Part shown: positions 1-64,000 of the stretch, one piece after another
Layout of the letters: every line of letters begins with the position of its first letter
Position numbering within the stretch: position 1 is the first letter of the stretch
Source of the DNA: Acidobacteriaceae bacterium
GTDB lineage: Bacteria; Acidobacteriota; Terriglobia; Terriglobales; Acidobacteriaceae
Direction: 5' to 3'
DNA: 64,000 nt
NCBI GenBank assembly: GCA_003134655.1
Contig: PLBY01000060.1
Location: 14,580-78,579, forward strand
The notes under the pieces: generated by a model
Told to the model about the DNA's origin: nothing
Databases searched by the model: none
The model's input: only the letters and a program-made list of their open reading frames with translations
Position numbers and translations under genes: made by a program

Positions 1-720
1 GATCTGGACACGGGCGCGGTGGTGGCGGTCACGCTGCAAGGGGCGGATCAGGGCGACACGGCCACGCTGGATGAAACGTTGTGCGAGGCCGGATTGGCAG
101 TGGCGGAGCAGGTCGGACGCGAAGCGGAGTTGCGGCCCAACGAAGCGCCGCAGGTGAACGTGGCCGGCATCGAAGAGACGGTGACCGACAAGGGCTATCA
201 CAGCGGCGCGGTGGTGAAGCGGATGAAGGCGTACGGCGTGCGCAGTTACATTCCGGAGAAGAAACAGAAGGGGCGGCGGAACTGGGCGGGCAAGCCGGAG
301 GAGCAACAAGCGGTGTATGCGAACCGGCGGCGGGTGCGGGGCGAGTACGGCAAGAGCTTACTGCGGCGGCGCGGCGAGTTCGTCGAGCGCAGCTTCGCGC
401 ACTGCTACGAGACGGGCGGGATGCGGCGTTGCCATCTGCGCGGACACGAAAACATTCTGAAGCGGCAACTGATCCATGTGGGCGGGTTCAACCTGAGCCT
501 GATCCTGCGCAAGCTGCTGGGTGCGGGCACGCCGCGCGAGCTGAAAAACCGTGCTGGGCAGTTGTTTTCCCGACTTTTGCGCTTTCTGCTGGGCCTGTGG
601 GAGGCCGTTTCGCGGATACCGCTGCGCTCTCCCGCCACTGGCCCGCAGAGGGTACCATCGTCCCCTTGCTGCACGCCTGATCACCGCTCACGATTTTTCA
701 GTTCCACCACGGGCTGCTAG
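1..720 (+). mobile_element. Transposase C-terminal fragment (DDE, IS1182/IS4-like), cut by window edge
   Basis: The frame is open through the left edge of the window, so the N-terminal part of the gene lies outside it. What remains looks like the catalytic half of a DDE transposase: an aspartate in VTDKGYHSG (about codons 57-65) and a glutamate in RGEFVERSFAHCYETGG, the usual D...E spacing and the ERSFAH signature of the IS1182/IS4/IS5 supergroup. The last 40 or so codons become Pro/Ser-rich, and the matching C-terminal text (HWPAEGTIVPLLHA) is in another frame, so the end may be frameshifted. I could not define terminal inverted repeats. It lies 113 bp upstream of the first island gene and probably marks mobile DNA at the island's left side. 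Confidence 0.75.
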
Positions 721-833
721 GGACTTTATCTGATCGAAGGGTGCCGCCAGCCGTGCAAACGAGGGCCAACAAGCCGGAAGCTGAGTTTCAGCTGCAGTAG
801 CAAGGCAACATCACGCAAGGAGATCTACAGAAT

Positions 834-3554
834 ATGCCAGCCCCCAGCGCAAACAAAGTCGTCGTTGTCACCGGGGACATCATGATTGATTGGAACCTTG
901 CCCGGAGTCGCGGGCCGGAAGCCAAGGGCCCTGCATGGCTTCAGGACGTGTGCTCGCACGTTTCCTGGCAGCCGGGAGGTGCTCCGCTGCTGGCCAACAT
1001 AATCGAGGCGATCGTTCCCGAAGGCTATTCGGTGCGGCAGCCAGCCGTTCCTTCCAAGAGGCGAGATCCACAACCGACGGCTGTTTCTCCCGAAGATCCC
1101 AACTATCACCATTCGCATGCCTCATGGATGCTCTGTCCGTACACGACTGACAAAGACGATAAGAAGGCCCCCCAGTCTTGGCGCATCCATGAATTTCTGG
1201 GCATTAATTGCTGCGGTCCGAGAGTTGCGCCAAAGGACTGGGAGCGGGTGCAAAACGATGATCCCGACGCAAGCCTGGTCGTTCTTGATGACGCTGCTCT
1301 TGGCTTCAATAGTGAAGAGGCACTCTGGCCGATCGCTCTCACTGCAGAGGGCAAGACTCCATGGGTTCTGCTGAAAATGGCTCGGATAGGCCAAGGCACT
1401 CTCCGGAAAAAGCTGATCGAGAAACACGCCGACCGCTTGGTCGTTGTCATTGGAGTGAATGATTTACGTCATCGAAATGCGCAAATCAGCCGGGAACTTT
1501 CCTGGGAGCGTACAGCACAAGACCTCGCATGGGAGATCAGCTACAACCCGGTTCTCAGTGAACTATCGCGATGCGCCAAAGTGATCGTTCCTTTCTATGG
1601 CGACGGAGCTTTCTTGTATACGAAGGCAAATGAAGGAGGAGCCCCCAGTTGCCGGCTGCTCTTTGACCGCAACGGAATCGAGGGAGTTTGGGAACGCAGT
1701 CGCCCTGGACGCATGATGGGACTTACCTCAACCCTAACCGCAGCAGTGGCCCGCGAAATCCTGCTTTGCCCGGACAAGCCTGATCTTGAGCATGGGGTGC
1801 AAGTCGGCCTTCATGCCGCCCGGGTGCTCCACAGCGAGGGCTATGGAGAACGCGGCGCCTCTGCCCAGGAGGTCAAACTCGTTCTCCCGATCGAGAAAGT
1901 CTCCGGGGCTATCAAGAACGGTATCGAGAAACCACAGTTCTCATCCGCGAACATCAGAATACCCGGCTTGATTTACAAGGACGCCGTTACACCCGGAGAA
2001 AGTCGACTTTGGACCATCCTTGACGAGGTCTACCCCGGCAAGGCCGACGAGAAAGCGCGGGAGGTGCTTGAAAAGGGCCTTGAAAAGGCTCTTGAGGATG
2101 TTCCGATTGGCAGGTTCAGCAAGCTCATCACGGTGGATCGACAGGAAATCGAGGGTCTGCGTACGATTGGCGCTCTCATCAGCGAGTATGCCGATCAGAC
2201 GCGCCCCAAGCGACCGCTGTCGGTAGCGGTCTTTGGTCCCCCCGGTGCCGGGAAATCGTTCGGCATCAAGCAACTCGCTAATTCGATTCGGCCCGACGAG
2301 ATCAAAGTACTCGAGTTCAACATGTCGCAGTTCCAGTCGACTGCGGAGCTTGTTTCAGCCTTTCACCAGGTGCGTGACGCCGGACTGAATCAGAAGCTGC
2401 CACTGGTCTTCTGGGATGAGTTCGACTCGCCGATGGGCGATACCACGTTCGGATGGCTGCGTCACTTTCTTGCACCAATGCAGGACGGAGTCTTCCAGGA
2501 TGGTGGCATGGATCATCCCGTTGGCCGTGCCATCTTTGTTTTCGCCGGCGGCACCAGTAGCCGCTACCAGGACTTTGGCCAGCCGAAAAACGAAGATGAG
2601 AAGAAACGATTTGAAACGCTGAAGGTTCCGGATTTTATCAGCCGGTTGAAGGGCTTCCTGAACGTGCTCGGCCCCAACCCGCACATCTCCACGGCCCATG
2701 ACCCTTTCTATGTGCTACGCCGCGCCATCCTGTTTCGCTCGATGTTGAGCGACTACGAAGGGATCATGAAGAACAAGGATCCCCAGATCGACGACGGACT
2801 TGTCAACGCCTTTCTTTACACTCGTATGTATTGGCACGGAGCACGTTCGATGGAATCGATCATCGCGTGCAGCCGACTGAGCGGTAGGAACAAGTTTGAA
2901 CGCTCCGCCCTTCCGCCCGAGGATCAACTTGAGCTTCATGTTGACGCGAGAGATTTTGTGGCAAAGATCCACAAACTAGAACTCAGCGGCGAACTGCTGG
3001 AGAAGCTCGCGATCGCCGCTCATCAGCATTTTTGCAGAGGCTTGGAAGCTGCACGATGGACGTACGGGAAGGTTGAAAACAAGAAAACCAAGAAGCACCG
3101 CAACCTGAAACCGTATGGTGAACTCACGGAGGAGCTCCGCGAACAGAATCGGGGACAAGTGAGGGATATCCCGACCAAGCTGGCTGCGGTCGGCTATGAT
3201 ATGGTTCCCGGTCGAACCGGTTCACATGAGGTGAGAAAATTTCCAGATGAGGTCGTCGAGGAACTCGCCATCATGGAGCACGCCCGGTGGATGCGTCAAA
3301 AGATCGCAGCGGGTTGGCGATACGGCAAGGTTAAGAAAGTCAAAGATGATGTAAGGAAATTACATTCCTGCATGGTCCCGTGGTCCGAAGAAGATCGCCC
3401 AAACTACAAGGAGTACAAAGACCTGATTGGCCCGAGTCCAAAGGTCCTCTCGCCCGAGGAAAAGAAGAAGGATCTCGACGCCATTCGCAGCATTCCAGAG
3501 ATCCTTGCACTTGCAGGGTACATGGTTGTTGGACCTGAGGACAAGGGAGCGTAG
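834..3554 (+). CDS. AAA+ ATPase with kinase-like N-terminal domain and two C-terminal RyR domains
   Basis: A 906-residue protein. Residues 1-345 start with VVVVTGDIMIDWNLA and have a GDGAFLY-like segment near 255. This resembles a degenerate PfkB/ribokinase fold, a tentative call because the anion-hole GAGD motif is missing. Residues 440-700 are an AAA+ ATPase: Walker A GPPGAGKS at 468-475, Walker B LVFWDEFD with D528/E529, a sensor-like FVFAGGTSS and an arginine in FISRLKG. Residues about 723-792 and 806-898 are two RyR domains, seen in the EHARWMRQ...GWRYGK...LHSCMVPW...I..ILALAGYMV pattern. RyR domains are known from ryanodine receptors and from bacterial proteins in conflict loci. A Shine-Dalgarno AAGGAG lies 11 nt before the ATG. 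It is first in module A. The homologue at 14628-17344 is frameshifted. Function inferred: ATP-driven sensor or signalling protein. Confidence 0.8.
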   Translation: MPAPSANKVVVVTGDIMIDWNLARSRGPEAKGPAWLQDVCSHVSWQPGGAPLLANIIEAIVPEGYSVRQPAVPSKRRDPQPTAVSPEDPNYHHSHASWMLCPYTTDKDDKKAPQSWRIHEFLGINCCGPRVAPKDWERVQNDDPDASLVVLDDAALGFNSEEALWPIALTAEGKTPWVLLKMARIGQGTLRKKLIEKHADRLVVVIGVNDLRHRNAQISRELSWERTAQDLAWEISYNPVLSELSRCAKVIVPFYGDGAFLYTKANEGGAPSCRLLFDRNGIEGVWERSRPGRMMGLTSTLTAAVAREILLCPDKPDLEHGVQVGLHAARVLHSEGYGERGASAQEVKLVLPIEKVSGAIKNGIEKPQFSSANIRIPGLIYKDAVTPGESRLWTILDEVYPGKADEKAREVLEKGLEKALEDVPIGRFSKLITVDRQEIEGLRTIGALISEYADQTRPKRPLSVAVFGPPGAGKSFGIKQLANSIRPDEIKVLEFNMSQFQSTAELVSAFHQVRDAGLNQKLPLVFWDEFDSPMGDTTFGWLRHFLAPMQDGVFQDGGMDHPVGRAIFVFAGGTSSRYQDFGQPKNEDEKKRFETLKVPDFISRLKGFLNVLGPNPHISTAHDPFYVLRRAILFRSMLSDYEGIMKNKDPQIDDGLVNAFLYTRMYWHGARSMESIIACSRLSGRNKFERSALPPEDQLELHVDARDFVAKIHKLELSGELLEKLAIAAHQHFCRGLEAARWTYGKVENKKTKKHRNLKPYGELTEELREQNRGQVRDIPTKLAAVGYDMVPGRTGSHEVRKFPDEVVEELAIMEHARWMRQKIAAGWRYGKVKKVKDDVRKLHSCMVPWSEEDRPNYKEYKDLIGPSPKVLSPEEKKKDLDAIRSIPEILALAGYMVVGPEDKGA

Positions 3555-3720
3555 GCGACCGCTGCACCGCCGGTGAAAGGCGGTTTGATGCCCCGCCGCG
3601 AGAAGACGGGCCTACGTAAAACCGAGTGGGTCCGAACTGGGAATCCAGCGTGCCGGGGTGAAATGACCGATCTGCTGTGCTATAAAGCAGGCGACTGCCA
3701 ATGGCTGGGAGCAGCTGAAT

Positions 3721-5469
3721 ATGCATACGGATACCGGACTAACCGGTGAGGTGCGCTCTAGTTGGGTATGGTGGGCAACTGGGCTGGTCGCGATTGTAGC
3801 CTTTGGTTGCGGATTCGTCGGCATGTGGGAATACGAGCAGGCAGTTCGTCCTGGTGGCAGTGTGGATCCGTGGTCGGTTACATATCATACCCTTCAGTTG
3901 TTCATTCTCCACGCGCCACATCTGGACGGCCCGATTCCATGGTCGCTTCATGTCGGACGCCTGCTCGGGGCCATACCGGTTTGCGTAGCAGCACTAATTG
4001 GCTTCTTCAAGGTTTTCCCGGACGAATTGAATCTGCTGCGACTGAGATTGCCTTGGGCTCGAGGTCATGTGGTTATTTGCGGGCTGGGTGAGGTAGGAGT
4101 GCAGCTTGCCATTCAAGGACGCCGGCGCAAGAAGCGTATGGTCGCAATCGAAAGTCAGTGCCCGCAAGCAACGCGACAGTTAATGCGCCAGCATGGTGTG
4201 CTTGTCCTCGATGGGGACGCCACGGAGGAAAGTCAGCTCGAAGGCGCCCGGATTCAACGAGCCGAGTTTGTAGTGGCTTCGTGCCATGACGATCAGACAA
4301 ACATTGCGCTTGCGGCCGCGATCGGCAAATTGGCGGAATCGGCGAGAGGCCGTCATAACGCCCTCATCTGTCGAACGTTGATTGAAAATCCGGATACACG
4401 ACGGCTTTTGTCGAGCGCTTCATTTTCCAGTGACGATTCGCGATATAGGGTGAATTTCACCGACCTCGATCAACATGCGGTCGCCGCGCGCCAAGCCCTC
4501 CGGATGTACCCCTTGGACTTCCAGCCGATCCGCCAGCATGACGACAACTTGGTCCGGCTCATAGTGGTGGGATTCGGGATGGCTGGTCAGAGCCTTGCCT
4601 TGCACGCCGCTCAAATTGGGCATTTCGCAAACGAGGTCGGAAAAGGGAGACGGCTTCTGCTCAGTATTGCTGATCCGACCGACAGCCTCCTGAATGAGTT
4701 CAAGACCCGTTATCCAAATCTGGAACGTGTCTGCGACGTCGAATTGATTGTGTTACCCCTCTCAGCATCTGATCAAGTCAACAAACTGGCAGAACTCTGT
4801 CCGGATGGAGAGCCCGCGGGCAGCCTGGTTACTTACGCATTCTGCTGTGATGATGAACTTGGTGACGAAAGAAATTTCAGGTTGGGCACTGAGCTCCATG
4901 AGAAGGTCAGGTGCCGCGCGGCTCAAATCCTGATTCGCCAGACTTCACGAAAGGGATTTTCCGCGGTTCTGTCGGGCGGTCGAATATATCCATTCGGCAT
5001 GATTGAAGACGTGTTCGGCTGGGATGTCCTGCTCCATGAAAGCGAAGACAAGCTCGCACGTGCTCTGCATAAAGTCTACAAGCTCAAGAACCCCTCGGAG
5101 CCGCATCCGGAATGGGACGAACTCGGTGAAGGATACAGGGATTCAAACCGCCAGGCGGCAGATCACACTTCGATCAAGCTTCGTGCGCTTGGCTACCACG
5201 CAGAACAGTTGACAAAGGAGAAACCGCGCATCGTGTCTTTTGCAGATTCCGAGATTGAACTGTTGGCTCAAATGGAACACATTCGTTGGTGTGCCGAGCG
5301 ATACTTGGCGGGTTGGATGTACGGAGAACAAACAGATCGTCAGCGGAAGATAAATAGAAACCTTGTAGCTTGGGACAAACTGCTCCCCACAGAGCAAAAG
5401 AAGGACCCAGAACAGATCAACACAATTTCGGAAGCCCTATACAGCATCGGGCTGGGTATCTATCGATAG
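3721..5469 (+). CDS. Two-TM channel-like protein with two RCK/TrkA-N domains and C-terminal RyR domain
   Basis: A 582-residue protein. Hydrophobic segments lie near 14-36 and 80-98, with a pore-helix-like stretch between them (YHTLQLFILHAPHLDG) that lacks the TVGYG potassium filter. Two Rossmann domains follow: VVICGLGEVGVQLA at 117-130 and LIVVGFGMAGQSLA at about 280-293, each with GxGxxG and typical of RCK/TrkA-N ligand-gated ion transport regulators that bind NAD(H) or nucleotides. Residues 505-580 form an RyR domain (ELLAQMEHIRWCAERYLAGW, then NRNLVAWDKLLPTEQKKD). The layout is that of a membrane channel gated by a nucleotide-binding ring with an added RyR sensor. It is 166 bp downstream of the AAA+/RyR gene and probably co-transcribed. 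Ion specificity cannot be read from the sequence. Confidence 0.8.
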   Translation: MHTDTGLTGEVRSSWVWWATGLVAIVAFGCGFVGMWEYEQAVRPGGSVDPWSVTYHTLQLFILHAPHLDGPIPWSLHVGRLLGAIPVCVAALIGFFKVFPDELNLLRLRLPWARGHVVICGLGEVGVQLAIQGRRRKKRMVAIESQCPQATRQLMRQHGVLVLDGDATEESQLEGARIQRAEFVVASCHDDQTNIALAAAIGKLAESARGRHNALICRTLIENPDTRRLLSSASFSSDDSRYRVNFTDLDQHAVAARQALRMYPLDFQPIRQHDDNLVRLIVVGFGMAGQSLALHAAQIGHFANEVGKGRRLLLSIADPTDSLLNEFKTRYPNLERVCDVELIVLPLSASDQVNKLAELCPDGEPAGSLVTYAFCCDDELGDERNFRLGTELHEKVRCRAAQILIRQTSRKGFSAVLSGGRIYPFGMIEDVFGWDVLLHESEDKLARALHKVYKLKNPSEPHPEWDELGEGYRDSNRQAADHTSIKLRALGYHAEQLTKEKPRIVSFADSEIELLAQMEHIRWCAERYLAGWMYGEQTDRQRKINRNLVAWDKLLPTEQKKDPEQINTISEALYSIGLGIYR

Positions 5470-5570
5470 GATTAGGGAAAACATCATGGAGTACAAAACA
5501 TGCTCACGTTCCGCACGCGAACCGAGCAGGTGCGCATCGTCAAATGCTACCATCCAAATATGACAGCGTT

Positions 5571-5861
5571 ATGAGTTACCATCCCTCACCAATCGACACC
5601 TCTGCAGTCTCGCTGCCGCCGGAGTTGGCCGAGCTTACCGAGCGCCTCGCTGCGAACTCACACGACCTGTGGGCGGCACAGCGGCTGGCGGAAGGCTGGT
5701 CCTATGGCCCGTATCGGGACGACAAGAACAAACAACATCCGTGCCTTGTACCTTACGACCGATTACCGGAAGAGGAAAAGGAATACGACCGTATCACCGC
5801 TCTGGGTACTTTGAAAGCAATTCTGAGCCTTGGATACAGAATCGCTCCGCCGGGGCGCTGA
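5571..5861 (+). CDS. Stand-alone RyR domain protein
   Basis: I place the start at the ATG giving a 96-residue protein. An upstream extension in frame would overlap the previous gene by 100 bp and has no domain-like sequence. Almost the entire protein is a single RyR domain: ELAELTERLAANSHDLWAAQ, a GWSYGPYRDD tryptophan-glycine turn, the HPCLVPYDRLPEEEKEYDR core, and a TLKAILSLGYRI end. This is the closest match in the window to the canonical RyR consensus. There is no membrane segment or signal peptide. It lies 101 bp after the channel-like RyR gene and 65 bp before the TIR-like gene, all on the same strand. It could be a soluble ligand-binding partner or adaptor of the larger RyR proteins; that role is inferred. 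Confidence 0.75.
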   Translation: MSYHPSPIDTSAVSLPPELAELTERLAANSHDLWAAQRLAEGWSYGPYRDDKNKQHPCLVPYDRLPEEEKEYDRITALGTLKAILSLGYRIAPPGR

Positions 5862-5926
5862 CAGAAACTCGATCTCGATCTTTGCGTACAAAATGATTGG
5901 CTCAAAGAGTTGGAAACAGACATGTG

Positions 5927-6889
5927 ATGGCCACCGGCAGTCAATTTCCAGGAACCCCCACCACGCCATCCACCGTCTTCTTGATGATTCGCTTCCGCGC
6001 ATCTAAAGAGTACGAGGTGATCGCCAGCGTTCTGTCAGAGATCTTAGACCAATACTCCCTTACTCTGGTCCGAGCGGATTACAAGCAGCAGCATGACGAG
6101 CTTTGGAGCTACGTCCGGCACTGGATGGATACCTCGCAGTATGGGATCGCGGTTTTCGAACACATTGCAGAGCCGACGCTGGGCCCGAATGTCAGCCTTG
6201 AACTCGGGTACATGCTCGCGAAGGGAAAGCGTTGTCTCCTGCTGAAGGAGAAAAGTGTTCCCTCGCTTCAGGCCGATCTTGTTGGACACATCTGTCGCGA
6301 ATTCGACCGCGATCAGATTTCAAAGAGCCTTACTATTGAGGTCCGGAATTGGCTTCGTGATTTGGGAATTGCGAAGAGAAAAGATGAGAAGGTGCTCGCA
6401 TTCGCGAGCTATGGTGGAACTTGCCGCGACCCGATGGCCAAGGCCATCGCACTGAAACTCATCAAAGAGAGACCACCAGATTATCGCCTAAGAGTGGAGG
6501 CAGGTGCGCTCTTTCAACCCAGTGCCGCGACCGCCGCCTATGCCGCTCGGGAAGCTATCAGAGAGATGTTCGGTGAAGAACTGCTTGCTGACTATCAAGT
6601 CAAGCGGATGACGGCAGACAGAATCGATGAAGCGGACTTGATCCTAGTGATGGCGGCTTCGCTGCTTCAGAAGAAACTACTTCCGGAAGAGAAGACATTC
6701 GTCCTCAGACCCTTTTTGGGTCTGCAGGGTGAGGTCGAAGACCCGTTCCCAGATGGGACAGACGTCGAAACCCTCAAGAGATACCGGGCCTGTGTCGGCG
6801 AATTGCGTGACATTCTGAGCGCAAATTGGGACCGATTGGTAGCTTTCCTTCGACCCGTGGCTTCGACAAATGACGATAATCCGCGATGA
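5927..6889 (+). CDS. TIR-like domain fused to low-molecular-weight phosphatase-like domain lacking the catalytic Cys
   Basis: About 320 residues from the ATG at 5927 (a TTG at 5897 is possible). The N-terminal 130 residues have a TIR/deoxyribosyltransferase-like flavodoxin fold: STVFLMIRF at the start, then YGIAVFEHI and NVSLELGYMLAKGKRCLLL, as in TIR-like domains that cleave or bind nucleotides. The C-terminal 165 residues match low-molecular-weight protein tyrosine phosphatases (LMW-PTP): FASYGGTCRDPMAKA aligns with the FVCxGNxCRSPMAE P-loop, and EVEDPFPDG aligns with the general-acid DP loop. The nucleophilic cysteine is replaced by serine (AGC, 6407-6409), while the P-loop arginine and acid aspartate remain. 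This suggests a phospho-ligand-binding pseudo-enzyme. The gene ends 9 nt before the STAND gene, pointing to one operon. Confidence 0.65.
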   Translation: MATGSQFPGTPTTPSTVFLMIRFRASKEYEVIASVLSEILDQYSLTLVRADYKQQHDELWSYVRHWMDTSQYGIAVFEHIAEPTLGPNVSLELGYMLAKGKRCLLLKEKSVPSLQADLVGHICREFDRDQISKSLTIEVRNWLRDLGIAKRKDEKVLAFASYGGTCRDPMAKAIALKLIKERPPDYRLRVEAGALFQPSAATAAYAAREAIREMFGEELLADYQVKRMTADRIDEADLILVMAASLLQKKLLPEEKTFVLRPFLGLQGEVEDPFPDGTDVETLKRYRACVGELRDILSANWDRLVAFLRPVASTNDDNPR

Positions 6890-6898
6890 GATAACTCA

Positions 6899-9800
6899 AT
6901 GCCGACCGCAACACGCACATTCCGGGTTTTTGTCAGCTCCACCTTCGAGGACTTGAAGGCCGAGCGCGACGCGCTGCAGCGCGACGTGTTTCCGAAGCTG
7001 CGCCAACTCTGTGAAGAGAGCGGCGCACGCTTCCAGGCCATTGACCTGCGCTGGGGTGTGCGCGACGAAGCTGCGCTCGACCAGAAGACCATGGAGATCT
7101 GCCTGCGCGAGATCGATCGTTGCCAGCGGACTGGGGTCAAGCCGAACTTCATCGTTCTGCTCGGAGACCGTTACGGTTGGCGACCCTTGCCAGCACGGAT
7201 CGAGGCGCAAGAATTCGAGAGGGTGCGCGATCGTGTTACGGATGCCCTCGACCAGCAACTGCTAGGCGCGTGGTACCAGCGGGAAAATAACGTAGTTCCT
7301 CCGGAATACTCGCTGAAGGCGCGCAGCGGAGAATGGACGGAATCTGAAAGTTGGCAGGAGTTAGAAGAGCGCCTGCACCGGATTCTTCGCGAGGCGGCAC
7401 AGGCGGCCGAATTATCCGCCCAAGCGATGGTGAAATATGAAGCCTCCGCCACCCACCAAGAAATCTTGAAGGGGCTCGGGGCGACATCCGAGGACCGCCG
7501 GCACGTGTTCGCGTTCTGCCGCAAGGTGCCGGACCATGACTGCGACTCCGATCTCCTCAATCTCAAGCACTTCCTCGGTGACCAGCTTCCTGAGGACAAC
7601 ATCCTGCCCTACGACTCTGGAGATTTGGCGCGGCTCTGCCAAGATGTCGAGCAGAAACTGCGGGCGGTGATTGAGAACGAAGCAGCCAGTTTCGAGTCGC
7701 GTTCGCCACTTGCACTGGAAATCGAGGCACACGACAGCTTCGCACGCGAACGGGCTCTGGTGTTCGGCCGGCAGCAGGTTTTGAATTCCATCAGGGAGTA
7801 CATCAGCTCGGACAGCGACCGTCCACTCGTACTGCGTGGCGCATCGGGTTCGGGCAAGTCCGCAGTAATGGCTCAGGCTTCAGAGCAGGCATTGGTGGCT
7901 CTCCCCTCCGCCGTTGTGATCCGTCGCTTCATCGGAGCTTCACCTGAATCGTCGAGTGGACTCACGTTGCTCCGCGGTTTTTTGGAACAGATCGGAGCGG
8001 CATATGGCGCCACCGGAGAACTGCCCGCGGACTTTAACGGAATGGTGCGTGTCTATCGTGAGCGTCTTGCCTTGGCTACTGCAGAACGCCCCCTGGTGGT
8101 CTTCATCGATGCCTTGGACCAACTAGGGGAGGATGATCCCGCACACTCGCTCACATGGCTGGTCGGATCGCTTTCACCCTATTGCCGCGTCGTACTCTCA
8201 ACTACCGATGTTGCCCCGGCGCTCAGCAAGTGCCGGCTGCTTGAACTTGAAGTCCTGCCTCCAACGGATGCTGCCGCAGCGCTTGACCATTGGCTCAGTA
8301 CAGCCCGCCAGCAACTCCAGCCAGCACAGCGGGAGAAGCTTCTGGCGGCATTCAACCGCTGTGGACTTCCGCTGTATCTAAGATTGGCCTTCGAAGAGGC
8401 ACGAGGCTGGGCATCGTACCTGCCATTGGAGAGCTGTCTGCTCGGCGACGGCGTGGAAGGCATAATCGACACGATGCTCGACCGCCTTTCGCTAGGGGCG
8501 AATCATGGCTTACTTTTGGTTAGCCGCAGTCTCGGCTATCTGGCAACGTCCCGATATGGACTGACCGAGGACGAAATCCTGGACGTGCTCTCGGCGGACG
8601 ATGAGGTATGGCAAGACTTCGAACAGCGCGCTCATCACACGCCATCCGAGCGTCGGTTGCCTGTCATCTTCTGGTCGCGTCTCTACCTCGATCTGGAACC
8701 CTATCTAACGGAGCGCATCGTTCCAGGTGGCACAGTGATCAGTTTCTACCACCGGCAACTAGCAGAACGGGCAACCGAACGATTTCTTGCCGACGCAAAC
8801 GGCCAAGCGCGTCACAAAACGCTCGCGCGGTACTTTGCGAAGCAGCACTTGTGGTTTGATAGCGCACAAACTCAGCCGAATGGCCGTAAGGCGGTGGAGT
8901 TGGTCCATCAGCAAGCTCGCGGCGAGTTGGTCGATGATGCCGCAGCGCTGCTTACAGGCCTTCCCTGGATCATCTTGAAGTGTCAACTGGGGCTTGTCTT
9001 CGATCTCCAGCAGGACTATCGAGATATCCTTGCCGTCCTTCCGGAAGCGCAAGAGCAGTTCCGTGAGGAGCGCGGGCGGCAGGCGGGACTTCATCGCTGG
9101 ACAAAGGAGATCACCCACTATGCGCGCCAGTGGAGCGAACGCCGCGATAGGCTGGCGAGAGGTGAGGCGATCACAGAGTTGGCGCTGCCATTCCCGGAAC
9201 CTCCTGGTCTTTGCCGTATGTGGACAGAGGAGGAGATCGAAGCTGAGCGTCGCCGGGTCACAGAGGACCCAACCCGACTAGATCGGATGCAGGCGTTCGC
9301 CAGCTTCGTAATGCAGGAATGTTATGCGCTAATAGAGTTTGGTATGAGGCCGAAATTTGTGGAGCAGCACGCATTCAACTACGCACCACGTGGTACAGTG
9401 CATGATTCCGCTGTACGCGGCCTCTCTACTTTGGGGGCGCCGGTGCTGACAAGACATTGGAAGTCTACGGACCGCTACAATCCGATGCCGGCACTCCTGT
9501 CTAGGATGGAAGGACACACAGACCTCGTTAATAGTGTGAGCGTAACGCCAGATGGCGCATGCGCGGTATCCGCCAGTGGTGACGGAACCGTGCGAGTGTG
9601 GAATCTGCAGACAGGAGCCTGCCTTCGGGTGCTGGAGGTTGACAATCAGCTCGAGAGCGCGACTGTGACACCGGACGGCCGGTGCGCGGTCACGGCGGCG
9701 AGCTCATTTTATTCGCGCCAAGTGGTTACGTGGGACCTGGAAACCGGCGCTTGCCTGCGGGAGTCAGAAAAGAGCCGGCCTGCCGACTGTGTCAGCGTGA

Positions 9801-11440
9801 CGCCGGATAGGCGGCGGGCGGTCTCGGTCGGTCACAACGACCGAGACCTCCGATTGTGGGACTTAGACACGGGTCACTGCTTAGGAGTGCTGCAAGGGCA
9901 CACTGATGAGGTGAAGAGCGTATGCATAACTCCGAATTTTCGGCGTGCAGTTTCTGGGGGTTGGGACAAGACGTTGCGCGTCTGGGAACTTGAAACGGGT
10001 GCGTGCCTGCACATCCTGGAAGGGCACTCAGATATGGTGTTAAGCGTGAGCATCACCCCCGATGGTCGACGCGCGGTCTCTGGGAGTGCTGACCATACGC
10101 TCCGAGTGTGGGATCTCGAGAGTGGTGCGTGCGTGCGTGTACTTGAAGGACACTCGGAGGATGTCCGGAGTGTGAGCCTAACACCCGATGGCCGACGCGC
10201 GGTTTCGGGCAGTGATGACCGTTCAGTGCGTGTTTGGGATCTGGAAGCGGGAGCGTGTCTGCGGAGACTGGAAGGGCACTCAGAACGAGTTTGGAGTGTG
10301 GCGGTAACTGCGGACGGTCGGCGTGCGATATCAGCTGGCGGGCACGACAGAACCGTTCGGGTGTGGGATTTGGAAAGGGGAGCATGCTTGCCGGTACCTG
10401 AGGGTCACACGACTGGCATCGGCATCGTGAGCACAATTCAGGGAGGCTGGCTTGCACTCTCGGTTGATTGGGAAGGTTCGATGCGAGTATGGGATTTGCG
10501 GACCGGAGCACGCGGGCGCTTGCTGCCGGTCCGTATAATGCCGCTTGAATTTAGCGTAACGTCCGATGGAAAGCGCGCGACGGAAGCTGAGATCACTGGA
10601 GAAGTGAAGGTTTGGGACCTGGAAACTGGGGCATGCCTCCGCGTTCTGAAAGCGCACCCGTTCGGTCATACAGTTGCCACTATTACGCCGGACGGTCGAC
10701 ACGCGGTTTCCGCCGGTAAAGACTACACAGTGCGAGTGTGGGACCTGAAGACGGGCGCGTGCCTACATGAGCTCGAGGGCCCTGAAGATACTATCTGGTC
10801 TGTGAGCCTAACACAGGACTGTCGGCGGGTGGTGTCGGGGAGTTCTGAGTTGCGCATCTGGCATCTGAACACCGGGGCCTGCCTGCGGGTTCGCGAACCA
10901 CATACTGGTGGCATAGGAACCGTGAGCATAACGTCGGACGGAACGCGAGCGGTGTCGGAGAGCCACTGGGACACGAAATTGCGCGTGTGGGACTTAGAGA
11001 CAGGAGTATGCCTGCGCGTAGTCGACGGAGACAGACCAGACGCTTTCTCCAGTGTGGTCCTGACACCAGATAATCGGTTTGCGGTCGCGGCTGGTAGAAA
11101 TGACTATGCGGTGCGGGTGTGGGACTTGGAGACTGGTGTGTGTGCTGCTGTTCTTCGCCTGCCAGCGTCCGGCACGGTCGCGCTATCCCGTGCATTTGCC
11201 CGCGTAGTAGTCGGTACCTGGGCTGGCGAAGTGCTCCAGTTCGATCCACGAGGGATGACGTGGGCCGCCGACACTGAATCCAAGAACCATCCTGACCTTG
11301 CCGGTGGCGAATCTGTCCTGGCGACCGTGGCGGAAGAGCGCGGAGCGGGCGATGTGCAGCGTTGGTGGCGCCAGACCTCCGACCGGATACGCTACATAAA
11401 GACGCGCCTTAGCTCGCTTATACGCCGCTCAACAACATGA
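6899..11440 (+). CDS. DUF4062-NACHT-WD40 STAND NTPase (14 WD40 blades)
   Basis: A 1513-residue protein. Residues 6-110 are DUF4062 (FRVFVSSTFEDLKAERDAL, RWGVRDEAA, FIVLLGDRYGWRP), a TIR-related fold used at the N-terminus of STAND proteins. The NTPase has Walker A GASGSGKS at 314-321 and Walker B VVFIDALDQL with D404/D407, then the winged-helix/helical arm to about 860. From about 868 to 1460 I count 13 full WD40 blades plus one terminal blade, each with the TPDGRRAVS...VRVWDLETGACLRVLEGH pattern. That is enough for two seven-bladed propellers. DUF4062-NACHT-WD40 is also the order in eukaryotic TEP1. Such STAND proteins usually bind a trigger through the repeats and oligomerise through the NTPase. 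It is last in module A. The effector here would be DUF4062 or the adjacent RyR/TIR-like proteins (inference). Confidence 0.85.
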   Translation: MPTATRTFRVFVSSTFEDLKAERDALQRDVFPKLRQLCEESGARFQAIDLRWGVRDEAALDQKTMEICLREIDRCQRTGVKPNFIVLLGDRYGWRPLPARIEAQEFERVRDRVTDALDQQLLGAWYQRENNVVPPEYSLKARSGEWTESESWQELEERLHRILREAAQAAELSAQAMVKYEASATHQEILKGLGATSEDRRHVFAFCRKVPDHDCDSDLLNLKHFLGDQLPEDNILPYDSGDLARLCQDVEQKLRAVIENEAASFESRSPLALEIEAHDSFARERALVFGRQQVLNSIREYISSDSDRPLVLRGASGSGKSAVMAQASEQALVALPSAVVIRRFIGASPESSSGLTLLRGFLEQIGAAYGATGELPADFNGMVRVYRERLALATAERPLVVFIDALDQLGEDDPAHSLTWLVGSLSPYCRVVLSTTDVAPALSKCRLLELEVLPPTDAAAALDHWLSTARQQLQPAQREKLLAAFNRCGLPLYLRLAFEEARGWASYLPLESCLLGDGVEGIIDTMLDRLSLGANHGLLLVSRSLGYLATSRYGLTEDEILDVLSADDEVWQDFEQRAHHTPSERRLPVIFWSRLYLDLEPYLTERIVPGGTVISFYHRQLAERATERFLADANGQARHKTLARYFAKQHLWFDSAQTQPNGRKAVELVHQQARGELVDDAAALLTGLPWIILKCQLGLVFDLQQDYRDILAVLPEAQEQFREERGRQAGLHRWTKEITHYARQWSERRDRLARGEAITELALPFPEPPGLCRMWTEEEIEAERRRVTEDPTRLDRMQAFASFVMQECYALIEFGMRPKFVEQHAFNYAPRGTVHDSAVRGLSTLGAPVLTRHWKSTDRYNPMPALLSRMEGHTDLVNSVSVTPDGACAVSASGDGTVRVWNLQTGACLRVLEVDNQLESATVTPDGRCAVTAASSFYSRQVVTWDLETGACLRESEKSRPADCVSVTPDRRRAVSVGHNDRDLRLWDLDTGHCLGVLQGHTDEVKSVCITPNFRRAVSGGWDKTLRVWELETGACLHILEGHSDMVLSVSITPDGRRAVSGSADHTLRVWDLESGACVRVLEGHSEDVRSVSLTPDGRRAVSGSDDRSVRVWDLEAGACLRRLEGHSERVWSVAVTADGRRAISAGGHDRTVRVWDLERGACLPVPEGHTTGIGIVSTIQGGWLALSVDWEGSMRVWDLRTGARGRLLPVRIMPLEFSVTSDGKRATEAEITGEVKVWDLETGACLRVLKAHPFGHTVATITPDGRHAVSAGKDYTVRVWDLKTGACLHELEGPEDTIWSVSLTQDCRRVVSGSSELRIWHLNTGACLRVREPHTGGIGTVSITSDGTRAVSESHWDTKLRVWDLETGVCLRVVDGDRPDAFSSVVLTPDNRFAVAAGRNDYAVRVWDLETGVCAAVLRLPASGTVALSRAFARVVVGTWAGEVLQFDPRGMTWAADTESKNHPDLAGGESVLATVAEERGAGDVQRWWRQTSDRIRYIKTRLSSLIRRSTT

Positions 11441-11895
11441 AGTAGGAGCTGGAAGGGCGATTTTCAAGCCTCTGTTCGCGCGCAGGGTATACTGCGCTAT
11501 ACCCGGCTTGGTGTGGAGTTCGGAACGACAGAAAGGTCGGTACCCTAATAGCCCACGCTACAAAGCCAACCCTGTAGTGGACCCCTTTCGGGTGCGAGCC
11601 GATGCGCGCCAATACGGGCTTTTTCGCTACTTCGACAAAGTGCTTCCGTGCGGGCTAGGTTGTGGGTAAGTGAAGTGTGATTGCTTGGATCCTGCTGATG
11701 AGTGTGCGTTAACTCTTAATCAGTAGCTGACCGGCACCGCCAAGCACCACCCCAGCCTGGTCAAAAAGGCTGCAGCAGCCTACGAAACAGGGGGAGCGGA
11801 CAGACATGTCGGAACAGATCCACTGAGGTCGAGAAACCGCTGTTTAGCGAGGTACAAACCTAGCGTCCCAGAACAATCAACCAATCAACCGGCTC
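11441..11895. other. Gene-free stretch between STAND gene and SRAP gene
   Basis: No convincing coding sequence is visible. A weak AGCC...GGCT stem followed by a short T run near 11597-11632 could end the module A transcript. Near 11797-11820 there is a GCGGACAGACATGTCGGAACA-like string that partly recurs at the broken end of the third STAND gene (about 31184-31207). This could be debris of a mobile element, but I cannot identify it. Confidence 0.35.
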
Positions 11896-12600
11896 TCAGA
11901 AGAAGAGACGATTCTGAATCGGGGCGAGTTCCACGGGTGCGGAGCATCCTTCGTCGTCGTTCGCGACGTGATTGACCCGAGTGCCTACGGGATAGCACCG
12001 CAACAGCCGGGCATCATAGGGCTTCAACAGTTCCGAGATCGCCGCGACATCCTGCATTCCGGGGTCGAGCCAAAGGTCGTAGCTGTCTGGATCGAGGATG
12101 ACTGGCATTCGGTCGTGGACAGGCGAGGTCACCGCGTTTGGGGTCGTGGTCAAAATCGAGCAGGTCTTGACCCAGTTGCCACTCGGGTCTTTCCAGCGAT
12201 CCCACAATCCTGCGAATGCGAACAACTCCCCTTCACTGACTTCGAAGCAATACGGCTGTTTGGCCTTCCCCGTCCGCATCCACTCGTAGAACCCGTCGGC
12301 GGGGATCAGGCAGCGGCGAGATTTCAACGCATCGCGGAACGCGGGCTTTGTAGCTGCCGTTTCCGACCTTGCGTTAATCATCTTGGCGGCGACAGACGAG
12401 TCTTTCGCCCATGACGGAATGAGACCCCATCGGATTAGCAACAGTTCACGGACGGGCTCCTTGGGGTGCTGGCGGATGACTGGGATGGGCTGCGTGGGGG
12501 CAATGTTGTAGCGGGGAGCCCAGTCTTCTTCGCTTGAAACGGCGTCGAAGTATTCCTCAACGATCTGCTTTCGCCGCGACAGCCGGTAGCGTCCGCACAT
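11896..12600 (-). CDS. SRAP domain protein (YedK/HMCES family, abasic-site crosslinking)
   Basis: A 234-residue protein, close to the family's normal length. The N-terminus is MCGRY, with Cys2, the residue that becomes the N-terminal nucleophile after Met removal and crosslinks to abasic sites in single-stranded DNA. Other family motifs are PRYNIAPTQPIPVI, the WGLIPSWAKD segment, INARSETAATKPAFRDA, the CLIPADGFYEW glutamate motif and SPVHDRMPVIL with the active-site histidine. The family shields AP sites at replication forks. Its start is 7 nt after the stop of xthA on the same strand, so an AP endonuclease and an AP-site protector form one operon, here inside a conflict island. Confidence 0.93.
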   Translation of the reverse strand: MCGRYRLSRRKQIVEEYFDAVSSEEDWAPRYNIAPTQPIPVIRQHPKEPVRELLLIRWGLIPSWAKDSSVAAKMINARSETAATKPAFRDALKSRRCLIPADGFYEWMRTGKAKQPYCFEVSEGELFAFAGLWDRWKDPSGNWVKTCSILTTTPNAVTSPVHDRMPVILDPDSYDLWLDPGMQDVAAISELLKPYDARLLRCYPVGTRVNHVANDDEGCSAPVELAPIQNRLFF

Positions 12601-12607
12601 TGGGAGA

Positions 12608-13384
12608 TTATGGCAGATCGGATAGAGTCACGATTATGGGGGTGTGGTCAGACGGCTTTTCCTGCGCTCTCGGCCCTTTATCGATCTCGCAGCCTTCGAG
12701 TCGATTTGCCAGCGTTGGGGATAGTAAGAAGTGATCGATTCGTATGCCTCGGTTGTTTTGGAACGCCTGCCGAAAGTAATCCCAAAATGTGAAATGTCCT
12801 ATTTCGCCCACGTGCAACGACCGGAAAGCATCCGTATAGCCAATACCCAACATCGCACGATAGCGGGCTCGGGGCTCCGGCTGAAACAAAGCATCGTGCT
12901 CCCACGAAGACGGCTTGTGACAGTCGATGTCCTCAGGAATCACGTTGAAGTCGCCACCTATTAGCGTTGGCACATCGTCCTGCTTCCATCTAATCATTTG
13001 CTGAGTCAGTCGATCCATCCAAGCTAACTTGTACGCAAACTTGTCGCTCCCTACCGGATTGCCATTGGGAAGATAAATATTGACGATGCGGATGCCATTG
13101 ATAAGTGTCTCCAAGAACCGAGCATGGCTATCGGAATCATCCCCGACGAGAGCCTTAGCAATCGTCTTCATCGGATGTCGGGACAGAATCGCAACCCCGT
13201 TATAGGCCTTCTGCGTCACCGCTACACTCTCATAGCCGAGCGACTTGAAGGCTTCGGACGGGAACTCCGTCCCCTTCAATTCTTGCAGCAACAACACATC
13301 CGGTTCGCGAACTTTCAGCCATGCCGTGACATGGGTCAGCCGAGAGCGAACAGAATTCAAATTCCAGCTAGCGACCTTAAACAT
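12608..13384 (-). CDS. xthA: Exodeoxyribonuclease III / AP endonuclease
   Basis: A 258-residue protein with the endonuclease/exonuclease/phosphatase fold of the ExoIII family. Visible catalytic motifs are KVASWNLNSVRSR (Asn), LLLQELKG (metal-binding Glu), NIYLPNG, LIGGDFNVIPEDID (Asp-Asn), and the C-terminal RIDHFLLSP and PSDHTPI with the catalytic Asp-His. The enzyme nicks DNA 5' of abasic sites and degrades 3' ends. I chose the ATG at 13384 over the TTG one codon earlier. The family normally has about 250-270 residues, so it looks intact. It is the first gene of the xthA-SRAP pair and points opposite to the flanking conflict genes. Confidence 0.92.
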   Translation of the reverse strand: MFKVASWNLNSVRSRLTHVTAWLKVREPDVLLLQELKGTEFPSEAFKSLGYESVAVTQKAYNGVAILSRHPMKTIAKALVGDDSDSHARFLETLINGIRIVNIYLPNGNPVGSDKFAYKLAWMDRLTQQMIRWKQDDVPTLIGGDFNVIPEDIDCHKPSSWEHDALFQPEPRARYRAMLGIGYTDAFRSLHVGEIGHFTFWDYFRQAFQNNRGIRIDHFLLSPTLANRLEGCEIDKGPRAQEKPSDHTPIIVTLSDLP

Positions 13385-13527
13385 CAATCCACATTCTAGC
13401 GTCGGAGTCCGAGGGCGGTCATTGGCTGGGAAGCTTTGTGGTTTATCTTGTCACAAAGCAAGGGATTTCAAGCTAGTTGCCGCTTCAGGTTGACCGCTCC
13501 GCGCCTTCTCTTAGATGATTGTGACGC

Positions 13528-13743
13528 ATGGACGTTGAACGCACCATTGACGAGATTGAGCAGCTACAGGAAATGTTCGAAGCGCCGGATATTAGGCCAC
13601 TCAGCGCAAGCGACATCTCTGCTGCCAATCGGCGGCACGATGAAATGCTCGCACATAGCCCATGGTTTCAGCTTTGGCAACGGTATGGCGTCTGCTGCCG
13701 AACCGAGCCCCCAGTGCTTCGACTGGGCGAATCGGAGCGCTAA
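13528..13743 (+). CDS. Small conserved-looking hypothetical protein
   Basis: A 71-residue frame beginning MDVERTIDEIEQLQEMFEAP. It is acidic and probably helical, with a central ANRRHDEMLAHSPWFQLWQRYG motif. The composition is protein-like and it has no membrane segment. The motif resembles short hypothetical proteins I recall from Acidobacteria, but I cannot name a domain. No clear Shine-Dalgarno site is visible. It lies 24 bp upstream of another small gene on the same strand. Confidence 0.5.
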   Translation: MDVERTIDEIEQLQEMFEAPDIRPLSASDISAANRRHDEMLAHSPWFQLWQRYGVCCRTEPPVLRLGESER

Positions 13744-13767
13744 CCTCCCCGCGAATGGACGTGAAAA

Positions 13768-14046
13768 TTGGCGAAGAAGAAAGCTGCCGGTGCTGCCAGT
13801 GTCTCTCCGAAACTCACGGAGGGTGAACAAGACCTCCTGTCGCACATCCAAGACGGATACCAGCTTGAAACTAACTCGCTCGGCGGCGACCCTATTCTGC
13901 GCCGATTGAAAGACAACGAAGTAATCCGCCCCCTCTCTGCCAATCGCAATACCATCAAGGCGCTGGAAGGGCGCGGACTCGTCAGCCCCGGCAAAGGTCG
14001 AGACCCGTTTACTATCGTGTGGCGTCTGAAAAAGAAAATCGATTAA
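13768..14046 (+). CDS. Small basic hypothetical protein, possible winged-helix fold
   Basis: A 92-residue frame with a Lys/Ala-rich start followed by a compact segment: LTEGEQDLLSHIQDGYQL, then GGDPILRRLKDNEVIRPLSA, NTIKALEGRGLV and a closing FTIVWRLKKK strand. The helix-turn-helix plus final strand pattern suggests a small winged-helix DNA-binding module, but this is inference only. The start must be TTG at 13768, because an in-frame stop lies two codons upstream and there is no ATG in the first part of the frame. It may be translated with the upstream 71-residue gene. Confidence 0.5.
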   Translation: MAKKKAAGAASVSPKLTEGEQDLLSHIQDGYQLETNSLGGDPILRRLKDNEVIRPLSANRNTIKALEGRGLVSPGKGRDPFTIVWRLKKKID

Positions 14047-14627
14047 GACCGCTGCTCTTCCGGCAACTTCAAACGTTAGGAACCGTCTCTCAAGCTTTTC
14101 GCCCAACTCAGCAAACAGCTAAGTTAGGATTGGTTGCAACGGCTGGTGGGCACACCGAGGAGGACGGGCTGAGGTCGTGGACTGTTGAGGTCCACAGCGC
14201 CTGTTTCAAAACCTTTACCTGACTGACCAGCACATTCTCGAATTTCCCGCCCAATCGAATCATCCACTTGCGACTGACGCGCAAGAACCCTTTTTGATCC
14301 CTGGGCTAAGAACTGATTTCCGTTTGCAGTTGTCTAGCGGGGCGGACAAGGTCCCTTGCCAAGGCGATGGTCAAGAAGGGTCTTCCTTAGCAGCCGCAAG
14401 CGAGCGATTCTACTGTCTCGAATTTTCGGATCGAGATAGATCGTCGGGTATACCTTGCTGACTGGGGGTGGCTGTACCAGAATCTTCGGTTTGACCGTTT
14501 GACCCGACATTGAAAACACACTGACTAATGCTCCAAGAACTTGCGGTCCGAGACTGTACCGAAATCTACAGATTCTGAGCCACCCTTTATGCAGGTGTAG
14601 AATTGCCTTTCTTTAGCGGAGGATGCC
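14047..14627. other. Gene-free stretch before module B
   Basis: There is no frame here with convincing protein character. A 61-codon minus-strand frame at 14334-14519 has a basic C-terminus but no recognisable motif or ribosome-binding site, so I do not call it. The promoter of module B must lie here or just upstream of 14600. I see no clear -35/-10 pair. Confidence 0.4.
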
Positions 14628-15926
14628 GTGCCGCAGACAGGTGGAATACCAACAATGAGCACGGAAGCGAGTGCCAAGACCATTGTTGTCAGCGGGGACT
14701 TCACGCTGGATTGGAATCTCGCGCGCAGCCGAGCGCTGGAGGCGCAAAGGGGTGTTTGGGAGCCGGAGGTTTGTTCCCGGCTGGAGTGGCAGCGTGGCGG
14801 GGCCGCGCTGCTTGCTGATTTGGTCGAAAGTGTTGCGGCGCAAGTCCGCGACCGTGCTGTTTTCGAAATCCGCCAAGCCGATACGCCGCGGCGCACCGGC
14901 AAGGCCGAAGATATTCAGATCGGGCCCGAGGACCCGCGATTCCATCATTCTTATGCCTCCTGGATGCCTTTTCCATTTGCCGCCAAAGCCCCCGATAAGG
15001 AAAAGCCGGCGTGGCGTGTTGCTGAATTCCTGGGTATTAACCGATGCTCCGATAGAGAGGCAGATACAAAGTGGGCGCGGGTGGTGAATGATGACTCTCG
15101 GGCGCAGATCGTTGTGCTCGATGACGCAGACCTGGGTTTCCGCTCGAAACGCGACCTTTGGCCCGCAGCCCTGACAGAGTTCGGCAGCCACCCCTGGGTG
15201 CTGGTGAAGATGAGTCGTCCGGTTGCACGAGGAGAACTCTGGGATCATCTTCGCGCGCACCACGCCGAGAAACTCATTGCCGTCATGATGGTGAATGACC
15301 TACGCCTCACGGAAGTGCAGGTAAGTCACGAGCTTTCCTGGGAGCGAACGGCCCAGGACTTGGTTTGGGAGGTCATCTACAACCGCGCTCTGCGTAGCCT
15401 GGCGCCGTGCGCCCACGTGGTAATTTCTTTCAACGCGGCGGGCGCATTCCTATACTCACGAGACAGCGAAGGCGAACTGCCATGCCGGTTACTGTTCGAT
15501 CCCGAAGTGGTCGAGGGCATGTGGGAGCAGGGTTACCCAGGGCGGATGGTGGGCTATAGTTCCTGCCTCACTGCTGGTATCGCGAAGGAAGTGATGCTTG
15601 CTCCGGAGAAGCCCAATATTCGACAGGGAATCCGGGCAGGACTTTGGGCGCTCCGCTGCCTGCATCGCGAAGGCTATGGTGAGCGGGGCGTCTCGGCAAG
15701 CGAGGTCAACCTCGAGTTTCCCGTCGGTAACGTCGTCAACGCACTGACCAAGAGCGACAGCCCGTTCCAGGAAACGGTCGTGCCGATGCGCACCGGCAAC
15801 AAGTATTGGACGATCCTCGGGGATCGATGCCCTGGCAATCTCGAAGAGGTTGCGCGCAACGTGGTTTTGCAAGGGCCGGAAAACGTACTTAAGGAGTCCC
15901 ACTCGGACGGTTCGGAGCCCTCCTGA
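14628..15926 (+). CDS. N-terminal half of AAA+/RyR protein (kinase-like domain), split from its C-terminal half by a frameshift
   Basis: 432 residues homologous to residues 1-425 of the protein at 834-3554: TIVVSGDFTLDWNLARSR, FHHSYASWMPF, LSWERTAQDLVWEVIYN, GRMVGYSSCLTAGIAKEVML and LHREGYGERG. The domain resembles a degenerate PfkB/ribokinase fold (tentative). GTG at 14628 has GGAGG five nt upstream; ATG at 14655 is the alternative. The frame ends NVLKESHSDGSEPS, whereas the paralogue continues into VPIGRF...TVDRQEIE. The matching VPLGRFGALLTVDRQEIE is present in the -1 frame from about 15896, so one base was lost, or a -1 shift occurs, near 15893-15897. This and the next gene were once one protein. 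Confidence 0.75.
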   Translation: MPQTGGIPTMSTEASAKTIVVSGDFTLDWNLARSRALEAQRGVWEPEVCSRLEWQRGGAALLADLVESVAAQVRDRAVFEIRQADTPRRTGKAEDIQIGPEDPRFHHSYASWMPFPFAAKAPDKEKPAWRVAEFLGINRCSDREADTKWARVVNDDSRAQIVVLDDADLGFRSKRDLWPAALTEFGSHPWVLVKMSRPVARGELWDHLRAHHAEKLIAVMMVNDLRLTEVQVSHELSWERTAQDLVWEVIYNRALRSLAPCAHVVISFNAAGAFLYSRDSEGELPCRLLFDPEVVEGMWEQGYPGRMVGYSSCLTAGIAKEVMLAPEKPNIRQGIRAGLWALRCLHREGYGERGVSASEVNLEFPVGNVVNALTKSDSPFQETVVPMRTGNKYWTILGDRCPGNLEEVARNVVLQGPENVLKESHSDGSEPS

Positions 15927-15928
15927 CG

Positions 15929-17344
15929 GTGGACAGGCAAGAGATCGAGAGCTTGCGCAGCATTCGCTCCCTAGTCAGCGAATATGTGGCTCAGCCACAC
16001 CCCAAGCGACCCTTGTCGATCGCCGTGTTTGGTCCCCCAGGATCGGGGAAGTCGTTTGGAATTACACAGCTTGCCCTAGCGCTCCGGCCGGGTGAGATCG
16101 AACCCAAAGAATTCAACCTGTCCCAACTCCGGTCTACCGACGAGTTACTGTATGCTTTCCACGAGGTACGCGACATCGGCCTTGGCGGAAAGATTCCTCT
16201 GGTGTTTTGGGACGAGTTCGACGGCGATTACCAAGGCACTTACGGCTGGTTGCGGTACTTTCTCGCGCCGATGCAGGATGGCAAGTTCCAACACGGGAAC
16301 CTCACCCATCCGATCGGCAGGGCGATCTTCGTATTTGCGGGGGGAACCAGCGAGACGCTGGATAACTTCGGCAAGAACGTAAGCGAGGACGAAGCACGCG
16401 CGGCCAAAGTCCCGGATTTTGTCAGCCGCCTCAAAGGCTATCTCAATGTACTTGGCCCCAACCCGCTCGCGGGAGGAAACGATCCTTATTATTTACTGCG
16501 GCGTGCCATCCTACTGCGCTCGATGCTCTCGCGGGATGCGAAACACCTGCTGCGTAACGGCGAGTTGCAGATCGATTCCGGGGTGCTACGGGCCCTGTTA
16601 CTGACATGGAAATACAAGCACGGAGCGCGGTCGATGGAGTCCGTCATCGCCATGAGCCAACTCGAAGGAAAAACTCGGTTTGAGCGTTCCAGTCTGCCGA
16701 CCAAGGCGCAACTGGATTTACACGTGGACGGACAGGACTTCCGGGCGCTGGTTCAACAGTTCCAAGTTGACGACGAGGTTCTGGAGAAGCTGGCAAGGGC
16801 TGTTCACAAGATCTATTGCGAGGAGCAAAAGGGTCTCGGCTGGAAATACGGACCTAGAAAGAACGAAGACACTAAGGAAACCCCATCCCTCGTGGAGTTC
16901 GACCAGCTTCCGGAGGAAGAGAAGGAGCAGAACCGCGGACAGGCACGCGATATCCCGGTTAAATTGGTTCTTGCTGGATGCTACATGGTCTCGGAAGTTG
17001 AAGGTGAGAAGGCTTTCGAGTTTCCACCCGATGTGCTGGAGGAGTTGGCGTCTAGAGAGCACACGCGCTGGATGCGTCAGAAGGCAAGGGACAAATGGCG
17101 CCATGCTCCCGAGACCGACAAAGCGAAGAAGCTGCACAAGTGCTTGCTGCCCTGGCGCAAGTGGGACCTAGCCCCGTATGCGGACTTTGTAGAGTGTCTC
17201 GGAGACCGGGAGCTTCCCGAAGATGAAAAGGAGAAAGATCGAACCGCAGTTCGCAAGATTGCCGCAATTCTGAAGGACACCGGTTACACAATCGTTGGGG
17301 TGCGAAGTGAAGCCGGACGGGTCCGGGCCGCTATGCAGAAGTGA
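15929..17344 (+). CDS. C-terminal half of AAA+/RyR protein: AAA+ ATPase with two RyR domains
   Basis: 471 residues matching residues 435-900 of the module A protein. Walker A GPPGSGKS is at 35-42, Walker B LVFWDEFD with D95/E96, a sensor-like FVFAGGTSE, and an arginine in FVSRLKGYLN. RyR domains lie at about 283-355 (GWKYGPRKNED, LVEFDQLPEEEKEQNR) and 366-457 (EELASREHTRWMRQK, LHKCLLPW, ILKDTGYTIVGV). GTG at 15929 is 3 nt after the upstream stop and could allow coupled re-initiation, but no Shine-Dalgarno lies at a normal distance. The shared reading frame upstream of the GTG argues that the full-length form is ancestral. It is followed 156 bp later by the STAND-TPR gene. Confidence 0.75.
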   Translation: MDRQEIESLRSIRSLVSEYVAQPHPKRPLSIAVFGPPGSGKSFGITQLALALRPGEIEPKEFNLSQLRSTDELLYAFHEVRDIGLGGKIPLVFWDEFDGDYQGTYGWLRYFLAPMQDGKFQHGNLTHPIGRAIFVFAGGTSETLDNFGKNVSEDEARAAKVPDFVSRLKGYLNVLGPNPLAGGNDPYYLLRRAILLRSMLSRDAKHLLRNGELQIDSGVLRALLLTWKYKHGARSMESVIAMSQLEGKTRFERSSLPTKAQLDLHVDGQDFRALVQQFQVDDEVLEKLARAVHKIYCEEQKGLGWKYGPRKNEDTKETPSLVEFDQLPEEEKEQNRGQARDIPVKLVLAGCYMVSEVEGEKAFEFPPDVLEELASREHTRWMRQKARDKWRHAPETDKAKKLHKCLLPWRKWDLAPYADFVECLGDRELPEDEKEKDRTAVRKIAAILKDTGYTIVGVRSEAGRVRAAMQK

Positions 17345-17500
17345 ACTTGCCGCGATTAGTGTTACCGGGCATCGCTAGCTTGCAGACATAGTGGTCGTTG
17401 AGGCCGTGGGTTAGCGCCACCCAGCGCATCGCGGCCGGCGGCAGGGCCTCGTTGTGCTGCTGGTGGACGTTATGCTTGTTCGGCGACAGGTGAGAAACCT

Positions 17501-20500
17501 ATGCCTGACGGAATTAGTGCAATCCCTTCCGTTGTTGAGCGTCACGAGATCCGTGTGTTCATCTCCTCGACCTTCCGCGACATGCAGGAGGAGCGTGAGG
17601 AACTGGTGAAGCAAATCTTCCCGCAATTGCGCCGCCTGTGCGAGAGCCGCGGTGTCACCTGGGGGGAGGTGGACCTGCGCTGGGGCGTCCCAGACGAAGC
17701 CAAGGCCGAAGGGAAGGTCTTGCCTCTGTGCCTAGCGGAGATCGAGCACTGCCGGCCTTATTTCATCGGTCTACTGGGCGAGCGCTACGGCTGGGTGCCA
17801 GAGGAGATTCCGCAAGAACTTCTTGACGCGCAGCCTTGGCTCAACGAGCACCGCAAGCAATCCGTGACGGCTCTCGAAATCCTCCACGGCGTGTTGCGGA
17901 ATCCGCAGATGGCGGAGCACGCGTTCTTCTACTTTCGCGACCCGGCCTATGCCGCCGCGCACACGGGTTTCACAGAAGAGGACGCCGACCGGCGCGAGCG
18001 ACTGGCGGAACTGAAGGACGCGATCCGAAAGAGCGGCTTCCCGGTCAAGGAAAACTTCGCCACGCCGAAGCAGTTGGGCGAGTGGGTGCTGCGCGACATC
18101 ACCGCCGTCATCGAGAGCCTCTATCCGGAGAAGAGCGTTCCCGACCTGCTGGACCGCGACGCGGCCGATCATGAAGCGTATGCGACCAGCCGCCGATCGG
18201 TCTACATCGGCCGCAAGGAGAACATCGAGCGGCTTGACGCCCATGCTGCGGGCGACGGGCCACCGCTCGTGGTGCTGGGAGAATCGGGCGGAGGCAAATC
18301 GGCGCTGCTGGCCAACTGGACTTACCGCTGGAGCGAAGAACACCCCGAAACGCCGGTTCTGGTGCACTTCATCGGTGCTGCGCCCGACAGCGTGAACTGG
18401 ATGGCAATGCTGCGGCGGTTGCTGGGCGAGTTCCGCCGCAAATTCGGTATTCAGATTGAGATTCCGGACCAACCCGACGCCCTGCGCATGGCTTTCGCCA
18501 ATGCACTGCACATGGTCGCGGCGCACAGGCACGTGGTGCTGGTGCTCGACGCTCTGAACCAGATTGAGGACCGAGACGGCGCGCCGGACTTGGTCTGGCT
18601 GCCGCCAGCCATCCCAGCGAACGTGCGTATGGTCGTTTCGACGCTCCCCGGACAGCCTTTGGATGACCTGAAGAAACGCGGCTGGCCTGTGCTGGGCGTG
18701 GAGCCACTCACAACGCCCGAGCGCAAAGAATTGATTGTCAAATACCTGAATCGGTACTCCAAGGCGTTGAGCCCGAGGACTGTTCACTGCATCGCCGTCG
18801 CGCCGCAAACAGGAAATGGCCTGTATCTCTGCACGCTGCTGAATGAACTGCGACAGTTCGGCAGTTACGAGAGCTTGAACGAACGCATCGATTGGTACCT
18901 GCAAGCGGCGAGCCCGGTCGAGCTTTACAGCAAAGTCATCGAACGCTGGGAGCAGGATTACGGCAAGCCTGACCCGGCGTGCGAGAACGTTGTCCGCGAG
19001 AGCATGGTGCGCCTGTGGGCGGCGCGCCGCGGTCTTTCCGAGACAGAGTTGCTGGACTCGCTGGGAACGGAAGGCTCACCGCTGCCGCGAGCGGTGTGGA
19101 GTCCGCTGTATCTGGCTGCGGGCGATGCTTTGGTGAACCGGGGCGGCCTGCTGACTTTCGCGCACGACTTCCTGCGCGAGGCAGTCCGCGAGGCGTACCT
19201 GCCCACCACCGAAGACAAACAAAGCACACACCGAACGTTGGCCAACTATTTTCATGACCAGCCGCAAGGTCCGCGCCAATTGGATGAACTGCCTTGGCAA
19301 TGGCAGGAATCTGCTGAATGGCAAAACTTGGCGGACCTGCTGACGCAACTCGGCTTCTTCGGTGCGCTCTGGGAGAAGGACGAGTTCGAGGTTAAGGCGT
19401 ACTGGGCCCAGATCGAGAATCATTCACAGCTGCGCATACGCGAAGCGTACGGTCGAGTAGTAACCGGACAAACCGGCAGCCCCAGTCATATGTTGCGTGT
19501 CTCCACGTTATTCGACGACACAGGCCATAAGGAGGAGGCTTTTTCCGTCAGAAATGACCTGGTAACTCATTACCAGCAAACTGGTAACCGCCCCAGGCTC
19601 GCAGTGGCGCTCGGCGCCCAGGCCGTCAGTCTCCAGAACCGAGGTCAACTGGAAGAGGCGATGGCTATGCATAGGGAAGAAGAGGGGATCTATAGGGAAC
19701 TTAATGACAGAAGGGGGCTTTCGCGCAGCCTGTGCAACCAAAGCAGTATTCTCGGTCTCACGGGAGATCTTCATAGTGCGATGACTCTGGCCAGGGATGC
19801 GGAGCAGATCAGCCGAAGGGCCGGTGACAAGGAAATCCTGCAAGCCAGTCTCAGCCGTCAGGGGACAATCCTCGGAACATGGGGCAAATTGGATGAGGCA
19901 ATGGCTCTTTACAAGGAAGGGGAGAGAATCTGCCGGGAACTGGGTGACAAAGGAGGGCTTTGTGGGAGCATCGGAAAACAGGCTGCAATTCTGAAGGATA
20001 AAGGAGACCTTGCCGGATCGATAAGTCTGCTCAAGGAGCAGGCGATTATCTCCCGCGAACTGGGGGACAAAGGGATGCTCTCGGCCAGCCTTGGCGGCCA
20101 GGCGATGGCGCTCTATGCCTTGGGTGAAGTTGATGCGGCCATTGCACTGATGAACGAGAGCATCCAAATCTGTAGGGGGCTCGGGAATCCAGGAGCGCTG
20201 GCAATTTCCCTCGGAAACCTAGCAGTGGCCCTAAAAAACCTTGGGAGGCTGGATGAGGCACTGGCTCTTCACAGGGAAGAGGAGAAAATCTGCCGCGAGC
20301 TGGGTTACAAGTCAGCGCTTACGAATTGCCTCGGAAACCTGGGGGTTATCCTGAAGAACCGAGGCGACTTGATTGGGGCGACGGCTTTGCTTAAAGAGCA
20401 GGAGGTTATCTGCCGCGAACTGGGTGACGAGGCCGCATTATCAGGATGTCTGCTCAATCAGGCAAATGTCTTGCTCGTCCAGGGCAATGAAGATGTGGCA

Positions 20501-21262
20501 TTCGGGCTATATAAGAAGGCTGAGGAGATCTTCCGAGAGCTGGGGAACGAATCAGGGCTCTCGCTCAGCCTCGGCAACGAGGCGGTAATCCTGCGGAACC
20601 GGGGAGACCTGGATGGGTCCATGGCGCTGCTAAGGGAGCAGGAGCGGATCTGTCGGGCGCTAGGAAACAAGGCCGGCCTGACACTCAGCCTTGGCAACCA
20701 GGCGGTGATCCTGCGGATGCGGGGAGACCTGGATGGGGCTATGGCACTGCACAAGGAAGAGGAATGCATTTGTCGCGAATTGGGGGATCAGGCTCGGCTT
20801 TCGTTCAGTCTCGGCAACCAAGGGTTGATTTGGGGAACTCGCGGGGAACTGGATAAAGCAATGGCTCTGCTTGAGGAAGAAGAGAGAATTTGCCGACAAC
20901 TGGGTCGCATGCGGGAATTGGCCAACTCACTGCTAATACAAGCTGTGATATCGGCCCGTCAGCCTGCTCGGGAAGCCCGAGCAGTGCCCCTCCTGAAAGA
21001 GGCAAGCACGATCGCAAAGAGGATCGGCTTCCGTGCATTGCAGAAAGAGATAGAACAAATTCTGGGTCCGGGGGGAACTGAGGGGCGTTCTCGATCTGGG
21101 GCGCCCGCGAAATCGCAAGTCTCGTACCCACCCCATGACGCCAATGCAATCGGATACCTCAGAGGGAATTACGGGCGGGACGTAGCTCGTTGGAAGGCAC
21201 TGCCCTGGTGGAAACGGCTCATGAGCAGGAAACCGGAGCCCCCAAATCCGGATTATTCATGA
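17501..21262 (+). CDS. DUF4062-NACHT-TPR STAND NTPase
   Basis: A 1253-residue protein. Residues 13-110 are DUF4062 (IRVFISSTFRDMQEEREELV, VDLRWGVPDEA, FIGLLGERYGWVP). The NTPase has Walker A GESGGGKS at 260-267 and Walker B VVLVLDALNQI near 345-355, followed by winged-helix and helical parts to about 650. From about 690 to 1150 there are 11-12 TPR-type repeats of 40 residues with the pattern GDLDGAMALLKEQERICRELG...SLGNQAVILR. Several are very similar to each other, suggesting recent expansion. The NACHT-TPR layout resembles kinesin-light-chain-like STAND sensors and nephrocystin-3. The start is supported by AGGTGAG seven nt before the ATG. The first 140 bp of its conserved region reappears as a broken copy at 24537. 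Confidence 0.85.
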   Translation: MPDGISAIPSVVERHEIRVFISSTFRDMQEEREELVKQIFPQLRRLCESRGVTWGEVDLRWGVPDEAKAEGKVLPLCLAEIEHCRPYFIGLLGERYGWVPEEIPQELLDAQPWLNEHRKQSVTALEILHGVLRNPQMAEHAFFYFRDPAYAAAHTGFTEEDADRRERLAELKDAIRKSGFPVKENFATPKQLGEWVLRDITAVIESLYPEKSVPDLLDRDAADHEAYATSRRSVYIGRKENIERLDAHAAGDGPPLVVLGESGGGKSALLANWTYRWSEEHPETPVLVHFIGAAPDSVNWMAMLRRLLGEFRRKFGIQIEIPDQPDALRMAFANALHMVAAHRHVVLVLDALNQIEDRDGAPDLVWLPPAIPANVRMVVSTLPGQPLDDLKKRGWPVLGVEPLTTPERKELIVKYLNRYSKALSPRTVHCIAVAPQTGNGLYLCTLLNELRQFGSYESLNERIDWYLQAASPVELYSKVIERWEQDYGKPDPACENVVRESMVRLWAARRGLSETELLDSLGTEGSPLPRAVWSPLYLAAGDALVNRGGLLTFAHDFLREAVREAYLPTTEDKQSTHRTLANYFHDQPQGPRQLDELPWQWQESAEWQNLADLLTQLGFFGALWEKDEFEVKAYWAQIENHSQLRIREAYGRVVTGQTGSPSHMLRVSTLFDDTGHKEEAFSVRNDLVTHYQQTGNRPRLAVALGAQAVSLQNRGQLEEAMAMHREEEGIYRELNDRRGLSRSLCNQSSILGLTGDLHSAMTLARDAEQISRRAGDKEILQASLSRQGTILGTWGKLDEAMALYKEGERICRELGDKGGLCGSIGKQAAILKDKGDLAGSISLLKEQAIISRELGDKGMLSASLGGQAMALYALGEVDAAIALMNESIQICRGLGNPGALAISLGNLAVALKNLGRLDEALALHREEEKICRELGYKSALTNCLGNLGVILKNRGDLIGATALLKEQEVICRELGDEAALSGCLLNQANVLLVQGNEDVAFGLYKKAEEIFRELGNESGLSLSLGNEAVILRNRGDLDGSMALLREQERICRALGNKAGLTLSLGNQAVILRMRGDLDGAMALHKEEECICRELGDQARLSFSLGNQGLIWGTRGELDKAMALLEEEERICRQLGRMRELANSLLIQAVISARQPAREARAVPLLKEASTIAKRIGFRALQKEIEQILGPGGTEGRSRSGAPAKSQVSYPPHDANAIGYLRGNYGRDVARWKALPWWKRLMSRKPEPPNPDYS

Positions 21263-21332
21263 AGCCAAGTTCGGTGCGAGCTCTGCCGAACTTGTGCTGC
21301 CCGGATCGCGGGGGTTTCATGAAAAATCCGTG

Positions 21333-21890
21333 CTAAAAGACGCGATTGACAATGTCTCCGCCCATCCCCTTTTCTAGGAATCCGGCCCATGCTAGGTCAG
21401 CCATAGCGAATCTTAGCTCCCAGGTCGAGGACTTATGGCTTGCAGCTTGCGTCAGAGCAATGGAAGCGTCTCTGAGGTACCCCGTCGAAAGGAGGCGCGC
21501 ACCTGCGTAGTAGTAAGCCTTGCAACGCTCATCGATGTTGCTGGCTGTTCGCAGTGCCTCCTCCAAAGTTTCTTCACCCAAGGTTATGCGGACAAGGATC
21601 AGGTCCATTCCTTGCATTTGACGGCCCAATTTAACAAGGTCGTCCCAGAGCAATTTGTAATCTTCATCCTCTGGTTCATGCTTGATTCTCTGCATGCTGA
21701 TCAGAAGCATTTGGACTACCTGTAAGCTCGCGCGCTCACGGGCGAGAGCAGAGGCTTGGCGGATAGAGGCTTCCCAGTCTCGATCTAAGAAACTCTGCAC
21801 ACATCGTTGAACAGCTTGTGTGCGCTCGATTGAAACTGGCGGTGCAGGGCGTTCATTCTGCACTCTCCGAAACCGATCAAGGAAACCCAT
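21333..21890 (-). CDS. Hypothetical helical protein (TPR-like)
   Basis: A 185-residue protein with start MGFLDRFRR. It appears all-helical, with alternating Ala/Leu-rich helices (SIRQASALARERASLQVVQ, ETLEEALRTASNIDERCKAY, GYLRDASIALTQAASHKSS), consistent with a TPR-like solenoid but with no repeat clear enough to count. There is no signal peptide or membrane span. It points toward the end of the STAND-TPR gene, 70 bp away. It could be a partner protein of a module B or C component. I do not recognise a named family. Confidence 0.55.
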   Translation of the reverse strand: MGFLDRFRRVQNERPAPPVSIERTQAVQRCVQSFLDRDWEASIRQASALARERASLQVVQMLLISMQRIKHEPEDEDYKLLWDDLVKLGRQMQGMDLILVRITLGEETLEEALRTASNIDERCKAYYYAGARLLSTGYLRDASIALTQAASHKSSTWELRFAMADLAWAGFLEKGMGGDIVNRVF

Positions 21891-22360
21891 ACCGCAAGAT
21901 CCTCCCTAAACGACGGCGCCAACCCGTAAGTCTATTAGGCTGCCCTCGTGTCGAACACTATTCGCGTCGGACCATATTCGAGCATGAGAGTGAGTAAAAG
22001 CAACTGTCATTTAGTGAGGAAAGCACTCGCCGCATCGGTGCCGGGCAGCAATCGGACCACGGACTCCACGCTGCTGAACTGTGTCTTCTCAGCAGCCATG
22101 CAGATTCGACAATCGCATCTGCTGGTAGATTCAAGCGGCTGCCCCGTTCGAATTCTATGATGTCCGCTTTGTGGTCGCCCCGCAAGGACGACTGCGCGTC
22201 TGGTACCTGCGGCCATCTACGGAACACGTCCGATACGAGAGACGTTTGCCCGGCGTCCTTCCACCAGCCACTAGCGGACTTTGCCGTCAAAACTAGATAG
22301 AACGCGAAGTTTATAAGATACCGCGATTAACGAACACATTGATCGCGAAGAAGGCGTGGC
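21891..22360. other. Gene-free stretch between hypothetical protein and SLOG-SLATT gene
   Basis: About 470 bp with no supportable gene. A minus-strand frame of about 110 codons at 21958-22290 has no recognisable motif or ribosome-binding site. The stretch should hold the promoter of the minus-strand 185-residue gene and the 3' end of the SLOG-SLATT transcript. No clear terminator was seen. Confidence 0.35.
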
Positions 22361-24076
22361 TCAGCTTGCCTTGATTTCCACATAGCGCATCAGCATGAGC
22401 CAGTCCTGTGTCTCGCGCAGCATGATTTCATCCACCCGCTGCAGCAGATTCTCAAACCGTTCTGGATCGGTGGCCGACGCCATCTGCCGGTTTAGCCTCT
22501 CCAGTTGCGGTCCCATGTTGGCGCTGCGTTTTTCCAGCCGCAGGTGTTCGCGATGCGCCTCTATGCCCGCCAGCGACGCAGCAATTGCGGGAAACAGCAG
22601 AGCAATGAACGCCAAACTCCGATGTAACCCCTGGTGCAGCCAGTGCACGGACTCCTCCGCCGTGCCCATTGGCGACCGAAGGAGCAGCACAAGATGCAGC
22701 GCAGCCGCCGCGATCGTCACAGGAAGCACGATTTTGCCAGCCAAAGCGAGACGCTTCCGGGCATGGCCTTCGCGCTCCTTCTTGTCCTTGTGGAATTTCA
22801 CCTGCTCGCCGATCCACACCTCACGAACGTAAGCGTTCAGGCTCAGGCGCTTCGCATGACTACAACGGGTGAGCGGCGGGAGCCGGTCCCATATCTCGTC
22901 GAACACACGCACGGTCCAGTCGTTGACAGTCTGAGAATGACCCATATACGGAAGCACTTCGATCGGCCTCGGCTCAACGCCGCAGATGGCCATGAAGATT
23001 CCGCAACGAATGCGTTCGGCGAGACACCTGTTCTCGATCCAGCCCTGATGAGAGTGTTTCCGGTACGCCTGTTGGAAGGCCAGCCAGATGAGGATCAAAA
23101 GCATTAGCTCCATGCTGAATCCCGCCCATGCGAGGGCCGGAAAAAGTATGCCCGCCGCTGCGGATCCGACTGCCGCCGCGGAAAGAACATAAATAAACCT
23201 GCCCGCCCGGTAAAATCGCTTCTGACTCGCTTTGGCCATGATCGAGGACTGAGCGTAATAAGGGAAGAGGCGACTGTTCACGAATTCCCGCACGCTGGGT
23301 GATATTTCCCTTGCGGTCGTCGGCTCTTCGAAGTGTTCGCGGTCTAGGTTCTTCACGTAACACGACCGTTCGTCAGGTGTGATCGCCTGCCGGTTGAATC
23401 GGTCGATGGCGTCGAGCGCAGACGCGTCAAGACCATTGTTGTTGTCGCGGTTTAATACTTCAAACGAATTTCCCCAAACGCGGATGATCGGACGATTCTG
23501 CTCTTGGGCATACTGGACAATCTCACCCGTACCTCCGCGGCCGCGAGACGGTTGGCCGTCCCAAACAGCGATGAGGACATCACAATGATCTACTACGTAG
23601 CGACCCACTTGGTGATAGGCATCGCGGCGCAGTTCGGCTTGGTCACCGCGATCGCGCCGGTCGTCTTGTATGCGCCGGGTCCGTAGAAGAACCGGTTTTC
23701 TGCAACGGTCGAGCAACTCCGTAAACTCCTTCCGGGACTCTTCTGTCGCAAAATCTTGGAGGTAGTCTTCGAGCGCCAGGGGAAGGACGACGTCAAGACG
23801 CGCGTTTGGATGGTCGAGAACCGCACGCGCTACCACGCGGTCCGCTCCTTCAGCCAGCGGACTCAGAACGCGAAGCGAAATCGTAGTCGTTCCCGCGCGC
23901 CTGACGCTTTCGATGTTTCGCCTCGACTCCTCAGGGAAAAGTCTTTCGACTTCGGCGGCGATGGCCTTCTTGGCCAGCGCTTGGATCGCGGCGGGATCAT
24001 CCAACTTCCGGTGGCCCGTGACACCAACGCGGATGCGGAACGGAATTGATGCAAAGTCAGCCATCTGCATGCCCAT
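22361..24076 (-). CDS. SLOG domain fused to SLATT-like multi-TM domain
   Basis: A 571-residue protein; ATGs at 24076, 24070 and 24064 are all possible starts. Residues 12-200 match a SLOG/LSDAT-type Rossmann domain: FRIRVGVTGHRKLDD, VLSPLAEGADRVVARAVL, LDVVLPLALEDYLQDF, DVLIAVWDGQPSRGRGGTGE. SLOG domains bind or make nucleotide-derived ligands. The C-terminal half has four hydrophobic segments (about 293-313, 318-336, 449-466, 488-505) with cytoplasmic helices such as WIENRCLAERIRCGIFMAICG and IEAHREHLRLEKR. This resembles the two-TM SLATT domains predicted to form pores with SLOG or CD-NTase partners. The fused form would be a self-contained ligand-gated membrane effector. It is transcribed opposite to its STAND neighbours. 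Confidence 0.7.
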   Translation of the reverse strand: MGMQMADFASIPFRIRVGVTGHRKLDDPAAIQALAKKAIAAEVERLFPEESRRNIESVRRAGTTTISLRVLSPLAEGADRVVARAVLDHPNARLDVVLPLALEDYLQDFATEESRKEFTELLDRCRKPVLLRTRRIQDDRRDRGDQAELRRDAYHQVGRYVVDHCDVLIAVWDGQPSRGRGGTGEIVQYAQEQNRPIIRVWGNSFEVLNRDNNNGLDASALDAIDRFNRQAITPDERSCYVKNLDREHFEEPTTAREISPSVREFVNSRLFPYYAQSSIMAKASQKRFYRAGRFIYVLSAAAVGSAAAGILFPALAWAGFSMELMLLILIWLAFQQAYRKHSHQGWIENRCLAERIRCGIFMAICGVEPRPIEVLPYMGHSQTVNDWTVRVFDEIWDRLPPLTRCSHAKRLSLNAYVREVWIGEQVKFHKDKKEREGHARKRLALAGKIVLPVTIAAAALHLVLLLRSPMGTAEESVHWLHQGLHRSLAFIALLFPAIAASLAGIEAHREHLRLEKRSANMGPQLERLNRQMASATDPERFENLLQRVDEIMLRETQDWLMLMRYVEIKAS

Positions 24077-24536
24077 GACTTACATTCTTTACCACAACGA
24101 TCTCGGTGCTGGCGACCAAATCCGAGCGACCGACCCAAACAGATTCCACGGACATAAGAGAATGCGGCATCAGTTGAGGTTTTGACGGCGTTCCTGTTAC
24201 GTCTACCACCACCGCGACGAGGAACTCGTCTGCGCCCAGCCGGCGATTCAGGCAAAGAGGATGCGTCTGCCTTTTTGATCCGTTCCAAGCGGACCGAAAG
24301 TGGAAGAGCCCGTTTTCCGCAACTCGGCGGGAACTGCAAGGAAGATCCTGAGAAGCGAGTCGATGCGGGGGAGGAAAACGGCGCTCTAGAGTTGATTAAC
24401 TTCACGAGTAGCGAGCCATGGCCCCTGTCGAAGGCTGTCACTGCGGGGAGACTGAGATCGCAGCGGCGGAACCCAGCTTGAAGATACAATGTCGCGCGAT
24501 TCTATGGCTAGCCCCGCTGATCCTGTCGCCTCGTCG
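24077..24536. other. Gene-free stretch upstream of effector remnants
   Basis: This stretch separates the divergent SLOG-SLATT start from the first broken DUF4062 copy. The plus-strand frames here (for example 24182-24481) are Arg/Pro-rich and show no domain pattern, so I read them as non-coding. The promoter for the SLOG-SLATT gene should be here, but I cannot pick out boxes with confidence. Confidence 0.35.
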
Positions 24537-24681
24537 CCGTCACGAGATCCGTGTGTTCATCTCCTCGACCTTCCGCGACATGCAGGAGGAGCGTGAGGAA
24601 CTGGTGAAGCAAATCTTCCCTCAACTGCGCCGCCTGTGCGAGAGCCGCGGCGTCACCTGGGCCGAGGTGGACCTGCGCTAG
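24537..24681 (+). pseudogene. Truncated DUF4062 fragment, near-copy of the 17501 gene
   Basis: About 140 bp from CACGAGATCCGTGTG to GAGGTGGACCTGCGC match positions 17543-17680 with only a handful of differences. They encode HEIRVFISSTFRDMQEEREE through VDLR. The next codon is TAG where the intact gene has TGG, and similarity stops there. It cannot encode a complete domain. This is the debris of an N-terminal domain copied from, or shared with, the STAND-TPR gene. Confidence 0.85.
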
Positions 24682-24773
24682 GTACCAGAAGCGTGAAGGT
24701 ACCAACAAATTTAGGCTCGCGTGGACAACGCTGTTTCAAGAAGTCGAGCCAGTCACGCCCCACGCGTGAAATT

Positions 24774-24909
24774 ATGGATGCCACGAACCAAGCTAGAATC
24801 TTCGTCAGCTATAGCCATCGGGGGCGAGGGACCCGAATGGAAGGCCGCCTTGCCAACCGCGTTAGAAGCAATTGGTCCGCAGATCCGGTGCATTTGCGAC
24901 TACATTTGA
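24774..24909 (+). pseudogene. Decayed TIR-domain N-terminal fragment (frameshifted)
   Basis: The ATG frame begins MDATNQARIFVSYSHRGRG, the strand-A IFVSYSHRD motif of TIR domains. The homologous continuation, GGEGPEWKAALPTALEAIG, is in a second frame, so a frameshift lies near 24827. The reading then stops at 24909. Only the first third of a TIR domain remains and no downstream domain is attached. Confidence 0.6.
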
Positions 24910-24939
24910 TATTGTCCTTGCGTCCGAGGTTTCAGCGCC

Positions 24940-25170
24940 ATGACTTCCATTTTTCCGTCTTACGCACGGGAGACGGATGAAGCCTTTGTTCGTCGGTTAC
25001 ACGCGGGCCTGACAAACCCCGGAGGCGCCGTGTGTTTTGACCGCGTCCCCATGCCGCCGCGGCAGCTTACGTTTCATCAAGAGACCCGCGGTGCGATTGC
25101 AGCGCGCGACCGGTTTCTGCTGATGGTGGGGCCCGGTGCTGGGGCAGTAAATTCTTTGGAGATCGCCTGA
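24940..25170 (+). pseudogene. Truncated TIR-domain fragment ending on the next gene's start codon
   Basis: A 76-codon frame: MTSIFPSYARETDEAFVRRL, AVCFDRVPMPPRQLTFHQE, then IAARDRFLLMVGPGA. This follows the TIR pattern (IFISYA, W/CFDR, RDAI...LLVVGPGA) of N-terminal TIR domains in STAND proteins. It stops at a TGA overlapping the ATG of the DUF4062-NACHT-WD40 gene (TGATG). The second half of the TIR domain is missing. It could still be translated and coupled to the next gene, but I read it as a displaced effector domain. Confidence 0.6.
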
Positions 25171-28100
25171 TGCCGACTGCAACACGCACATTCCGGGTTT
25201 TTGTCAGTTCCACCTTCGAAGACTTGGAGGCCGAGCGCAACGCGCTGCAGCGTGATGTGTTTCCGAAGCTGCGCAAGCTCTGTGAAGAGAACGGCGCTCG
25301 CTTCCAGGCCATTGACCTGCGCTGGGGTGTCCGCGACGAGGCGGCGCTCGACCAGCAGACCATGGAGATCTGTCTGCGCGAGATTGAACGCTGCCAGCAG
25401 ACCGGCATCAAGCCAAACTTCGTCGTTCTGCTCGGAGCCCGTTACGGTTGGCGGCCCTTGCCAGCACGGATCGAGGCGCAGGAATTCGAGGGGGCTCACG
25501 ATCAAGTTGCAGACCCCGACCAGCAACTGCTAGACGACTGGTACCAGCGCGACGACAACGCGATTCCGCCGGAGAATCTGCTCAAGCCGCGCACCGGCGA
25601 ATTCGTGGATGACGTCCGCTGGAGAAAAATCGAGCACGAACTCCAGCGCATCTTGCGAGAATCCGCACGGGCCGCCGGACTAGCCGAGGCAAAGCTCGCT
25701 AAGTACTTTATCTCGGCTACGCACAAGGAGATTCTCAAAGGCCTGGGCGAGACCGATGAAGACCGCAAGCATGTCTTCGCTTTTTTCCGCGAAGCCGCTC
25801 AGGGCGTCGAGGAAGATCCGGATCTCACGGCGCTCAAGAAATACTTGCGGAAAAAACTCCCTGAAGGCAATATCCGCTCGTTCTCCGCCTCGGATTTCGC
25901 CAAGCTCTGCGCTGATGTTGAGAAGGCACTCAGCGAGGTAATCCTGGCAGAAGCAGGCAGATTCACATCGCGCCCGGCACTCGATCTCGAGATAGAGGCG
26001 CACGAGGCATTCGCCCACGACCGTGCTCGGTATTTCACGGGCAGGAAGAGCGTTCTCGACGCTATTGATGCTCATATTCGCGGCGGCGAGATCCGTCCAC
26101 TGGTGGTGCACGGTGCATCCGGCTGCGGCAAGTCGGCCATTGTGGCTAAGGCATCGGCGCAAGTTAAGGCAGAGATGCCCAGTGCAGTGGTCATCCAGGG
26201 TTTCATTGGCGTCACCCCCAATTCTTCGAATGGCCTCACCCTGTTGCACAGCTTGTGTGAGCAACTCTCGCGCGAGTACGGCGTCACGGACGACACGCCC
26301 ATGGGCCTCCAAGAACTGGTCGTGGTCTTCCATGACCGCATGGCGCGGGCAACGGCCGAGCGGCCGCTGGTGCTTTTTCTCGATGCTCTAGATCAATTGC
26401 GTTCGGACGACGAGGCGCGTTCGTTTACCTGGCTGCACCAGACGCTGCCGCCGCACGTGTCGCTCGTCGTTTCCACCACGGAGATTCCGGCCGGACTACA
26501 CAGCGCACCGCAGGTTGCGGTAGGAGACTTTCCTGTTGCTGATGCAGCAGAGGTACTTGCAGCGTGGCTCGAGGATGCCAAGCCCAAACGCAAGCTGCGA
26601 CCGGAGCAACGGCAAAAGGTGCTCAGCGGCTTTGCCCAATCGAAGTTGCCTCTGTATCTGAAGCTGGCATTCGAAGAAGCGCGACGCTGGCGGTCATTCG
26701 ATACGGCGGAAACGGGCGTGATCGGGGACGATGTGGGCAGCATGGTTGACGTGCTGTTCAGGCGACTCTCCGATGAGGCCAACCACGGCCCGATCATGGT
26801 CAATCGAAGCCTGGCCTTGCTGGCCGCTGCTCGCTACGGATTGACCGAAGACGAGATGCTGGACGTTCTGGCGGCTGATGATGAAGTGTGGAAGGACTTC
26901 GAATCTCGCTCTCATCACACGCCACCCGAGCGGCGGCTTCCGGTGATTGTCTGGTCGCGGCTATTTCTGGATCTTGAACCCTATCTGAATGAGCGTGCTG
27001 CACCGGGGGGCAACGTGATGGCCTTCTACCACCGGCAAGTAGCCGAGAGTGCGGCGTGGCTCTATTTGCAAAAAGAAGAAAGTACGTTGCGGCACGCTGC
27101 ACTCGCAAAGTACTTCGGCGAGCAGTCGCACTGGCGGAACAGGGCCCCCATGCTGGCCAATGAGCGCAAGGTGACCGAACTGGTGCGGCATGAGATCGGC
27201 GCCAACGCCTTGGCGAACCTGGAAAAGACACTTACAGATTTGGACTACATCGCGGCCAAATGCGCGGCGGGTCTGGTCGTCGATCTCGAGTTGGACTATC
27301 GCGATGCCATCGCTGCGCTACCCGAAGCACAGGCAGAAGTGGAGGAAGAAGCGCGGCGACAATCGGAGGCCGCGCGGTGGACCGAGGAGATCATTGACTA
27401 TGCGCGGCAATGGAGCGAGCGCCGAGGCCGAATGGCAGAACGCGGCCTTCTGGTCAGAACGATCTCTGAATTACTCACCGCTCCAAGACTACCGGAAATC
27501 ATTCACTCTGCGCCACCCTGGAGCGAAGGGCGGATCGAGCAGGAGGCCGAGCGCATTCGCAAGAATCCGACACGCCTGGACCGACTGCGCGCATTTCAGG
27601 GATTCGTTCAGCAGGAAACATACCCGCTGCTGGAATTCGGCACATGGCCTGGGTTCGCAGTGCAGCACGCTTTGAACTACGCTCCACGTGGACCAGTGCA
27701 TGCGGCTGCGGCAAACGACCTCTTAGGAGTAAGGGTGCTAACACTCACGCGCCGTTGGAGCGTCCAGGACCACCACAACCCCAGACCAGCGCTACTGCGG
27801 TCACTTCTGGGGCATAAGGGTGGCGTTTGGGGCGTGAGCGTAACGGCGGACGGTCGCCGCGCGATCTCGGCGAGTGATGACAAGACGCTACGTTTGTGGG
27901 ATGTGGAGACGGGGGCGTGCCTGTGGGTCCTGGAAGGACACGCGGGTTTGGTCAGGAGCGTGAGCGTGACACCGGATGGGCGACGGGCCATCTCGGGCGG
28001 CGGAAGTGAACTCGCTCAGAAAGACTACACAGTGCGGCTGTGGGATCTAGAGACAGGACTCTGCCTGCGCGAATTGGGGGGGCATAGGAGTGACGTTATG

Positions 28101-29744
28101 TGTGTCGCCCTGACGCCGGATGGTCGACGTGCAGTTTCGGCAAGCGACGACCATACAGTGCGAGTGTGGGACCTGGACGTGGGAACATGCCTACGTGTAA
28201 TCGAAGGACACTCGGGTAAGGTAAAGAGCGTTAGCATGACCCCAGACGGCCAACGGGCGATCTCGGCGAGTGATGACAAAACGCTGCGTTTGTGGGACGT
28301 GGAGACGGGAGCTTGCTTGGCCGTGCTCGAAGGTCACACGGCGTGGATAGATGACGTGAGCGTAACGCCGGATGGTAGGCGTGCCGTTTCGGCCGGTTTG
28401 GACACAACAATACGAGTCTGGGACTTGGAAACTGGGGCGTGCTTGCAGATCCTAGAAGGACACACAATGATGGTCAGGAGTGTAAGTCTGACGCCGGACG
28501 GTCGGTGTGCTGTCTCCGGCAGTATGGATACCACCGTGCGGGTGTGGGATCTTGACACCGGCGCATGCGTTAGCGTGCTGAAGGGACACGGACCATGGGA
28601 TGTGAAGAGTGTTAGCGTATCGGCAGATGGCCGCCAAGCGGTTTCGGCCGGTTATGACAGGACAGTGCAGGTTTGGGACTTGACGAGAGGCGAGGACCAG
28701 CGCGCCCAGGATGGACACACACATGTGGTCCAGAACGTGAGTATCTCGGGGGACAGCCGACGTGCGGTGTCAGCCAGTCGGGACAAGACGTTGCGGGTGT
28801 GGGACCTGGAGACGGGGGAGTGCATGCATGTGTTGCAGGGACACGCGAAAGATGTCACGAGCGTGAGTCTGACGACGGACGGCCGCCGCGCGGTATCGGC
28901 CAGTGTTGACAAGACGTTGCGAGTTTGGGATCTGGAGACTGGTGCCTGCCTTTGGGTTTTGGAAGGGCACACCGTGGGCGTGGTGTACAGCGTTATCGTG
29001 ACGGCGGACGGCCGACGCGCGGTATCGGCTGGTGGTGATAAGACGTTGCGATTGTGGGACGTGAGGAGTGGCGTGTGCCTGCGCGTGCTAGAAGGGCACA
29101 CGGGTGAGGTTCTGAACGTTAGTCTGACGCCAGACGGTCACCGCGCAGTTTCGGCCAGTGGTGACAAGACCCTACGGGTGTGGGACCTGGAGACGGGGCG
29201 GTGCCTACATATGTTGGAAGGGCACACGCACTGGGTCATGAGCGTGAGGGTGACAGTGGATGGCAGACGTGCGGTGTCGGCCAGCAGGGACAAGACGTTG
29301 CGGGTGTGGGACCTGGAAACGGGCGAGTGCCTACATGTGTTTCACGGGCATACGAAAGATGTAACGAGCGTGAGTCTGACGACGGACGGTCAGAGGGCGG
29401 TGTCCGCCAGCGACGACAAGACATTGCGGGTGTGGAACGTGAAAACAGGAGTATGCCTCTGGGTGTTGGAAGGGCACACTGACTTGCTCAGGAGTGTGAG
29501 TGTGACGCTGGATGGTCGATACGCGATTTCGGCGGGTGGGGACCAGGTATCTATGGACCAGACGTTGCGCGTATGGGATCTGGCGACAGGCGCGTGCGCA
29601 ACCATGGTTAGCCTCAAGGCGGCTGGTACCACCGTCGCAATATCCCCTCTGCTCAGCCGTATTGTCGTCGGCACGTCTGTCGGCAAAGTGCTCCAGTTCG
29701 ATTTGCGCGGGATGACTTTGACCGCAACGTCACACCTCACTTAA
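25170..29744 (+). CDS. DUF4062-NACHT-WD40 STAND NTPase (14-15 WD40 blades)
   Basis: A 1524-residue paralogue of the gene at 6899. DUF4062 is at 6-110, Walker A GASGCGKS at 315-322 and Walker B LVLFLDALDQL near 400-408. Beta-propeller repeats run from about 875 to the end: 14 full WD40 blades and one degenerate terminal blade. Blades 8-9 and 12-13 are near duplicates at DNA level (about 28780-28925 and 29278-29428), sharing RDKTLRVWDLETGEC and KDVTSVSLTTDG, a sign of recent blade gain or exchange. It overlaps the stop of a truncated TIR frame by one base. Like other STAND proteins it is expected to sense a trigger with the propellers. No separate effector domain other than DUF4062 is visible. 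Confidence 0.85.
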   Translation: MPTATRTFRVFVSSTFEDLEAERNALQRDVFPKLRKLCEENGARFQAIDLRWGVRDEAALDQQTMEICLREIERCQQTGIKPNFVVLLGARYGWRPLPARIEAQEFEGAHDQVADPDQQLLDDWYQRDDNAIPPENLLKPRTGEFVDDVRWRKIEHELQRILRESARAAGLAEAKLAKYFISATHKEILKGLGETDEDRKHVFAFFREAAQGVEEDPDLTALKKYLRKKLPEGNIRSFSASDFAKLCADVEKALSEVILAEAGRFTSRPALDLEIEAHEAFAHDRARYFTGRKSVLDAIDAHIRGGEIRPLVVHGASGCGKSAIVAKASAQVKAEMPSAVVIQGFIGVTPNSSNGLTLLHSLCEQLSREYGVTDDTPMGLQELVVVFHDRMARATAERPLVLFLDALDQLRSDDEARSFTWLHQTLPPHVSLVVSTTEIPAGLHSAPQVAVGDFPVADAAEVLAAWLEDAKPKRKLRPEQRQKVLSGFAQSKLPLYLKLAFEEARRWRSFDTAETGVIGDDVGSMVDVLFRRLSDEANHGPIMVNRSLALLAAARYGLTEDEMLDVLAADDEVWKDFESRSHHTPPERRLPVIVWSRLFLDLEPYLNERAAPGGNVMAFYHRQVAESAAWLYLQKEESTLRHAALAKYFGEQSHWRNRAPMLANERKVTELVRHEIGANALANLEKTLTDLDYIAAKCAAGLVVDLELDYRDAIAALPEAQAEVEEEARRQSEAARWTEEIIDYARQWSERRGRMAERGLLVRTISELLTAPRLPEIIHSAPPWSEGRIEQEAERIRKNPTRLDRLRAFQGFVQQETYPLLEFGTWPGFAVQHALNYAPRGPVHAAAANDLLGVRVLTLTRRWSVQDHHNPRPALLRSLLGHKGGVWGVSVTADGRRAISASDDKTLRLWDVETGACLWVLEGHAGLVRSVSVTPDGRRAISGGGSELAQKDYTVRLWDLETGLCLRELGGHRSDVMCVALTPDGRRAVSASDDHTVRVWDLDVGTCLRVIEGHSGKVKSVSMTPDGQRAISASDDKTLRLWDVETGACLAVLEGHTAWIDDVSVTPDGRRAVSAGLDTTIRVWDLETGACLQILEGHTMMVRSVSLTPDGRCAVSGSMDTTVRVWDLDTGACVSVLKGHGPWDVKSVSVSADGRQAVSAGYDRTVQVWDLTRGEDQRAQDGHTHVVQNVSISGDSRRAVSASRDKTLRVWDLETGECMHVLQGHAKDVTSVSLTTDGRRAVSASVDKTLRVWDLETGACLWVLEGHTVGVVYSVIVTADGRRAVSAGGDKTLRLWDVRSGVCLRVLEGHTGEVLNVSLTPDGHRAVSASGDKTLRVWDLETGRCLHMLEGHTHWVMSVRVTVDGRRAVSASRDKTLRVWDLETGECLHVFHGHTKDVTSVSLTTDGQRAVSASDDKTLRVWNVKTGVCLWVLEGHTDLLRSVSVTLDGRYAISAGGDQVSMDQTLRVWDLATGACATMVSLKAAGTTVAISPLLSRIVVGTSVGKVLQFDLRGMTLTATSHLT

Positions 29745-29793
29745 ACTTCACAGTCCTAAGCATTGAGGCAAGAAGATATCTGGAACCCGCCCG

Positions 29794-31227
29794 ATGCCGA
29801 CCGCAACGCGCACTTTCCGCGTTCTTGTCAGTTCAACCTTCGAAGACTTGAAGGCCGAGCGCGACGCGCTGCAGCGTGAGGTGTTTCCGAAGCTGCGCAA
29901 GCTCTGTGAAGAGAACGGCGCTCGCTTCCAGGCCATTGACCTGCGCTGGGGTGTCCGCGACGAGGCGGCGCTCGACCAGCAGACCATGGAGATCTGTCTG
30001 CGCGAGATCGAGCGCTGCCAGCAGACCGGCATCAAGCCAAACTTCATCGTTCTGCTCGGAGCCCGTTACGGTTGGCGGCCCTTGCCGGCACGGATCGAAG
30101 CGCAGGAATTCGAATCCATTCTTTCGGCTGCCTCGGAGGATGGCAGGCGGCGCCTTTTGTGGCGGGAGAATCAACCTGCGGCTGGCAACGGCTGGTACCG
30201 TCGCGATGACAACGCCGACCCGGCCGAGTACATCCTTCGGCCGCGCGAGTTGAGCATGGCAACGGGTGCGACGGAGAAGGAGGCGGCTCGCGAGTCGGAG
30301 GCCACGGCCTGGAAGAGCGAGGGGGACCGTCTCCGAAAGATCTTCCGTTCCGCGATCGAGCGGCTGGGCTGGCCGGCCGGTGATCCGCGGCGCACGAAGT
30401 ACGAAGTCTCGGCCACGCACCAGGGGATTCTCAAAGGACTGGGCGGGACCGAGGAGGACCGTAAGCATGTGTTTGCGTTCTTCCGAGACCCCACTCCGGG
30501 CAAAGAGGAAGATCCAGAGCTTATGGCGCTCAAGCAGGACCTACGGAACAAACTCGGCAAAGAGAATGTCTGTCCGTTCCCCGCGTCAGATCTCGCCAAA
30601 CTCTGTACAGATGTCGAAGAACTGCTCAGCAAGGTGATCCTGGCCGAGGCAGGCAGGTTCATATCGCGCCCGGCGCTCGATCTGGAGGTGGAAGCGCATG
30701 AGGCATTCTCGCGCGACCGTGCCCGGCACTTCACGGGCAGGAAGATCGTTCTCGACGACATCAATGAGCATATTCGCGGGGGCGAGAGCAGTCCGCTGGT
30801 CGTGCATGGGCCCTCTGGATGCGGCAAGTCGGCCATCGTGGCGAAGGCATCGGCGCGAGCCAAGGCGGAGATGCCGGGTGCTGTGCTCATTCAGCGATTC
30901 ATTGGCGTCACGCCAAGTTCTTCGAATGGCCTCACCCTGTTGCACAGCTTGTGCGAGCAACTCTCGCGCGAGTACGGCATCACGGAAGAGACGCCCTTGG
31001 GTTTCCAACCACTGATAGTGGCGTTCCACGATCGAATGGCGCGGGCGACGGCGGAGCGGCCGCTGGTGCTCTTCCTCGATGCGCTAGATCAGTTGCGTTC
31101 TGACGACGAAGCGCGTTCCTTCACATGGTTGGGGCAGAACCTGCCGCCGCACGTGTCGCTGGTCGCTTCGACCACAAAGGAGACGGACAGACACATATCG
31201 GAACACGCGGCGTATCCCCGCCAGTAG
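29794..31227 (+). pseudogene. Third DUF4062-NACHT copy, truncated inside the NTPase
   Basis: A 477-codon frame, nearly identical to the preceding gene through DUF4062 (29794-30110) and again through the NTPase core: GPSGCGKSAIVAKAS, then LVLFLDALDQLRSDDEARS. Between them is a different, longer linker (about residues 107-205, rich in Glu/Arg). Homology stops after LPPHVSLVASTTKE near 31183, where the intact copy reads VSTTEIPAG; 16 unrelated codons follow before the stop. The remaining NTPase, helical arm and all WD40 blades are missing. It was probably cut when the island end formed, since the tRNA-Pro remnant is only 104 bp away. An isolated DUF4062-NTPase product could still be made. Confidence 0.8.
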
Positions 31228-31330
31228 CCACATCCCTCGCATCGAGGATGGGTGCATGGGTGCAACTGAGTGTGCATTCAAGATTCGTAAGCGATACCAG
31301 ACCAATGAGTTAGTTGTTGACTCTACTGAA

Positions 31331-31375
<45 letters not shown>

Positions 31376-31542
31376 ATCTTTAATGTTGCTGCCCAGTACC
31401 GCAAATTTCTTCGCAAATTTCTTCATCTTGACAAGCCGCAGTTGTCAAACCAATATGCTGTCTTCGCCGCGAAGGAGATCGTTCTCGAGCGAGCACGCCA
31501 GGAACCCCCTTGTTTGGTCTGTCGTTTGGAGATGAGGTCCCG

Positions 31543-32580
31543 ATGCAACCTGCTTCTCGGTTCGGAGTACCGCGTTTCAGCATGATGGCCCTGCTCCTCA
31601 TCGGGCTTGCCGGCGTTCCCGCGTTAGGCCAAGACGCGATCGCGCAAGGCGAGCAGAGCCCGCTGCCGTTCGGCAAGATCACGATACTTGGCGCGGCAAC
31701 GTGTCCCTTGGGCGCAACCGAGGGCGCCGCTTGTACCTCTGTCAGTGTGGCTTGCCCGCAGGTGCCCGATCTCACCGCGACCGTGAGCGAAGCCTTTCCC
31801 GTAGGAACACCCAAAGGCACCATCATCCTCGCCAACGGCGGTGGTGGCACAACCTTCTTCAACGCTGGATTTGCCAACACTTACCTCAATGACGGGTTCC
31901 GCGTAGTACAACTCGCCTGGGCGACCGATTGGGAGGATACCGCCGGCGTCGGTGTAAAGACTGCGGCCTGCCGGCCCGCTTCAATCTTCCGCTATGTGTT
32001 CTATACCGTCCAGCGCGGGGATCGTACCTCGGGCTTCTGTGCTCAGGGCACGAGCGGAGGCGGTGCATCCATCGCGTATGGGCTCGCACAATATGGTCTG
32101 TCGAACGATTTCGATTACGTGATGATCAGCGGTGGGCCCGGCGTTTCCAGGATGGATTACGGTTGCGACAAGTCACTGTATACCGGGCCACCACTGAACC
32201 TCTGTCCGCTGCTGCCCAACGCTGCCTACGCCTACACGGGAGGAAAGCAGGTGAATGGCTGGGAAAACACGACCACGTGCAGTGCCAAGACGCCACTTCA
32301 ATCCGATATTGACAAGTGGGTGGCGGACTCGGTCGTCACAACCGGCGGCAATTACACGTATCCCAAAACCGGCATGAGTTGGTACTTCTGCGTAACTCCT
32401 CCGGCGAACGACAGCAACGGGCAAGGCAAGTTCTTGATCGATGCGGTGCATCCTAAGAACGTTCCAGACGTGAATTGCTACTCCGGCGTCTGCAAGAGTG
32501 AGTCCGTGTGGCAGGACAAAAACGCGTTCAACGCAATGGTTGCCGAGATGCTCTCCCAGTGTGTTCCTAATCATCAATGA
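31543..32580 (+). CDS. Secreted alpha/beta-hydrolase-like protein
   Basis: About 345 residues from the ATG at 31543, which has a GGAGATGAGG purine stretch upstream; an in-frame start at 31510 would add 11 residues. The N-terminus has a signal peptide (MALLLIGLAGVPALGQDA). TIILANGGGGTTFF resembles an oxyanion-hole loop, CAQGTSGGGASIAYGL carries a nucleophile elbow GxSxGG, and LIDAVHPKNVPD near the C-terminus may hold the catalytic histidine. Many cysteines suggest disulfides in the periplasm or outside the cell. Substrate unknown. It is the first gene after the island boundary. Confidence 0.65.
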   Translation: MQPASRFGVPRFSMMALLLIGLAGVPALGQDAIAQGEQSPLPFGKITILGAATCPLGATEGAACTSVSVACPQVPDLTATVSEAFPVGTPKGTIILANGGGGTTFFNAGFANTYLNDGFRVVQLAWATDWEDTAGVGVKTAACRPASIFRYVFYTVQRGDRTSGFCAQGTSGGGASIAYGLAQYGLSNDFDYVMISGGPGVSRMDYGCDKSLYTGPPLNLCPLLPNAAYAYTGGKQVNGWENTTTCSAKTPLQSDIDKWVADSVVTTGGNYTYPKTGMSWYFCVTPPANDSNGQGKFLIDAVHPKNVPDVNCYSGVCKSESVWQDKNAFNAMVAEMLSQCVPNHQ

Positions 32581-32673
32581 TGGTTTCGGTCTTAATCGCC
32601 TGGCAGGTAGAAACGCATCCGCTCCGCTGAATATGGGATTTTCGTACCACAAGGTTTTGCCGCGCTCGACGTG

Positions 32674-33228
32674 TCACGCGCGCGCTTTGTCGATCATCGC
32701 TTCCCAGATGCCTTTGGACTTGAGGACCAGTTCCACGGCTTCGCGGACAGCACCGTGGCCGGCGAGGGCTTTCGTCGTGTAGTGAGCGGCTTTTTTGACT
32801 TTGGGCACCGCATCCCCGACTGCAATGGCTAGACCGACGCGGCGCATTAAGGGAATATCGGGAAGGTCATCGCCGATGTAAGCCACGGCAAAATCGGCGA
32901 CGCCTGCTTTCCGCAAGATCTCTTCGTACGCCGGCAATTTTACCGGCTGCTTCATGTAGATGAACTCCATCTTCATCTCCGCGCGGCGGAGAAGCGCGGC
33001 GCTCTCGCGGCCAGTAATGCAGCCGGTGCGCAGACCTGCGCTATGGGCGAGGGTCAGTCCCTGGCCGTCGTGCGCGTCAAAGGTCTTGATTTCGAGGGCG
33101 GTGCCGTCGGTTTGGGAAAGCAGAGTAACGCTGCCGTCCGTCATCGTTCCGTCCACATCCATGAGGACCAGTTGGATGTTCGCCGCGCGCTTTTTGAGTG
33201 CGGGAGAGAGTTTGAAGCCTTCGGCCAA
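32674..33228 (-). CDS. kdsC: 3-deoxy-D-manno-octulosonate 8-phosphate phosphatase (KdsC-type HAD)
   Basis: About 184 residues. HAD motifs: LVLMDVDGTMTDG (nucleophile and acid Asp), TGRESAALLRRAE (motif II region), a Lys in KLPAYEEIL, and YIGDDLPDIPLMRRVGLAIAVGDAV (metal-binding DD). The last segment, with HYTTKALAGHGAVREAVELVL, is the C-terminal tail of KdsC-type tetramers that caps the neighbouring active site. The enzyme makes KDO for lipopolysaccharide. I prefer the TTG at 33228, with GGGAGG six nt upstream, to the TTG five codons earlier. No other KDO gene is adjacent. Confidence 0.85.
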   Translation of the reverse strand: MAEGFKLSPALKKRAANIQLVLMDVDGTMTDGSVTLLSQTDGTALEIKTFDAHDGQGLTLAHSAGLRTGCITGRESAALLRRAEMKMEFIYMKQPVKLPAYEEILRKAGVADFAVAYIGDDLPDIPLMRRVGLAIAVGDAVPKVKKAAHYTTKALAGHGAVREAVELVLKSKGIWEAMIDKARA

Positions 33229-33516
33229 AGAAGCCTCCCACAAGAGAGAGTAAAAGAGAATCTAAGTTAACAGCCCAGTCGGTCGCATGCCAGAGAGTCT
33301 CTCGGGCCGACGTTATTTCAACCGCAGCAGAACTAATGCTGCTCTCGGCTGAGGCGTGCGTTCAGCATTTCCAACGGCACCTTACACCGCGGCCAATACG
33401 GCGCGTTGCTGCGACTGTGTTGTCCGCATGGATGTTTGCGACTCTCGCATCCGGAGGATGAGACAGATTATAGCTGCGGGTTGGGTGAGGTATGGGTCTT
33501 GCGAGGGAAAGCAAGG

Positions 33517-34257
33517 CTAATAATCGGAGTGTCGCGCCACCGCGGGATCGGCGCCACGGAGTAATTCCTGCATGATCCGTACTCCTGAACTGGTTCCCAC
33601 CAGGTCTGCGCCCGCGTCCAGCAACTCGCGCACTTGCTGGGCCGTATTGATGCCGCCGGAGGCTTTGATGCGAATGTGGGCGGGCGCGACTTGCCGCAGA
33701 AAACGGATGTCCTCGGGAGTGGCTACGCCCACCGCACCACCGCTGGCATTTTTCAGATAAGCGACGCCCGCGTCAATGCTCAACGCAACTGCCCGCTCGC
33801 GTTGCTGAGAATTCAGCAACGGAAGTTCCAGCATAATTTTCACCGGGACCTTTCCCGCCGCTTCGACGACTCCGTGAATGTCGCCGCGGTATTCTCTCTC
33901 CATCCCGGAGAGCAGGAAACCAACATTGGGCATCAGGTCCATTTCCTCCGCTCCGTCGTCAATGAGATGCTGCGCCTCATCTGCCTTTCCGCGGCTGGTC
34001 ATTGTCCCGTAAGGAAAGTCAATAAACGACGCCACGCGGATTTCCGTACCTTTTAATTCCTGAGCAGTTTTCTTGACCCACGCAGGAGGAATCATGGCCG
34101 CATGAAACCTGTATTTCAAACACTCCGCTACGTGCGCTTCCCAGAGTGCTTCCGTGAGCACATTTGAGATCAACGTATGCTGAATTCGGCGGGCAAGTTG
34201 TGCCGCATCCGTGGTAGCGAATTCGTGGTTGGGGTGAGATTCGTTCAAGTTCGTCAT
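33517..34257 (-). CDS. deoC: Deoxyribose-phosphate aldolase
   Basis: 246 residues from the ATG at 34257. The frame is open a further 98 codons upstream, but that part is Arg/Ser-rich and overlaps rbsK, so it is not used. Class I aldolase features: AEEMDLMPNVGFL (the Asp of the proton relay), the Schiff-base lysine in GVAYLKNASGG, and the second lysine in IRIKASGGINT. The phosphate-binding VGTSSGVRIMQELL is at the end. It splits deoxyribose 5-phosphate into acetaldehyde and glyceraldehyde 3-phosphate in nucleoside breakdown. It follows rbsK by 32 bp in the same direction, forming a ribose/deoxyribose use pair. Confidence 0.92.
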   Translation of the reverse strand: MTNLNESHPNHEFATTDAAQLARRIQHTLISNVLTEALWEAHVAECLKYRFHAAMIPPAWVKKTAQELKGTEIRVASFIDFPYGTMTSRGKADEAQHLIDDGAEEMDLMPNVGFLLSGMEREYRGDIHGVVEAAGKVPVKIMLELPLLNSQQRERAVALSIDAGVAYLKNASGGAVGVATPEDIRFLRQVAPAHIRIKASGGINTAQQVRELLDAGADLVGTSSGVRIMQELLRGADPAVARHSDY

Positions 34258-34289
34258 CACTCCGCTCTCGTATTTTCCTGCGTCACGCC

Positions 34290-35258
34290 TCAACCGGCTT
34301 GATCGGCGCTGAGCCACCGAGGCGGGATCATTGCGTGCAGTCTGCAGAACTCCAACACTTCTTGCCGCCGGGGCAGCGACGGGATCACGCCGTCTTTGGT
34401 CACTGCCATGGCTCCGACGATGACTGCAAACTGCACGGCTTCCTCGAGACACGCGCCCTGAGCGAGAGCGGTTGCGAGGCCGGCGTTGAAAGCGTCGCCA
34501 GCGCCGGTTGTGTCCACCGCCCGCACCCGAACGGCAGGGAATCGGTTGCACGACGATTCAGTGACGAGCAGTGCGCCTTTCTCGCCCAGGGTCATGACGA
34601 CCTGCTTTACGCCCCGGCCAATCAACTCACCAGCGACAATCTCGGGATCAATCGAGGCCTCTGATGCTCGGCCCGCCAGCACCCTGGCTTCCGTCTCGTT
34701 CGGTGTGAGCACGTCAATCATTTTCAGCAACGACACAGGCAGAGGCCGCACGGGCGCGGGATTCAAGATCGTGACCGCACCTGATGTTCGTCCGATGGTC
34801 AGCGCTGTTTCAGCGGCTTCTGCTGGAATCTCCAGTTGCGTCAGCACGACTGCTGCAGACTTCAACACGCTCGCTGCGGTGGAAACATCCGAAGCAGTCA
34901 GAAACTCGTTTGCGCCCGGATCCAGCACAATGCAATTCTGTCCGCTCCCCGCCTCGACCACGATGAATCCCACTCCGGTCGGCGCTTCAGCGGATCGCTT
35001 CAGGTGCGTGATGTCAATGCCTTCGTTACGGTACAAGCCAAGCGCCATTTCTCCAAAGCTGTCTTTGCCAATCTTGGCGACAAAATCCACGCGAGCGCCG
35101 AGCCGCGCGCAGCCCACTGCCTGATTTGAACCTTTGCCGCCGAAGTCCACACGATAGCCAGTGCCCAGCAGCGTTTCGCCCGCTCCCGGAATTCGCTCGA
35201 CCCTCATCGTGAGGCCGGTGGCGTAACTGCCCACTACGACGATGCGAGGAACATTCAA
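34290..35258 (-). CDS. rbsK: Ribokinase
   Basis: 322 residues, normal for the PfkB family. Motifs: VDFGGKGSNQAVGCARLGA (substrate loop GGKGxNQA), LNPAPVRPLP, LTPNETEA, MTLGEKGALL, and the ATP/anion-hole motif DTTGAGDAFNAGLA with the catalytic Asp. It phosphorylates ribose, or deoxyribose, at O5. It sits upstream of deoC in an operon, and a secreted nucleoside hydrolase is encoded 4 kb away, consistent with scavenging the sugar part of nucleosides. The start is 77 bp from a divergent gene, so the shared intergenic region should carry both promoters. Confidence 0.93.
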   Translation of the reverse strand: MNVPRIVVVGSYATGLTMRVERIPGAGETLLGTGYRVDFGGKGSNQAVGCARLGARVDFVAKIGKDSFGEMALGLYRNEGIDITHLKRSAEAPTGVGFIVVEAGSGQNCIVLDPGANEFLTASDVSTAASVLKSAAVVLTQLEIPAEAAETALTIGRTSGAVTILNPAPVRPLPVSLLKMIDVLTPNETEARVLAGRASEASIDPEIVAGELIGRGVKQVVMTLGEKGALLVTESSCNRFPAVRVRAVDTTGAGDAFNAGLATALAQGACLEEAVQFAVIVGAMAVTKDGVIPSLPRRQEVLEFCRLHAMIPPRWLSADQAG

Positions 35259-35335
35259 AAGGAAATCTCCCGATTACATTCCGGACTACCAGAGAACGCC
35301 GTTAGCCTACCATAGCTCAGTAGTCCCACTTCGCC

Positions 35336-38300
35336 TTGACCCGCCCAAACGTGAATGTTAGTTTCGGTTCCACACGTGACTCTTCGAGGGACATCACTCT
35401 GAATAGGGCAGCGAAGCCGCAGCCATCCGTCGATCTCCGCCGACGCGAGTTTCTTGTCCGCTTTTGCCAGGGTGCCGGAGCCACGCTGACTCCCGCGAGT
35501 TTATGGGGGATCACGTTCCCAGGGTTCCGATCCTTTCTGCTCGACAGTGAATCAGCTGCCGCGTCGGGATTTCAGCTTCACCCTCACTATCGGACCGAGC
35601 GGCCGCTGGATGCCACGCTTCGGCAGGTGCGGGCGGGCCTCGATGACTTCATCACCGAAAAGTATGCCGACCAGATCGCGGCCATTCTTGCGGAATGGAG
35701 CGCCAGCCTGTTGCGGTCTCCGCTGGAGACTCAAGCGATCACGAAAGTTATCGCGGCGGATTTCTCTGGCGCGTCGCCTCTCCCTGCGGGGTCGCGAGTC
35801 GTGCGTTCCAGTTCGGTGCTGCAAGTGCGGCAGAACAAGTTTGCCTACCAGGAGGCGCTCAGCCGCGATGACTTTCTTCGGGAGTGGGAGTCCTCGCTGC
35901 GCATGTTCTCCCGGATCGTGATCGCTGAGTTCCAGATTACAGGGATCGATGCGGCAGGCGCGGCCTCGTCGTCCGTATCTCAACCTCCAAGCCGAGTGCA
36001 GACTCGCGTTCGCTATGAAATTGTGGGCACTGGCGCCGGTTTCCACCGGGAACAACGCGTCGGCAACTGGGACTTGGTATGGGAACCGTCCGCTTCCGGC
36101 GAGTTTCGGCTTCGGAGTTGGAGCGCTTTCGACGAAACCGTGGCGCGGTCCAATTCACCCATCTTTGTCGACATCACAACTGGCGCGCTTGGCAGCAATT
36201 CTTCCTACTCGGCTCAACTGCTGCACGGCACAGACTACTGGCGCACGGTCCTCGACGGTGCCTGCGGCATCGATATCTACGGACACAACGGCGTTTCGGT
36301 CGCCGACATTGATAACGACGGCTTCGACGATCTCTACGTGTGCCAGCCCGCGGGCCTGCCCAACCGCCTCTATCGCAACCGCGGCGATGAGACCTTCGAA
36401 GACATTACGGAATCGTCCGGCTTGGGAGTCCTGGAGAACACGGCCTGCGCGCTCTTCGCTGACTTCAATAACGATGGACGCCAGGATGTCATCGTCGTCC
36501 GCGCCAGCGGTCCGTTGCTATTTCTCAATGAAGGCGGCGGCAAGTTTCGGCAAAAGCCCGACGCGTTCCAATTCGCCAAGCCTCCGCAGGGAACCTTCAC
36601 GGGTGCAGCTGCTGCAGACTACGACCGCGACGGGTGGCTCGACATCTACTTCTGCCTGTATGCCTACTACCAGGGCACAGGCCAATACAAATATCCTTCG
36701 CCCTATCACGATGCCGAGAACGGCCCGCCGAATTTTCTGATGCGCAACAACGGTGACGGCACCTTCCGCGACGTCACCGTTGCTTCGGGAATGAATCAGA
36801 ACAACAAGCGTTATAGTTTTTGCTGCGGGTGGAGCGACTACAACCGCGACGGCTGGCCCGATCTTTACGTTGTGAACGATTTTGGCCGAAAGAATCTTTA
36901 CCGCAACAATGGCAACGGGACGTTCACCGATGTTGCTGCGGAGGCGGCGGCCGAAGACGTCGGCGCCGGGATGAGCATCTCCTGGCTCGACTACGACAAC
37001 GATGGCGCGGAAGATCTCTACGTAGGGAATATGTGGACCGCGGCCGGTGAGCGCGTCTCGATGCAAGAGAACTTTAAGAGAGCCTCGTCAAAACAAGTGC
37101 GGGTCCTCTATCAAAAGCACGCGATGGGAAATTCTCTTCTGCGGAATCGCAGCAGCGCCTTCGAAGGCACGACGGCTTCCGCCGGCGTGGGAATGGGGCG
37201 CTGGGCTTGGTCGAGCGATGCGTTCGACTTCGACCACGACGGCTTCCCCGATCTCTATATCGCCAACGGCATGGTCTCCGGCGCTTCGCGGCAGGATCTG
37301 AACAGTTTCTTCTGGAGACAGGTGGTGGCCTTGTCACCGAATGAAGCTGCCGCGTCTCACGAGTACGAGCAGGGATGGAATGCGATCAACGAACTCATCC
37401 GATCCGACGGGACGTGGAGCGGCTACGAGCGAAACGTTTTTTACGCCAACAACCGGGACGGCACGTTCTCCGATGTTTCCGCCGCGGTCGGGCTGGACTT
37501 CGTGGAAGATGGCAGATCGTTCGTCCTCGCCGATGTCGATCATGATGGCCGGCTCGAAGTGCTTTTGAAGAATCGCAACGCTCCGCAATTGAGGATCCTC
37601 AAGAACGTGACGGAAGACTTGCCTCCATCGATGGCGTTCCGTTTGCAAGGCACGAAAAGCAACCGCGACGCGATCGGATCCTCGGTTACGATCGAAATGG
37701 CCGCTGGGCGGCAGACGAAGATGCTTCAGGCCGGATCGGGTTTCCTTTCCCAACACAGCAAAGATGTCTTCTTTGGTTTGGGCGAGACGAAAGGCCCGGT
37801 GCGAGCGTCGATTCGCTGGCCCAGCGGACTCGTGCAGAAACTGCCCAATCTCCCCATCAATCACAGGATCTTGGTGCAGGAAGGCGCCGAACCGGTGCGT
37901 GTGGAACCGTTCGCGAGGCCCTCGCCTACGCGCATTTCTGCTTCGACCGGGTCCGCAGGAGAAGTCGAAACGATTCCAGCCAAGGTCGAAACCTGGCTTC
38001 TCGCACCCGTTGCGGCCCCAGACTTTTCACTACCAGATCGGTCGGGACAGGCCCGCAGCCTCTCCGCGACCCGGGGCAAGCCTGTGATTCTGAATTTCTG
38101 GACCGCGAAATCACCCAATTCGCGGGAAGAGTTGAGAGCGCTACAGAAGTACTATGCGGCTTGGTCTGCTAAAGGTCTGCAGTTGATCACGGTGAACGTC
38201 GACGATCCCGCCGATGATGGATTCCGCACGTTCACCCGGAGCCTTACTTTTCCAATCCTGCGCGCTTCCGAGGACGTTGTGGCCATCTACAACATTCTTT

Positions 38301-39268
38301 ATCGACAGCTATTCGACCGCCATCGCGATCTGAGCCTGCCCACATCTTTCCTGATCGACGGCACGGGCGACATTGTAAAGGTGTATCAGGGCCCGATCGT
38401 CGCCGCGCACGTAGAACAGGACTTCCAACACATTCCCCGAACCGACGTGGAGCGACTGGCGCGGGCTTTGCCGTTCCCAAGCACGACTTACTCACTCGAG
38501 TTCGGCCGTAACTATCTTTCTTACGGTGCATTGTTCTTTCAGCGCGGCTATCTCGACCAAGCCGAGGCATCTTTCCAGCAAGCCTTGCGCGACGACCCCT
38601 CCAGTGCTGAGGCCCTATACGGCATCGGAAGTGTCTACCTGAATCAGAACAAGAATGCCGAGGCCCGCGCCACGTTCGAACGTGCGGTGAAGCTTCCAGC
38701 TAACTATCCCGACACTCTGCCTGACGCCTGGAACAATCTTGGCGTCATCGCCACCCGTGAAGGACATGTGGACGAATCGGTCCCGTGTTTCCTGGAAGCT
38801 CTCAAGTTGAATCCGCGTCACCTGCTGTCACTCGACAATCTGGGCAATGCGTACCGTGCGCAAAAACGGTGGGACGACGCCCGCAAAGTTCTGGAACGCG
38901 CGCTGGAAGTTGGGCCTCAGGATCCCGAAGCGAACTACAGCCTGGGAATGGTATTCGCGCAGGTGGGCGAAAATGACAAGGCTTACGAGCATCTGCAACG
39001 CGCGTTGCAGGCTCGCCCTGTTTATCCCAAGGCACTGAACAATCTGGGCGTACTCTACCTGGTCACGCAGCGTCGAAATCAGGCAGTCGAGAGTTTCGAG
39101 AAATGCATCCGCGTCGCGCCCGCGTTCGATCAAGCCTACTTGAATCTAGCGCGGGTCTATGCCTCGGAGGGCGCCCGCGACAAGGCTCGCAGCGTCCTAC
39201 TCGATCTGCTGAAGCAGCACCCCGATCACCCGCAGGCCAAACAAGCTCTCGAGCAGTTGCAACAGTGA
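35336..39268 (+). CDS. Large CRTAC1/ASPIC-UnbV protein with thioredoxin-like domain and TPR repeats
   Basis: Up to 1310 residues; the start is uncertain (TTG 35336 or GTG 35351). A twin-arginine signal (RRREFLVRFCQGAGATL) near residue 37 indicates Tat export. Residues about 300-760 carry FG-GAP/VCBS calcium-binding propeller repeats (DIDNDGFDDLYV, DYDRDGWLDIYF, DFDHDGFPDLYI). ASPIC/UnbV follows to about 830 (IRWPSGLVQKLPNL). A redoxin/AhpC-like domain spans about 895-1040, but the active-site WCxxC is replaced by K-S-P-N-S (residues 925-929), so both cysteines are serine and it should not be a thiol reductase. About six TPRs end the protein. The architecture is typical of Acidobacteriota and Planctomycetota; role unknown, presumably a cell-surface scaffold. 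Confidence 0.85.
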   Translation: MTRPNVNVSFGSTRDSSRDITLNRAAKPQPSVDLRRREFLVRFCQGAGATLTPASLWGITFPGFRSFLLDSESAAASGFQLHPHYRTERPLDATLRQVRAGLDDFITEKYADQIAAILAEWSASLLRSPLETQAITKVIAADFSGASPLPAGSRVVRSSSVLQVRQNKFAYQEALSRDDFLREWESSLRMFSRIVIAEFQITGIDAAGAASSSVSQPPSRVQTRVRYEIVGTGAGFHREQRVGNWDLVWEPSASGEFRLRSWSAFDETVARSNSPIFVDITTGALGSNSSYSAQLLHGTDYWRTVLDGACGIDIYGHNGVSVADIDNDGFDDLYVCQPAGLPNRLYRNRGDETFEDITESSGLGVLENTACALFADFNNDGRQDVIVVRASGPLLFLNEGGGKFRQKPDAFQFAKPPQGTFTGAAAADYDRDGWLDIYFCLYAYYQGTGQYKYPSPYHDAENGPPNFLMRNNGDGTFRDVTVASGMNQNNKRYSFCCGWSDYNRDGWPDLYVVNDFGRKNLYRNNGNGTFTDVAAEAAAEDVGAGMSISWLDYDNDGAEDLYVGNMWTAAGERVSMQENFKRASSKQVRVLYQKHAMGNSLLRNRSSAFEGTTASAGVGMGRWAWSSDAFDFDHDGFPDLYIANGMVSGASRQDLNSFFWRQVVALSPNEAAASHEYEQGWNAINELIRSDGTWSGYERNVFYANNRDGTFSDVSAAVGLDFVEDGRSFVLADVDHDGRLEVLLKNRNAPQLRILKNVTEDLPPSMAFRLQGTKSNRDAIGSSVTIEMAAGRQTKMLQAGSGFLSQHSKDVFFGLGETKGPVRASIRWPSGLVQKLPNLPINHRILVQEGAEPVRVEPFARPSPTRISASTGSAGEVETIPAKVETWLLAPVAAPDFSLPDRSGQARSLSATRGKPVILNFWTAKSPNSREELRALQKYYAAWSAKGLQLITVNVDDPADDGFRTFTRSLTFPILRASEDVVAIYNILYRQLFDRHRDLSLPTSFLIDGTGDIVKVYQGPIVAAHVEQDFQHIPRTDVERLARALPFPSTTYSLEFGRNYLSYGALFFQRGYLDQAEASFQQALRDDPSSAEALYGIGSVYLNQNKNAEARATFERAVKLPANYPDTLPDAWNNLGVIATREGHVDESVPCFLEALKLNPRHLLSLDNLGNAYRAQKRWDDARKVLERALEVGPQDPEANYSLGMVFAQVGENDKAYEHLQRALQARPVYPKALNNLGVLYLVTQRRNQAVESFEKCIRVAPAFDQAYLNLARVYASEGARDKARSVLLDLLKQHPDHPQAKQALEQLQQ

Positions 39269-39269
39269 C

Positions 39270-40358
39270 TCACGGTTTCGGCGTCGGCGCCGTCAGCAGA
39301 TCGACGAACATCTTGTAGAACCTCTCCGTATCCAGATCCACTTGCACCTCGGCTGCTGGTCCAACGATGGTGGGCTTGTCGCGCTCCGTCCAACTCAGAG
39401 TGTTTCCATACCCCGCGCCGTGGTTGAGGTCCATATCGAGATAACGCGTGTCCTTCGCTGTGATCAAGCTAGGATCGAGCCAGGCTAGCGCAGCGAGTTC
39501 GTCCCACAGATAGTTGTAGTTGCCATAGAGGCGCGCATACGAGGCAACATAACGAGCCGCGGGCGAGTTGCCCGCCTTCACGCGGTCGATCAAGGCTTGC
39601 GTCAGCCGCGTTTTCACGGAGATATCCACGGTGGTGCAGACCATCTTCTTCCACGGCGCCGTCAATATGATGTGCGCCGCTTCTGGATCAAACCAAAGAT
39701 TGAATTCGTGCCGCGGCGTGTTCACAAACTCGGGATCGTCTGTCTTTGGATTCAGACTTCCTCCCATGAACACTAACTCTTTCGCCAGTCCGGCGAATTC
39801 AGGATCGATGGAGAGGGCAAGCGCGAGGTTGGTCATCGGCCCACCAGCATAGATCGTGATCTCGTGTGGGTACTTGTGGACCATGCGCAGAAGAAAATGT
39901 GCGGCATCTTCGTCGAGCGGCTTGGTGGTCGGCTTTCCCTCCGGCATTTCGCCCAACTGGTCGGCCGGATGATAACGACGCGGAGTCCACGCTCCGACCC
40001 ATGGGATGGAGCCGAATTGCCGCTCCCAGAGTTCGGTTTCCTGCTTGCGGCGCACGAGCGGATACTCCGCTCCCGGCACCACGGGGATGTCGGTGCGCCC
40101 GATGATCTCCAGCATGCGCAAGGTGTGCGCGACCTCTTCTTTGAGCCAGGCATCGCCGGTCACTACCGTGATGCCCAGAACTTCGGTTTGCGGAGACTGG
40201 ATCAGCAACAGAATGGATTGCTGGTCGGTTCCACCGGGGCCCGCCGCATCCTGGTCGATGATGATCTTGCGCTTGCCGGAGGACTGCTGGCTCCAGCCTG
40301 CAACGGAGGCAGCCAGCACAACTACAATTCCCACCATCCACAGCCGGACCAATCTCAT
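39270..40358 (-). CDS. Secreted inosine/uridine-type nucleoside hydrolase
   Basis: 362 residues with a signal peptide (MVGIVVVLAASVAGWSQQ). The nucleoside hydrolase core is recognisable: IIIDQDAAGPGGTDQQSILLL, LGITVVTGDAWLKEEVAHTLRMLE, TIYAGGPMTNLALALSIDPEF, ELVFMGGSLN and EFNLWFDPEAAHIIL (the usual NxxxDPEAA). The metal-site motif DxDxGxDD is stretched and ends in Gln instead of Asp, seen in the first segment, so metal binding may differ. It would release ribose from extracytoplasmic nucleosides, feeding rbsK-deoC. It converges tail to tail with the CRTAC1 gene, with one base between the stops. Confidence 0.85.
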   Translation of the reverse strand: MRLVRLWMVGIVVVLAASVAGWSQQSSGKRKIIIDQDAAGPGGTDQQSILLLIQSPQTEVLGITVVTGDAWLKEEVAHTLRMLEIIGRTDIPVVPGAEYPLVRRKQETELWERQFGSIPWVGAWTPRRYHPADQLGEMPEGKPTTKPLDEDAAHFLLRMVHKYPHEITIYAGGPMTNLALALSIDPEFAGLAKELVFMGGSLNPKTDDPEFVNTPRHEFNLWFDPEAAHIILTAPWKKMVCTTVDISVKTRLTQALIDRVKAGNSPAARYVASYARLYGNYNYLWDELAALAWLDPSLITAKDTRYLDMDLNHGAGYGNTLSWTERDKPTIVGPAAEVQVDLDTERFYKMFVDLLTAPTPKP

Positions 40359-40644
40359 CTCGCCCCCTGCGTTCCCGATAGACGGCCAACCAAGCCAGCA
40401 GCAAAGGCTGTCACAAATTCCCGCCGCGTCATGTTAGAAGATTTCTCCATAGATCCCATCGCGCGCCGCAACCAGGCGCAACGCTCTCAGGGCAGCCCTA
40501 GTCACAAAGCACTGCATTCTATTTTGTGCGCCTGCGCTTAGCCAGCGCTTTCTGGTCATGCACCCGCGAGAAGCCGCTCAAGTTGCGAGGTGCTGGGCAG
40601 GCAGATAGAATGCCCGACTAGGCGCGTGCACTCATCTGTTCTGG

Positions 40645-42303
40645 ATGAACCGGTCTTCCGCGCCTGTCTTCATGGGTCGTCTCTGCGCAGTTGCACAGCC
40701 ACGCACGTCCGCGGGTGTCATCAGCTGCGGGCTCGCCGTGCTCGTTCTCTGGACACTTCTACCGCTGTACTCTCAAGGCTCGGCATCGCTGCGCGGCACC
40801 ATTCGTGATGCGCAGGGAAAGGCGCTCGCCGGCGTAAGCATTCAGTTGCGCGCCAAGGACGCATCATCTGCTCAAGTGGTTCATTCGGATGCGCAGGGAG
40901 CGTACAGCTTTGCCGCGCTTCACAGCGGAGTCTACGCTCTCCGAGCCGATTTAGCCGGTTACGCTGACGCCGAGGTCCCTGCACTCTTTCTTGGTCCGAA
41001 TGAAGGGAAGAACGTCGACCTCACCCTGCAGGAAAAAAAGGCTCCGGCATCGCAATCCGACTCTGCTCGAAGGCCGGAGTTCTTTGACCAGCCTCAATTC
41101 ACGGTCTCTGGAGTTACCGACACCACAAACCTCGGTGGGCACGGTTCCGACACAGTTGTGCGAACCCGCGAAGCGATCGCGAAAGAGACCGTCTCCTTGG
41201 GAAAGGCCGCGCCTACTGCCGGTTCTGGCGCAGTTGCCGAAGCCGAAAGGGCCCTGCGCGAGGATGTACAACGCGCCCCAGGCAATTTTGACGCGAACCA
41301 TCGTCTGGGCAAGTTGCTGGCGGAGGGTGGCAAAGCACATGAGGCTATCCCGTACCTTGAGCGCGCCGGCGAACTCAAACCCGGCGACTACGAAAACGCC
41401 TACGACCTGGCGCTGGCAAATGAAAGCGCAGGCAACGACGAGCGTGCACGCGGCCAGGCGCAGGCCCTGCTGGCGCATTACGACAAAGCCGAACTCCATC
41501 ACTTGCTGGGCGACGTTCAAGAGAAGCTGGGCAATTCGCTCGAGGCGGTGCGCGAGTACCAACGGGCCGCAGAACTGGATCCCAGCGAGGCCTACATCTT
41601 TGATTGGGGTTCCGAACTGTTGCTGCATCACGCCCCGGAGCCTGCACTGGATGTCTTCGCCAACGGTAACCGCCTCTTCCCTCGTTCAGTTCGAATGCTG
41701 ATCGGACTCGGCGCGGCCTGGTTCGCTCGCGGTTCCTACGATCAGGCGGTGCAGAGAATCTGCGAGGCGTCCGACTTGAATCCCGGCGATTCGACTCCGT
41801 ACCTGTTCCTCGGAAAAATGCAATCTGCTCAATCCACGCCCACGGAGAAAAGCGTCGAAAGGTTTCACCGTTTCGTGACGCAGCAACCGGACAATGCCCA
41901 AGCGAATTACTATTACGCGGTCGGTCTGTGGAAGTTGCGGAAAGCTCAGGACGCGGCCAGCGCGGCGCAGGTGGAGTCTCTCTTGAAGAACGCGATTCGT
42001 CTCGATGCGAAATTCGCTGCTGCCTACCTTCAACTGGGCATTTTCCACTCCGAGCAGAGAGATTATGCGCGGGCCATTTCCGACTATCAGCAAGCCATCC
42101 AAGCAAATCCGCAGATGGAAGAGGCACATTATCGGCTGTTTCAGGCTTACCGGCAGGTTGGAGACTCAGCCAAGGCGGAAGCAGAACTCCAGAGCTACGA
42201 TCGCATCGCCAAGGAATCAGCCCAGAAAGCAGAGCGCGAGCGGCACGAAATCCGTCAGTTTGTATATACCCTGCGCGACCAGCCTCCAGCTCAAGTCCCC
42301 TAG
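40645..42303 (+). CDS. Exported carboxypeptidase-regulatory-like domain plus TPR protein
   Basis: 552 residues. A hydrophobic segment (GLAVLVLWTLLPLYSQG, about 28-44) is a signal peptide or anchor. Residues 47-130 form a CarboxypepD_reg/CNA-B-like beta sandwich (LRGTIRDAQGKALAGVSIQL, SDAQGAYSFAALHSGVYALRADLAGY). After a Ser/Ala-rich linker, about 8-9 TPRs cover residues 195-545 (KAHEAIPYLERAGELKPGDY, RAISDYQQAIQANPQMEEAHYRLFQAYRQVGD). Similar proteins are frequent in Acidobacteria; specific function unknown. It is divergent from the nucleoside hydrolase. Confidence 0.75.
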   Translation: MNRSSAPVFMGRLCAVAQPRTSAGVISCGLAVLVLWTLLPLYSQGSASLRGTIRDAQGKALAGVSIQLRAKDASSAQVVHSDAQGAYSFAALHSGVYALRADLAGYADAEVPALFLGPNEGKNVDLTLQEKKAPASQSDSARRPEFFDQPQFTVSGVTDTTNLGGHGSDTVVRTREAIAKETVSLGKAAPTAGSGAVAEAERALREDVQRAPGNFDANHRLGKLLAEGGKAHEAIPYLERAGELKPGDYENAYDLALANESAGNDERARGQAQALLAHYDKAELHHLLGDVQEKLGNSLEAVREYQRAAELDPSEAYIFDWGSELLLHHAPEPALDVFANGNRLFPRSVRMLIGLGAAWFARGSYDQAVQRICEASDLNPGDSTPYLFLGKMQSAQSTPTEKSVERFHRFVTQQPDNAQANYYYAVGLWKLRKAQDAASAAQVESLLKNAIRLDAKFAAAYLQLGIFHSEQRDYARAISDYQQAIQANPQMEEAHYRLFQAYRQVGDSAKAEAELQSYDRIAKESAQKAERERHEIRQFVYTLRDQPPAQVP

Positions 42304-42417
42304 CATGGCTGCGATGGAGGTTCGGAAGCTTGTCTGAAAAGCGCAATCATGCATAATCCCGCACGTGGATTCTGTGGGAGGGAAGTTTCCTCCAATACCA
42401 AGCCCCTGCGAGGAGCC

Positions 42418-42528
42418 ATGTCCGAGAGTAGAGAAGATCATTCTGCCAGCCGTGTTGCCACGTACTTTGTGTTTATCGTTCTGGTCGCAGCGATCATCGA
42501 GCCTGCGCTTGCCAGCCTCGTGAAATAG
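42418..42528 (+). CDS. Small single-span membrane protein (36 aa)
   Basis: An ATG with AGGAG just upstream (spacing only 2 nt; GCGAGG also nearby) opens a 36-codon frame. It has a charged N-terminus (MSESREDHSASR), one hydrophobic span (VATYFVFIVLVAAIIEPALA) and a lysine end. It fits a tiny inner-membrane protein. It sits alone between the TPR gene and the DUF507 operon, in an otherwise gene-free stretch (42304-42713). Function unknown; it could be a chance frame. Confidence 0.4.
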   Translation: MSESREDHSASRVATYFVFIVLVAAIIEPALASLVK

Positions 42529-42713
42529 CACCGACTTTCGGGTGGGGATTCCTCCACCCAGTTCTTCCGAATCGTTTCGGACCGTGCCCGCCCGGTATGC
42601 AGGCGCATTTGCCGCTGTACGCTTGTGGCCCCGGACTCCGCTCGGCCTCCCGCTGTGTTACACTTTTTGATTCATATTGACAAACTGTTAGACGCAGGAC
42701 ACCCAATCCACAC

Positions 42714-42992
42714 ATGCTTTTTTCCAAAGAATATGTGGGCTATCTGGCCCGCGAAGTTACCAAGAAACTGATTGCTGGCAAGTTCATCGAGGTCACGGCC
42801 GTTCCCGCGGTGACCGAGCGGGTGAATGCCGCCTTGGTCGATGAGCTTTCCCTTGAGGACCGCATCAACGACGAGGTGCGGGTCATCCTGGAGGCCTATT
42901 CTGAAGAAATGCAGAAGAGTGGCGCCAATTACCAGGAGATGTTCCGCAAGGTGAAGACCGAACTGGTACGCAAGTACAAGGCGGTGCTGTGA
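42714..42992 (+). CDS. DUF507 family protein (first copy)
   Basis: 92 residues, full length for DUF507 (about 90). Pattern: FSKEYVGYLAREVTKKLIAG, then VTERVNAALVDELSLEDRINDEVRVILEAYSEEMQKSG, ending LVRKYKAVL. It is helical and charged, with no membrane span. Tandem DUF507 genes are characteristic of Acidobacteriota and some Deltaproteobacteria; function unknown. Its stop overlaps the GTG of the second copy by 4 nt, so the two are translationally coupled and probably form a heteromer. Confidence 0.88.
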   Translation: MLFSKEYVGYLAREVTKKLIAGKFIEVTAVPAVTERVNAALVDELSLEDRINDEVRVILEAYSEEMQKSGANYQEMFRKVKTELVRKYKAVL

Positions 42993-43264
42993 GACTCAGC
43001 CGCGACAAAGTCAACGTGCTGGCGCGGGCCGTTTCTGACGTGCTCAAACAGATGGACGAAGTCGAGTTCATCGAAGATCCCAACACCATCCGCCAGGAAA
43101 CCCGCAAGATTCTTGAAGAACTGCTGATGCAGGAAGCGAGAATCGACGTCGCTGCCCGCCAGAAGATTGAGAGCCAGAAACGCACCATCCTCGAAGGCTC
43201 GCAAGAGTGGGACATCCTCTACCGCAAGTACTACAACGAGGAAGTAAAAAAGCTCGGCGTCTAA
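42989..43264 (+). CDS. DUF507 family protein (second copy)
   Basis: 91 residues starting with GTG inside the end of the first DUF507 gene. The sequence is MRLSRDKVNVLARAVSDVLK, VEFIEDPNTIRQETRKILEELLMQEARIDVAAR, ending EVKKLGV. It is related to the first copy but shifted in charge, consistent with complementary partners. It is followed 41 bp later by queG in the same direction. Function unknown. Confidence 0.88.
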   Translation: MRLSRDKVNVLARAVSDVLKQMDEVEFIEDPNTIRQETRKILEELLMQEARIDVAARQKIESQKRTILEGSQEWDILYRKYYNEEVKKLGV

Positions 43265-43305
43265 CAGGTCCTTCCCATCCGCCACCGCCTTTTCAGAGGT
43301 GATCG

Positions 43306-44388
43306 TTGGCCAGTCAGATCAGCGACGTCAAAGCCATCGTCAAGCGTGCCGCAGAACAAGCGGGCTTCGACCTCGCGGGCATCGCTCCTGCAGCCGATGC
43401 TGCCGAACTTAGACATTTCCCCGAGTGGATTGCCGCCGGCCATGCCGGCGAAATGAAATACCTGGAAGCGCGCAATGATCATGGCGCTCTCAAACGGGCC
43501 TCTCTCGCCACCGCTGCGCCTTGGGCAAGAAGCGTGGTCGTTTGTGCGATCAATTACAACACAGAGAATCCGTACTCTACGCAGGTTCACGATCCCAGCC
43601 GTGGGTGGATTTCGCGCTATGCCTGGAGCCGCGAGGATTATCACGACGCTGTCTTGCGCCGTTTGAAGCAAGTCGAAGTCGCTCTCCGCCAAGCGGTGGT
43701 CGCCGAGCAGCAGCCGGCGCTCACTACCCGCAGCTACGTCGACACCGGCCCCATCGTCGAGCGCGTCTTTGCGAAATACGCCGGCGTGGGCTGGATCGGC
43801 AAGAACACCTGCATCATCAATCAGAAAAAGGGCTCGTGGCTTTTTCTCGGCGTGATCCTCACATCGCTCGAACTCGCCCCCGACGTGCCCGCGCCCGATC
43901 GCTGCGGCACTTGCACTCGTTGCATCGAGGCCTGCCCGACCGACGCGATTCTCGCTCCGTATCAGCTCGACTCCAACAAGTGCATCTCCTATCTCACGAT
44001 TGAGAAACGCGGGTCGATCCCTGAGGACCTTCGGGCGGGCATCGGGCACCACATCTTCGGCTGCGACATCTGCCAGGACGTTTGCCCGTGGAATCGCAAA
44101 GCTCCGGCATCCGCGGCGCCCGAGTTCGAACCCCGATCCGGGCTGGTGAACCCCGCTCTCGTCTGGCTCGCTGAAATGTCTGCGGTAGAATTTCGTGCGG
44201 TGTTCCGCGGATCGCCCATCCGCCGCACGAAGCGCTCCGGCCTGCGCCGCAATGCCGCGATTGCCATGGGCAACAGCGGGAATAAAGAATTCCTTCCTTT
44301 GCTTGACCAATTGGCGGCTGACGAAGACCAAACCGTTGGCGAAAGTGCTCAGTGGGCAAGAGCACGCTTACTGAGATCTACCGAATAA
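43306..44388 (+). CDS. queG: Epoxyqueuosine reductase
   Basis: 360 residues, typical length. It catalyses the last step of queuosine tRNA modification, reducing epoxyqueuosine with a cobalamin and two 4Fe-4S clusters. Motifs: GYFxAG-like substrate region WAGEMKYL-equivalent AGHAGEMKYLEAR, the GWIGKNTCII segment, ferredoxin cysteines CGTCTRCIEACPTDAI and C...GCDICQDVCPWN, YLTIEKRG, and a C-terminal HEAT-like tail (RRNAAIAMGNSGNKEFLPLL). The start is TTG at 43306, eight nt after AGAGGTG. It is downstream of the DUF507 pair, an arrangement suggesting co-transcription. Confidence 0.92.
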   Translation: MASQISDVKAIVKRAAEQAGFDLAGIAPAADAAELRHFPEWIAAGHAGEMKYLEARNDHGALKRASLATAAPWARSVVVCAINYNTENPYSTQVHDPSRGWISRYAWSREDYHDAVLRRLKQVEVALRQAVVAEQQPALTTRSYVDTGPIVERVFAKYAGVGWIGKNTCIINQKKGSWLFLGVILTSLELAPDVPAPDRCGTCTRCIEACPTDAILAPYQLDSNKCISYLTIEKRGSIPEDLRAGIGHHIFGCDICQDVCPWNRKAPASAAPEFEPRSGLVNPALVWLAEMSAVEFRAVFRGSPIRRTKRSGLRRNAAIAMGNSGNKEFLPLLDQLAADEDQTVGESAQWARARLLRSTE

Positions 44389-44542
44389 CACACTGCTTTG
44401 AGACGCCGCGTATTTCGCTGTATCTTCGCTCCCAATCGACACACAAATTCTTTGACCTTCGGTAACTGGTTTTCCCGATTAGCAGCAACTAATCTCTGTC
44501 TAAAGGGTTCTTACTAAGCAGGTTAAGTCTGAATCCTCAGGG

Positions 44543-45910
44543 GTGACCATGTTTCCACGCCACATCCAATCCATGCGGCGCGCGTTTGGCAGTTTGGTCG
44601 TGATGCTCTTGCTCTGCGCTTCCTTCGCAGCGGGCTCGGCCACCCTCCTTTTGGAAGAACCCTATGGCACGATGGGATTTTTTACCGCGACCGGACACGC
44701 CGCGGTGTATCTGTCGGGCGTGTGCGCCGACACCACCCTCGTTCTGCGCCGCTGTGCCCCAGGCGAAACCGGAGTCGTGCTCAGTCGTTACGACGGCGTG
44801 AGTGGGCACGATTGGGTCGCCATCCCTCTGATCCCCTACCTGTACGCGGTAGAACGCCCTGAGGATGTGCCTCTCTTTGCCGATGCCAAGATGGCTCTTT
44901 TTCTGCGCGATCGCTACCGCCGCAAATATCTGGAGGACATCGCCCCTGACGTGAAGAACAGTGAAACTCCTGGCGGAAACTGGTACCAACTTGTCGGCTC
45001 TTCTTACGATCGCACCATCTATGGCTTCGAGATTCAAACCACTCCGGACCAGGACGAGGCGCTGATCCGCAAGTACAACTCATCGCCGAACGTATCTCAT
45101 TTCCATCTTGTCTCCAACAACTGCGCCGACTTTGCCAAGGACGTGCTCAATTTTTATTACCCGAAATCCTTGCACCGCAGTCTGATCGCCGATATCGGCA
45201 TAACGACGCCGAAGCAGATTTCGAAAATGCTGACGAAATTCAGCGACCGTCATCCCGAACTGCAGTTTTCGCGGCTCATCATTGCGCAGGTGCCGGGTAG
45301 CATGCCGCGCAGTTCGACGGTGCACGGAGTGGTTGAGTCTTTCTTTAAATCGAAGAAGTACATTGTGCCGAGCGCTGTGGTCAGCCCGATCTTTGCCGGG
45401 TGCGTGGCGGCGGTCTACGTTGGCACGGGAGCGGGCCACTTCGAGCCGTCTCGCAACGCGATGGTGTTCGTCGTAGGCAACGATTCGGAGCGACCGCTGG
45501 ACCGCGAAGACCGCCGGGCTTATCAGCTGCAGTTGAAACATTTTCTGGCGGGTGCCTATCCTGAAAAGCCCGGACAGAATGCCGACAAGGTGTGGGAGAA
45601 ACTCCAATCCAAAGCGAAGACCGGCGTCGATGACCAGGGAAGACCAGTCCTGCAAGTGCAGGTCGGAGACAGCATCGTGCAGGTTGGCGTGGCCGCCGAC
45701 AACGTTTTGAACGGGAATGCCCCGCCACAACTGGTGCGTCAGTTGCTTGAAGCCCGTCTTCAATCGGAACTGCGGAGCAGATCATCGCAGGGCATTTCCG
45801 AAGCTGAAGTGGATCGTGACTGGAAACTGCTCCAGAAGACCGTGGATGTGTCGCCGTTTACGGCACACTCAGCGCCGCACTCGGAGAATGTCCGCGGAAA
45901 CCACCCTTGA
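44543..45910 (+). CDS. Secreted papain-like (NlpC/P60 or DUF4105-type) protein
   Basis: 455 residues with a signal peptide (FGSLVVMLLLCASFAAGSA). TATGHAAVYLSGVC provides a His and SNNCADFAKDVLNFYYPKS a Cys-Ala-Asp pair, the permuted His/Cys arrangement of lipoprotein-processing or amidase-like papain-fold enzymes. The C-terminal 200 residues (from about 255) lack a known domain and include two more weakly hydrophobic strands. Its substrate could be a lipid or peptide at the cell envelope; this is inferred. The gene converges on the STN gene with a shared terminator hairpin. Confidence 0.55.
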   Translation: MTMFPRHIQSMRRAFGSLVVMLLLCASFAAGSATLLLEEPYGTMGFFTATGHAAVYLSGVCADTTLVLRRCAPGETGVVLSRYDGVSGHDWVAIPLIPYLYAVERPEDVPLFADAKMALFLRDRYRRKYLEDIAPDVKNSETPGGNWYQLVGSSYDRTIYGFEIQTTPDQDEALIRKYNSSPNVSHFHLVSNNCADFAKDVLNFYYPKSLHRSLIADIGITTPKQISKMLTKFSDRHPELQFSRLIIAQVPGSMPRSSTVHGVVESFFKSKKYIVPSAVVSPIFAGCVAAVYVGTGAGHFEPSRNAMVFVVGNDSERPLDREDRRAYQLQLKHFLAGAYPEKPGQNADKVWEKLQSKAKTGVDDQGRPVLQVQVGDSIVQVGVAADNVLNGNAPPQLVRQLLEARLQSELRSRSSQGISEAEVDRDWKLLQKTVDVSPFTAHSAPHSENVRGNHP

Positions 45911-45942
45911 TTTGTTGCGCAGTGAAGATCAGATGAGATGAA

Positions 45943-45968
45943 AAGGCCGCGCCCATGGACGCGGCCTT
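45943..45968. terminator. Bidirectional intrinsic terminator between convergent genes
   Basis: Inverted repeat AAGGCCGCG - 8-nt loop - CGCGGCCTT. Read on the minus strand it is followed by TTTTCATC, and on the plus strand by CTGTCTGTTT. It lies in the 66-bp gap between the papain-like gene and the STN gene, so it can end both transcripts. Confidence 0.8.
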
Positions 45969-45976
45969 CTGTCTGT

Positions 45977-46792
45977 TTATTGTGGTTGTTCTTGCGGTGG
46001 CCGCGGCGGTATGCCCGCGCCCGGAATCGGCGGTTGTCCCGGCGGTTGCTGCTGCTGCAGCATCAACTGCCGTTGCTGCATCTCCTGCAGCATTTCCTGC
46101 GGAGTCTTCACGGGAGGCTGGTTGGGGTCCGCCGCTGGCTGTTCCGCTTCGGCCGCCGCCGGGTCCGCGTTGGCGTCATCGGTGTTCTCGTCGGTCGCAT
46201 CCGCGTCGTTGGCCTCAGGGCCCATCTCAGGTTGCGGCTGCCCCGGACTCGCCTGGACAATTCCGAGTTGCTGTTGCTCCGCTAGTGACGGGCCACTGGG
46301 CGGGCTCACCATTTCCGGCCCGGTTTTCGCCACTAGAACCACGCGCGTCAGCAGCGCGTCATTCGACGGAGATCCCAACAATACATAGTTGAAACGCGAT
46401 CCATTCAGCAGTTCGGCCATGATTTCCCGTGCCGGTCCCGGTCCCAGGTGGGTTACGACCCGCTCCGGTGCTGAAGGAACTTCGATGTCCGCTCCAGTCT
46501 GTTTCCGGACCGCTCGCAAAATGTCGCCCAAGGTCGAGTTCGGCGCGACGATAGTCAATTGCTCATTCTGATAACTCACTTGCGGCGGCACCGGCGCCAT
46601 CGAATCCAGCGGAATCGGCTGGACTGGCCCAGTTGGGCCGGATGGCAGGGGTGGCAGCGGCACCGGCTTTTTCGCCTTCTTGTGGGTCTGTGAGGGCGCG
46701 GCATCCGCGGCGTTTACCATCCCCGGACATAACACGGCGATGCACAGGACAAGACCGCCAGCTACCGTCGTGAACTTCCACCCTGTGCTCAT
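45977..46792 (-). CDS. Exported STN-domain protein with Gln/Pro-rich tail
   Basis: 271 residues. Signal peptide (VAGGLVLCIAVLCPGMVNAADA), then a Pro-rich linker, then residues about 88-160 resembling the STN (secretin/TonB N-terminal) domain: QVSYQNEQLTIVAPNSTLGDILRAVRKQTGADIEVPS...ILNGSRFNYVLLGSP type. The last 80 residues are low complexity, rich in Asp/Ala, then Gln/Met, then Pro (QQQQPPGQPP), probably disordered. STN domains occur in outer-membrane secretins and receptors; alone, it may be an accessory periplasmic factor. Function not assigned. Confidence 0.65.
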   Translation of the reverse strand: MSTGWKFTTVAGGLVLCIAVLCPGMVNAADAAPSQTHKKAKKPVPLPPLPSGPTGPVQPIPLDSMAPVPPQVSYQNEQLTIVAPNSTLGDILRAVRKQTGADIEVPSAPERVVTHLGPGPAREIMAELLNGSRFNYVLLGSPSNDALLTRVVLVAKTGPEMVSPPSGPSLAEQQQLGIVQASPGQPQPEMGPEANDADATDENTDDANADPAAAEAEQPAADPNQPPVKTPQEMLQEMQQRQLMLQQQQPPGQPPIPGAGIPPRPPQEQPQ

Positions 46793-47084
46793 AACCGCTT
46801 TCCTCCCAGCAATCTGATTTCGGGGGACACCGCAGGGACGCCTTTACCGGAATTCTAGCACCGGCAGGGTATGCAGGGACCAGCAAGCACAATCTCCCAC
46901 CACTAGAACGTCTTAACACTACTCTCTTGCATCGCTTAGATGCTATGGCACGAAGCGGGAGGCCATCTATAACTCGATTGCAGTCAACCATTTCCCGCCG
47001 AGCGAAATCTTAACAGCGCAGGCTCAAGCAGGCGTAAACTGGGTCAAGCCTTTCCAACTCTATGAAAGTAAAGGCGGAAGCACG

Positions 47085-48092
47085 ATGAATCGGACGTCCC
47101 TCTGGCTGAACCTTGTTTTCTGGATCGCCGTGTCATTCCTAGGATTCTCGCCCCTGAGCGCCCACGCGCAAAGCTGCCAGACGTCCAGCGATCTCGAAGC
47201 CCCCCCTCGATCCGCCATTACAGCGGCCGGCCAGCATTTCTTCGACATGGCCGCCAAGGGCGATGTCGCGTCGTTGCGGCAGAGCGCTATCCCCAGCCTC
47301 GCTGCAGATTTTTCCGGGATCGAGACCACTGTCAAGGACCACCAGCAGGATCTCACGGGCGTGCAGGGAATCGTGAAAGCGGTCTTTCTGCTCGACGGCA
47401 CCACTCCCGTCGCCCACGCCGAATTTTACTGCGGAGTCTTTGGCAAGAACGGCCAGACTACCGGCAGCGCCGTCTTCTATTTCGACAATCTGCCGGCGGG
47501 CAAGTACGGTGTTGTCCTCCTGGACGCAACGTCTGCGAAAGGGAGGATGATGGTTTCGTTAATTCTCCAGCAGGCTGGAGCCGAGTGGAAGCTTGGCGGC
47601 TTGTACATGAAGGCGGCCCAAGTTGGCGGACATGACAGCGACTGGTTTCTGGCACGCGCCCGGGAATACAAGGCAAAGGGGCAGATGCACAATGCGTTTT
47701 TCTTCTTTACGCAGGCCCGCAGCCTCATGTCCCCATTGCCCTTCATGAGTACGTTGGCGACCGATAAGCTCTATGACGAATCGCAAGCCGCTCAGACCGC
47801 CGACGTCCCTACCAACGGTAAGTCCGCCGATCTTCCCGCTGGAACGACCACCTACAAACTCACTGCGCTTTATCCGGAAGTTGTGGGCAATGATCTGGAT
47901 CTGATCGTGAAGTATCAAGCCGCCGACATTTCCAACACGAACCAGGTGTACCAGAACAACGTTGCCGTCATCAAAGCGCTGGTTGCCAAGTATCCGGAAT
48001 TGCGGGATGCCTTCGCCGGCGTAGTAGCGCGCGCCGTCGATCCCAGCGGCCGCGACTACGGCACGCTGCTGGCTATGAAGGACGTGAAGTAA
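47085..48092 (+). CDS. Secreted hypothetical protein
   Basis: 335 residues with a signal peptide (LVFWIAVSFLGFSPLSAHAQS). The mature part starts with a helical segment (AITAAGQHFFDMAAKGDVASLRQ) like a DUF4878/NTF2-type fold, followed by an immunoglobulin-like stretch (VFYFDNLPAGKYGVVLLD) and a helical region (DWFLARAREYKAKGQMHNAFFFFTQARSLMSP). I cannot assign a named family. AAAGG and AAGGCGG purine stretches precede the ATG. It converges on ligD. Confidence 0.6.
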   Translation: MNRTSLWLNLVFWIAVSFLGFSPLSAHAQSCQTSSDLEAPPRSAITAAGQHFFDMAAKGDVASLRQSAIPSLAADFSGIETTVKDHQQDLTGVQGIVKAVFLLDGTTPVAHAEFYCGVFGKNGQTTGSAVFYFDNLPAGKYGVVLLDATSAKGRMMVSLILQQAGAEWKLGGLYMKAAQVGGHDSDWFLARAREYKAKGQMHNAFFFFTQARSLMSPLPFMSTLATDKLYDESQAAQTADVPTNGKSADLPAGTTTYKLTALYPEVVGNDLDLIVKYQAADISNTNQVYQNNVAVIKALVAKYPELRDAFAGVVARAVDPSGRDYGTLLAMKDVK

Positions 48093-48114
48093 GTAGCTAG
48101 ACCAGCGGCCCAAG

Positions 48115-49965
48115 CTAGACGCGAGCTTCTTCCAGAACGCATTCTTTCGGATCTTTGTCGTCTCGCAATCCCAGAAAGACCGGTGCGCGCAGCTTCGGTC
48201 CGCTCCCCGCGCTCGTGCCGTCGGTCCACTCTGCATACTCAATCTCAGCCACCAACTCCGGCTTCACCCAGCTTACTTTGCGCAGGGCCTCGACTTCTCC
48301 AAAGAATGGATTTTTCTTCGTCTCGATCTTCTTTAGTACCTTCGAAATCTCGTCCAGCGACTTCTGATCGAACCCACTGCCCACCTGCCCTACATGAATC
48401 AATCGGCCCTTCTTGTCGTAGAGTCCGAGCACCAGCGAGCCAAAATGTGTGCGGCTTCCTTCGGGTACCGTATATCCGCCGACCACGCACTCGATCCGCT
48501 TACGAATTTTGATTTTGAGCCACTCGCGGCTGCGGCGTTCTTCGTAGAAACTGGAGCGCTTCTTGGCAACGATACCCTCCAGTCCCGTCTTCTGTGCCAT
48601 CTCAAACAGCGCCTTGCCGCGCTCTTCATAATGGTCGGAGTACCGTAAGACATCTCCTGCCACCAGCAACGATGCCAGTTTCCGCTTGCGCTCTTCCAGT
48701 GGCACGCGCCGCCAGTCATAGCCATCGAGATACAGCAGGTCGAAGGCGTAATAGAGCACCGGCACATTGGAATCCCCCACCGCGCGTTTCCCACCGGGAC
48801 GAAATCCCGTCCGCTGCTGCATCAAACTGAAAGACGCCTTCCCCTCTTCATCCAGCGCAACCACTTCGCCATCCAGAATTGCAGTCTTTGCATGGATGAA
48901 CTTGGCCATGTCCTTCAACTCGGGATAGCGAGGCGTCAGATCATTCTGATTCCGCGACACCAGACGCGCCTTGCCGCCATCGATAAACGCGATCGCGCGG
49001 TATCCATCCCACTTGATCTCGAACAGCCACTCCGCCCCGTCAAACGGCTTCTCTACTGATTCCGCCAGCATGGGATGAATCTTCGTCGGCATCGGCCGCT
49101 TCACCGGCTGTGCTGAAGCTTGAACCACAGAGGACACAGAGGGCACAGAGGATTTTGTTTCTTTTGGTTCAGGTGGAGGAGCCGTCTTCTGAGTAGACAC
49201 GGTTTTCTTGGCGCGAGCGGTTCTTGCTTTACCAGTCTTCTCTGCGTCCTCGGTGGTTAGCTCTGCTTTCTTCTTCTTATCAAGCTTCGCGACAGCATCC
49301 GCCAGCCACGCCGCTTTGAGCCTCCCGCGGCCTGTCGGACGGCCCTTCCACTCCGCCGATCCCGCGTCGCCCGCAACCTGTTCCAGGGTCCGCCCGCTCA
49401 GCACAGAAGTGTCGATCGCCGCGATGTCGTATCCATCCACCACGTGATCGTCGTGCTTCTTGATCATCAACCACTCGTTCCCCTTGCTCCCCGGACGGCG
49501 CCCCCGCATCTTGACCAGCGCGAAGTCCCCCTTCAGCCGCTTCCCGTTCAAACGAAACTTCAGATCTCCCTTGGCGAGCATGGCCGCCGCTTCCGCTTCT
49601 GTGCCGGGCGGATACTTCCCATTCACCGCAACCGGCGAAAGCGGTTGCCACGTGCCCACATCCCACACGATCACGGTTCCGGCGCCGTAATTGTTCTCCG
49701 GAATGTTGCCCTCGAAATCGAAATACGAAACGGGATGATCCTCCACGTGCATCGCCAGCCGCTTGTCCGCCGGATCGAGCGAGGGACCCTTCGGCACCGC
49801 CCACGATTTCAGCACGCCCTCCATCTCCAGCCGGAAGTCGTAATGCAGCCGCGTGGCATCGTGCATCTGCACGACAAACCGGTTCCCCGCCTTCGTCTCC
49901 ACTTTCGGCGGAGGCTCGGGTGTCTCCTCAAACCGCCGTTTCCGTTTATATTCTTCCAGCGCCAT
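48115..49965 (-). CDS. ligD: ATP-dependent DNA ligase D without polymerase domain (PE-ligase)
   Basis: 616 residues. The N-terminal 3'-phosphoesterase domain (about 28-180) has VVQMHDATRLHYDFRLEM and AMHVEDHPVSYFDFEG with its metal-binding His/Asp residues. A low-complexity linker (about 225-290) follows. The ligase domain has the adenylation motif EIKWDGYR (Lys318), LDGEVVALDEEG, GLEGIVAKK and the OB-fold ending in KLRAPVFLGLRDDK. The polymerase (PolDom) of full LigD is absent. LigD repairs double-strand breaks with Ku; no ku gene is in this window. Two inverted copies of a short repeat lie in the linker-coding region. It is not an obvious operon member. Confidence 0.9.
   Translation of the reverse strand: MALEEYKRKRRFEETPEPPPKVETKAGNRFVVQMHDATRLHYDFRLEMEGVLKSWAVPKGPSLDPADKRLAMHVEDHPVSYFDFEGNIPENNYGAGTVIVWDVGTWQPLSPVAVNGKYPPGTEAEAAAMLAKGDLKFRLNGKRLKGDFALVKMRGRRPGSKGNEWLMIKKHDDHVVDGYDIAAIDTSVLSGRTLEQVAGDAGSAEWKGRPTGRGRLKAAWLADAVAKLDKKKKAELTTEDAEKTGKARTARAKKTVSTQKTAPPPEPKETKSSVPSVSSVVQASAQPVKRPMPTKIHPMLAESVEKPFDGAEWLFEIKWDGYRAIAFIDGGKARLVSRNQNDLTPRYPELKDMAKFIHAKTAILDGEVVALDEEGKASFSLMQQRTGFRPGGKRAVGDSNVPVLYYAFDLLYLDGYDWRRVPLEERKRKLASLLVAGDVLRYSDHYEERGKALFEMAQKTGLEGIVAKKRSSFYEERRSREWLKIKIRKRIECVVGGYTVPEGSRTHFGSLVLGLYDKKGRLIHVGQVGSGFDQKSLDEISKVLKKIETKKNPFFGEVEALRKVSWVKPELVAEIEYAEWTDGTSAGSGPKLRAPVFLGLRDDKDPKECVLEEARV
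49123..49258. repeat. Inverted pair of AACCACAGAGGACACAGAG-type repeats inside ligD
   Basis: Positions 49123-49152 read AACCACAGAGGACACAGAG followed by GGCACAGAGGA. Positions 49240-49258 are its reverse complement with 2 mismatches in 19. The two copies are about 90 bp apart and are translated as parts of the linker between the phosphoesterase and ligase domains. Such repeats are usually intergenic in environmental bacteria (recollection), so their use as coding sequence is notable. Confidence 0.6.
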
Positions 49966-50128
49966 AGAGAACGCTATTTAACCACAGCAGCGAGTCCGCA
50001 AGTCGGACGGGGGTCTATGTCGGGACGGAGTTTGTGTGGGGACGGGCGCCTTCGCCCGTCCGCCGAGCGAAGCTCGGCTGGTGTTCGCGGTCGCGACACC
50101 TTTGGATTCGCTTTAGAATGCTTGAACC

Positions 50129-50563
50129 ATGCAACGCGAGTTCCCCGAAATCCCACTAGTCGGAGTCGGTGCCATCATCATCGAAGACTCCCGCGTCCTC
50201 CTCGTCAAGCGCGCTCACCCGCCGCTGCAAGCGCAGTGGTCCATCCCAGGAGGCGTCCTCGAAGTCGGCGAACTCGTCCGCGAAGCCGCCATCCGCGAGG
50301 CCCGCGAAGAAACCGGACTCATCGTTGAGCCCGGAGACCTACTCGGTGTCTACGACCGGATCCTGCGCAACGCCGAAAAACGCGTGCAGTATCACTACGT
50401 ATTGATTGATTTCCTCTGCCGCAAGGTTGGCGGCGAACTCGCAGCCGCCAGCGACGCTGCAGAAGTCCGCTGGTTCACTCGCGATGAACTGCCGCAACTC
50501 CACCTCGCCGAAGACACGCAGGACGTAATCCGCAAAGGATTCGCCGCGTTAGGCATTCGATAG
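50129..50563 (+). CDS. Nudix hydrolase
   Basis: 144 residues. The complete Nudix box is present (GGVLEVGELVREAAIREA followed by REETGLI; GX5EX7REUXEEXGU), preceded by LVGVGAIIIEDSRVLLVKRA and followed by RVQYHYVLIDFLCR. The LLVKRAHPP...WSIPGG form and the C-terminal WFTRDELPQLHL suggest an ADP-ribose or NADH-type pyrophosphatase, or a MutT-like sanitising enzyme; the exact substrate cannot be read from the sequence. It is divergent from ligD across a 163-bp gap. Confidence 0.9.
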   Translation: MQREFPEIPLVGVGAIIIEDSRVLLVKRAHPPLQAQWSIPGGVLEVGELVREAAIREAREETGLIVEPGDLLGVYDRILRNAEKRVQYHYVLIDFLCRKVGGELAAASDAAEVRWFTRDELPQLHLAEDTQDVIRKGFAALGIR

Positions 50564-50581
50564 AAAATACCCTGCCGCGCA

Positions 50582-51112
50582 TCACGGCTTGGGGCGCGAA
50601 ACGCTCAGGGGATAATAAGCCACCAGATACTTGGCCTGGTCGGCGTCGACCGGATCCAAATCGAATATCTCCTGGTTGGGTGCTCCGAAAGATCGCATGC
50701 GGAAGTAATAAACCTTCCCCGCCTCTGCTGTGAAATGTCTGAGAGCCACCAGCACCCCCGCGTACTTTGCAGACGGTTTCGGCAAAAGTCGCGATTGCGG
50801 ACTGGCGCACACATGGTGCTCACCCGGTTCCACCGACACCGAGAAATAGGAATTGTGTTGATTGGCGCCCACCCAAGCTCCGTCCAGCCCAATCCGGGTT
50901 GTCATGCAACTGCCGATACAGTTCACCACGCCGATGTCCTGAATGAAATACACCAGCGCCTTCCCCGACTCAGGTTGCGCGAGCGTGTGCTGGGAGTCGT
51001 CCAGCTTCGCTTCGAACTTGACATCCTTCGGACCACAGGCTGCTGCCACAGGTGCTTCCTGCTGAGCGAATGCGGATAACGTTAAGAGCATCAAAATGAA
51101 AACGGCTTTCAT
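50582..51112 (-). CDS. Exported DUF2846-like protein
   Basis: 176 residues from the ATG at 51112, which is preceded by GGAGG. An extension to 51163 lacks a signal peptide start. Signal peptide MKAVFILMLLTLSAFAQQ. The body follows the DUF2846 pattern of small beta-rich lipoprotein-like domains: KALVYFIQDIG, IGLDGAWVGANQHNSYFSVSVEPGEHHVCA, ALRHFTAEAGKVYYFRMR and AKYLVAYYPLS. There is no lipobox cysteine right after the signal. Function unknown. It converges on the Nudix gene. Confidence 0.7.
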   Translation of the reverse strand: MKAVFILMLLTLSAFAQQEAPVAAACGPKDVKFEAKLDDSQHTLAQPESGKALVYFIQDIGVVNCIGSCMTTRIGLDGAWVGANQHNSYFSVSVEPGEHHVCASPQSRLLPKPSAKYAGVLVALRHFTAEAGKVYYFRMRSFGAPNQEIFDLDPVDADQAKYLVAYYPLSVSRPKP

Positions 51113-51202
51113 GACTTCCTCCAGAGTTCTCTCCCCGGATTTTACGCCCAACTCGAAGCGCATTTGGCAGCCATTTAGGGATTTGGATGGACCGTTCTAG
51201 AT

Positions 51203-51913
51203 TTAGGGATCGGTCTCTGCGGCGTCGACTCCGTCATCTTCCCATTCCGCATCACAGGAATGACATCTCCACGCCCGGCGGTGAAACGGAATTGGCACGC
51301 TGAGATAAGCGCTGACGAATGCGGCGGGCAATACTTCTTGAAAGTTCACATCCAGCGACTCGCACCTTGGGCAATGTGGCTGCTGATATTCACCGACACC
51401 CGCCACATCGAATCCATCTGGAATAGGTTGATCCAGAATCTCGTTAGCAGCCTCGATATCCTTCGGATCCACCTGCAGCTTGATGCCTCCGACCAGATTT
51501 GACCAGAACCAATCCAGACGCACCATGTTGTCATCCACGAGACAGGACTCGATCCCAGCCGATTCGAGACATCCTTTCGCCAGCAACGCCTCGGGCATGT
51601 CTCTGAACTTGCGAAGCGTCACCAGTTCCCGCAGAGAGAGGTCAGCGTCGAGCCATGCCGGCAATTCCGCCGACGGGGTCTTGACCCGAGGCGTCGGGGG
51701 CGGAGGTTTGACCGGAATGGGAGGCGGGACGAGTGCGCGTTCGAGTGGCGCAGTACTGAGGCCCCTGCGACTGAGTTCGGCTCGCAGCACTTCCCGCGCA
51801 GTATCGGTGAGTTCAGCCGCTTGGCCGGCGACCTTTTCCAGCTCTCCGTCCATCTGCAGAGAGTAGAACTCCACCAACCGCAGCCGTTCCTGCTCAGGAT
51901 CAATCGTCGCCAT
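51203..51913 (-). CDS. DUF2007-like protein with C-terminal zinc ribbon
   Basis: 236 residues. A helical N-terminus (PEQERLRLVEFYSLQMDGELEKVAGQ) is followed by a Pro-rich linker and by a DUF2007-like signal-transducing alpha/beta domain (about 100-175: LVTLRKFRDMPEALLAKGCL, IESCLVDDNMVR, IKLQVDPKDIEAANEIL). The C-terminus carries CPRCES...CHSCDAEW, two CxxC knuckles of a zinc ribbon. It is cytosolic, with no membrane span. Function unknown. It is upstream of, and in line with, the DUF2846-like gene. Confidence 0.7.
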   Translation of the reverse strand: MATIDPEQERLRLVEFYSLQMDGELEKVAGQAAELTDTAREVLRAELSRRGLSTAPLERALVPPPIPVKPPPPTPRVKTPSAELPAWLDADLSLRELVTLRKFRDMPEALLAKGCLESAGIESCLVDDNMVRLDWFWSNLVGGIKLQVDPKDIEAANEILDQPIPDGFDVAGVGEYQQPHCPRCESLDVNFQEVLPAAFVSAYLSVPIPFHRRAWRCHSCDAEWEDDGVDAAETDP

Positions 51914-51997
51914 GGCAGGGAATCATACTCCACTTGATGGCTCGGGAATCCCGCTGCTGCCCACGATTCCAGCGAATAGAGCGGCCCACACTCCCTC

Positions 51998-52603
51998 GTG
52001 ATGCTGATCACAGACTTCGCCGCCCCTGCATGTAACAAACGGAAAGTGGAAGCCAGCCTCAAATTGAATCGGCGTGCCTTCCTGCAGGCTGCGCTTGTCG
52101 CGGCAGCAGGAGCGGGCGTGGCTTGCAGTGCGAACGGAACTCCGTGGCGATTCCTAACCTTCGATGAAGCCCGGACTCTCGCCGCGATCAGCGACCAGAT
52201 CATTCCACCCGACCAGGATCCAGGCGCCGCATGGGCTGGTGTCGTCAATTACATCGACCGTCAACTCTGCGGCCCATTCCAGAATCTGCAGCAAACTTAC
52301 CGACAAGGAATCGTCGCGATCGACGGAAGTAGTCGCTTGATCTACGGCAAGGTGTTCGTTGATCTGGGTGCTCAACAACAGATCGACGTGCTCCATCGCC
52401 TGGAAAGCGGCCAAGTCCCAAGTGCGATCTGGAAGCAGGCTTCCTCATCGGAGTTTTTCGGTCTCGTAGTCGATCACATCATGCAGGGCTACTATGGCGA
52501 TCCCCGGCACGGAGGCAATCGCGATGGAGCGAGTTGGAAGATGCTGGGCCTTCCATATCCTCCGATTCGCGGACGTTTGCGCTATGACCTCACCAAGCTG
52601 TAG
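51998..52603 (+). CDS. Gluconate 2-dehydrogenase subunit 3-like Tat protein
   Basis: 201 residues, or about 185 if translation starts at the GTG at 52046, which gives a more normal n-region. A twin-arginine signal, KLNRRAFLQAALVAAAGAGVAC, indicates Tat export, perhaps as a lipoprotein. The mature part has the subunit 3 pattern: LTFDEARTLAAISDQIIPPDQDPGAAWAGVVNYID and SEFFGLVVDHIMQGYYGDPRHGGN. These small subunits guide the folding or export of the partnering FAD dehydrogenase. It lies 18 bp upstream of the GMC gene, in one operon. Confidence 0.85.
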   Translation: MMLITDFAAPACNKRKVEASLKLNRRAFLQAALVAAAGAGVACSANGTPWRFLTFDEARTLAAISDQIIPPDQDPGAAWAGVVNYIDRQLCGPFQNLQQTYRQGIVAIDGSSRLIYGKVFVDLGAQQQIDVLHRLESGQVPSAIWKQASSSEFFGLVVDHIMQGYYGDPRHGGNRDGASWKMLGLPYPPIRGRLRYDLTKL

Positions 52604-52621
52604 CGCGATGTAATCAACAGA

Positions 52622-54283
52622 ATGTCTCTCAATCATGTAAACGCGATTGTGGTTGGTGGCGGCGCGGGAGGCGGCATCGTCGCCAAAGAGCTTGCCGAGG
52701 CCGGCCTCAGCGTGGTCCTGTTGGAACGCGGCAAATGGTACAGCTCCTACGATGATCGCAAAGACGACCTGCGCAACCAGCGCACCTGCGTCCTGGGAAA
52801 CTCCTTTGGCCCCGACGAGCAACGCAACCCGCGCGTTTCCGTCGACGCCAAAGGCACGGGACACATCGTCCGCTCGAACCAAGGCGCCTACAGCAACAAT
52901 GCCGCCTGTGTCGGCGGTGGCACGCTCAGCTACGGGGCGATGGCATGGCGCTTTCTGGAAAAAGATTTCCGCCTGCGTTCGACCTATGGAGCGGTTGCCG
53001 GCAGCACCCTCGAGGACTGGCCCATCAGCTACGCGGACCTCGAGCCCTGCTACGAAAAAGCGGAGTGGGAAATTGGAGTCTCGGGCGACGACTCGAACAA
53101 CATCTTTCGCGCCCCGCGCCGCCGTCTCCTGCCCATGCCTCCGCTGCCGCCCAACCGCGAACATCAGATTCTTAAGCCTGCCGCCGAGCGCCTTGGCCTG
53201 CACCCGTTCGACCTTCCCACGCTGCGAAACTCCGTTCCCTACAACGGACGCGGCGCCTGTATGCGCTGTCGCTGGTGCGTGGGTTTCGCCTGCGAGGTCG
53301 ACGCCAAGTGCGGCACTCAGAATACGGTCATTCCGAAGGCGCTCAAGACCGGTAACTGCGAACTGCGCTCCGAATGCATCGCGAAAGAAGTCCTCACCGA
53401 CGACCGTGGCCGCGCCACCGGGGTCGCTTACTTTGATTCCAACGGACGGCTGCAGGAACAGACCGCAGATCTCGTGGTTGTCTCCTGCTCGGCCACAGAG
53501 TCAGCGCGTCTGCTGTTGAACTCCAAGAGCCGTCTGTTCCCCAACGGCCTGGGCAATCGCTACGACTGGGTGGGAAGAAACTTGCAGGGACACGCATACA
53601 CCGGAGCCGCGGGCCTGTTCGAACAGGAAACGTACGACGACCTTGGCCCCGGCGCTTCGATCGCGCTCTGCGACTACAACCACGGTAATCCAGGATTCAT
53701 TGGCGGCGGTCTTCTCGCAAATGAGTTCATTCGTCTGCCCTATCAGTTCGCTGGACTACGCGCCCCCGGGGTCCCGCGCTGGGGCCCTGCACATAAGGAC
53801 TTCATGCGCCTTTATTACCGGCGCAGCATTTTTGTCATGGGTCCAGTGCAGGAGATGCCGGTCTTCGAAGCCCGAGTGCAAGTCGATCCGACGGTGAAAG
53901 ATGCCTGGGGCATTCCTGTGGTCCGACTCTCCGGCCACCGCCACGACAACGATCTGCTCGGAACGAAGTTCCTATCCTCGAAAGCCGAGGCGTGGTTGAA
54001 GGAAGCCGGCGCTACCACGACCATCCCCTTCAACTGGATTTCCCGAGACGGCCCGAGCGGAGGCCAGCACCAGGCCGGGACTTGCCGCATGGGCAACGAC
54101 CCTCAGACTTCCGTCGTCGACAAACACTGCCGCATCCATGACGTTGACAACCTCTACGTCATCGACGGCAGCGTCCACGTCACAAATGGCGGGTTCAATC
54201 CCGTCCTCACCATCATGGCGATCGCGTATTACGCCTCCGACAATCTGGTGAGATCGTGGAAGGGCACTCATGGCCGCTCTTAG
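52622..54283 (+). CDS. GMC-family FAD-dependent oxidoreductase
   Basis: 553 residues. FAD-binding GxGxxG: AIVVGGGAGGGIVAKELA, then LSVVLLERG; the C-terminal GMC motif is YVIDGSVHVTNGGFNPVLTI, with His and Asn for catalysis. A Cys-rich loop (ACMRCRWCVGFACEVDAKC, about 214-232) lies in the substrate half. The layout matches the large subunit of periplasmic gluconate or sorbitol-type dehydrogenases, which pass electrons to a cytochrome. There is no own signal peptide, so it would be exported with the Tat subunit 3 protein by hitchhiking (known for this family). The multiheme cytochrome gene follows 24 bp later. Confidence 0.9.
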   Translation: MSLNHVNAIVVGGGAGGGIVAKELAEAGLSVVLLERGKWYSSYDDRKDDLRNQRTCVLGNSFGPDEQRNPRVSVDAKGTGHIVRSNQGAYSNNAACVGGGTLSYGAMAWRFLEKDFRLRSTYGAVAGSTLEDWPISYADLEPCYEKAEWEIGVSGDDSNNIFRAPRRRLLPMPPLPPNREHQILKPAAERLGLHPFDLPTLRNSVPYNGRGACMRCRWCVGFACEVDAKCGTQNTVIPKALKTGNCELRSECIAKEVLTDDRGRATGVAYFDSNGRLQEQTADLVVVSCSATESARLLLNSKSRLFPNGLGNRYDWVGRNLQGHAYTGAAGLFEQETYDDLGPGASIALCDYNHGNPGFIGGGLLANEFIRLPYQFAGLRAPGVPRWGPAHKDFMRLYYRRSIFVMGPVQEMPVFEARVQVDPTVKDAWGIPVVRLSGHRHDNDLLGTKFLSSKAEAWLKEAGATTTIPFNWISRDGPSGGQHQAGTCRMGNDPQTSVVDKHCRIHDVDNLYVIDGSVHVTNGGFNPVLTIMAIAYYASDNLVRSWKGTHGRS

Positions 54284-54307
54284 CGCTTGCCACAAGGAAT
54301 GTGCGCT

Positions 54308-55381
54308 ATGACGGTCCGCAGATTCCTTCGCCTTCGCGTCGTTGCGCCCCTGATGATCGCCTTGTTCGTGATCCTGTTCCTGCCCGGCGCCAGCCTCTAC
54401 TACAGTTACTCCGGCGGACGATCCTGCGCCCGATGCCACGAAATCTGGCAGCCTTACCGCGACTGGCACGAATCGGCTCATCGCAACATCCCGTGCTCCG
54501 AGTGTCACGGCGATGTCCTCACCCTCGACGCCGGCTTTCATTTGAAAAATATCCGTCAATTAGCCGCGCATCTGCGTGGCCAAGTCCCCGAACAAGTTCG
54601 CCTGAAAACCGAGGACGTACTCAAAATCAGTGCGCGTTGCGCCAAGTGTCACCGTCAGGAATCCGCAGATTGGTCAGCCGGCCCGCACGGCGCCACCTAT
54701 TCGCGCATCTTCCTCGACAAAGATCACAACCGGCGCCGCCTCTTGATGGACGACTGCCTGCGTTGTCACGCAATGCACTTCGAAGGCAGCGTCCGCGACT
54801 TGGTCACTCCTGTGGATACGAAAGGTCCGTGGAGACTCCTGGATCCGAAACTCGCGGAGCAACCCGCGATCCCGTGCCTGGCGTGCCATCAGATGCATCG
54901 TCACGGTGCACCCCTCGCGCGCCCCGCGGTCAAGGCGGATGACGCGGGCCCTCGCGAGGAAGTCTCGAGGCCGTCGCTGGCATTATTTGATCGTCGCGAG
55001 CAGGACTATATATCGCTCGGCCGCTTACCGCTCCCACAGGTGTACGAACGCGCCCGCCGGGTCAAGATCAGCCCTGACCAGCGTCAGGCTCTCTGCTACC
55101 AGTGCCACGCCCCGGAGGCCAGCAGCCAAATCGGCTCCGGCGACGACCGCACGCCCACCGGAGTCCACGAAGGCCTCAGTTGTTTCGCCTGCCACGAAAA
55201 ACACGGCCAGAAGACGCGAGCATCGTGCACAACCTGCCATCCGCAACTGTCGAACTGCGGCCTCAACGTCGAAACCATGGATACGACTTTCAAGTCCACG
55301 AAGAGTCCCCACAATGTCCACACGGTGAAGTGCGTTGACTGCCACACAAAGGGTGTTCCCAAGAAGAAACCGCGGGCGTAG
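54308..55381 (+). CDS. Nine-heme membrane-anchored c-type cytochrome
   Basis: About 357 residues from the ATG at 54308, with AAGGA nine nt upstream. One N-terminal membrane anchor (VVAPLMIALFVILFLPGASLYY) is followed by nine CxxCH heme sites: CARCH, CSECH, CAKCH, CLRCH, CLACH, CYQCH, CFACH, CTTCH and CVDCH. The pattern is that of NapC/NirT or doxA-like decaheme-type electron carriers. It should accept electrons from the adjacent GMC dehydrogenase in the periplasm and pass them to the quinone pool or to extracellular acceptors (inference). It is the last gene of the operon 51998-55381. Confidence 0.88.
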   Translation: MTVRRFLRLRVVAPLMIALFVILFLPGASLYYSYSGGRSCARCHEIWQPYRDWHESAHRNIPCSECHGDVLTLDAGFHLKNIRQLAAHLRGQVPEQVRLKTEDVLKISARCAKCHRQESADWSAGPHGATYSRIFLDKDHNRRRLLMDDCLRCHAMHFEGSVRDLVTPVDTKGPWRLLDPKLAEQPAIPCLACHQMHRHGAPLARPAVKADDAGPREEVSRPSLALFDRREQDYISLGRLPLPQVYERARRVKISPDQRQALCYQCHAPEASSQIGSGDDRTPTGVHEGLSCFACHEKHGQKTRASCTTCHPQLSNCGLNVETMDTTFKSTKSPHNVHTVKCVDCHTKGVPKKKPRA

Positions 55382-55406
55382 CAACTGCATTCGCGACGGG
55401 AGCCGC

Positions 55407-55459
55407 GAAAAATAGAACAGCCCGCAAGCACTTGTCTATTCAAACAAGGCTTGCGGGCT
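55407..55459 (-). terminator. Strong intrinsic terminator of a minus-strand transcript
   Basis: An 11-bp perfect stem, AGCCCGCAAGC/GCTTGCGGGCT (55419-55429 and 55449-55459), is extended inward by CTTGT/ACAAG. On the minus strand it is followed by GTTCTATTTTTC. It has no T tract on the plus strand, so it ends a minus-strand RNA coming from the 55.7 kb promoter rather than the cytochrome operon. Confidence 0.8.
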
Positions 55460-55750
55460 GCCCGGTGGACTGTTTGGGATTGACCAAGAGGTGGTCACTC
55501 TAACGTGGCCTCTACGGCAACTCCGGGTTCGTCGAATCGACGATTCCTGACCGACCTGCGCCAGGCGGAATTGAATCCTTACCTCACCGGTAGTGTGCGG
55601 GCTGTAGCTCCGGGCGCGCGTTTCTTGTCTGCGCCTGAAGCCCCGCTTAGAGCAACCGCTCTAAGTCTCAGCCACCTCACCTGGTCTTTGATAACCCCAA
55701 CTACTGCCTTCAGAACTTGTCATCCGACCACCTCCTTTCCGGTGTAATTC
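55413..55750 (-). ncRNA. Unassigned small RNA or leader transcript of about 340 nt
   Basis: The minus strand here has a promoter (TTGACG at 55777-55782; TATTGT or TACTAT near 55753-55761), a 20-codon frame with a perfect Shine-Dalgarno (55661-55723), several hairpins (for example CTTAGAGC-AACC-GCTCTAAG at 55646-55665 and TCGTCGA/TCGACGA at about 55530-55544) and the terminator at 55407-55459. No larger gene fits. It is not recognisable as tmRNA, RNase P, SRP or 6S RNA. It may be a regulatory RNA or a leader-peptide gene. The boundaries are estimates. Confidence 0.4.
55661..55723 (-). CDS. 20-residue leader-like peptide with perfect ribosome-binding site
   Basis: AAAGGAGGT (55730-55738) is seven nt before an ATG that opens MTSSEGSSWGYQRPGEVAET and stops at TAG. 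The stop codon lies in the stem of an 8-bp hairpin (55646-55665). After the TAG the same frame stays open for about 70 codons. The combination of strong initiation and a structured stop suggests a leader peptide or translated small RNA. I do not recognise the peptide. It is part of the minus-strand transcript ending at 55407. Confidence 0.4.
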   Translation of the reverse strand: MTSSEGSSWGYQRPGEVAET

Positions 55751-55752
55751 GG

Positions 55753-55782
55753 ACAATAGTACGAAACCGCCCTGTGCGTCAA
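55753..55782 (-). promoter_or_regulatory. Probable sigma-70-like promoter for the minus-strand small transcript
   Basis: On the minus strand, TTGACG (one mismatch to consensus) is followed after 18 nt by TATTGT, or after 15 nt by TACTAT. The Shine-Dalgarno of the 20-codon frame begins 15 nt further on. No other gene uses this promoter, since the upstream minus-strand toxin gene ends at 55882. Confidence 0.45.
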
Positions 55783-55881
55783 CCGGCACGAAAGTGGGCA
55801 CGAAAGTGGGTGCTGTCCTATCGACTTTAGGAAGACCCGAAAGTGGGTATCAGGGAAAGCAACAGGAGACTGTGAGCCGCG

Positions 55882-56271
55882 TTAACGATTGGCGAGAGTG
55901 GCAATTTCGCCCAGCCCCAACAAGCTGGCATCTGCCGTGACCAGCGTCAAATTGAGTACCTTGGCGGTAGCTGCGAGAAATCTGTCGGCTGGATCGCGCT
56001 GCGGCAACGGAAGGCGGCGTGCCGCTGCGACCATTTCGTGGGTCAGAGGAGCCTGCCGGAAGGGCCCAGTTGCTTCCACCAGCCACCGATCCAAGTCATG
56101 CGCCAAGTACACTCGACCTTTCTGATGGAGAATAAGCGCCTCCCACGTGCTGATGGGGGATAGCCAAAGCTCGTTTTGCAAGTCCCGCAGTTCTCTGCGT
56201 ACCCTCGCGCCCAGCCGATCAGTCTGGCGGAGACTCCACAACCAAATGTGAGTGTCCAGCAGAAGTTTCAA
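55882..56271 (-). CDS. PIN-domain toxin (VapC-like)
   Basis: About 129 residues starting at a TTG that overlaps the antitoxin stop (TTGA), the usual coupling in VapBC-type pairs. The frame is open upstream to 56289. PIN-domain acidic residues are visible: LLLDTHIWLW (Asp), PISTWEALIL (Glu), PLPQRDPADRFLAATA (Asp...Asp), and LVTADASLL (Asp). PIN toxins are RNases that cut tRNA or rRNA. The neighbour is a Phd/YefM-type antitoxin. Confidence 0.9.
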   Translation of the reverse strand: MKLLLDTHIWLWSLRQTDRLGARVRRELRDLQNELWLSPISTWEALILHQKGRVYLAHDLDRWLVEATGPFRQAPLTHEMVAAARRLPLPQRDPADRFLAATAKVLNLTLVTADASLLGLGEIATLANR

Positions 56272-56504
56272 TCTCGCAGGACCTCCCAATCATCTTCATC
56301 GTTTGCGGGAGAAATGATGTCACCAAGAATCTTCATCTCCTTCATCGAACCGATCCAATCGCGGTTATTGGTCGGCGCGGGAGGGGCGACCTCTGCGATG
56401 GGACGCCCGCGACGCGTCACCCGGATCGGCTGTTTGGTTTTCTGCACCTCATCGAGGATTGCCAAACACTTGGCTTTGAACTCGGAGATAGCTATTTCTC
56501 TCAT
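56268..56504 (-). CDS. Phd/YefM-type antitoxin
   Basis: 78 residues: MREIAISEFKAKCLAILDEV, then KQPIRVTRRGRPIAEVAP, the N-terminal DNA-binding fold of Phd/YefM antitoxins, with a short acidic tail (ANDEDDWEVLRD) that would block the PIN toxin. Its ATG lies only about 8 nt downstream of a candidate -10 box, so the mRNA may be leaderless. It is the first gene of the toxin-antitoxin pair. An inverted repeat CCATAGT...ACTATGG (56520-56552) upstream may be the autoregulatory operator. Confidence 0.88.
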   Translation of the reverse strand: MREIAISEFKAKCLAILDEVQKTKQPIRVTRRGRPIAEVAPPAPTNNRDWIGSMKEMKILGDIISPANDEDDWEVLRD

Positions 56505-56511
56505 GACTCAT

Positions 56512-56542
56512 ATATTAGACCATAGTCCACTCAATTGGTCAA
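56512..56542 (-). promoter_or_regulatory. Candidate promoter of the toxin-antitoxin pair
   Basis: Minus strand: TTGACC (56537-56542) and TAATAT (56512-56517), 19 nt apart, a long but workable spacing. The transcription start would fall at or next to the antitoxin ATG (56504). The CCATAGT/ACTATGG inverted repeat (56520-56526 and 56546-56552) flanks the -35 region and could bind the antitoxin. Confidence 0.4.
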
Positions 56543-56546
56543 TTAA

Positions 56547-58226
56547 CTATGGCAGCCCGAACGCGTACACCGCGCTTCCGGCCGCGATCGCCACATATTC
56601 CTTCCCGTCCACCGCAAATGCCATCGGCGCAGCGTAAACGGCCCCGCCCATCTGGAAGTGCCACAGTGGTTTTCCTGCCGCTGCATCGAACGCGATGAAG
56701 TTTCCTTCGGCGTCGCCCGTGAACACCAGTCCGCCCGCCGTCGACAGCACTCCCGACCACGTCGGCGAAGTATGCTCAAACTTCCACTTGATCTCTCCCG
56801 TCGACGGATCGATCGCCTTCAGAAATCCCAGATAAGGACGGGCCTCCTCCGACGGAAAATACGCGCTCCCGTAGTACGCGTGCCCCGCCTCATAAGGCTG
56901 CGGAGCCGTACTGAAAATGTCACACTGATCCCGCGCCGTCACATAAAAGAGCCCGGTCTGCGGACTGTAAGTCGGAGCCATGAAGTTTGTCGTCCCCAGC
57001 GCTCCCGGGCAAACCGTGTGCCCTTCAAGAGTCGGCGAAGCTTCCTTCTTCGCCACCGGCCGGCCCTCCGCATCCTTCGTGTCGCTCCATGTAATCTTGC
57101 CGTAAGCATTCGCCGACACAAGCTTGCCCGTCGTGCGATCAAGCACGTAGAAGAATCCGTTGCGGTTGGCCTGCGCGATCAGATGCTTGCCGCCCGCGTC
57201 CAATATCACGGGGACCTGCGTCGCGTCCCAGTCGTGCTCGTCGTGCTTGGTGAACTGGAAGTACCAGTTCATCTTGCCGGTATCGGCATTCAACGCCAGC
57301 AGGGAATTGCTGTACAGGTTGTCGCCTGCGCGTCCCTCGCCCCGATTCGACGGCGCAGGATTCCCCGTCGGCCAGAAAATCTGATTCGTCACCGCGTCGT
57401 ACGTTCCCGTATTCCACGCAGGCGCTCCGCCCACCTTCCACGAATCGCCTTCCCAGCTGTCATGTCCCGGCTCACCCGGCCCCGGCACCGTATAGAAGCG
57501 CCACTTGCGCGCGCCGGTGTCGGCGTCGTAAGCATCAATGAATCCGCGCACTCCATACTCGCCGCCAGAAATGCCGATCACTATCAGCCCCTTCACCGAC
57601 AGCGGCGCGACCGTGAAGCTGTGTCCCGTGCGATAATCCGCCGCGACCACATCCCACACCAGGGCCCCGGTCTTGGCGTCGAGCGCGATCACGTGCGCAT
57701 CCAGTGTGCCCATAAAAACCTTGTCCCCCAGAATTGCGAGCCCGCGATTCACCCGCCCGCAGCACGGACGAATATCTCCCGGGATCTGCCGCTGGTACAT
57801 CCAGATGGGCCGCGCGGTGCGCGCATCGAGCGCAAACGCGCGGTCGTCCTGCCCGGTGGCATACAGAATGCCGTCGACGACCAGCGGCGTGGTTTCAAGC
57901 TTTCCAGTCGCTCCGGTCTGATACACCCACTTCGCGACCATGGTTCGGGCATTGGTGATGTTGATCTGATCGAGGGAACTGAAGTGCTTTCCGGTGTAGT
58001 CCCCGGAGTAACTCATCCAGTTCTGGGGCTCCTTCGCGGAGTTCACCAGTCGCTCGAAGGTCACCTGCGCGAGAGCCCTCGACGTGAAGAATCCGAAGAA
58101 TAAGCAGACGATGAAGACCCCCAGGAATCTCTGGGGTCTGTGCGGAGTTTCTCGGCTTCCTCTGCGGTAAGAGCTACTTCCCGCGCGCGCCACGAGAACA
58201 TTGTTGCCCACCCGCGGCCCTCTCAT
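56547..58226 (-). CDS. PQQ-dependent alcohol/glucose dehydrogenase
   Basis: 559 residues. After a hydrophobic signal segment (FLGVFIVCLFFGFFTSRALAQ, about 34-54) it forms an eight-bladed quinoprotein propeller: NWMSYSGDYTGKHFSSLDQI, LYATGQDDRAFALDARTARPIW, the vicinal cysteines RPCCGRVNRG near the PQQ site, WGD/WDVVAADYRTG, and the last blade LVFTGDAEGNFIAFDAAAGK...VAIAAGSAVYAFGLP. PQQ enzymes oxidise alcohols or sugars in the periplasm. The start overlaps the cytochrome stop by 4 nt (ATGA), a translationally coupled redox pair. No pqq synthesis genes are in the window. Confidence 0.88.
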   Translation of the reverse strand: MRGPRVGNNVLVARAGSSSYRRGSRETPHRPQRFLGVFIVCLFFGFFTSRALAQVTFERLVNSAKEPQNWMSYSGDYTGKHFSSLDQINITNARTMVAKWVYQTGATGKLETTPLVVDGILYATGQDDRAFALDARTARPIWMYQRQIPGDIRPCCGRVNRGLAILGDKVFMGTLDAHVIALDAKTGALVWDVVAADYRTGHSFTVAPLSVKGLIVIGISGGEYGVRGFIDAYDADTGARKWRFYTVPGPGEPGHDSWEGDSWKVGGAPAWNTGTYDAVTNQIFWPTGNPAPSNRGEGRAGDNLYSNSLLALNADTGKMNWYFQFTKHDEHDWDATQVPVILDAGGKHLIAQANRNGFFYVLDRTTGKLVSANAYGKITWSDTKDAEGRPVAKKEASPTLEGHTVCPGALGTTNFMAPTYSPQTGLFYVTARDQCDIFSTAPQPYEAGHAYYGSAYFPSEEARPYLGFLKAIDPSTGEIKWKFEHTSPTWSGVLSTAGGLVFTGDAEGNFIAFDAAAGKPLWHFQMGGAVYAAPMAFAVDGKEYVAIAAGSAVYAFGLP

Positions 58227-59053
58227 TTCGCCCCCACGCTGACCAAGTAAGCGACGATGTCTGCAAGATCTTTGTCGCTTAAAACGTCAGCTCCGTACTT
58301 CGGCATCGTTGACTGCCGGCTCTTCTGAAAGGACCGTAGCGTGTTCTTCTCGAGAAGATGAATCTGCTCGTTAGCGTCCATCATTTGAACGCTGAAGCTG
58401 TCTTCGTTCAGCGTGACGCCCTTGATTTCCTTCCCGTCGGCGGTCACCACGGTAACGCTCTCGTATTCCTGCGGAAATTCTTTCGTCGACTCAGTCAATC
58501 CCCAAGCCAGTCTCCGGCTCGGATCGCGTACCGACTCAATGATCGCCTCCCGCGTCCGCGACCCGCCCACCGCCGTCAACTCCGGCCCCAGCCGCCCGCC
58601 CTTACCCTCGACCATGTGGCACAGCGAGCAATTCGCATCGCCGTAAAATAGATCCTTCCCATGGCCCGCGCTGCCCACCGCGCTGGCTGGAGCCTTCACT
58701 TCCTGGCTGCGAATGTAGGTGATGATCTGCCAGATCTCATCGTCGGTCATCCCGACCCCCTGCCCATTAGTCCCGTTGGCCGGCATCGCAGTTCCGGGAA
58801 TGCCGTTGCTGATCACCTGAAACATGTCGGCGTCGGAGTGCGTATGCTTCTTCACCGCCCGCGTCAGGTCGGGCCCACGTCCGCCGCCGTGCACACCCAA
58901 CCCGTGACACAGAGCGCAGTTGATGCGGAATTCGTACTCTCCAGCCTTCGCCGCCTTGGCATCACCAGCGAAGGGATTGTGATCATCCGCTGCGCACGTC
59001 CCAATCGCTAGGAGCAGCAGCGGGATCAATCCCCTGCACCATCCTCTGAACAT
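58223..59053 (-). CDS. Diheme c-type cytochrome partner of PQQ dehydrogenase
   Basis: 276 residues with signal peptide GLIPLLLLAIGTCAADD. Two heme sites: CALCHG (about 46-51) with axial Met in GIPGTAMPANG, and CSLCHM (about 150-155) with a Met in a C-terminal MPKYG motif and a beta-rich insertion between (EYESVTVVTADGKEIKGVTLNEDS), which is typical of soil-bacterial Piru/heme-binding domains. It would accept electrons from the PQQ enzyme. It is upstream of the PQQ gene, and the two overlap by 4 nt. Confidence 0.88.
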   Translation of the reverse strand: MFRGWCRGLIPLLLLAIGTCAADDHNPFAGDAKAAKAGEYEFRINCALCHGLGVHGGGRGPDLTRAVKKHTHSDADMFQVISNGIPGTAMPANGTNGQGVGMTDDEIWQIITYIRSQEVKAPASAVGSAGHGKDLFYGDANCSLCHMVEGKGGRLGPELTAVGGSRTREAIIESVRDPSRRLAWGLTESTKEFPQEYESVTVVTADGKEIKGVTLNEDSFSVQMMDANEQIHLLEKNTLRSFQKSRQSTMPKYGADVLSDKDLADIVAYLVSVGAK

Positions 59054-59281
59054 GATTCACCTTCCCGGGAAAGTTGCCGCATTCTACGCCATCGAATCGC
59101 GATTGCAGCTTTGGAAATCTCGGCAGATTTGCGAAGGAGAACACATTCCCCCAGCCGTACATGTCCGGCGGGCATCTTGGGACCGGCACCTTTGGCTCTC
59201 TACACTGAAATCCTGCCCTCCCGATGCCGATATTCCTGAGGGGAGAGGGTATTTTCCCTAGGCGTCCAAGTGATTGATCCC

Positions 59282-59935
59282 TCAGCCTTTCCAGCGAAAG
59301 GCGTCGGGCTGGGGAAGGCCCAGATGAGCCAGCACGCGATAGGCAAATTCGCGCGCCATTTCATCTAAAGAAGCAGGACTGTAATAAAAGGCCGGGATCA
59401 GCGGGAAGACAGTGGCGCCGGCATCGGCGGCCCGGTACATGTTGCGGATGTGGATTTTATTGAGCGGCGTTTCGCGCACGCACAGCACGAGCGGACGCTT
59501 CTCTTTGAGAGAAACGTCAGCCGCGCGCTCGATCAGTTGTGCTGCGACGCCGTTGGCGATACGGGCCAGAGTGCCCACGCTGCATGGCATGACGATCATG
59601 GCGTCGGCGGGATAAGAACCGCTGGCCACGTTCGCACCGATGTTAGCGTTCGATTGCTCTTTAATTTTGGAAGCATGAATTTTGCGCGAAGCGCGGCTGC
59701 CAGAACTTCCGCTGGGATTCCGGGCGGGAGCTCCGAGAATCTGGCCGACCAGGTTGGACCGGCCCTTCAGGCCCAACTCTTCGGCCATGACCCGCAGCGC
59801 GCTGTCAGACGCGATGAAGTTGACCGTCTCCACGCGCGCGTCGCGTTCGACGGTCAGAAGAAGATGCCGCAAGAAAATGGCCCCGCTGGCCCCGGTTGCA
59901 GCGATGGTCAGATTTTGTGGTGGATGGTTGGGCAC
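59282..59935 (-). CDS. ubiX: Flavin prenyltransferase UbiX
   Basis: 217 residues. N-terminal TIAATGASGAIFLRHLL (flavin phosphate loop), IVMPCSVGTLARIANGVA, KEKRPLVLCVRETPLNKIHIRNMYRAADAGATVFPLIPAFYY. The enzyme prenylates FMN to make the cofactor of UbiD-type decarboxylases, needed for ubiquinone or menaquinone-route reactions. It starts with GTG, preceded by AAGGAC. An unusual insert (about 68-100, rich in Ser/Asn/Lys) lies in the region between the first two helices. The ubiD partner is not in the window. Confidence 0.92.
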   Translation of the reverse strand: MPNHPPQNLTIAATGASGAIFLRHLLLTVERDARVETVNFIASDSALRVMAEELGLKGRSNLVGQILGAPARNPSGSSGSRASRKIHASKIKEQSNANIGANVASGSYPADAMIVMPCSVGTLARIANGVAAQLIERAADVSLKEKRPLVLCVRETPLNKIHIRNMYRAADAGATVFPLIPAFYYSPASLDEMAREFAYRVLAHLGLPQPDAFRWKG

Positions 59936-60017
59936 GACTGTCCTTTGGAATAGCGAAAACGCCTCGCGGCAACTTTGGAATGGAGCGGGAAAACGAAATC
60001 GCTACACTCCAGCCCCG

Positions 60018-60096
60018 CAGGGACGGCATGTGATAGCCCGGCACGTAAGTGCCGGGTCGGAGCGGTGAGAACGAGCGAGTCCCGTGAGGGACGGCA
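60018..60096. repeat. REP-like intergenic repeat with hairpin
   Basis: Contains a perfect CCCGGCAC-GTAA-GTGCCGGG hairpin (60037-60056) flanked by two copies of AGGGACGGCA (near 60019 and 60086). This kind of structured, GC-rich intergenic sequence is typical of dispersed repeats in Acidobacteria (recollection). It sits between ubiX and the ChaN-like gene. Confidence 0.5.
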
Positions 60097-60159
60097 CCAA
60101 TTCTTAACCGAAGTTGGGAGCATAGGGAGTCAACCGACTAGAAGTCAAGCGAACGACAA

Positions 60160-61764
60160 ATGTCCTCGACCACCAATCTCCGATCCCGCCGCAGCGCAGC
60201 CCAGTTGCACGCGCTGCAGGGAGTGGAGCGTGAAATCCGCGCCCAGGATTCGCATAACCGCCGCAAATATCTTCGCGAGTTCAACGAGGCATACCGCAGC
60301 TACGATTCCGTGCTCGATTCGCGACAGATCCAGAGCGCCCTGCGCTCCGCCGATGTCGTCCTCATCGGCGACTACCACGCGCTGCCTGCCGCGCAGCGCT
60401 ATGCCGCCTCGCTGATCGAGCAGCGCGCACTGGCCGGGGACCGTCCGGTGGTGCTCGGCGTCGAAACGATCTTCGCCCGCGACCAGCACATTCTCGACGA
60501 ATGGTGGCGCCGCGAAATCGACGAGAGCGAACTCCGCCAGCGCATCCGCTTCGACCTCGACTGGGGATACGATTGGACCCCATTCCACGAGTTGCTGGTC
60601 ACCGCGCGCGATCACGCGGAAGCCGTCTACGGACTCGACTGCATGCCGCGCGAAGACCTGCGCAAGATCGGCGCCCGCGACCGCCACGCCGCTTCCAAGA
60701 TCGCAGAAATCCGCGAGCGCCATCCTGACGCCGTCACCTTCGTCCTGTTCGGCGAGTCGCATCTCGCTCCCGGCCATTTGCCCAGCGCGCTGCGTGACCA
60801 GATCCCCAGCGCAAAAGTCCTTACCGTATTGCAGAACATTGACGCTCTCTACTGGCGCGCGGCAGGAGAGCGTATCGACAAAGTGGAAGGTGTCCGCGTC
60901 AATGACGCCGTGCTGTGTGTCTTCAACGCCACGCCACTCGAAAAATATGAAAGCTATCGCCTGTTTCTCGACCAGTGGAGCCGTTGCGACGACGGTCCCG
61001 ACTTCGCTCCGACCATTTACAACCTGATTGACAGCCTGGCGCGCTTCCTCGAAATCAACCGCTACTCGCCGCACAACGGCACGCAACCGAAATTCCTGGT
61101 CGACATGCTGCCGGAAGTCTATGGCGGCCCGTCCGACGCCATGTTGCGCCGCCTGCTGTCTCGCAAGGGCATTGCCGAGGAGGAACGCGAATCGATGCTG
61201 GCCACCGTCGAGGAGCACGGCAGCGCTTATCTACCACAGGTGAACGCGTTCTACCTGCGCGAATTTCAAATGATCCACGCAGCCGAAGATGCCACGCGCT
61301 TCTTGCATCAGGCCTGTCAAGGTTTGCCTCAGCGGCTCAATGGACATGCGGCAGGGGGAAGCGCCGTAAACGGAAACGGTCGACGCGAGCGCAGCGCAAT
61401 CGACACGTTCTATGCCCGCGTAATCGAACACGCCGTCGCCTATTTCGGCTCGCGGGTACTTGATCCTTCCCGGGCAGTTCCCGACGACTCATCGTTGCCG
61501 TCACGTGCCGCGTGCGAAAAGGCAGCCCATGCGGCGATTCGTGCCGAAATGAGCAGGGGTGAGTCAGCCGCCAAAGACCTCGGCTACCGCATCGGAAGCC
61601 AGATCTACGACGCCTACCTCACCGGCAAGGTCGCGCCCAGTAGCCTGCGCCGCCTGTTCCTCGCTCACCTCGATGAGCCCGGACTGGCCCGCAAAGTCTG
61701 CGCGGCCGTCATCGCCAAACTCCGCACGGTCTCTAACTCGAAGTCGCGCGCCACCCACGCCTGA
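60160..61764 (+). CDS. ChaN-like (DUF399, Tiki superfamily) protein
   Basis: 534 residues. The N-terminal ChaN fold is seen in ADVVLIGDYHALPAAQRYAASL, VVLGVETIF, LDWGYDWTPFHELL, VTFVLFGESHLAPGHLPSALRDQ and SAKVLTVLQNIDAL, with conserved His and Glu of the heme-binding or Tiki-peptidase-like family. The second half (about 340-530) is helical and specific, with RLLSRKGIAEEERESM-type segments. No signal peptide is visible, unlike ChaN lipoproteins, so it is probably cytosolic. Function uncertain: heme handling or a metal-dependent hydrolase. Confidence 0.65.
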   Translation: MSSTTNLRSRRSAAQLHALQGVEREIRAQDSHNRRKYLREFNEAYRSYDSVLDSRQIQSALRSADVVLIGDYHALPAAQRYAASLIEQRALAGDRPVVLGVETIFARDQHILDEWWRREIDESELRQRIRFDLDWGYDWTPFHELLVTARDHAEAVYGLDCMPREDLRKIGARDRHAASKIAEIRERHPDAVTFVLFGESHLAPGHLPSALRDQIPSAKVLTVLQNIDALYWRAAGERIDKVEGVRVNDAVLCVFNATPLEKYESYRLFLDQWSRCDDGPDFAPTIYNLIDSLARFLEINRYSPHNGTQPKFLVDMLPEVYGGPSDAMLRRLLSRKGIAEEERESMLATVEEHGSAYLPQVNAFYLREFQMIHAAEDATRFLHQACQGLPQRLNGHAAGGSAVNGNGRRERSAIDTFYARVIEHAVAYFGSRVLDPSRAVPDDSSLPSRAACEKAAHAAIRAEMSRGESAAKDLGYRIGSQIYDAYLTGKVAPSSLRRLFLAHLDEPGLARKVCAAVIAKLRTVSNSKSRATHA

Positions 61765-61807
61765 ACTCAGTGCCCTCAAAGTGCTAATCTAACCTCCGCG
61801 CAGCTAA

Positions 61808-62599
61808 ATGCCGAATGCCGAGCGCCGAACGCTGAATGCTGAGTGCTTCTTGAACGCCGAATCCATCCGCCAGCTTTTCGAGCAGGTCCGCAAGGGCAAG
61901 CTAACGCCCGACGATGCCGTCGCTCGCCTCCGCCACTTGCCCTTCGAAGATCTTGGCTTCGCCAAAGTCGACCATCACCGTGCCCTGCGAAATGGAATGC
62001 CTGAGATCATCCTCGGAGAAGGCAAGACTCCGGCGCAGGTCGCTGGAATCTTCGCTCGCCTCGCCAAACACGGGGGCAACATCCTCGCCACGCGCGCCAA
62101 CGAAAAGCAATTCGCCGCGGTAAAGAAGAAGGTTCGCGCCGCCGAATATCGCGACCTCGCCCGCGCCATTGTCCTGCAGCGCGATCCCACGAAATACGGC
62201 AAGGGCATCATCGCCGTGGTCTCGGCCGGAACCAGCGATATTCCCGTCGCCGAGGAGGCTGTCGTTACCGCTGAACTCATGGGCAACGAGGTCGAACATT
62301 TCTACGACGTCGGAGTTGCCGGCATTCACCGCCTGCTAGCCAATCGCGAAGCCCTCACCCGGGCCCGGGTGGTGATCGTCTGCGCGGGCATGGAAGGCGC
62401 GCTGCCGAGCGTCGTCGGAGGCCTCGTCGGCGTCCCTGTGATCGCCGTGCCCACCAGCATCGGCTACGGCGCATCGTTCAAAGGACTCGCCGCGCTCCTC
62501 GGCATGCTCAACTCATGCGCCTCAAACGTCAGCGTGGTCAACATCGACAACGGATTCGGCGCAGGCTACGTCGCGTCGCTCATCAACCGCCTGCCTTAA
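61808..62599 (+). CDS. larB: Nickel pincer cofactor biosynthesis protein LarB
   Basis: Up to 263 residues. The ATG at 61808 is followed by an odd repeat-coded lead ([18 protein letters not shown], from GCCGAA/GCTGAA tandem); TTG at 61850 may be the true start. The body is LarB/AIRC-like: [132 protein letters not shown]. LarB carboxylates nicotinic acid adenine dinucleotide. larC and larE are not next to it. Confidence 0.9.
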
Positions 62600-62615
62600 A
62601 CGACTAGGAGGAACC

Positions 62616-63035
62616 ATGCCCACCCCTCTCTCACCGGAAGTGAAGCAACTCATCGATCGTCCGAACTTCGCCCACCTCGCCACGCTCATGCCCGACGGTT
62701 CTCCGCAATCGGTTCCGGTCTGGATTGGCCGCGATGGCGAGCACCTCATCATCTGCACTGGCGAAGGGTCGCTCAAGGCCAAGAACACGCGTCGCGATCC
62801 GCGAGTAGCGTTGTCGATCGTCGACTTCACCAATCCCTACGAAGAGGTCCAGATCCGCGGCCGCGTCGTGGAGCGTCGCTCTGATCCCGACCTGAAGACG
62901 ATGGATCCCATCTCACACAAGTACACCGGGAAGCCCTTCCCGATGCGCAATCCAGACGGGCGAGTCGCTCTGATCATTGAAGTGGAGAAGGAGCGCTACA
63001 CCAAGCTGCCCTTCGAGCACACGCCGCCGAAATGA
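62616..63035 (+). CDS. PPOX-class flavin/F420-binding oxidoreductase
   Basis: 139 residues with an AGGAGG site upstream of ATG 62616. The PPOX split-barrel fold is visible: FAHLATLMPDGSPQSVPVWIGRDGEHLIICTGEGSLKAKNTRRDPRVALSIVD, then YEEVQIRGRVVERR. The sequence is in the F420- or FMN-binding TIGR03618-like group. It lacks the C-terminal dimer loop of true pyridoxamine oxidases, so a reductase role is likelier. It lies 16 bp after larB in the same direction, but no functional link is apparent. Confidence 0.85.
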   Translation: MPTPLSPEVKQLIDRPNFAHLATLMPDGSPQSVPVWIGRDGEHLIICTGEGSLKAKNTRRDPRVALSIVDFTNPYEEVQIRGRVVERRSDPDLKTMDPISHKYTGKPFPMRNPDGRVALIIEVEKERYTKLPFEHTPPK

Positions 63036-63039
63036 GAAA

Positions 63040-63062
63040 GGGCGCGGCTCCTCGCCGCGCCC
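63040..63062. terminator. Hairpin between convergent genes
   Basis: Perfect GGGCGCGGC - TCCTC - GCCGCGCCC stem-loop at 63040-63062, a few bp after the PPOX stop and 25 bp before the end of the BON gene. The T tract is poor (TCTCC), so termination strength is uncertain, but its position suits both transcripts. Confidence 0.6.
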
Positions 63063-63086
63063 TCTCCGTCACCGCTACATCAGCCT

Positions 63087-63875
63087 TTATGAGCCCTGCT
63101 GGCCCGTCTTCTTTTCGACCTGCAGCTTGTTGTCCACGCTGAAAGCGCCGAAGAGCTGGTTGGCTTTGAGTCCAGCGATCGTCTTGTCCATCGAGCTGTC
63201 GACCGAGCCGTAGAGCGTCACGTGCCCGTTAGTCACGATGATCCGAATCGGTCGCGCAGGATCCATCGCATACTTGCTCAACACGTTGTCACCATAGATC
63301 GCGCGCATCGCCCGCAAGCGCAGCCCGTCATCGAACTGCGAAACCGGCTCGACCGAAACATTGTCGATCACGTCCTTCACACCGGGCATGTTCGCTATGT
63401 CAAAGAGTGCTTCATCGCGGCCAACGCCGGTCCGATCCTGCCCCTCGACTGTGACTACTCCATCCCTCACTCCCAGCGCGAAGTAATCGAATGTGTTGTC
63501 ATAGCCTACGCGAACGTACCGCAGCTTCTTGGCCAGTTTCTGCTCAAGTTGCGCGTCCGGCACATTCGGTCCTGCTACGGTCAGCAAGTCGCGCACACCC
63601 TGCGCCTTCGCAGTCTTGCGCGCCAGTTTCGCGGCGTCCAGCTTGCTCTGATAGAGATCGACGGTGCCCGTCAGGGTTACGATCCCTTCTTCCACGCTCG
63701 CCTTTACGTTGCTGAACTGGTTCTTGGACGCCAGTTTCTGCGTCACCGTTGTCTGAATTTGATTGTCGTAGCGGGTCGCCGCCGGCGTCTGAGCCACGAG
63801 CATTGCGCCCATCAGCCCCACCGCCAAAACTGTACCCACCAGCCTCCCGATTGCACTCTTTCTTGTTGCAGTCAT
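63087..63875 (-). CDS. Exported triple-BON-domain protein
   Basis: 262 residues from ATG 63875, which has GGAGGT seven nt upstream; the start three codons earlier lacks this. Signal peptide RLVGTVLAVGLMGAMLVAQTP. Three BON modules follow: QTTVTQKLASKNQFSNVKASVEEGIVTLTGTVDLYQ, KLAKKLRYVRVGYDNTFDYFALGVRDGVVTVEGQ, and RIIVTNGHVTLYGSVDSSMDKTIAGL. Each ends on a Gly-rich turn. BON proteins (OsmY-like) sit in the periplasm and bind membrane phospholipid. The palindrome at 63910 may control it. Confidence 0.85.
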   Translation of the reverse strand: MTATRKSAIGRLVGTVLAVGLMGAMLVAQTPAATRYDNQIQTTVTQKLASKNQFSNVKASVEEGIVTLTGTVDLYQSKLDAAKLARKTAKAQGVRDLLTVAGPNVPDAQLEQKLAKKLRYVRVGYDNTFDYFALGVRDGVVTVEGQDRTGVGRDEALFDIANMPGVKDVIDNVSVEPVSQFDDGLRLRAMRAIYGDNVLSKYAMDPARPIRIIVTNGHVTLYGSVDSSMDKTIAGLKANQLFGAFSVDNKLQVEKKTGQQGS

Positions 63876-63909
63876 AAAGGTCACCTCCGACCCATTGACG
63901 AATCTTTAC

Positions 63910-63931
63910 GAATTAACTGCCTGGTTAATTC
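63910..63931. promoter_or_regulatory. Perfect palindrome upstream of the BON gene
   Basis: GAATTAAC-TGCCTG-GTTAATTC, 8-bp perfect arms, 35 bp upstream of the BON gene start. It could be an operator of a dimeric regulator or a hairpin in the 5' leader. No -10 box can be assigned with confidence. Confidence 0.35.
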
Positions 63932-64000
63932 ATTCGATGCGGAGGGATCAGCGAGAGATGCATCGGCAGCACAGGAAACGCACTGCTGCAGGGTGCGGCC

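Follow-up and report, generated by a model that had tools for sequence, protein, structure and literature searches.

RyR-domain genes beside DUF4062-NACHT genes in Acidobacteriota and other microbes: a candidate NAD+-derived signalling system

A window of 64,000 nucleotides from an Acidobacteriaceae bacterium (C133:14580-78579 of an 8.0 Mb, 164-contig assembly) carries genes for RyR-domain proteins next to genes for DUF4062-NACHT proteins, and lets it be asked whether a cellular RyR domain reads the product of a neighbouring TIR-like NADase. In Thoeris, TIR makes cyclic ADP-ribose isomers, to which the SLOG-bearing ThsA responds. A SLOG receiver has a precedent in that system (PMC11204291). 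The cassette joins two recent and separate findings: one 2026 preprint describes DUF4062 as a TIR-like NADase that cleaves NAD+ (PMC13174449), and another, also of 2026, describes phage RyR proteins that bind or cut cyclic ADP-ribose, RyDEP being a glycosidase and some others sponges (PMC13232231). These three precedents lead us to favour a TIR-like NADase whose product would be read by RyR and SLOG-like partners.

Gene content of the locus

Module A comprises five plus strand genes (834 to 11440); module B has two (14628 to 21262), and its opening gene is broken (Table 1). The two-module cassette of the initial annotation was thus present, except that this opening gene of module B is split into two ORFs and that a likely further partner, the gene for a probable SLOG-2TM protein, had been overlooked. 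B1a and B1b sit in different frames; in a same-genus relative (L008) the matching stretch lies in one open frame (78% over 423 aa, 91% over 179 aa), and it differs from the window by one base in length shortly before the break, which we read as a frameshift or an assembly error, two causes that sequence cannot separate. Between the modules, SRAP-like and exonuclease III-like repair genes, named from reading the ORFs, occupy the minus strand (11896-13387). All RyR (6) and DUF4062 (7, one a weak fragment) matches of the genome fell on one contig, at 2.5-44.7 kb, a span of some 42 kb. To the left lie another two genes of the DUF4062-STAND type (L132:2474-7822 and 8385-13061), alike in build, with the aligned Glu and with repeats recognised by reading, so the island extends past the left edge of the window.

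Table 1. Features of the RyR/DUF4062 locus (window positions)
Feature	Position	Strand	Content	Basis or remark
A1	834..3554	+	N domain, AAA+ ATPase, two RyR domains, 906 aa	Pfam, Walker A
A2	3721..5469	+	two TM segments, TrkA_N/RCK, RyR tandem (home-made profile), 582 aa; channel-like	
A3	5544..5861	+	lone RyR domain	Pfam; start estimated inside ORF 5370-5861
A4	5897..6889	+	NDT/TIR-like N part (sub-threshold), LMW phosphatase-like domain	
A5	6899..11440	+	DUF4062-NACHT-WD40, 1513 aa	
B1a	14628..15926	+	N part of module B AAA+/RyR gene, cut off by frameshift	
B1b	15929..17344	+	remainder of the broken module B gene: AAA+ part (Walker A), two RyR domains	
B2	17501..21262	+	DUF4062-NACHT-TPR, 1253 aa	
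SLOG-2TM	22361..24076	-	probable SLOG domain with SLATT-like TM tail	homologues adjoin AAA+/RyR elsewhere
Third copy	25170..29744	+	DUF4062-NACHT-WD40, 1524 aa	
Short copy	29794..31227	+	DUF4062-NACHT without repeats	conserved Glu position occupied by Gly

The RyR domain (PF02026) scored above its curated cut-off in the RyR proteins of the locus. In A1, Pfam placed RyR in two stretches (1.1e-18) and AAA at 24.1 bits (cut-off 21.2), with Walker A at residue 468. B1b likewise showed RyR in two stretches (4.8e-23) and a Walker A, and its AAA models scored under the Pfam cut-off. Across 39 aligned AAA+/RyR sequences, the window's included, both Walker motifs (A and B) had invariant residues, and H816 in the second RyR was likewise invariant. 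The first genes had been called kinase-like/AAA+/double-RyR; the AAA+ and double RyR parts stood, but the kinase-like part did not pass the profile tests. A PfkB-kinase reading of the N domain, for which the order of motifs looked right, was dropped: no Pfam family matched more than one of 34 members scanned, no match was found among PDB sequences, and hhalign against eight of the genome's 11 PfkB matches (a template of these eight sequences only) returned a probability of 1.4%.

Pfam recognised TrkA_N and RyR in A2, which has two TM segments and an RCK domain. Potassium channels carry a selectivity filter of the TxGYG type. This motif occurred in none of 21 two-TM-RCK-RyR members tested, and a K+ channel identity was dropped; A2 remains channel-like in its two TM segments, RCK and RyR, but not in the filter. 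A3 was indeed a lone RyR domain (Pfam, 5.5e-35). A4, described earlier as TIR-like/pseudo-phosphatase, matched LMWPc (1.3e-7), with a residue other than Cys at what we take to be the usual Cys position of the family, but its TIR-like part gave sub-threshold matches only, and its members had no shared family above cut-off. Elsewhere (L037:13039-14052, with kin in L038 and L039), a SLOG-like domain is fused to an LMW phosphatase-like domain directly after the AAA+/RyR gene, and in L037 a TIR protein with repeats adjoins this fusion divergently.

Both modules end in DUF4062-NACHT proteins with different repeats, WD40 in A and TPR in B, as had been proposed. B2 matched DUF4062 (4.2e-14) and TPR in Pfam, and its NACHT scored just under the cut-off (26.3 against 26.7 bits). 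In A5, WD40 was among the Pfam matches listed (25 of 56 families), and the DUF4062 part was found by a home-made profile and by PF13271 at C133:21502 (window 6923). Walker A is present in A5, B2 and the third copy. SIR2 was not among the families listed for the nine window proteins searched (for A5, 25 of 56 families).

The overlooked protein is probably a SLOG-2TM, judging from its sequence. None of its SLOG or SLATT scores exceeded a curated cut-off (SLATT_1, 35.8 bits against 41; YpsA, in a homologue, 23.2 against 27.7), and the SLOG part had no significant match among solved structures. Its SLOG profile matched 11 places in 11 genomes, nine of them within 7 kb of an AAA+/RyR gene; three of the nine are members of the query alignment, and without them the count is six of eight.

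Kept residues of the DUF4062 and RyR domains

The DUF4062 domain of B2 matched the TIR chain of TEP1 (11gz) at 1.8e-24, and its Glu126 aligns with the reported catalytic Glu1008 of TEP1 if chain 11gz ends at residue 1113. The aligned residue was Glu in 31 of 35 DUF4062 rows, some of which are the same gene twice; three rows stop short of it, and one, the short copy of the window, has Gly. A5 keeps the Glu. By this alignment the DUF4062 domains here would be TIR-fold NADases with a catalytic Glu. The short copy may be a decayed or decoy paralogue. The conserved Glu is shared with Swarozyc; KpSwz (PMC13174449), however, is DUF4062 with an auxiliary domain, whereas here DUF4062 is joined to NACHT with WD40 or TPR and has RyR and SLOG-like neighbours. 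NACHT with WD40 or TPR is also found in human TEP1, NWD1, NWD2 and NPHP3.

The ligand residues reported for RyDEP are H75, W78, H100 and D117 (PMC13232231), which were placed on the RyR domains of the locus by their spacing. All four are present at identical spacing in A3 and are kept in the second RyR of A1 and of B1b; the first RyRs of A1 and B1b and both RyRs of A2 deviate, A2 having Asn in place of H100. In 81 AAA+/RyR tandems (some loci enter twice, and four proteins whose RyR matches numbered one or three were kept separate) the second RyR keeps H75 in 81/81, W78 in 79/81, H100 in 53/81 and D117 in 67/81, and in the first RyR Tyr or Phe replaces Trp in 74/81 and Asn replaces Asp in 74/81. 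The second RyRs of RCK-RyR proteins (n=20) keep H100 in 11 and D117 in 11. The lone RyR thus resembles RyDEP in PF02026 and four equally spaced ligand residues; unlike the phage counter-defence gene RyDEP, the genes here are cellular, mostly multidomain and beside NADase genes. With the animal ryanodine receptor they share a homologous domain (best RyR repeat match, to receptor 2 chain 8uxf_A, 9.2e-25), but the channel part is absent and a two-TM-RCK protein is found instead. Stretches resembling the lone RyR occur in 216 phage records, 67 of them Salmonella phages, and most of the 40 listed were annotated as hypothetical or unannotated.

The same residues bear on a different reading, in which the DUF4062-STAND protein acts alone by NAD+ depletion, as in Swarozyc, and RyR proteins, serving as a brake or for recycling, remove the ADP-ribose products or bind them up. 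KpSwz is reported to work via NAD+ depletion (PMC13174449), glycosidase and sponge activities are those reported for RyDEP and its phage relatives (PMC13232231), and, of the dyad, the His is always present in the second RyR and the Asp in most cases. However, clearing alone leaves RyR on membrane RCK and RelA/SpoT-like proteins unexplained, and the first tandem RyR mostly has Asn for Asp, though a sponge would not need this Asp. We consider this reading rather unlikely. KpSwz and TEP1 are both reported to yield ADP-ribose, with no further derivatives from the TEP1 TIR (PMC13174449), so a cyclic signal is not a given, also when the NADase product is taken, as we favour, to be read by RyR and SLOG-like partners.

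Distribution and neighbours of the RyR genes

The pairing of RyR with DUF4062 was real. Among 396 genomes sampled evenly from the phylum, Pfam models found RyR in 15 and DUF4062 in 48. Leaving out the window's genome, DUF4062 was present in 12/14 RyR genomes as against 35/381 others (Fisher 1.6e-10). It lay within 20 kb of RyR for 12/38 matches in RyR genomes, in 8/14 genomes, where 0.47 were expected (Poisson 1.7e-13, a value that overstates, because island genes cluster and the Poisson assumes uniform placement). This co-occurrence was strong. Four genomes (G124, G128, G166, G428) carry both more than 20 kb apart, G124 having six DUF4062 matches, none near RyR; G141 and G278 have RyR without DUF4062. 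The SLOG profile had no match in G105 and G124.

A search of species genomes with a profile built from ten AAA+/RyR proteins gave 413 relatives, and the best 80 were used; these come from Acidobacteriota, Chloroflexota, Chlorobiota, Bacillota, Planctomycetota, Actinomycetota, archaea and others. With home-made profiles, 78 loci (L101 and L110 omitted, as no AAA+/RyR ORF survived the overlap filter) yielded SLOG-like genes in 33, TIR in 24, two-TM-RCK-RyR in 20 and DUF4062 in 18; any partner was present in 53 and none in 25. All 33 SLOG-like genes lay within 500 bp of AAA+/RyR, six being fused to it. A six-frame recount of 80 loci gave SLOG 35, TIR 24, DUF4062 21, RCK-RyR 17 (not 20, as it skips genes starting right after the match; L070 was missed) and any partner 53, with TIR or DUF4062 in 37/80. 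Partner genes occurred in none of 20 control stretches (19.9 kb each, four genomes; 398,020 bases, about a third of the 1,273,397 in the loci). Fisher tests of loci against controls gave 1e-4 for SLOG, 0.003 for TIR, 0.006 for DUF4062 and 0.02 for RCK-RyR, with kinship ignored and with profiles whose seeds came from the window or a neighbour and whose iterations ran over the test loci, so that the recount favours the latter. Three loci (L074, L080, L091) seem to be contigs of G105, G181 and G012 and enter some counts twice. Mutual exclusion of TIR and DUF4062 was considered and rejected (both in 7 loci, TIR only in 17, DUF4062 only in 11). Of 52 TIR_2 matches in 11 genomes with the AAA+/RyR gene or fragments of it, only four were both above cut-off and within 20 kb of that gene.

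AAA+/RyR and DUF4062-STAND do co-occur, but since the closest partner is the probable SLOG protein and TIR is as frequent as DUF4062, the unit is not the fixed pair that had been supposed. In three loci, the surroundings of AAA+/RyR include RelA/SpoT-like proteins that combine RyR with a TRPM-type SLOG region scoring below threshold (L033:6493-9006, L040:10895-13429, L058:15248-17782). On the plasmid pA of Methylobacterium sp. FF17 (L167), a large SIR2-family gene lies near the AAA+/RyR gene, with transposase genes around, and one viral contig (L131, IMG/VR) holds a partial relative of the AAA+/RyR protein, in which the home-made profile did not detect RyR.

Separate systems might simply have gathered in a variable island as hitch-hikers without cooperating. 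The phylum genomes with one domain and not the other, 35/381 for DUF4062 and 2/14 for RyR, would agree with this, as would transposase-like ORFs noted upstream from reading ORFs; but the fusions of SLOG to AAA+/RyR, its close spacing in 33/78 loci and the recurrence across many phyla argue against it, and we regard mere hitch-hiking as improbable.

The AAA+/RyR gene had also been expected to keep company with STAND or defence genes. The contrary case, which the initial annotation had named as refuting, exists in part: one Bacillota clade and the Chlorobiaceae have the gene in ordinary surroundings. In loci with 8 kb on both sides, a partner was present in 17/30, namely in 17/19 outside and 0/11 inside these clades; one of the two outside exceptions, L117, has a RelA/SpoT protein with a sub-threshold SLOG match next door. 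The link is thus not obligatory. Such copies would suit a circuit that serves house-keeping or stress, keeping NAD+/ADP-ribose or ions in balance, rather than defence. PADLOC, moreover, had no model matching A1, A2, A3, A4 or the SLOG-2TM protein, and a small neighbour test with it (80 of 279 eligible neighbour proteins compared with 80 of 269 control proteins) was without clear enrichment, pointing neither way: single-member matches included type II methyltransferase/DrmMII/DruM and CARF among neighbours (among the matches listed, 25 of 64 families) and PD-T4-6, mads and others among controls (likewise, 25 of 44 families). Against such a circuit stand the patchy occurrence of the gene (4/101 genomes in the relatives search; 11/396 in the phylum, own included, two of them matching in the RyR part only), two copies on plasmids, the differing sensor repeats and a quick tree of 76 rows in which phyla are mixed. 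In this tree the partner label changed 9 times as against 20.6 in shuffles (0/500 as low), which shows only that the label clusters, not why. A house-keeping role seems to us unlikely, slightly more so than clearance by RyR.

A candidate NAD+-derived signalling pathway

Building on the observed domains, co-localisation and kept residues, we infer that the NADase and RyR proteins are joined in one pathway, as well as its signal, outputs and role in defence. A conflict-type, Thoeris-like second-messenger system derived from NAD+, with RyR among the receivers, has in our estimate about an even chance of being correct. The STAND protein (DUF4062-NACHT with WD40 or TPR; canonical TIR elsewhere) would sense a trigger via its repeats and assemble through NACHT, and the TIR-like domains thus brought together would cleave NAD+ to ADP-ribose or a cyclic isomer of it. 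The RyR and probable SLOG domains of the partners would bind this product, the outputs being membrane proteins (two-TM-RCK-RyR; SLOG-2TM) and, at certain loci, an RyR-bearing enzyme of RelA/SpoT-like type. The AAA+/RyR protein may serve as an ATP-driven hub or brake. The NADase activity of DUF4062 and the handling of cyclic ADP-ribose by RyR are carried over by analogy from the preprints on other proteins. A modular, poorly described system in which RyR reads a small ligand, as first proposed, fits these data and the strong co-occurrence, though without a fixed pair as its unit.

The locus resembles Thoeris in a predicted TIR-fold NADase with separate partner proteins, one with a probable SLOG, and differs from it in its DUF4062-STAND or TIR-WD40 sensor and in the RyR, AAA+, RCK and RelA/SpoT parts. 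A 2015 NAR survey of nucleotide-centric conflict systems reportedly treats SLOG and SLATT, and may mention RyR. Among the matches listed from openly licensed literature, no paper linked RyR to DUF4062 or SLOG, and the terms RyR and DUF4062 were absent from PMC9503650 and PMC7159879.

The recurrence of the pairing in distant microbes suggests an undescribed signalling system that uses a piece of NAD+. As a tentative extension, which we think possible but would not yet wager on, RyR domains may be receptors native to prokaryotes, reading an ADP-ribose-type immune signal that DUF4062 and TIR proteins produce. Such receptors would be spread across many bacterial phyla and occur in some archaea, their sensors interchangeable and their outputs of membrane, alarmone-enzyme and AAA+ type, and the RyR domain of animals, whose link to cyclic ADP-ribose is debated, may descend from such a receiver. 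If true, this would point to a likely cellular source of the RyR proteins of phages and would bear on the ligand of the animal RyR repeats.
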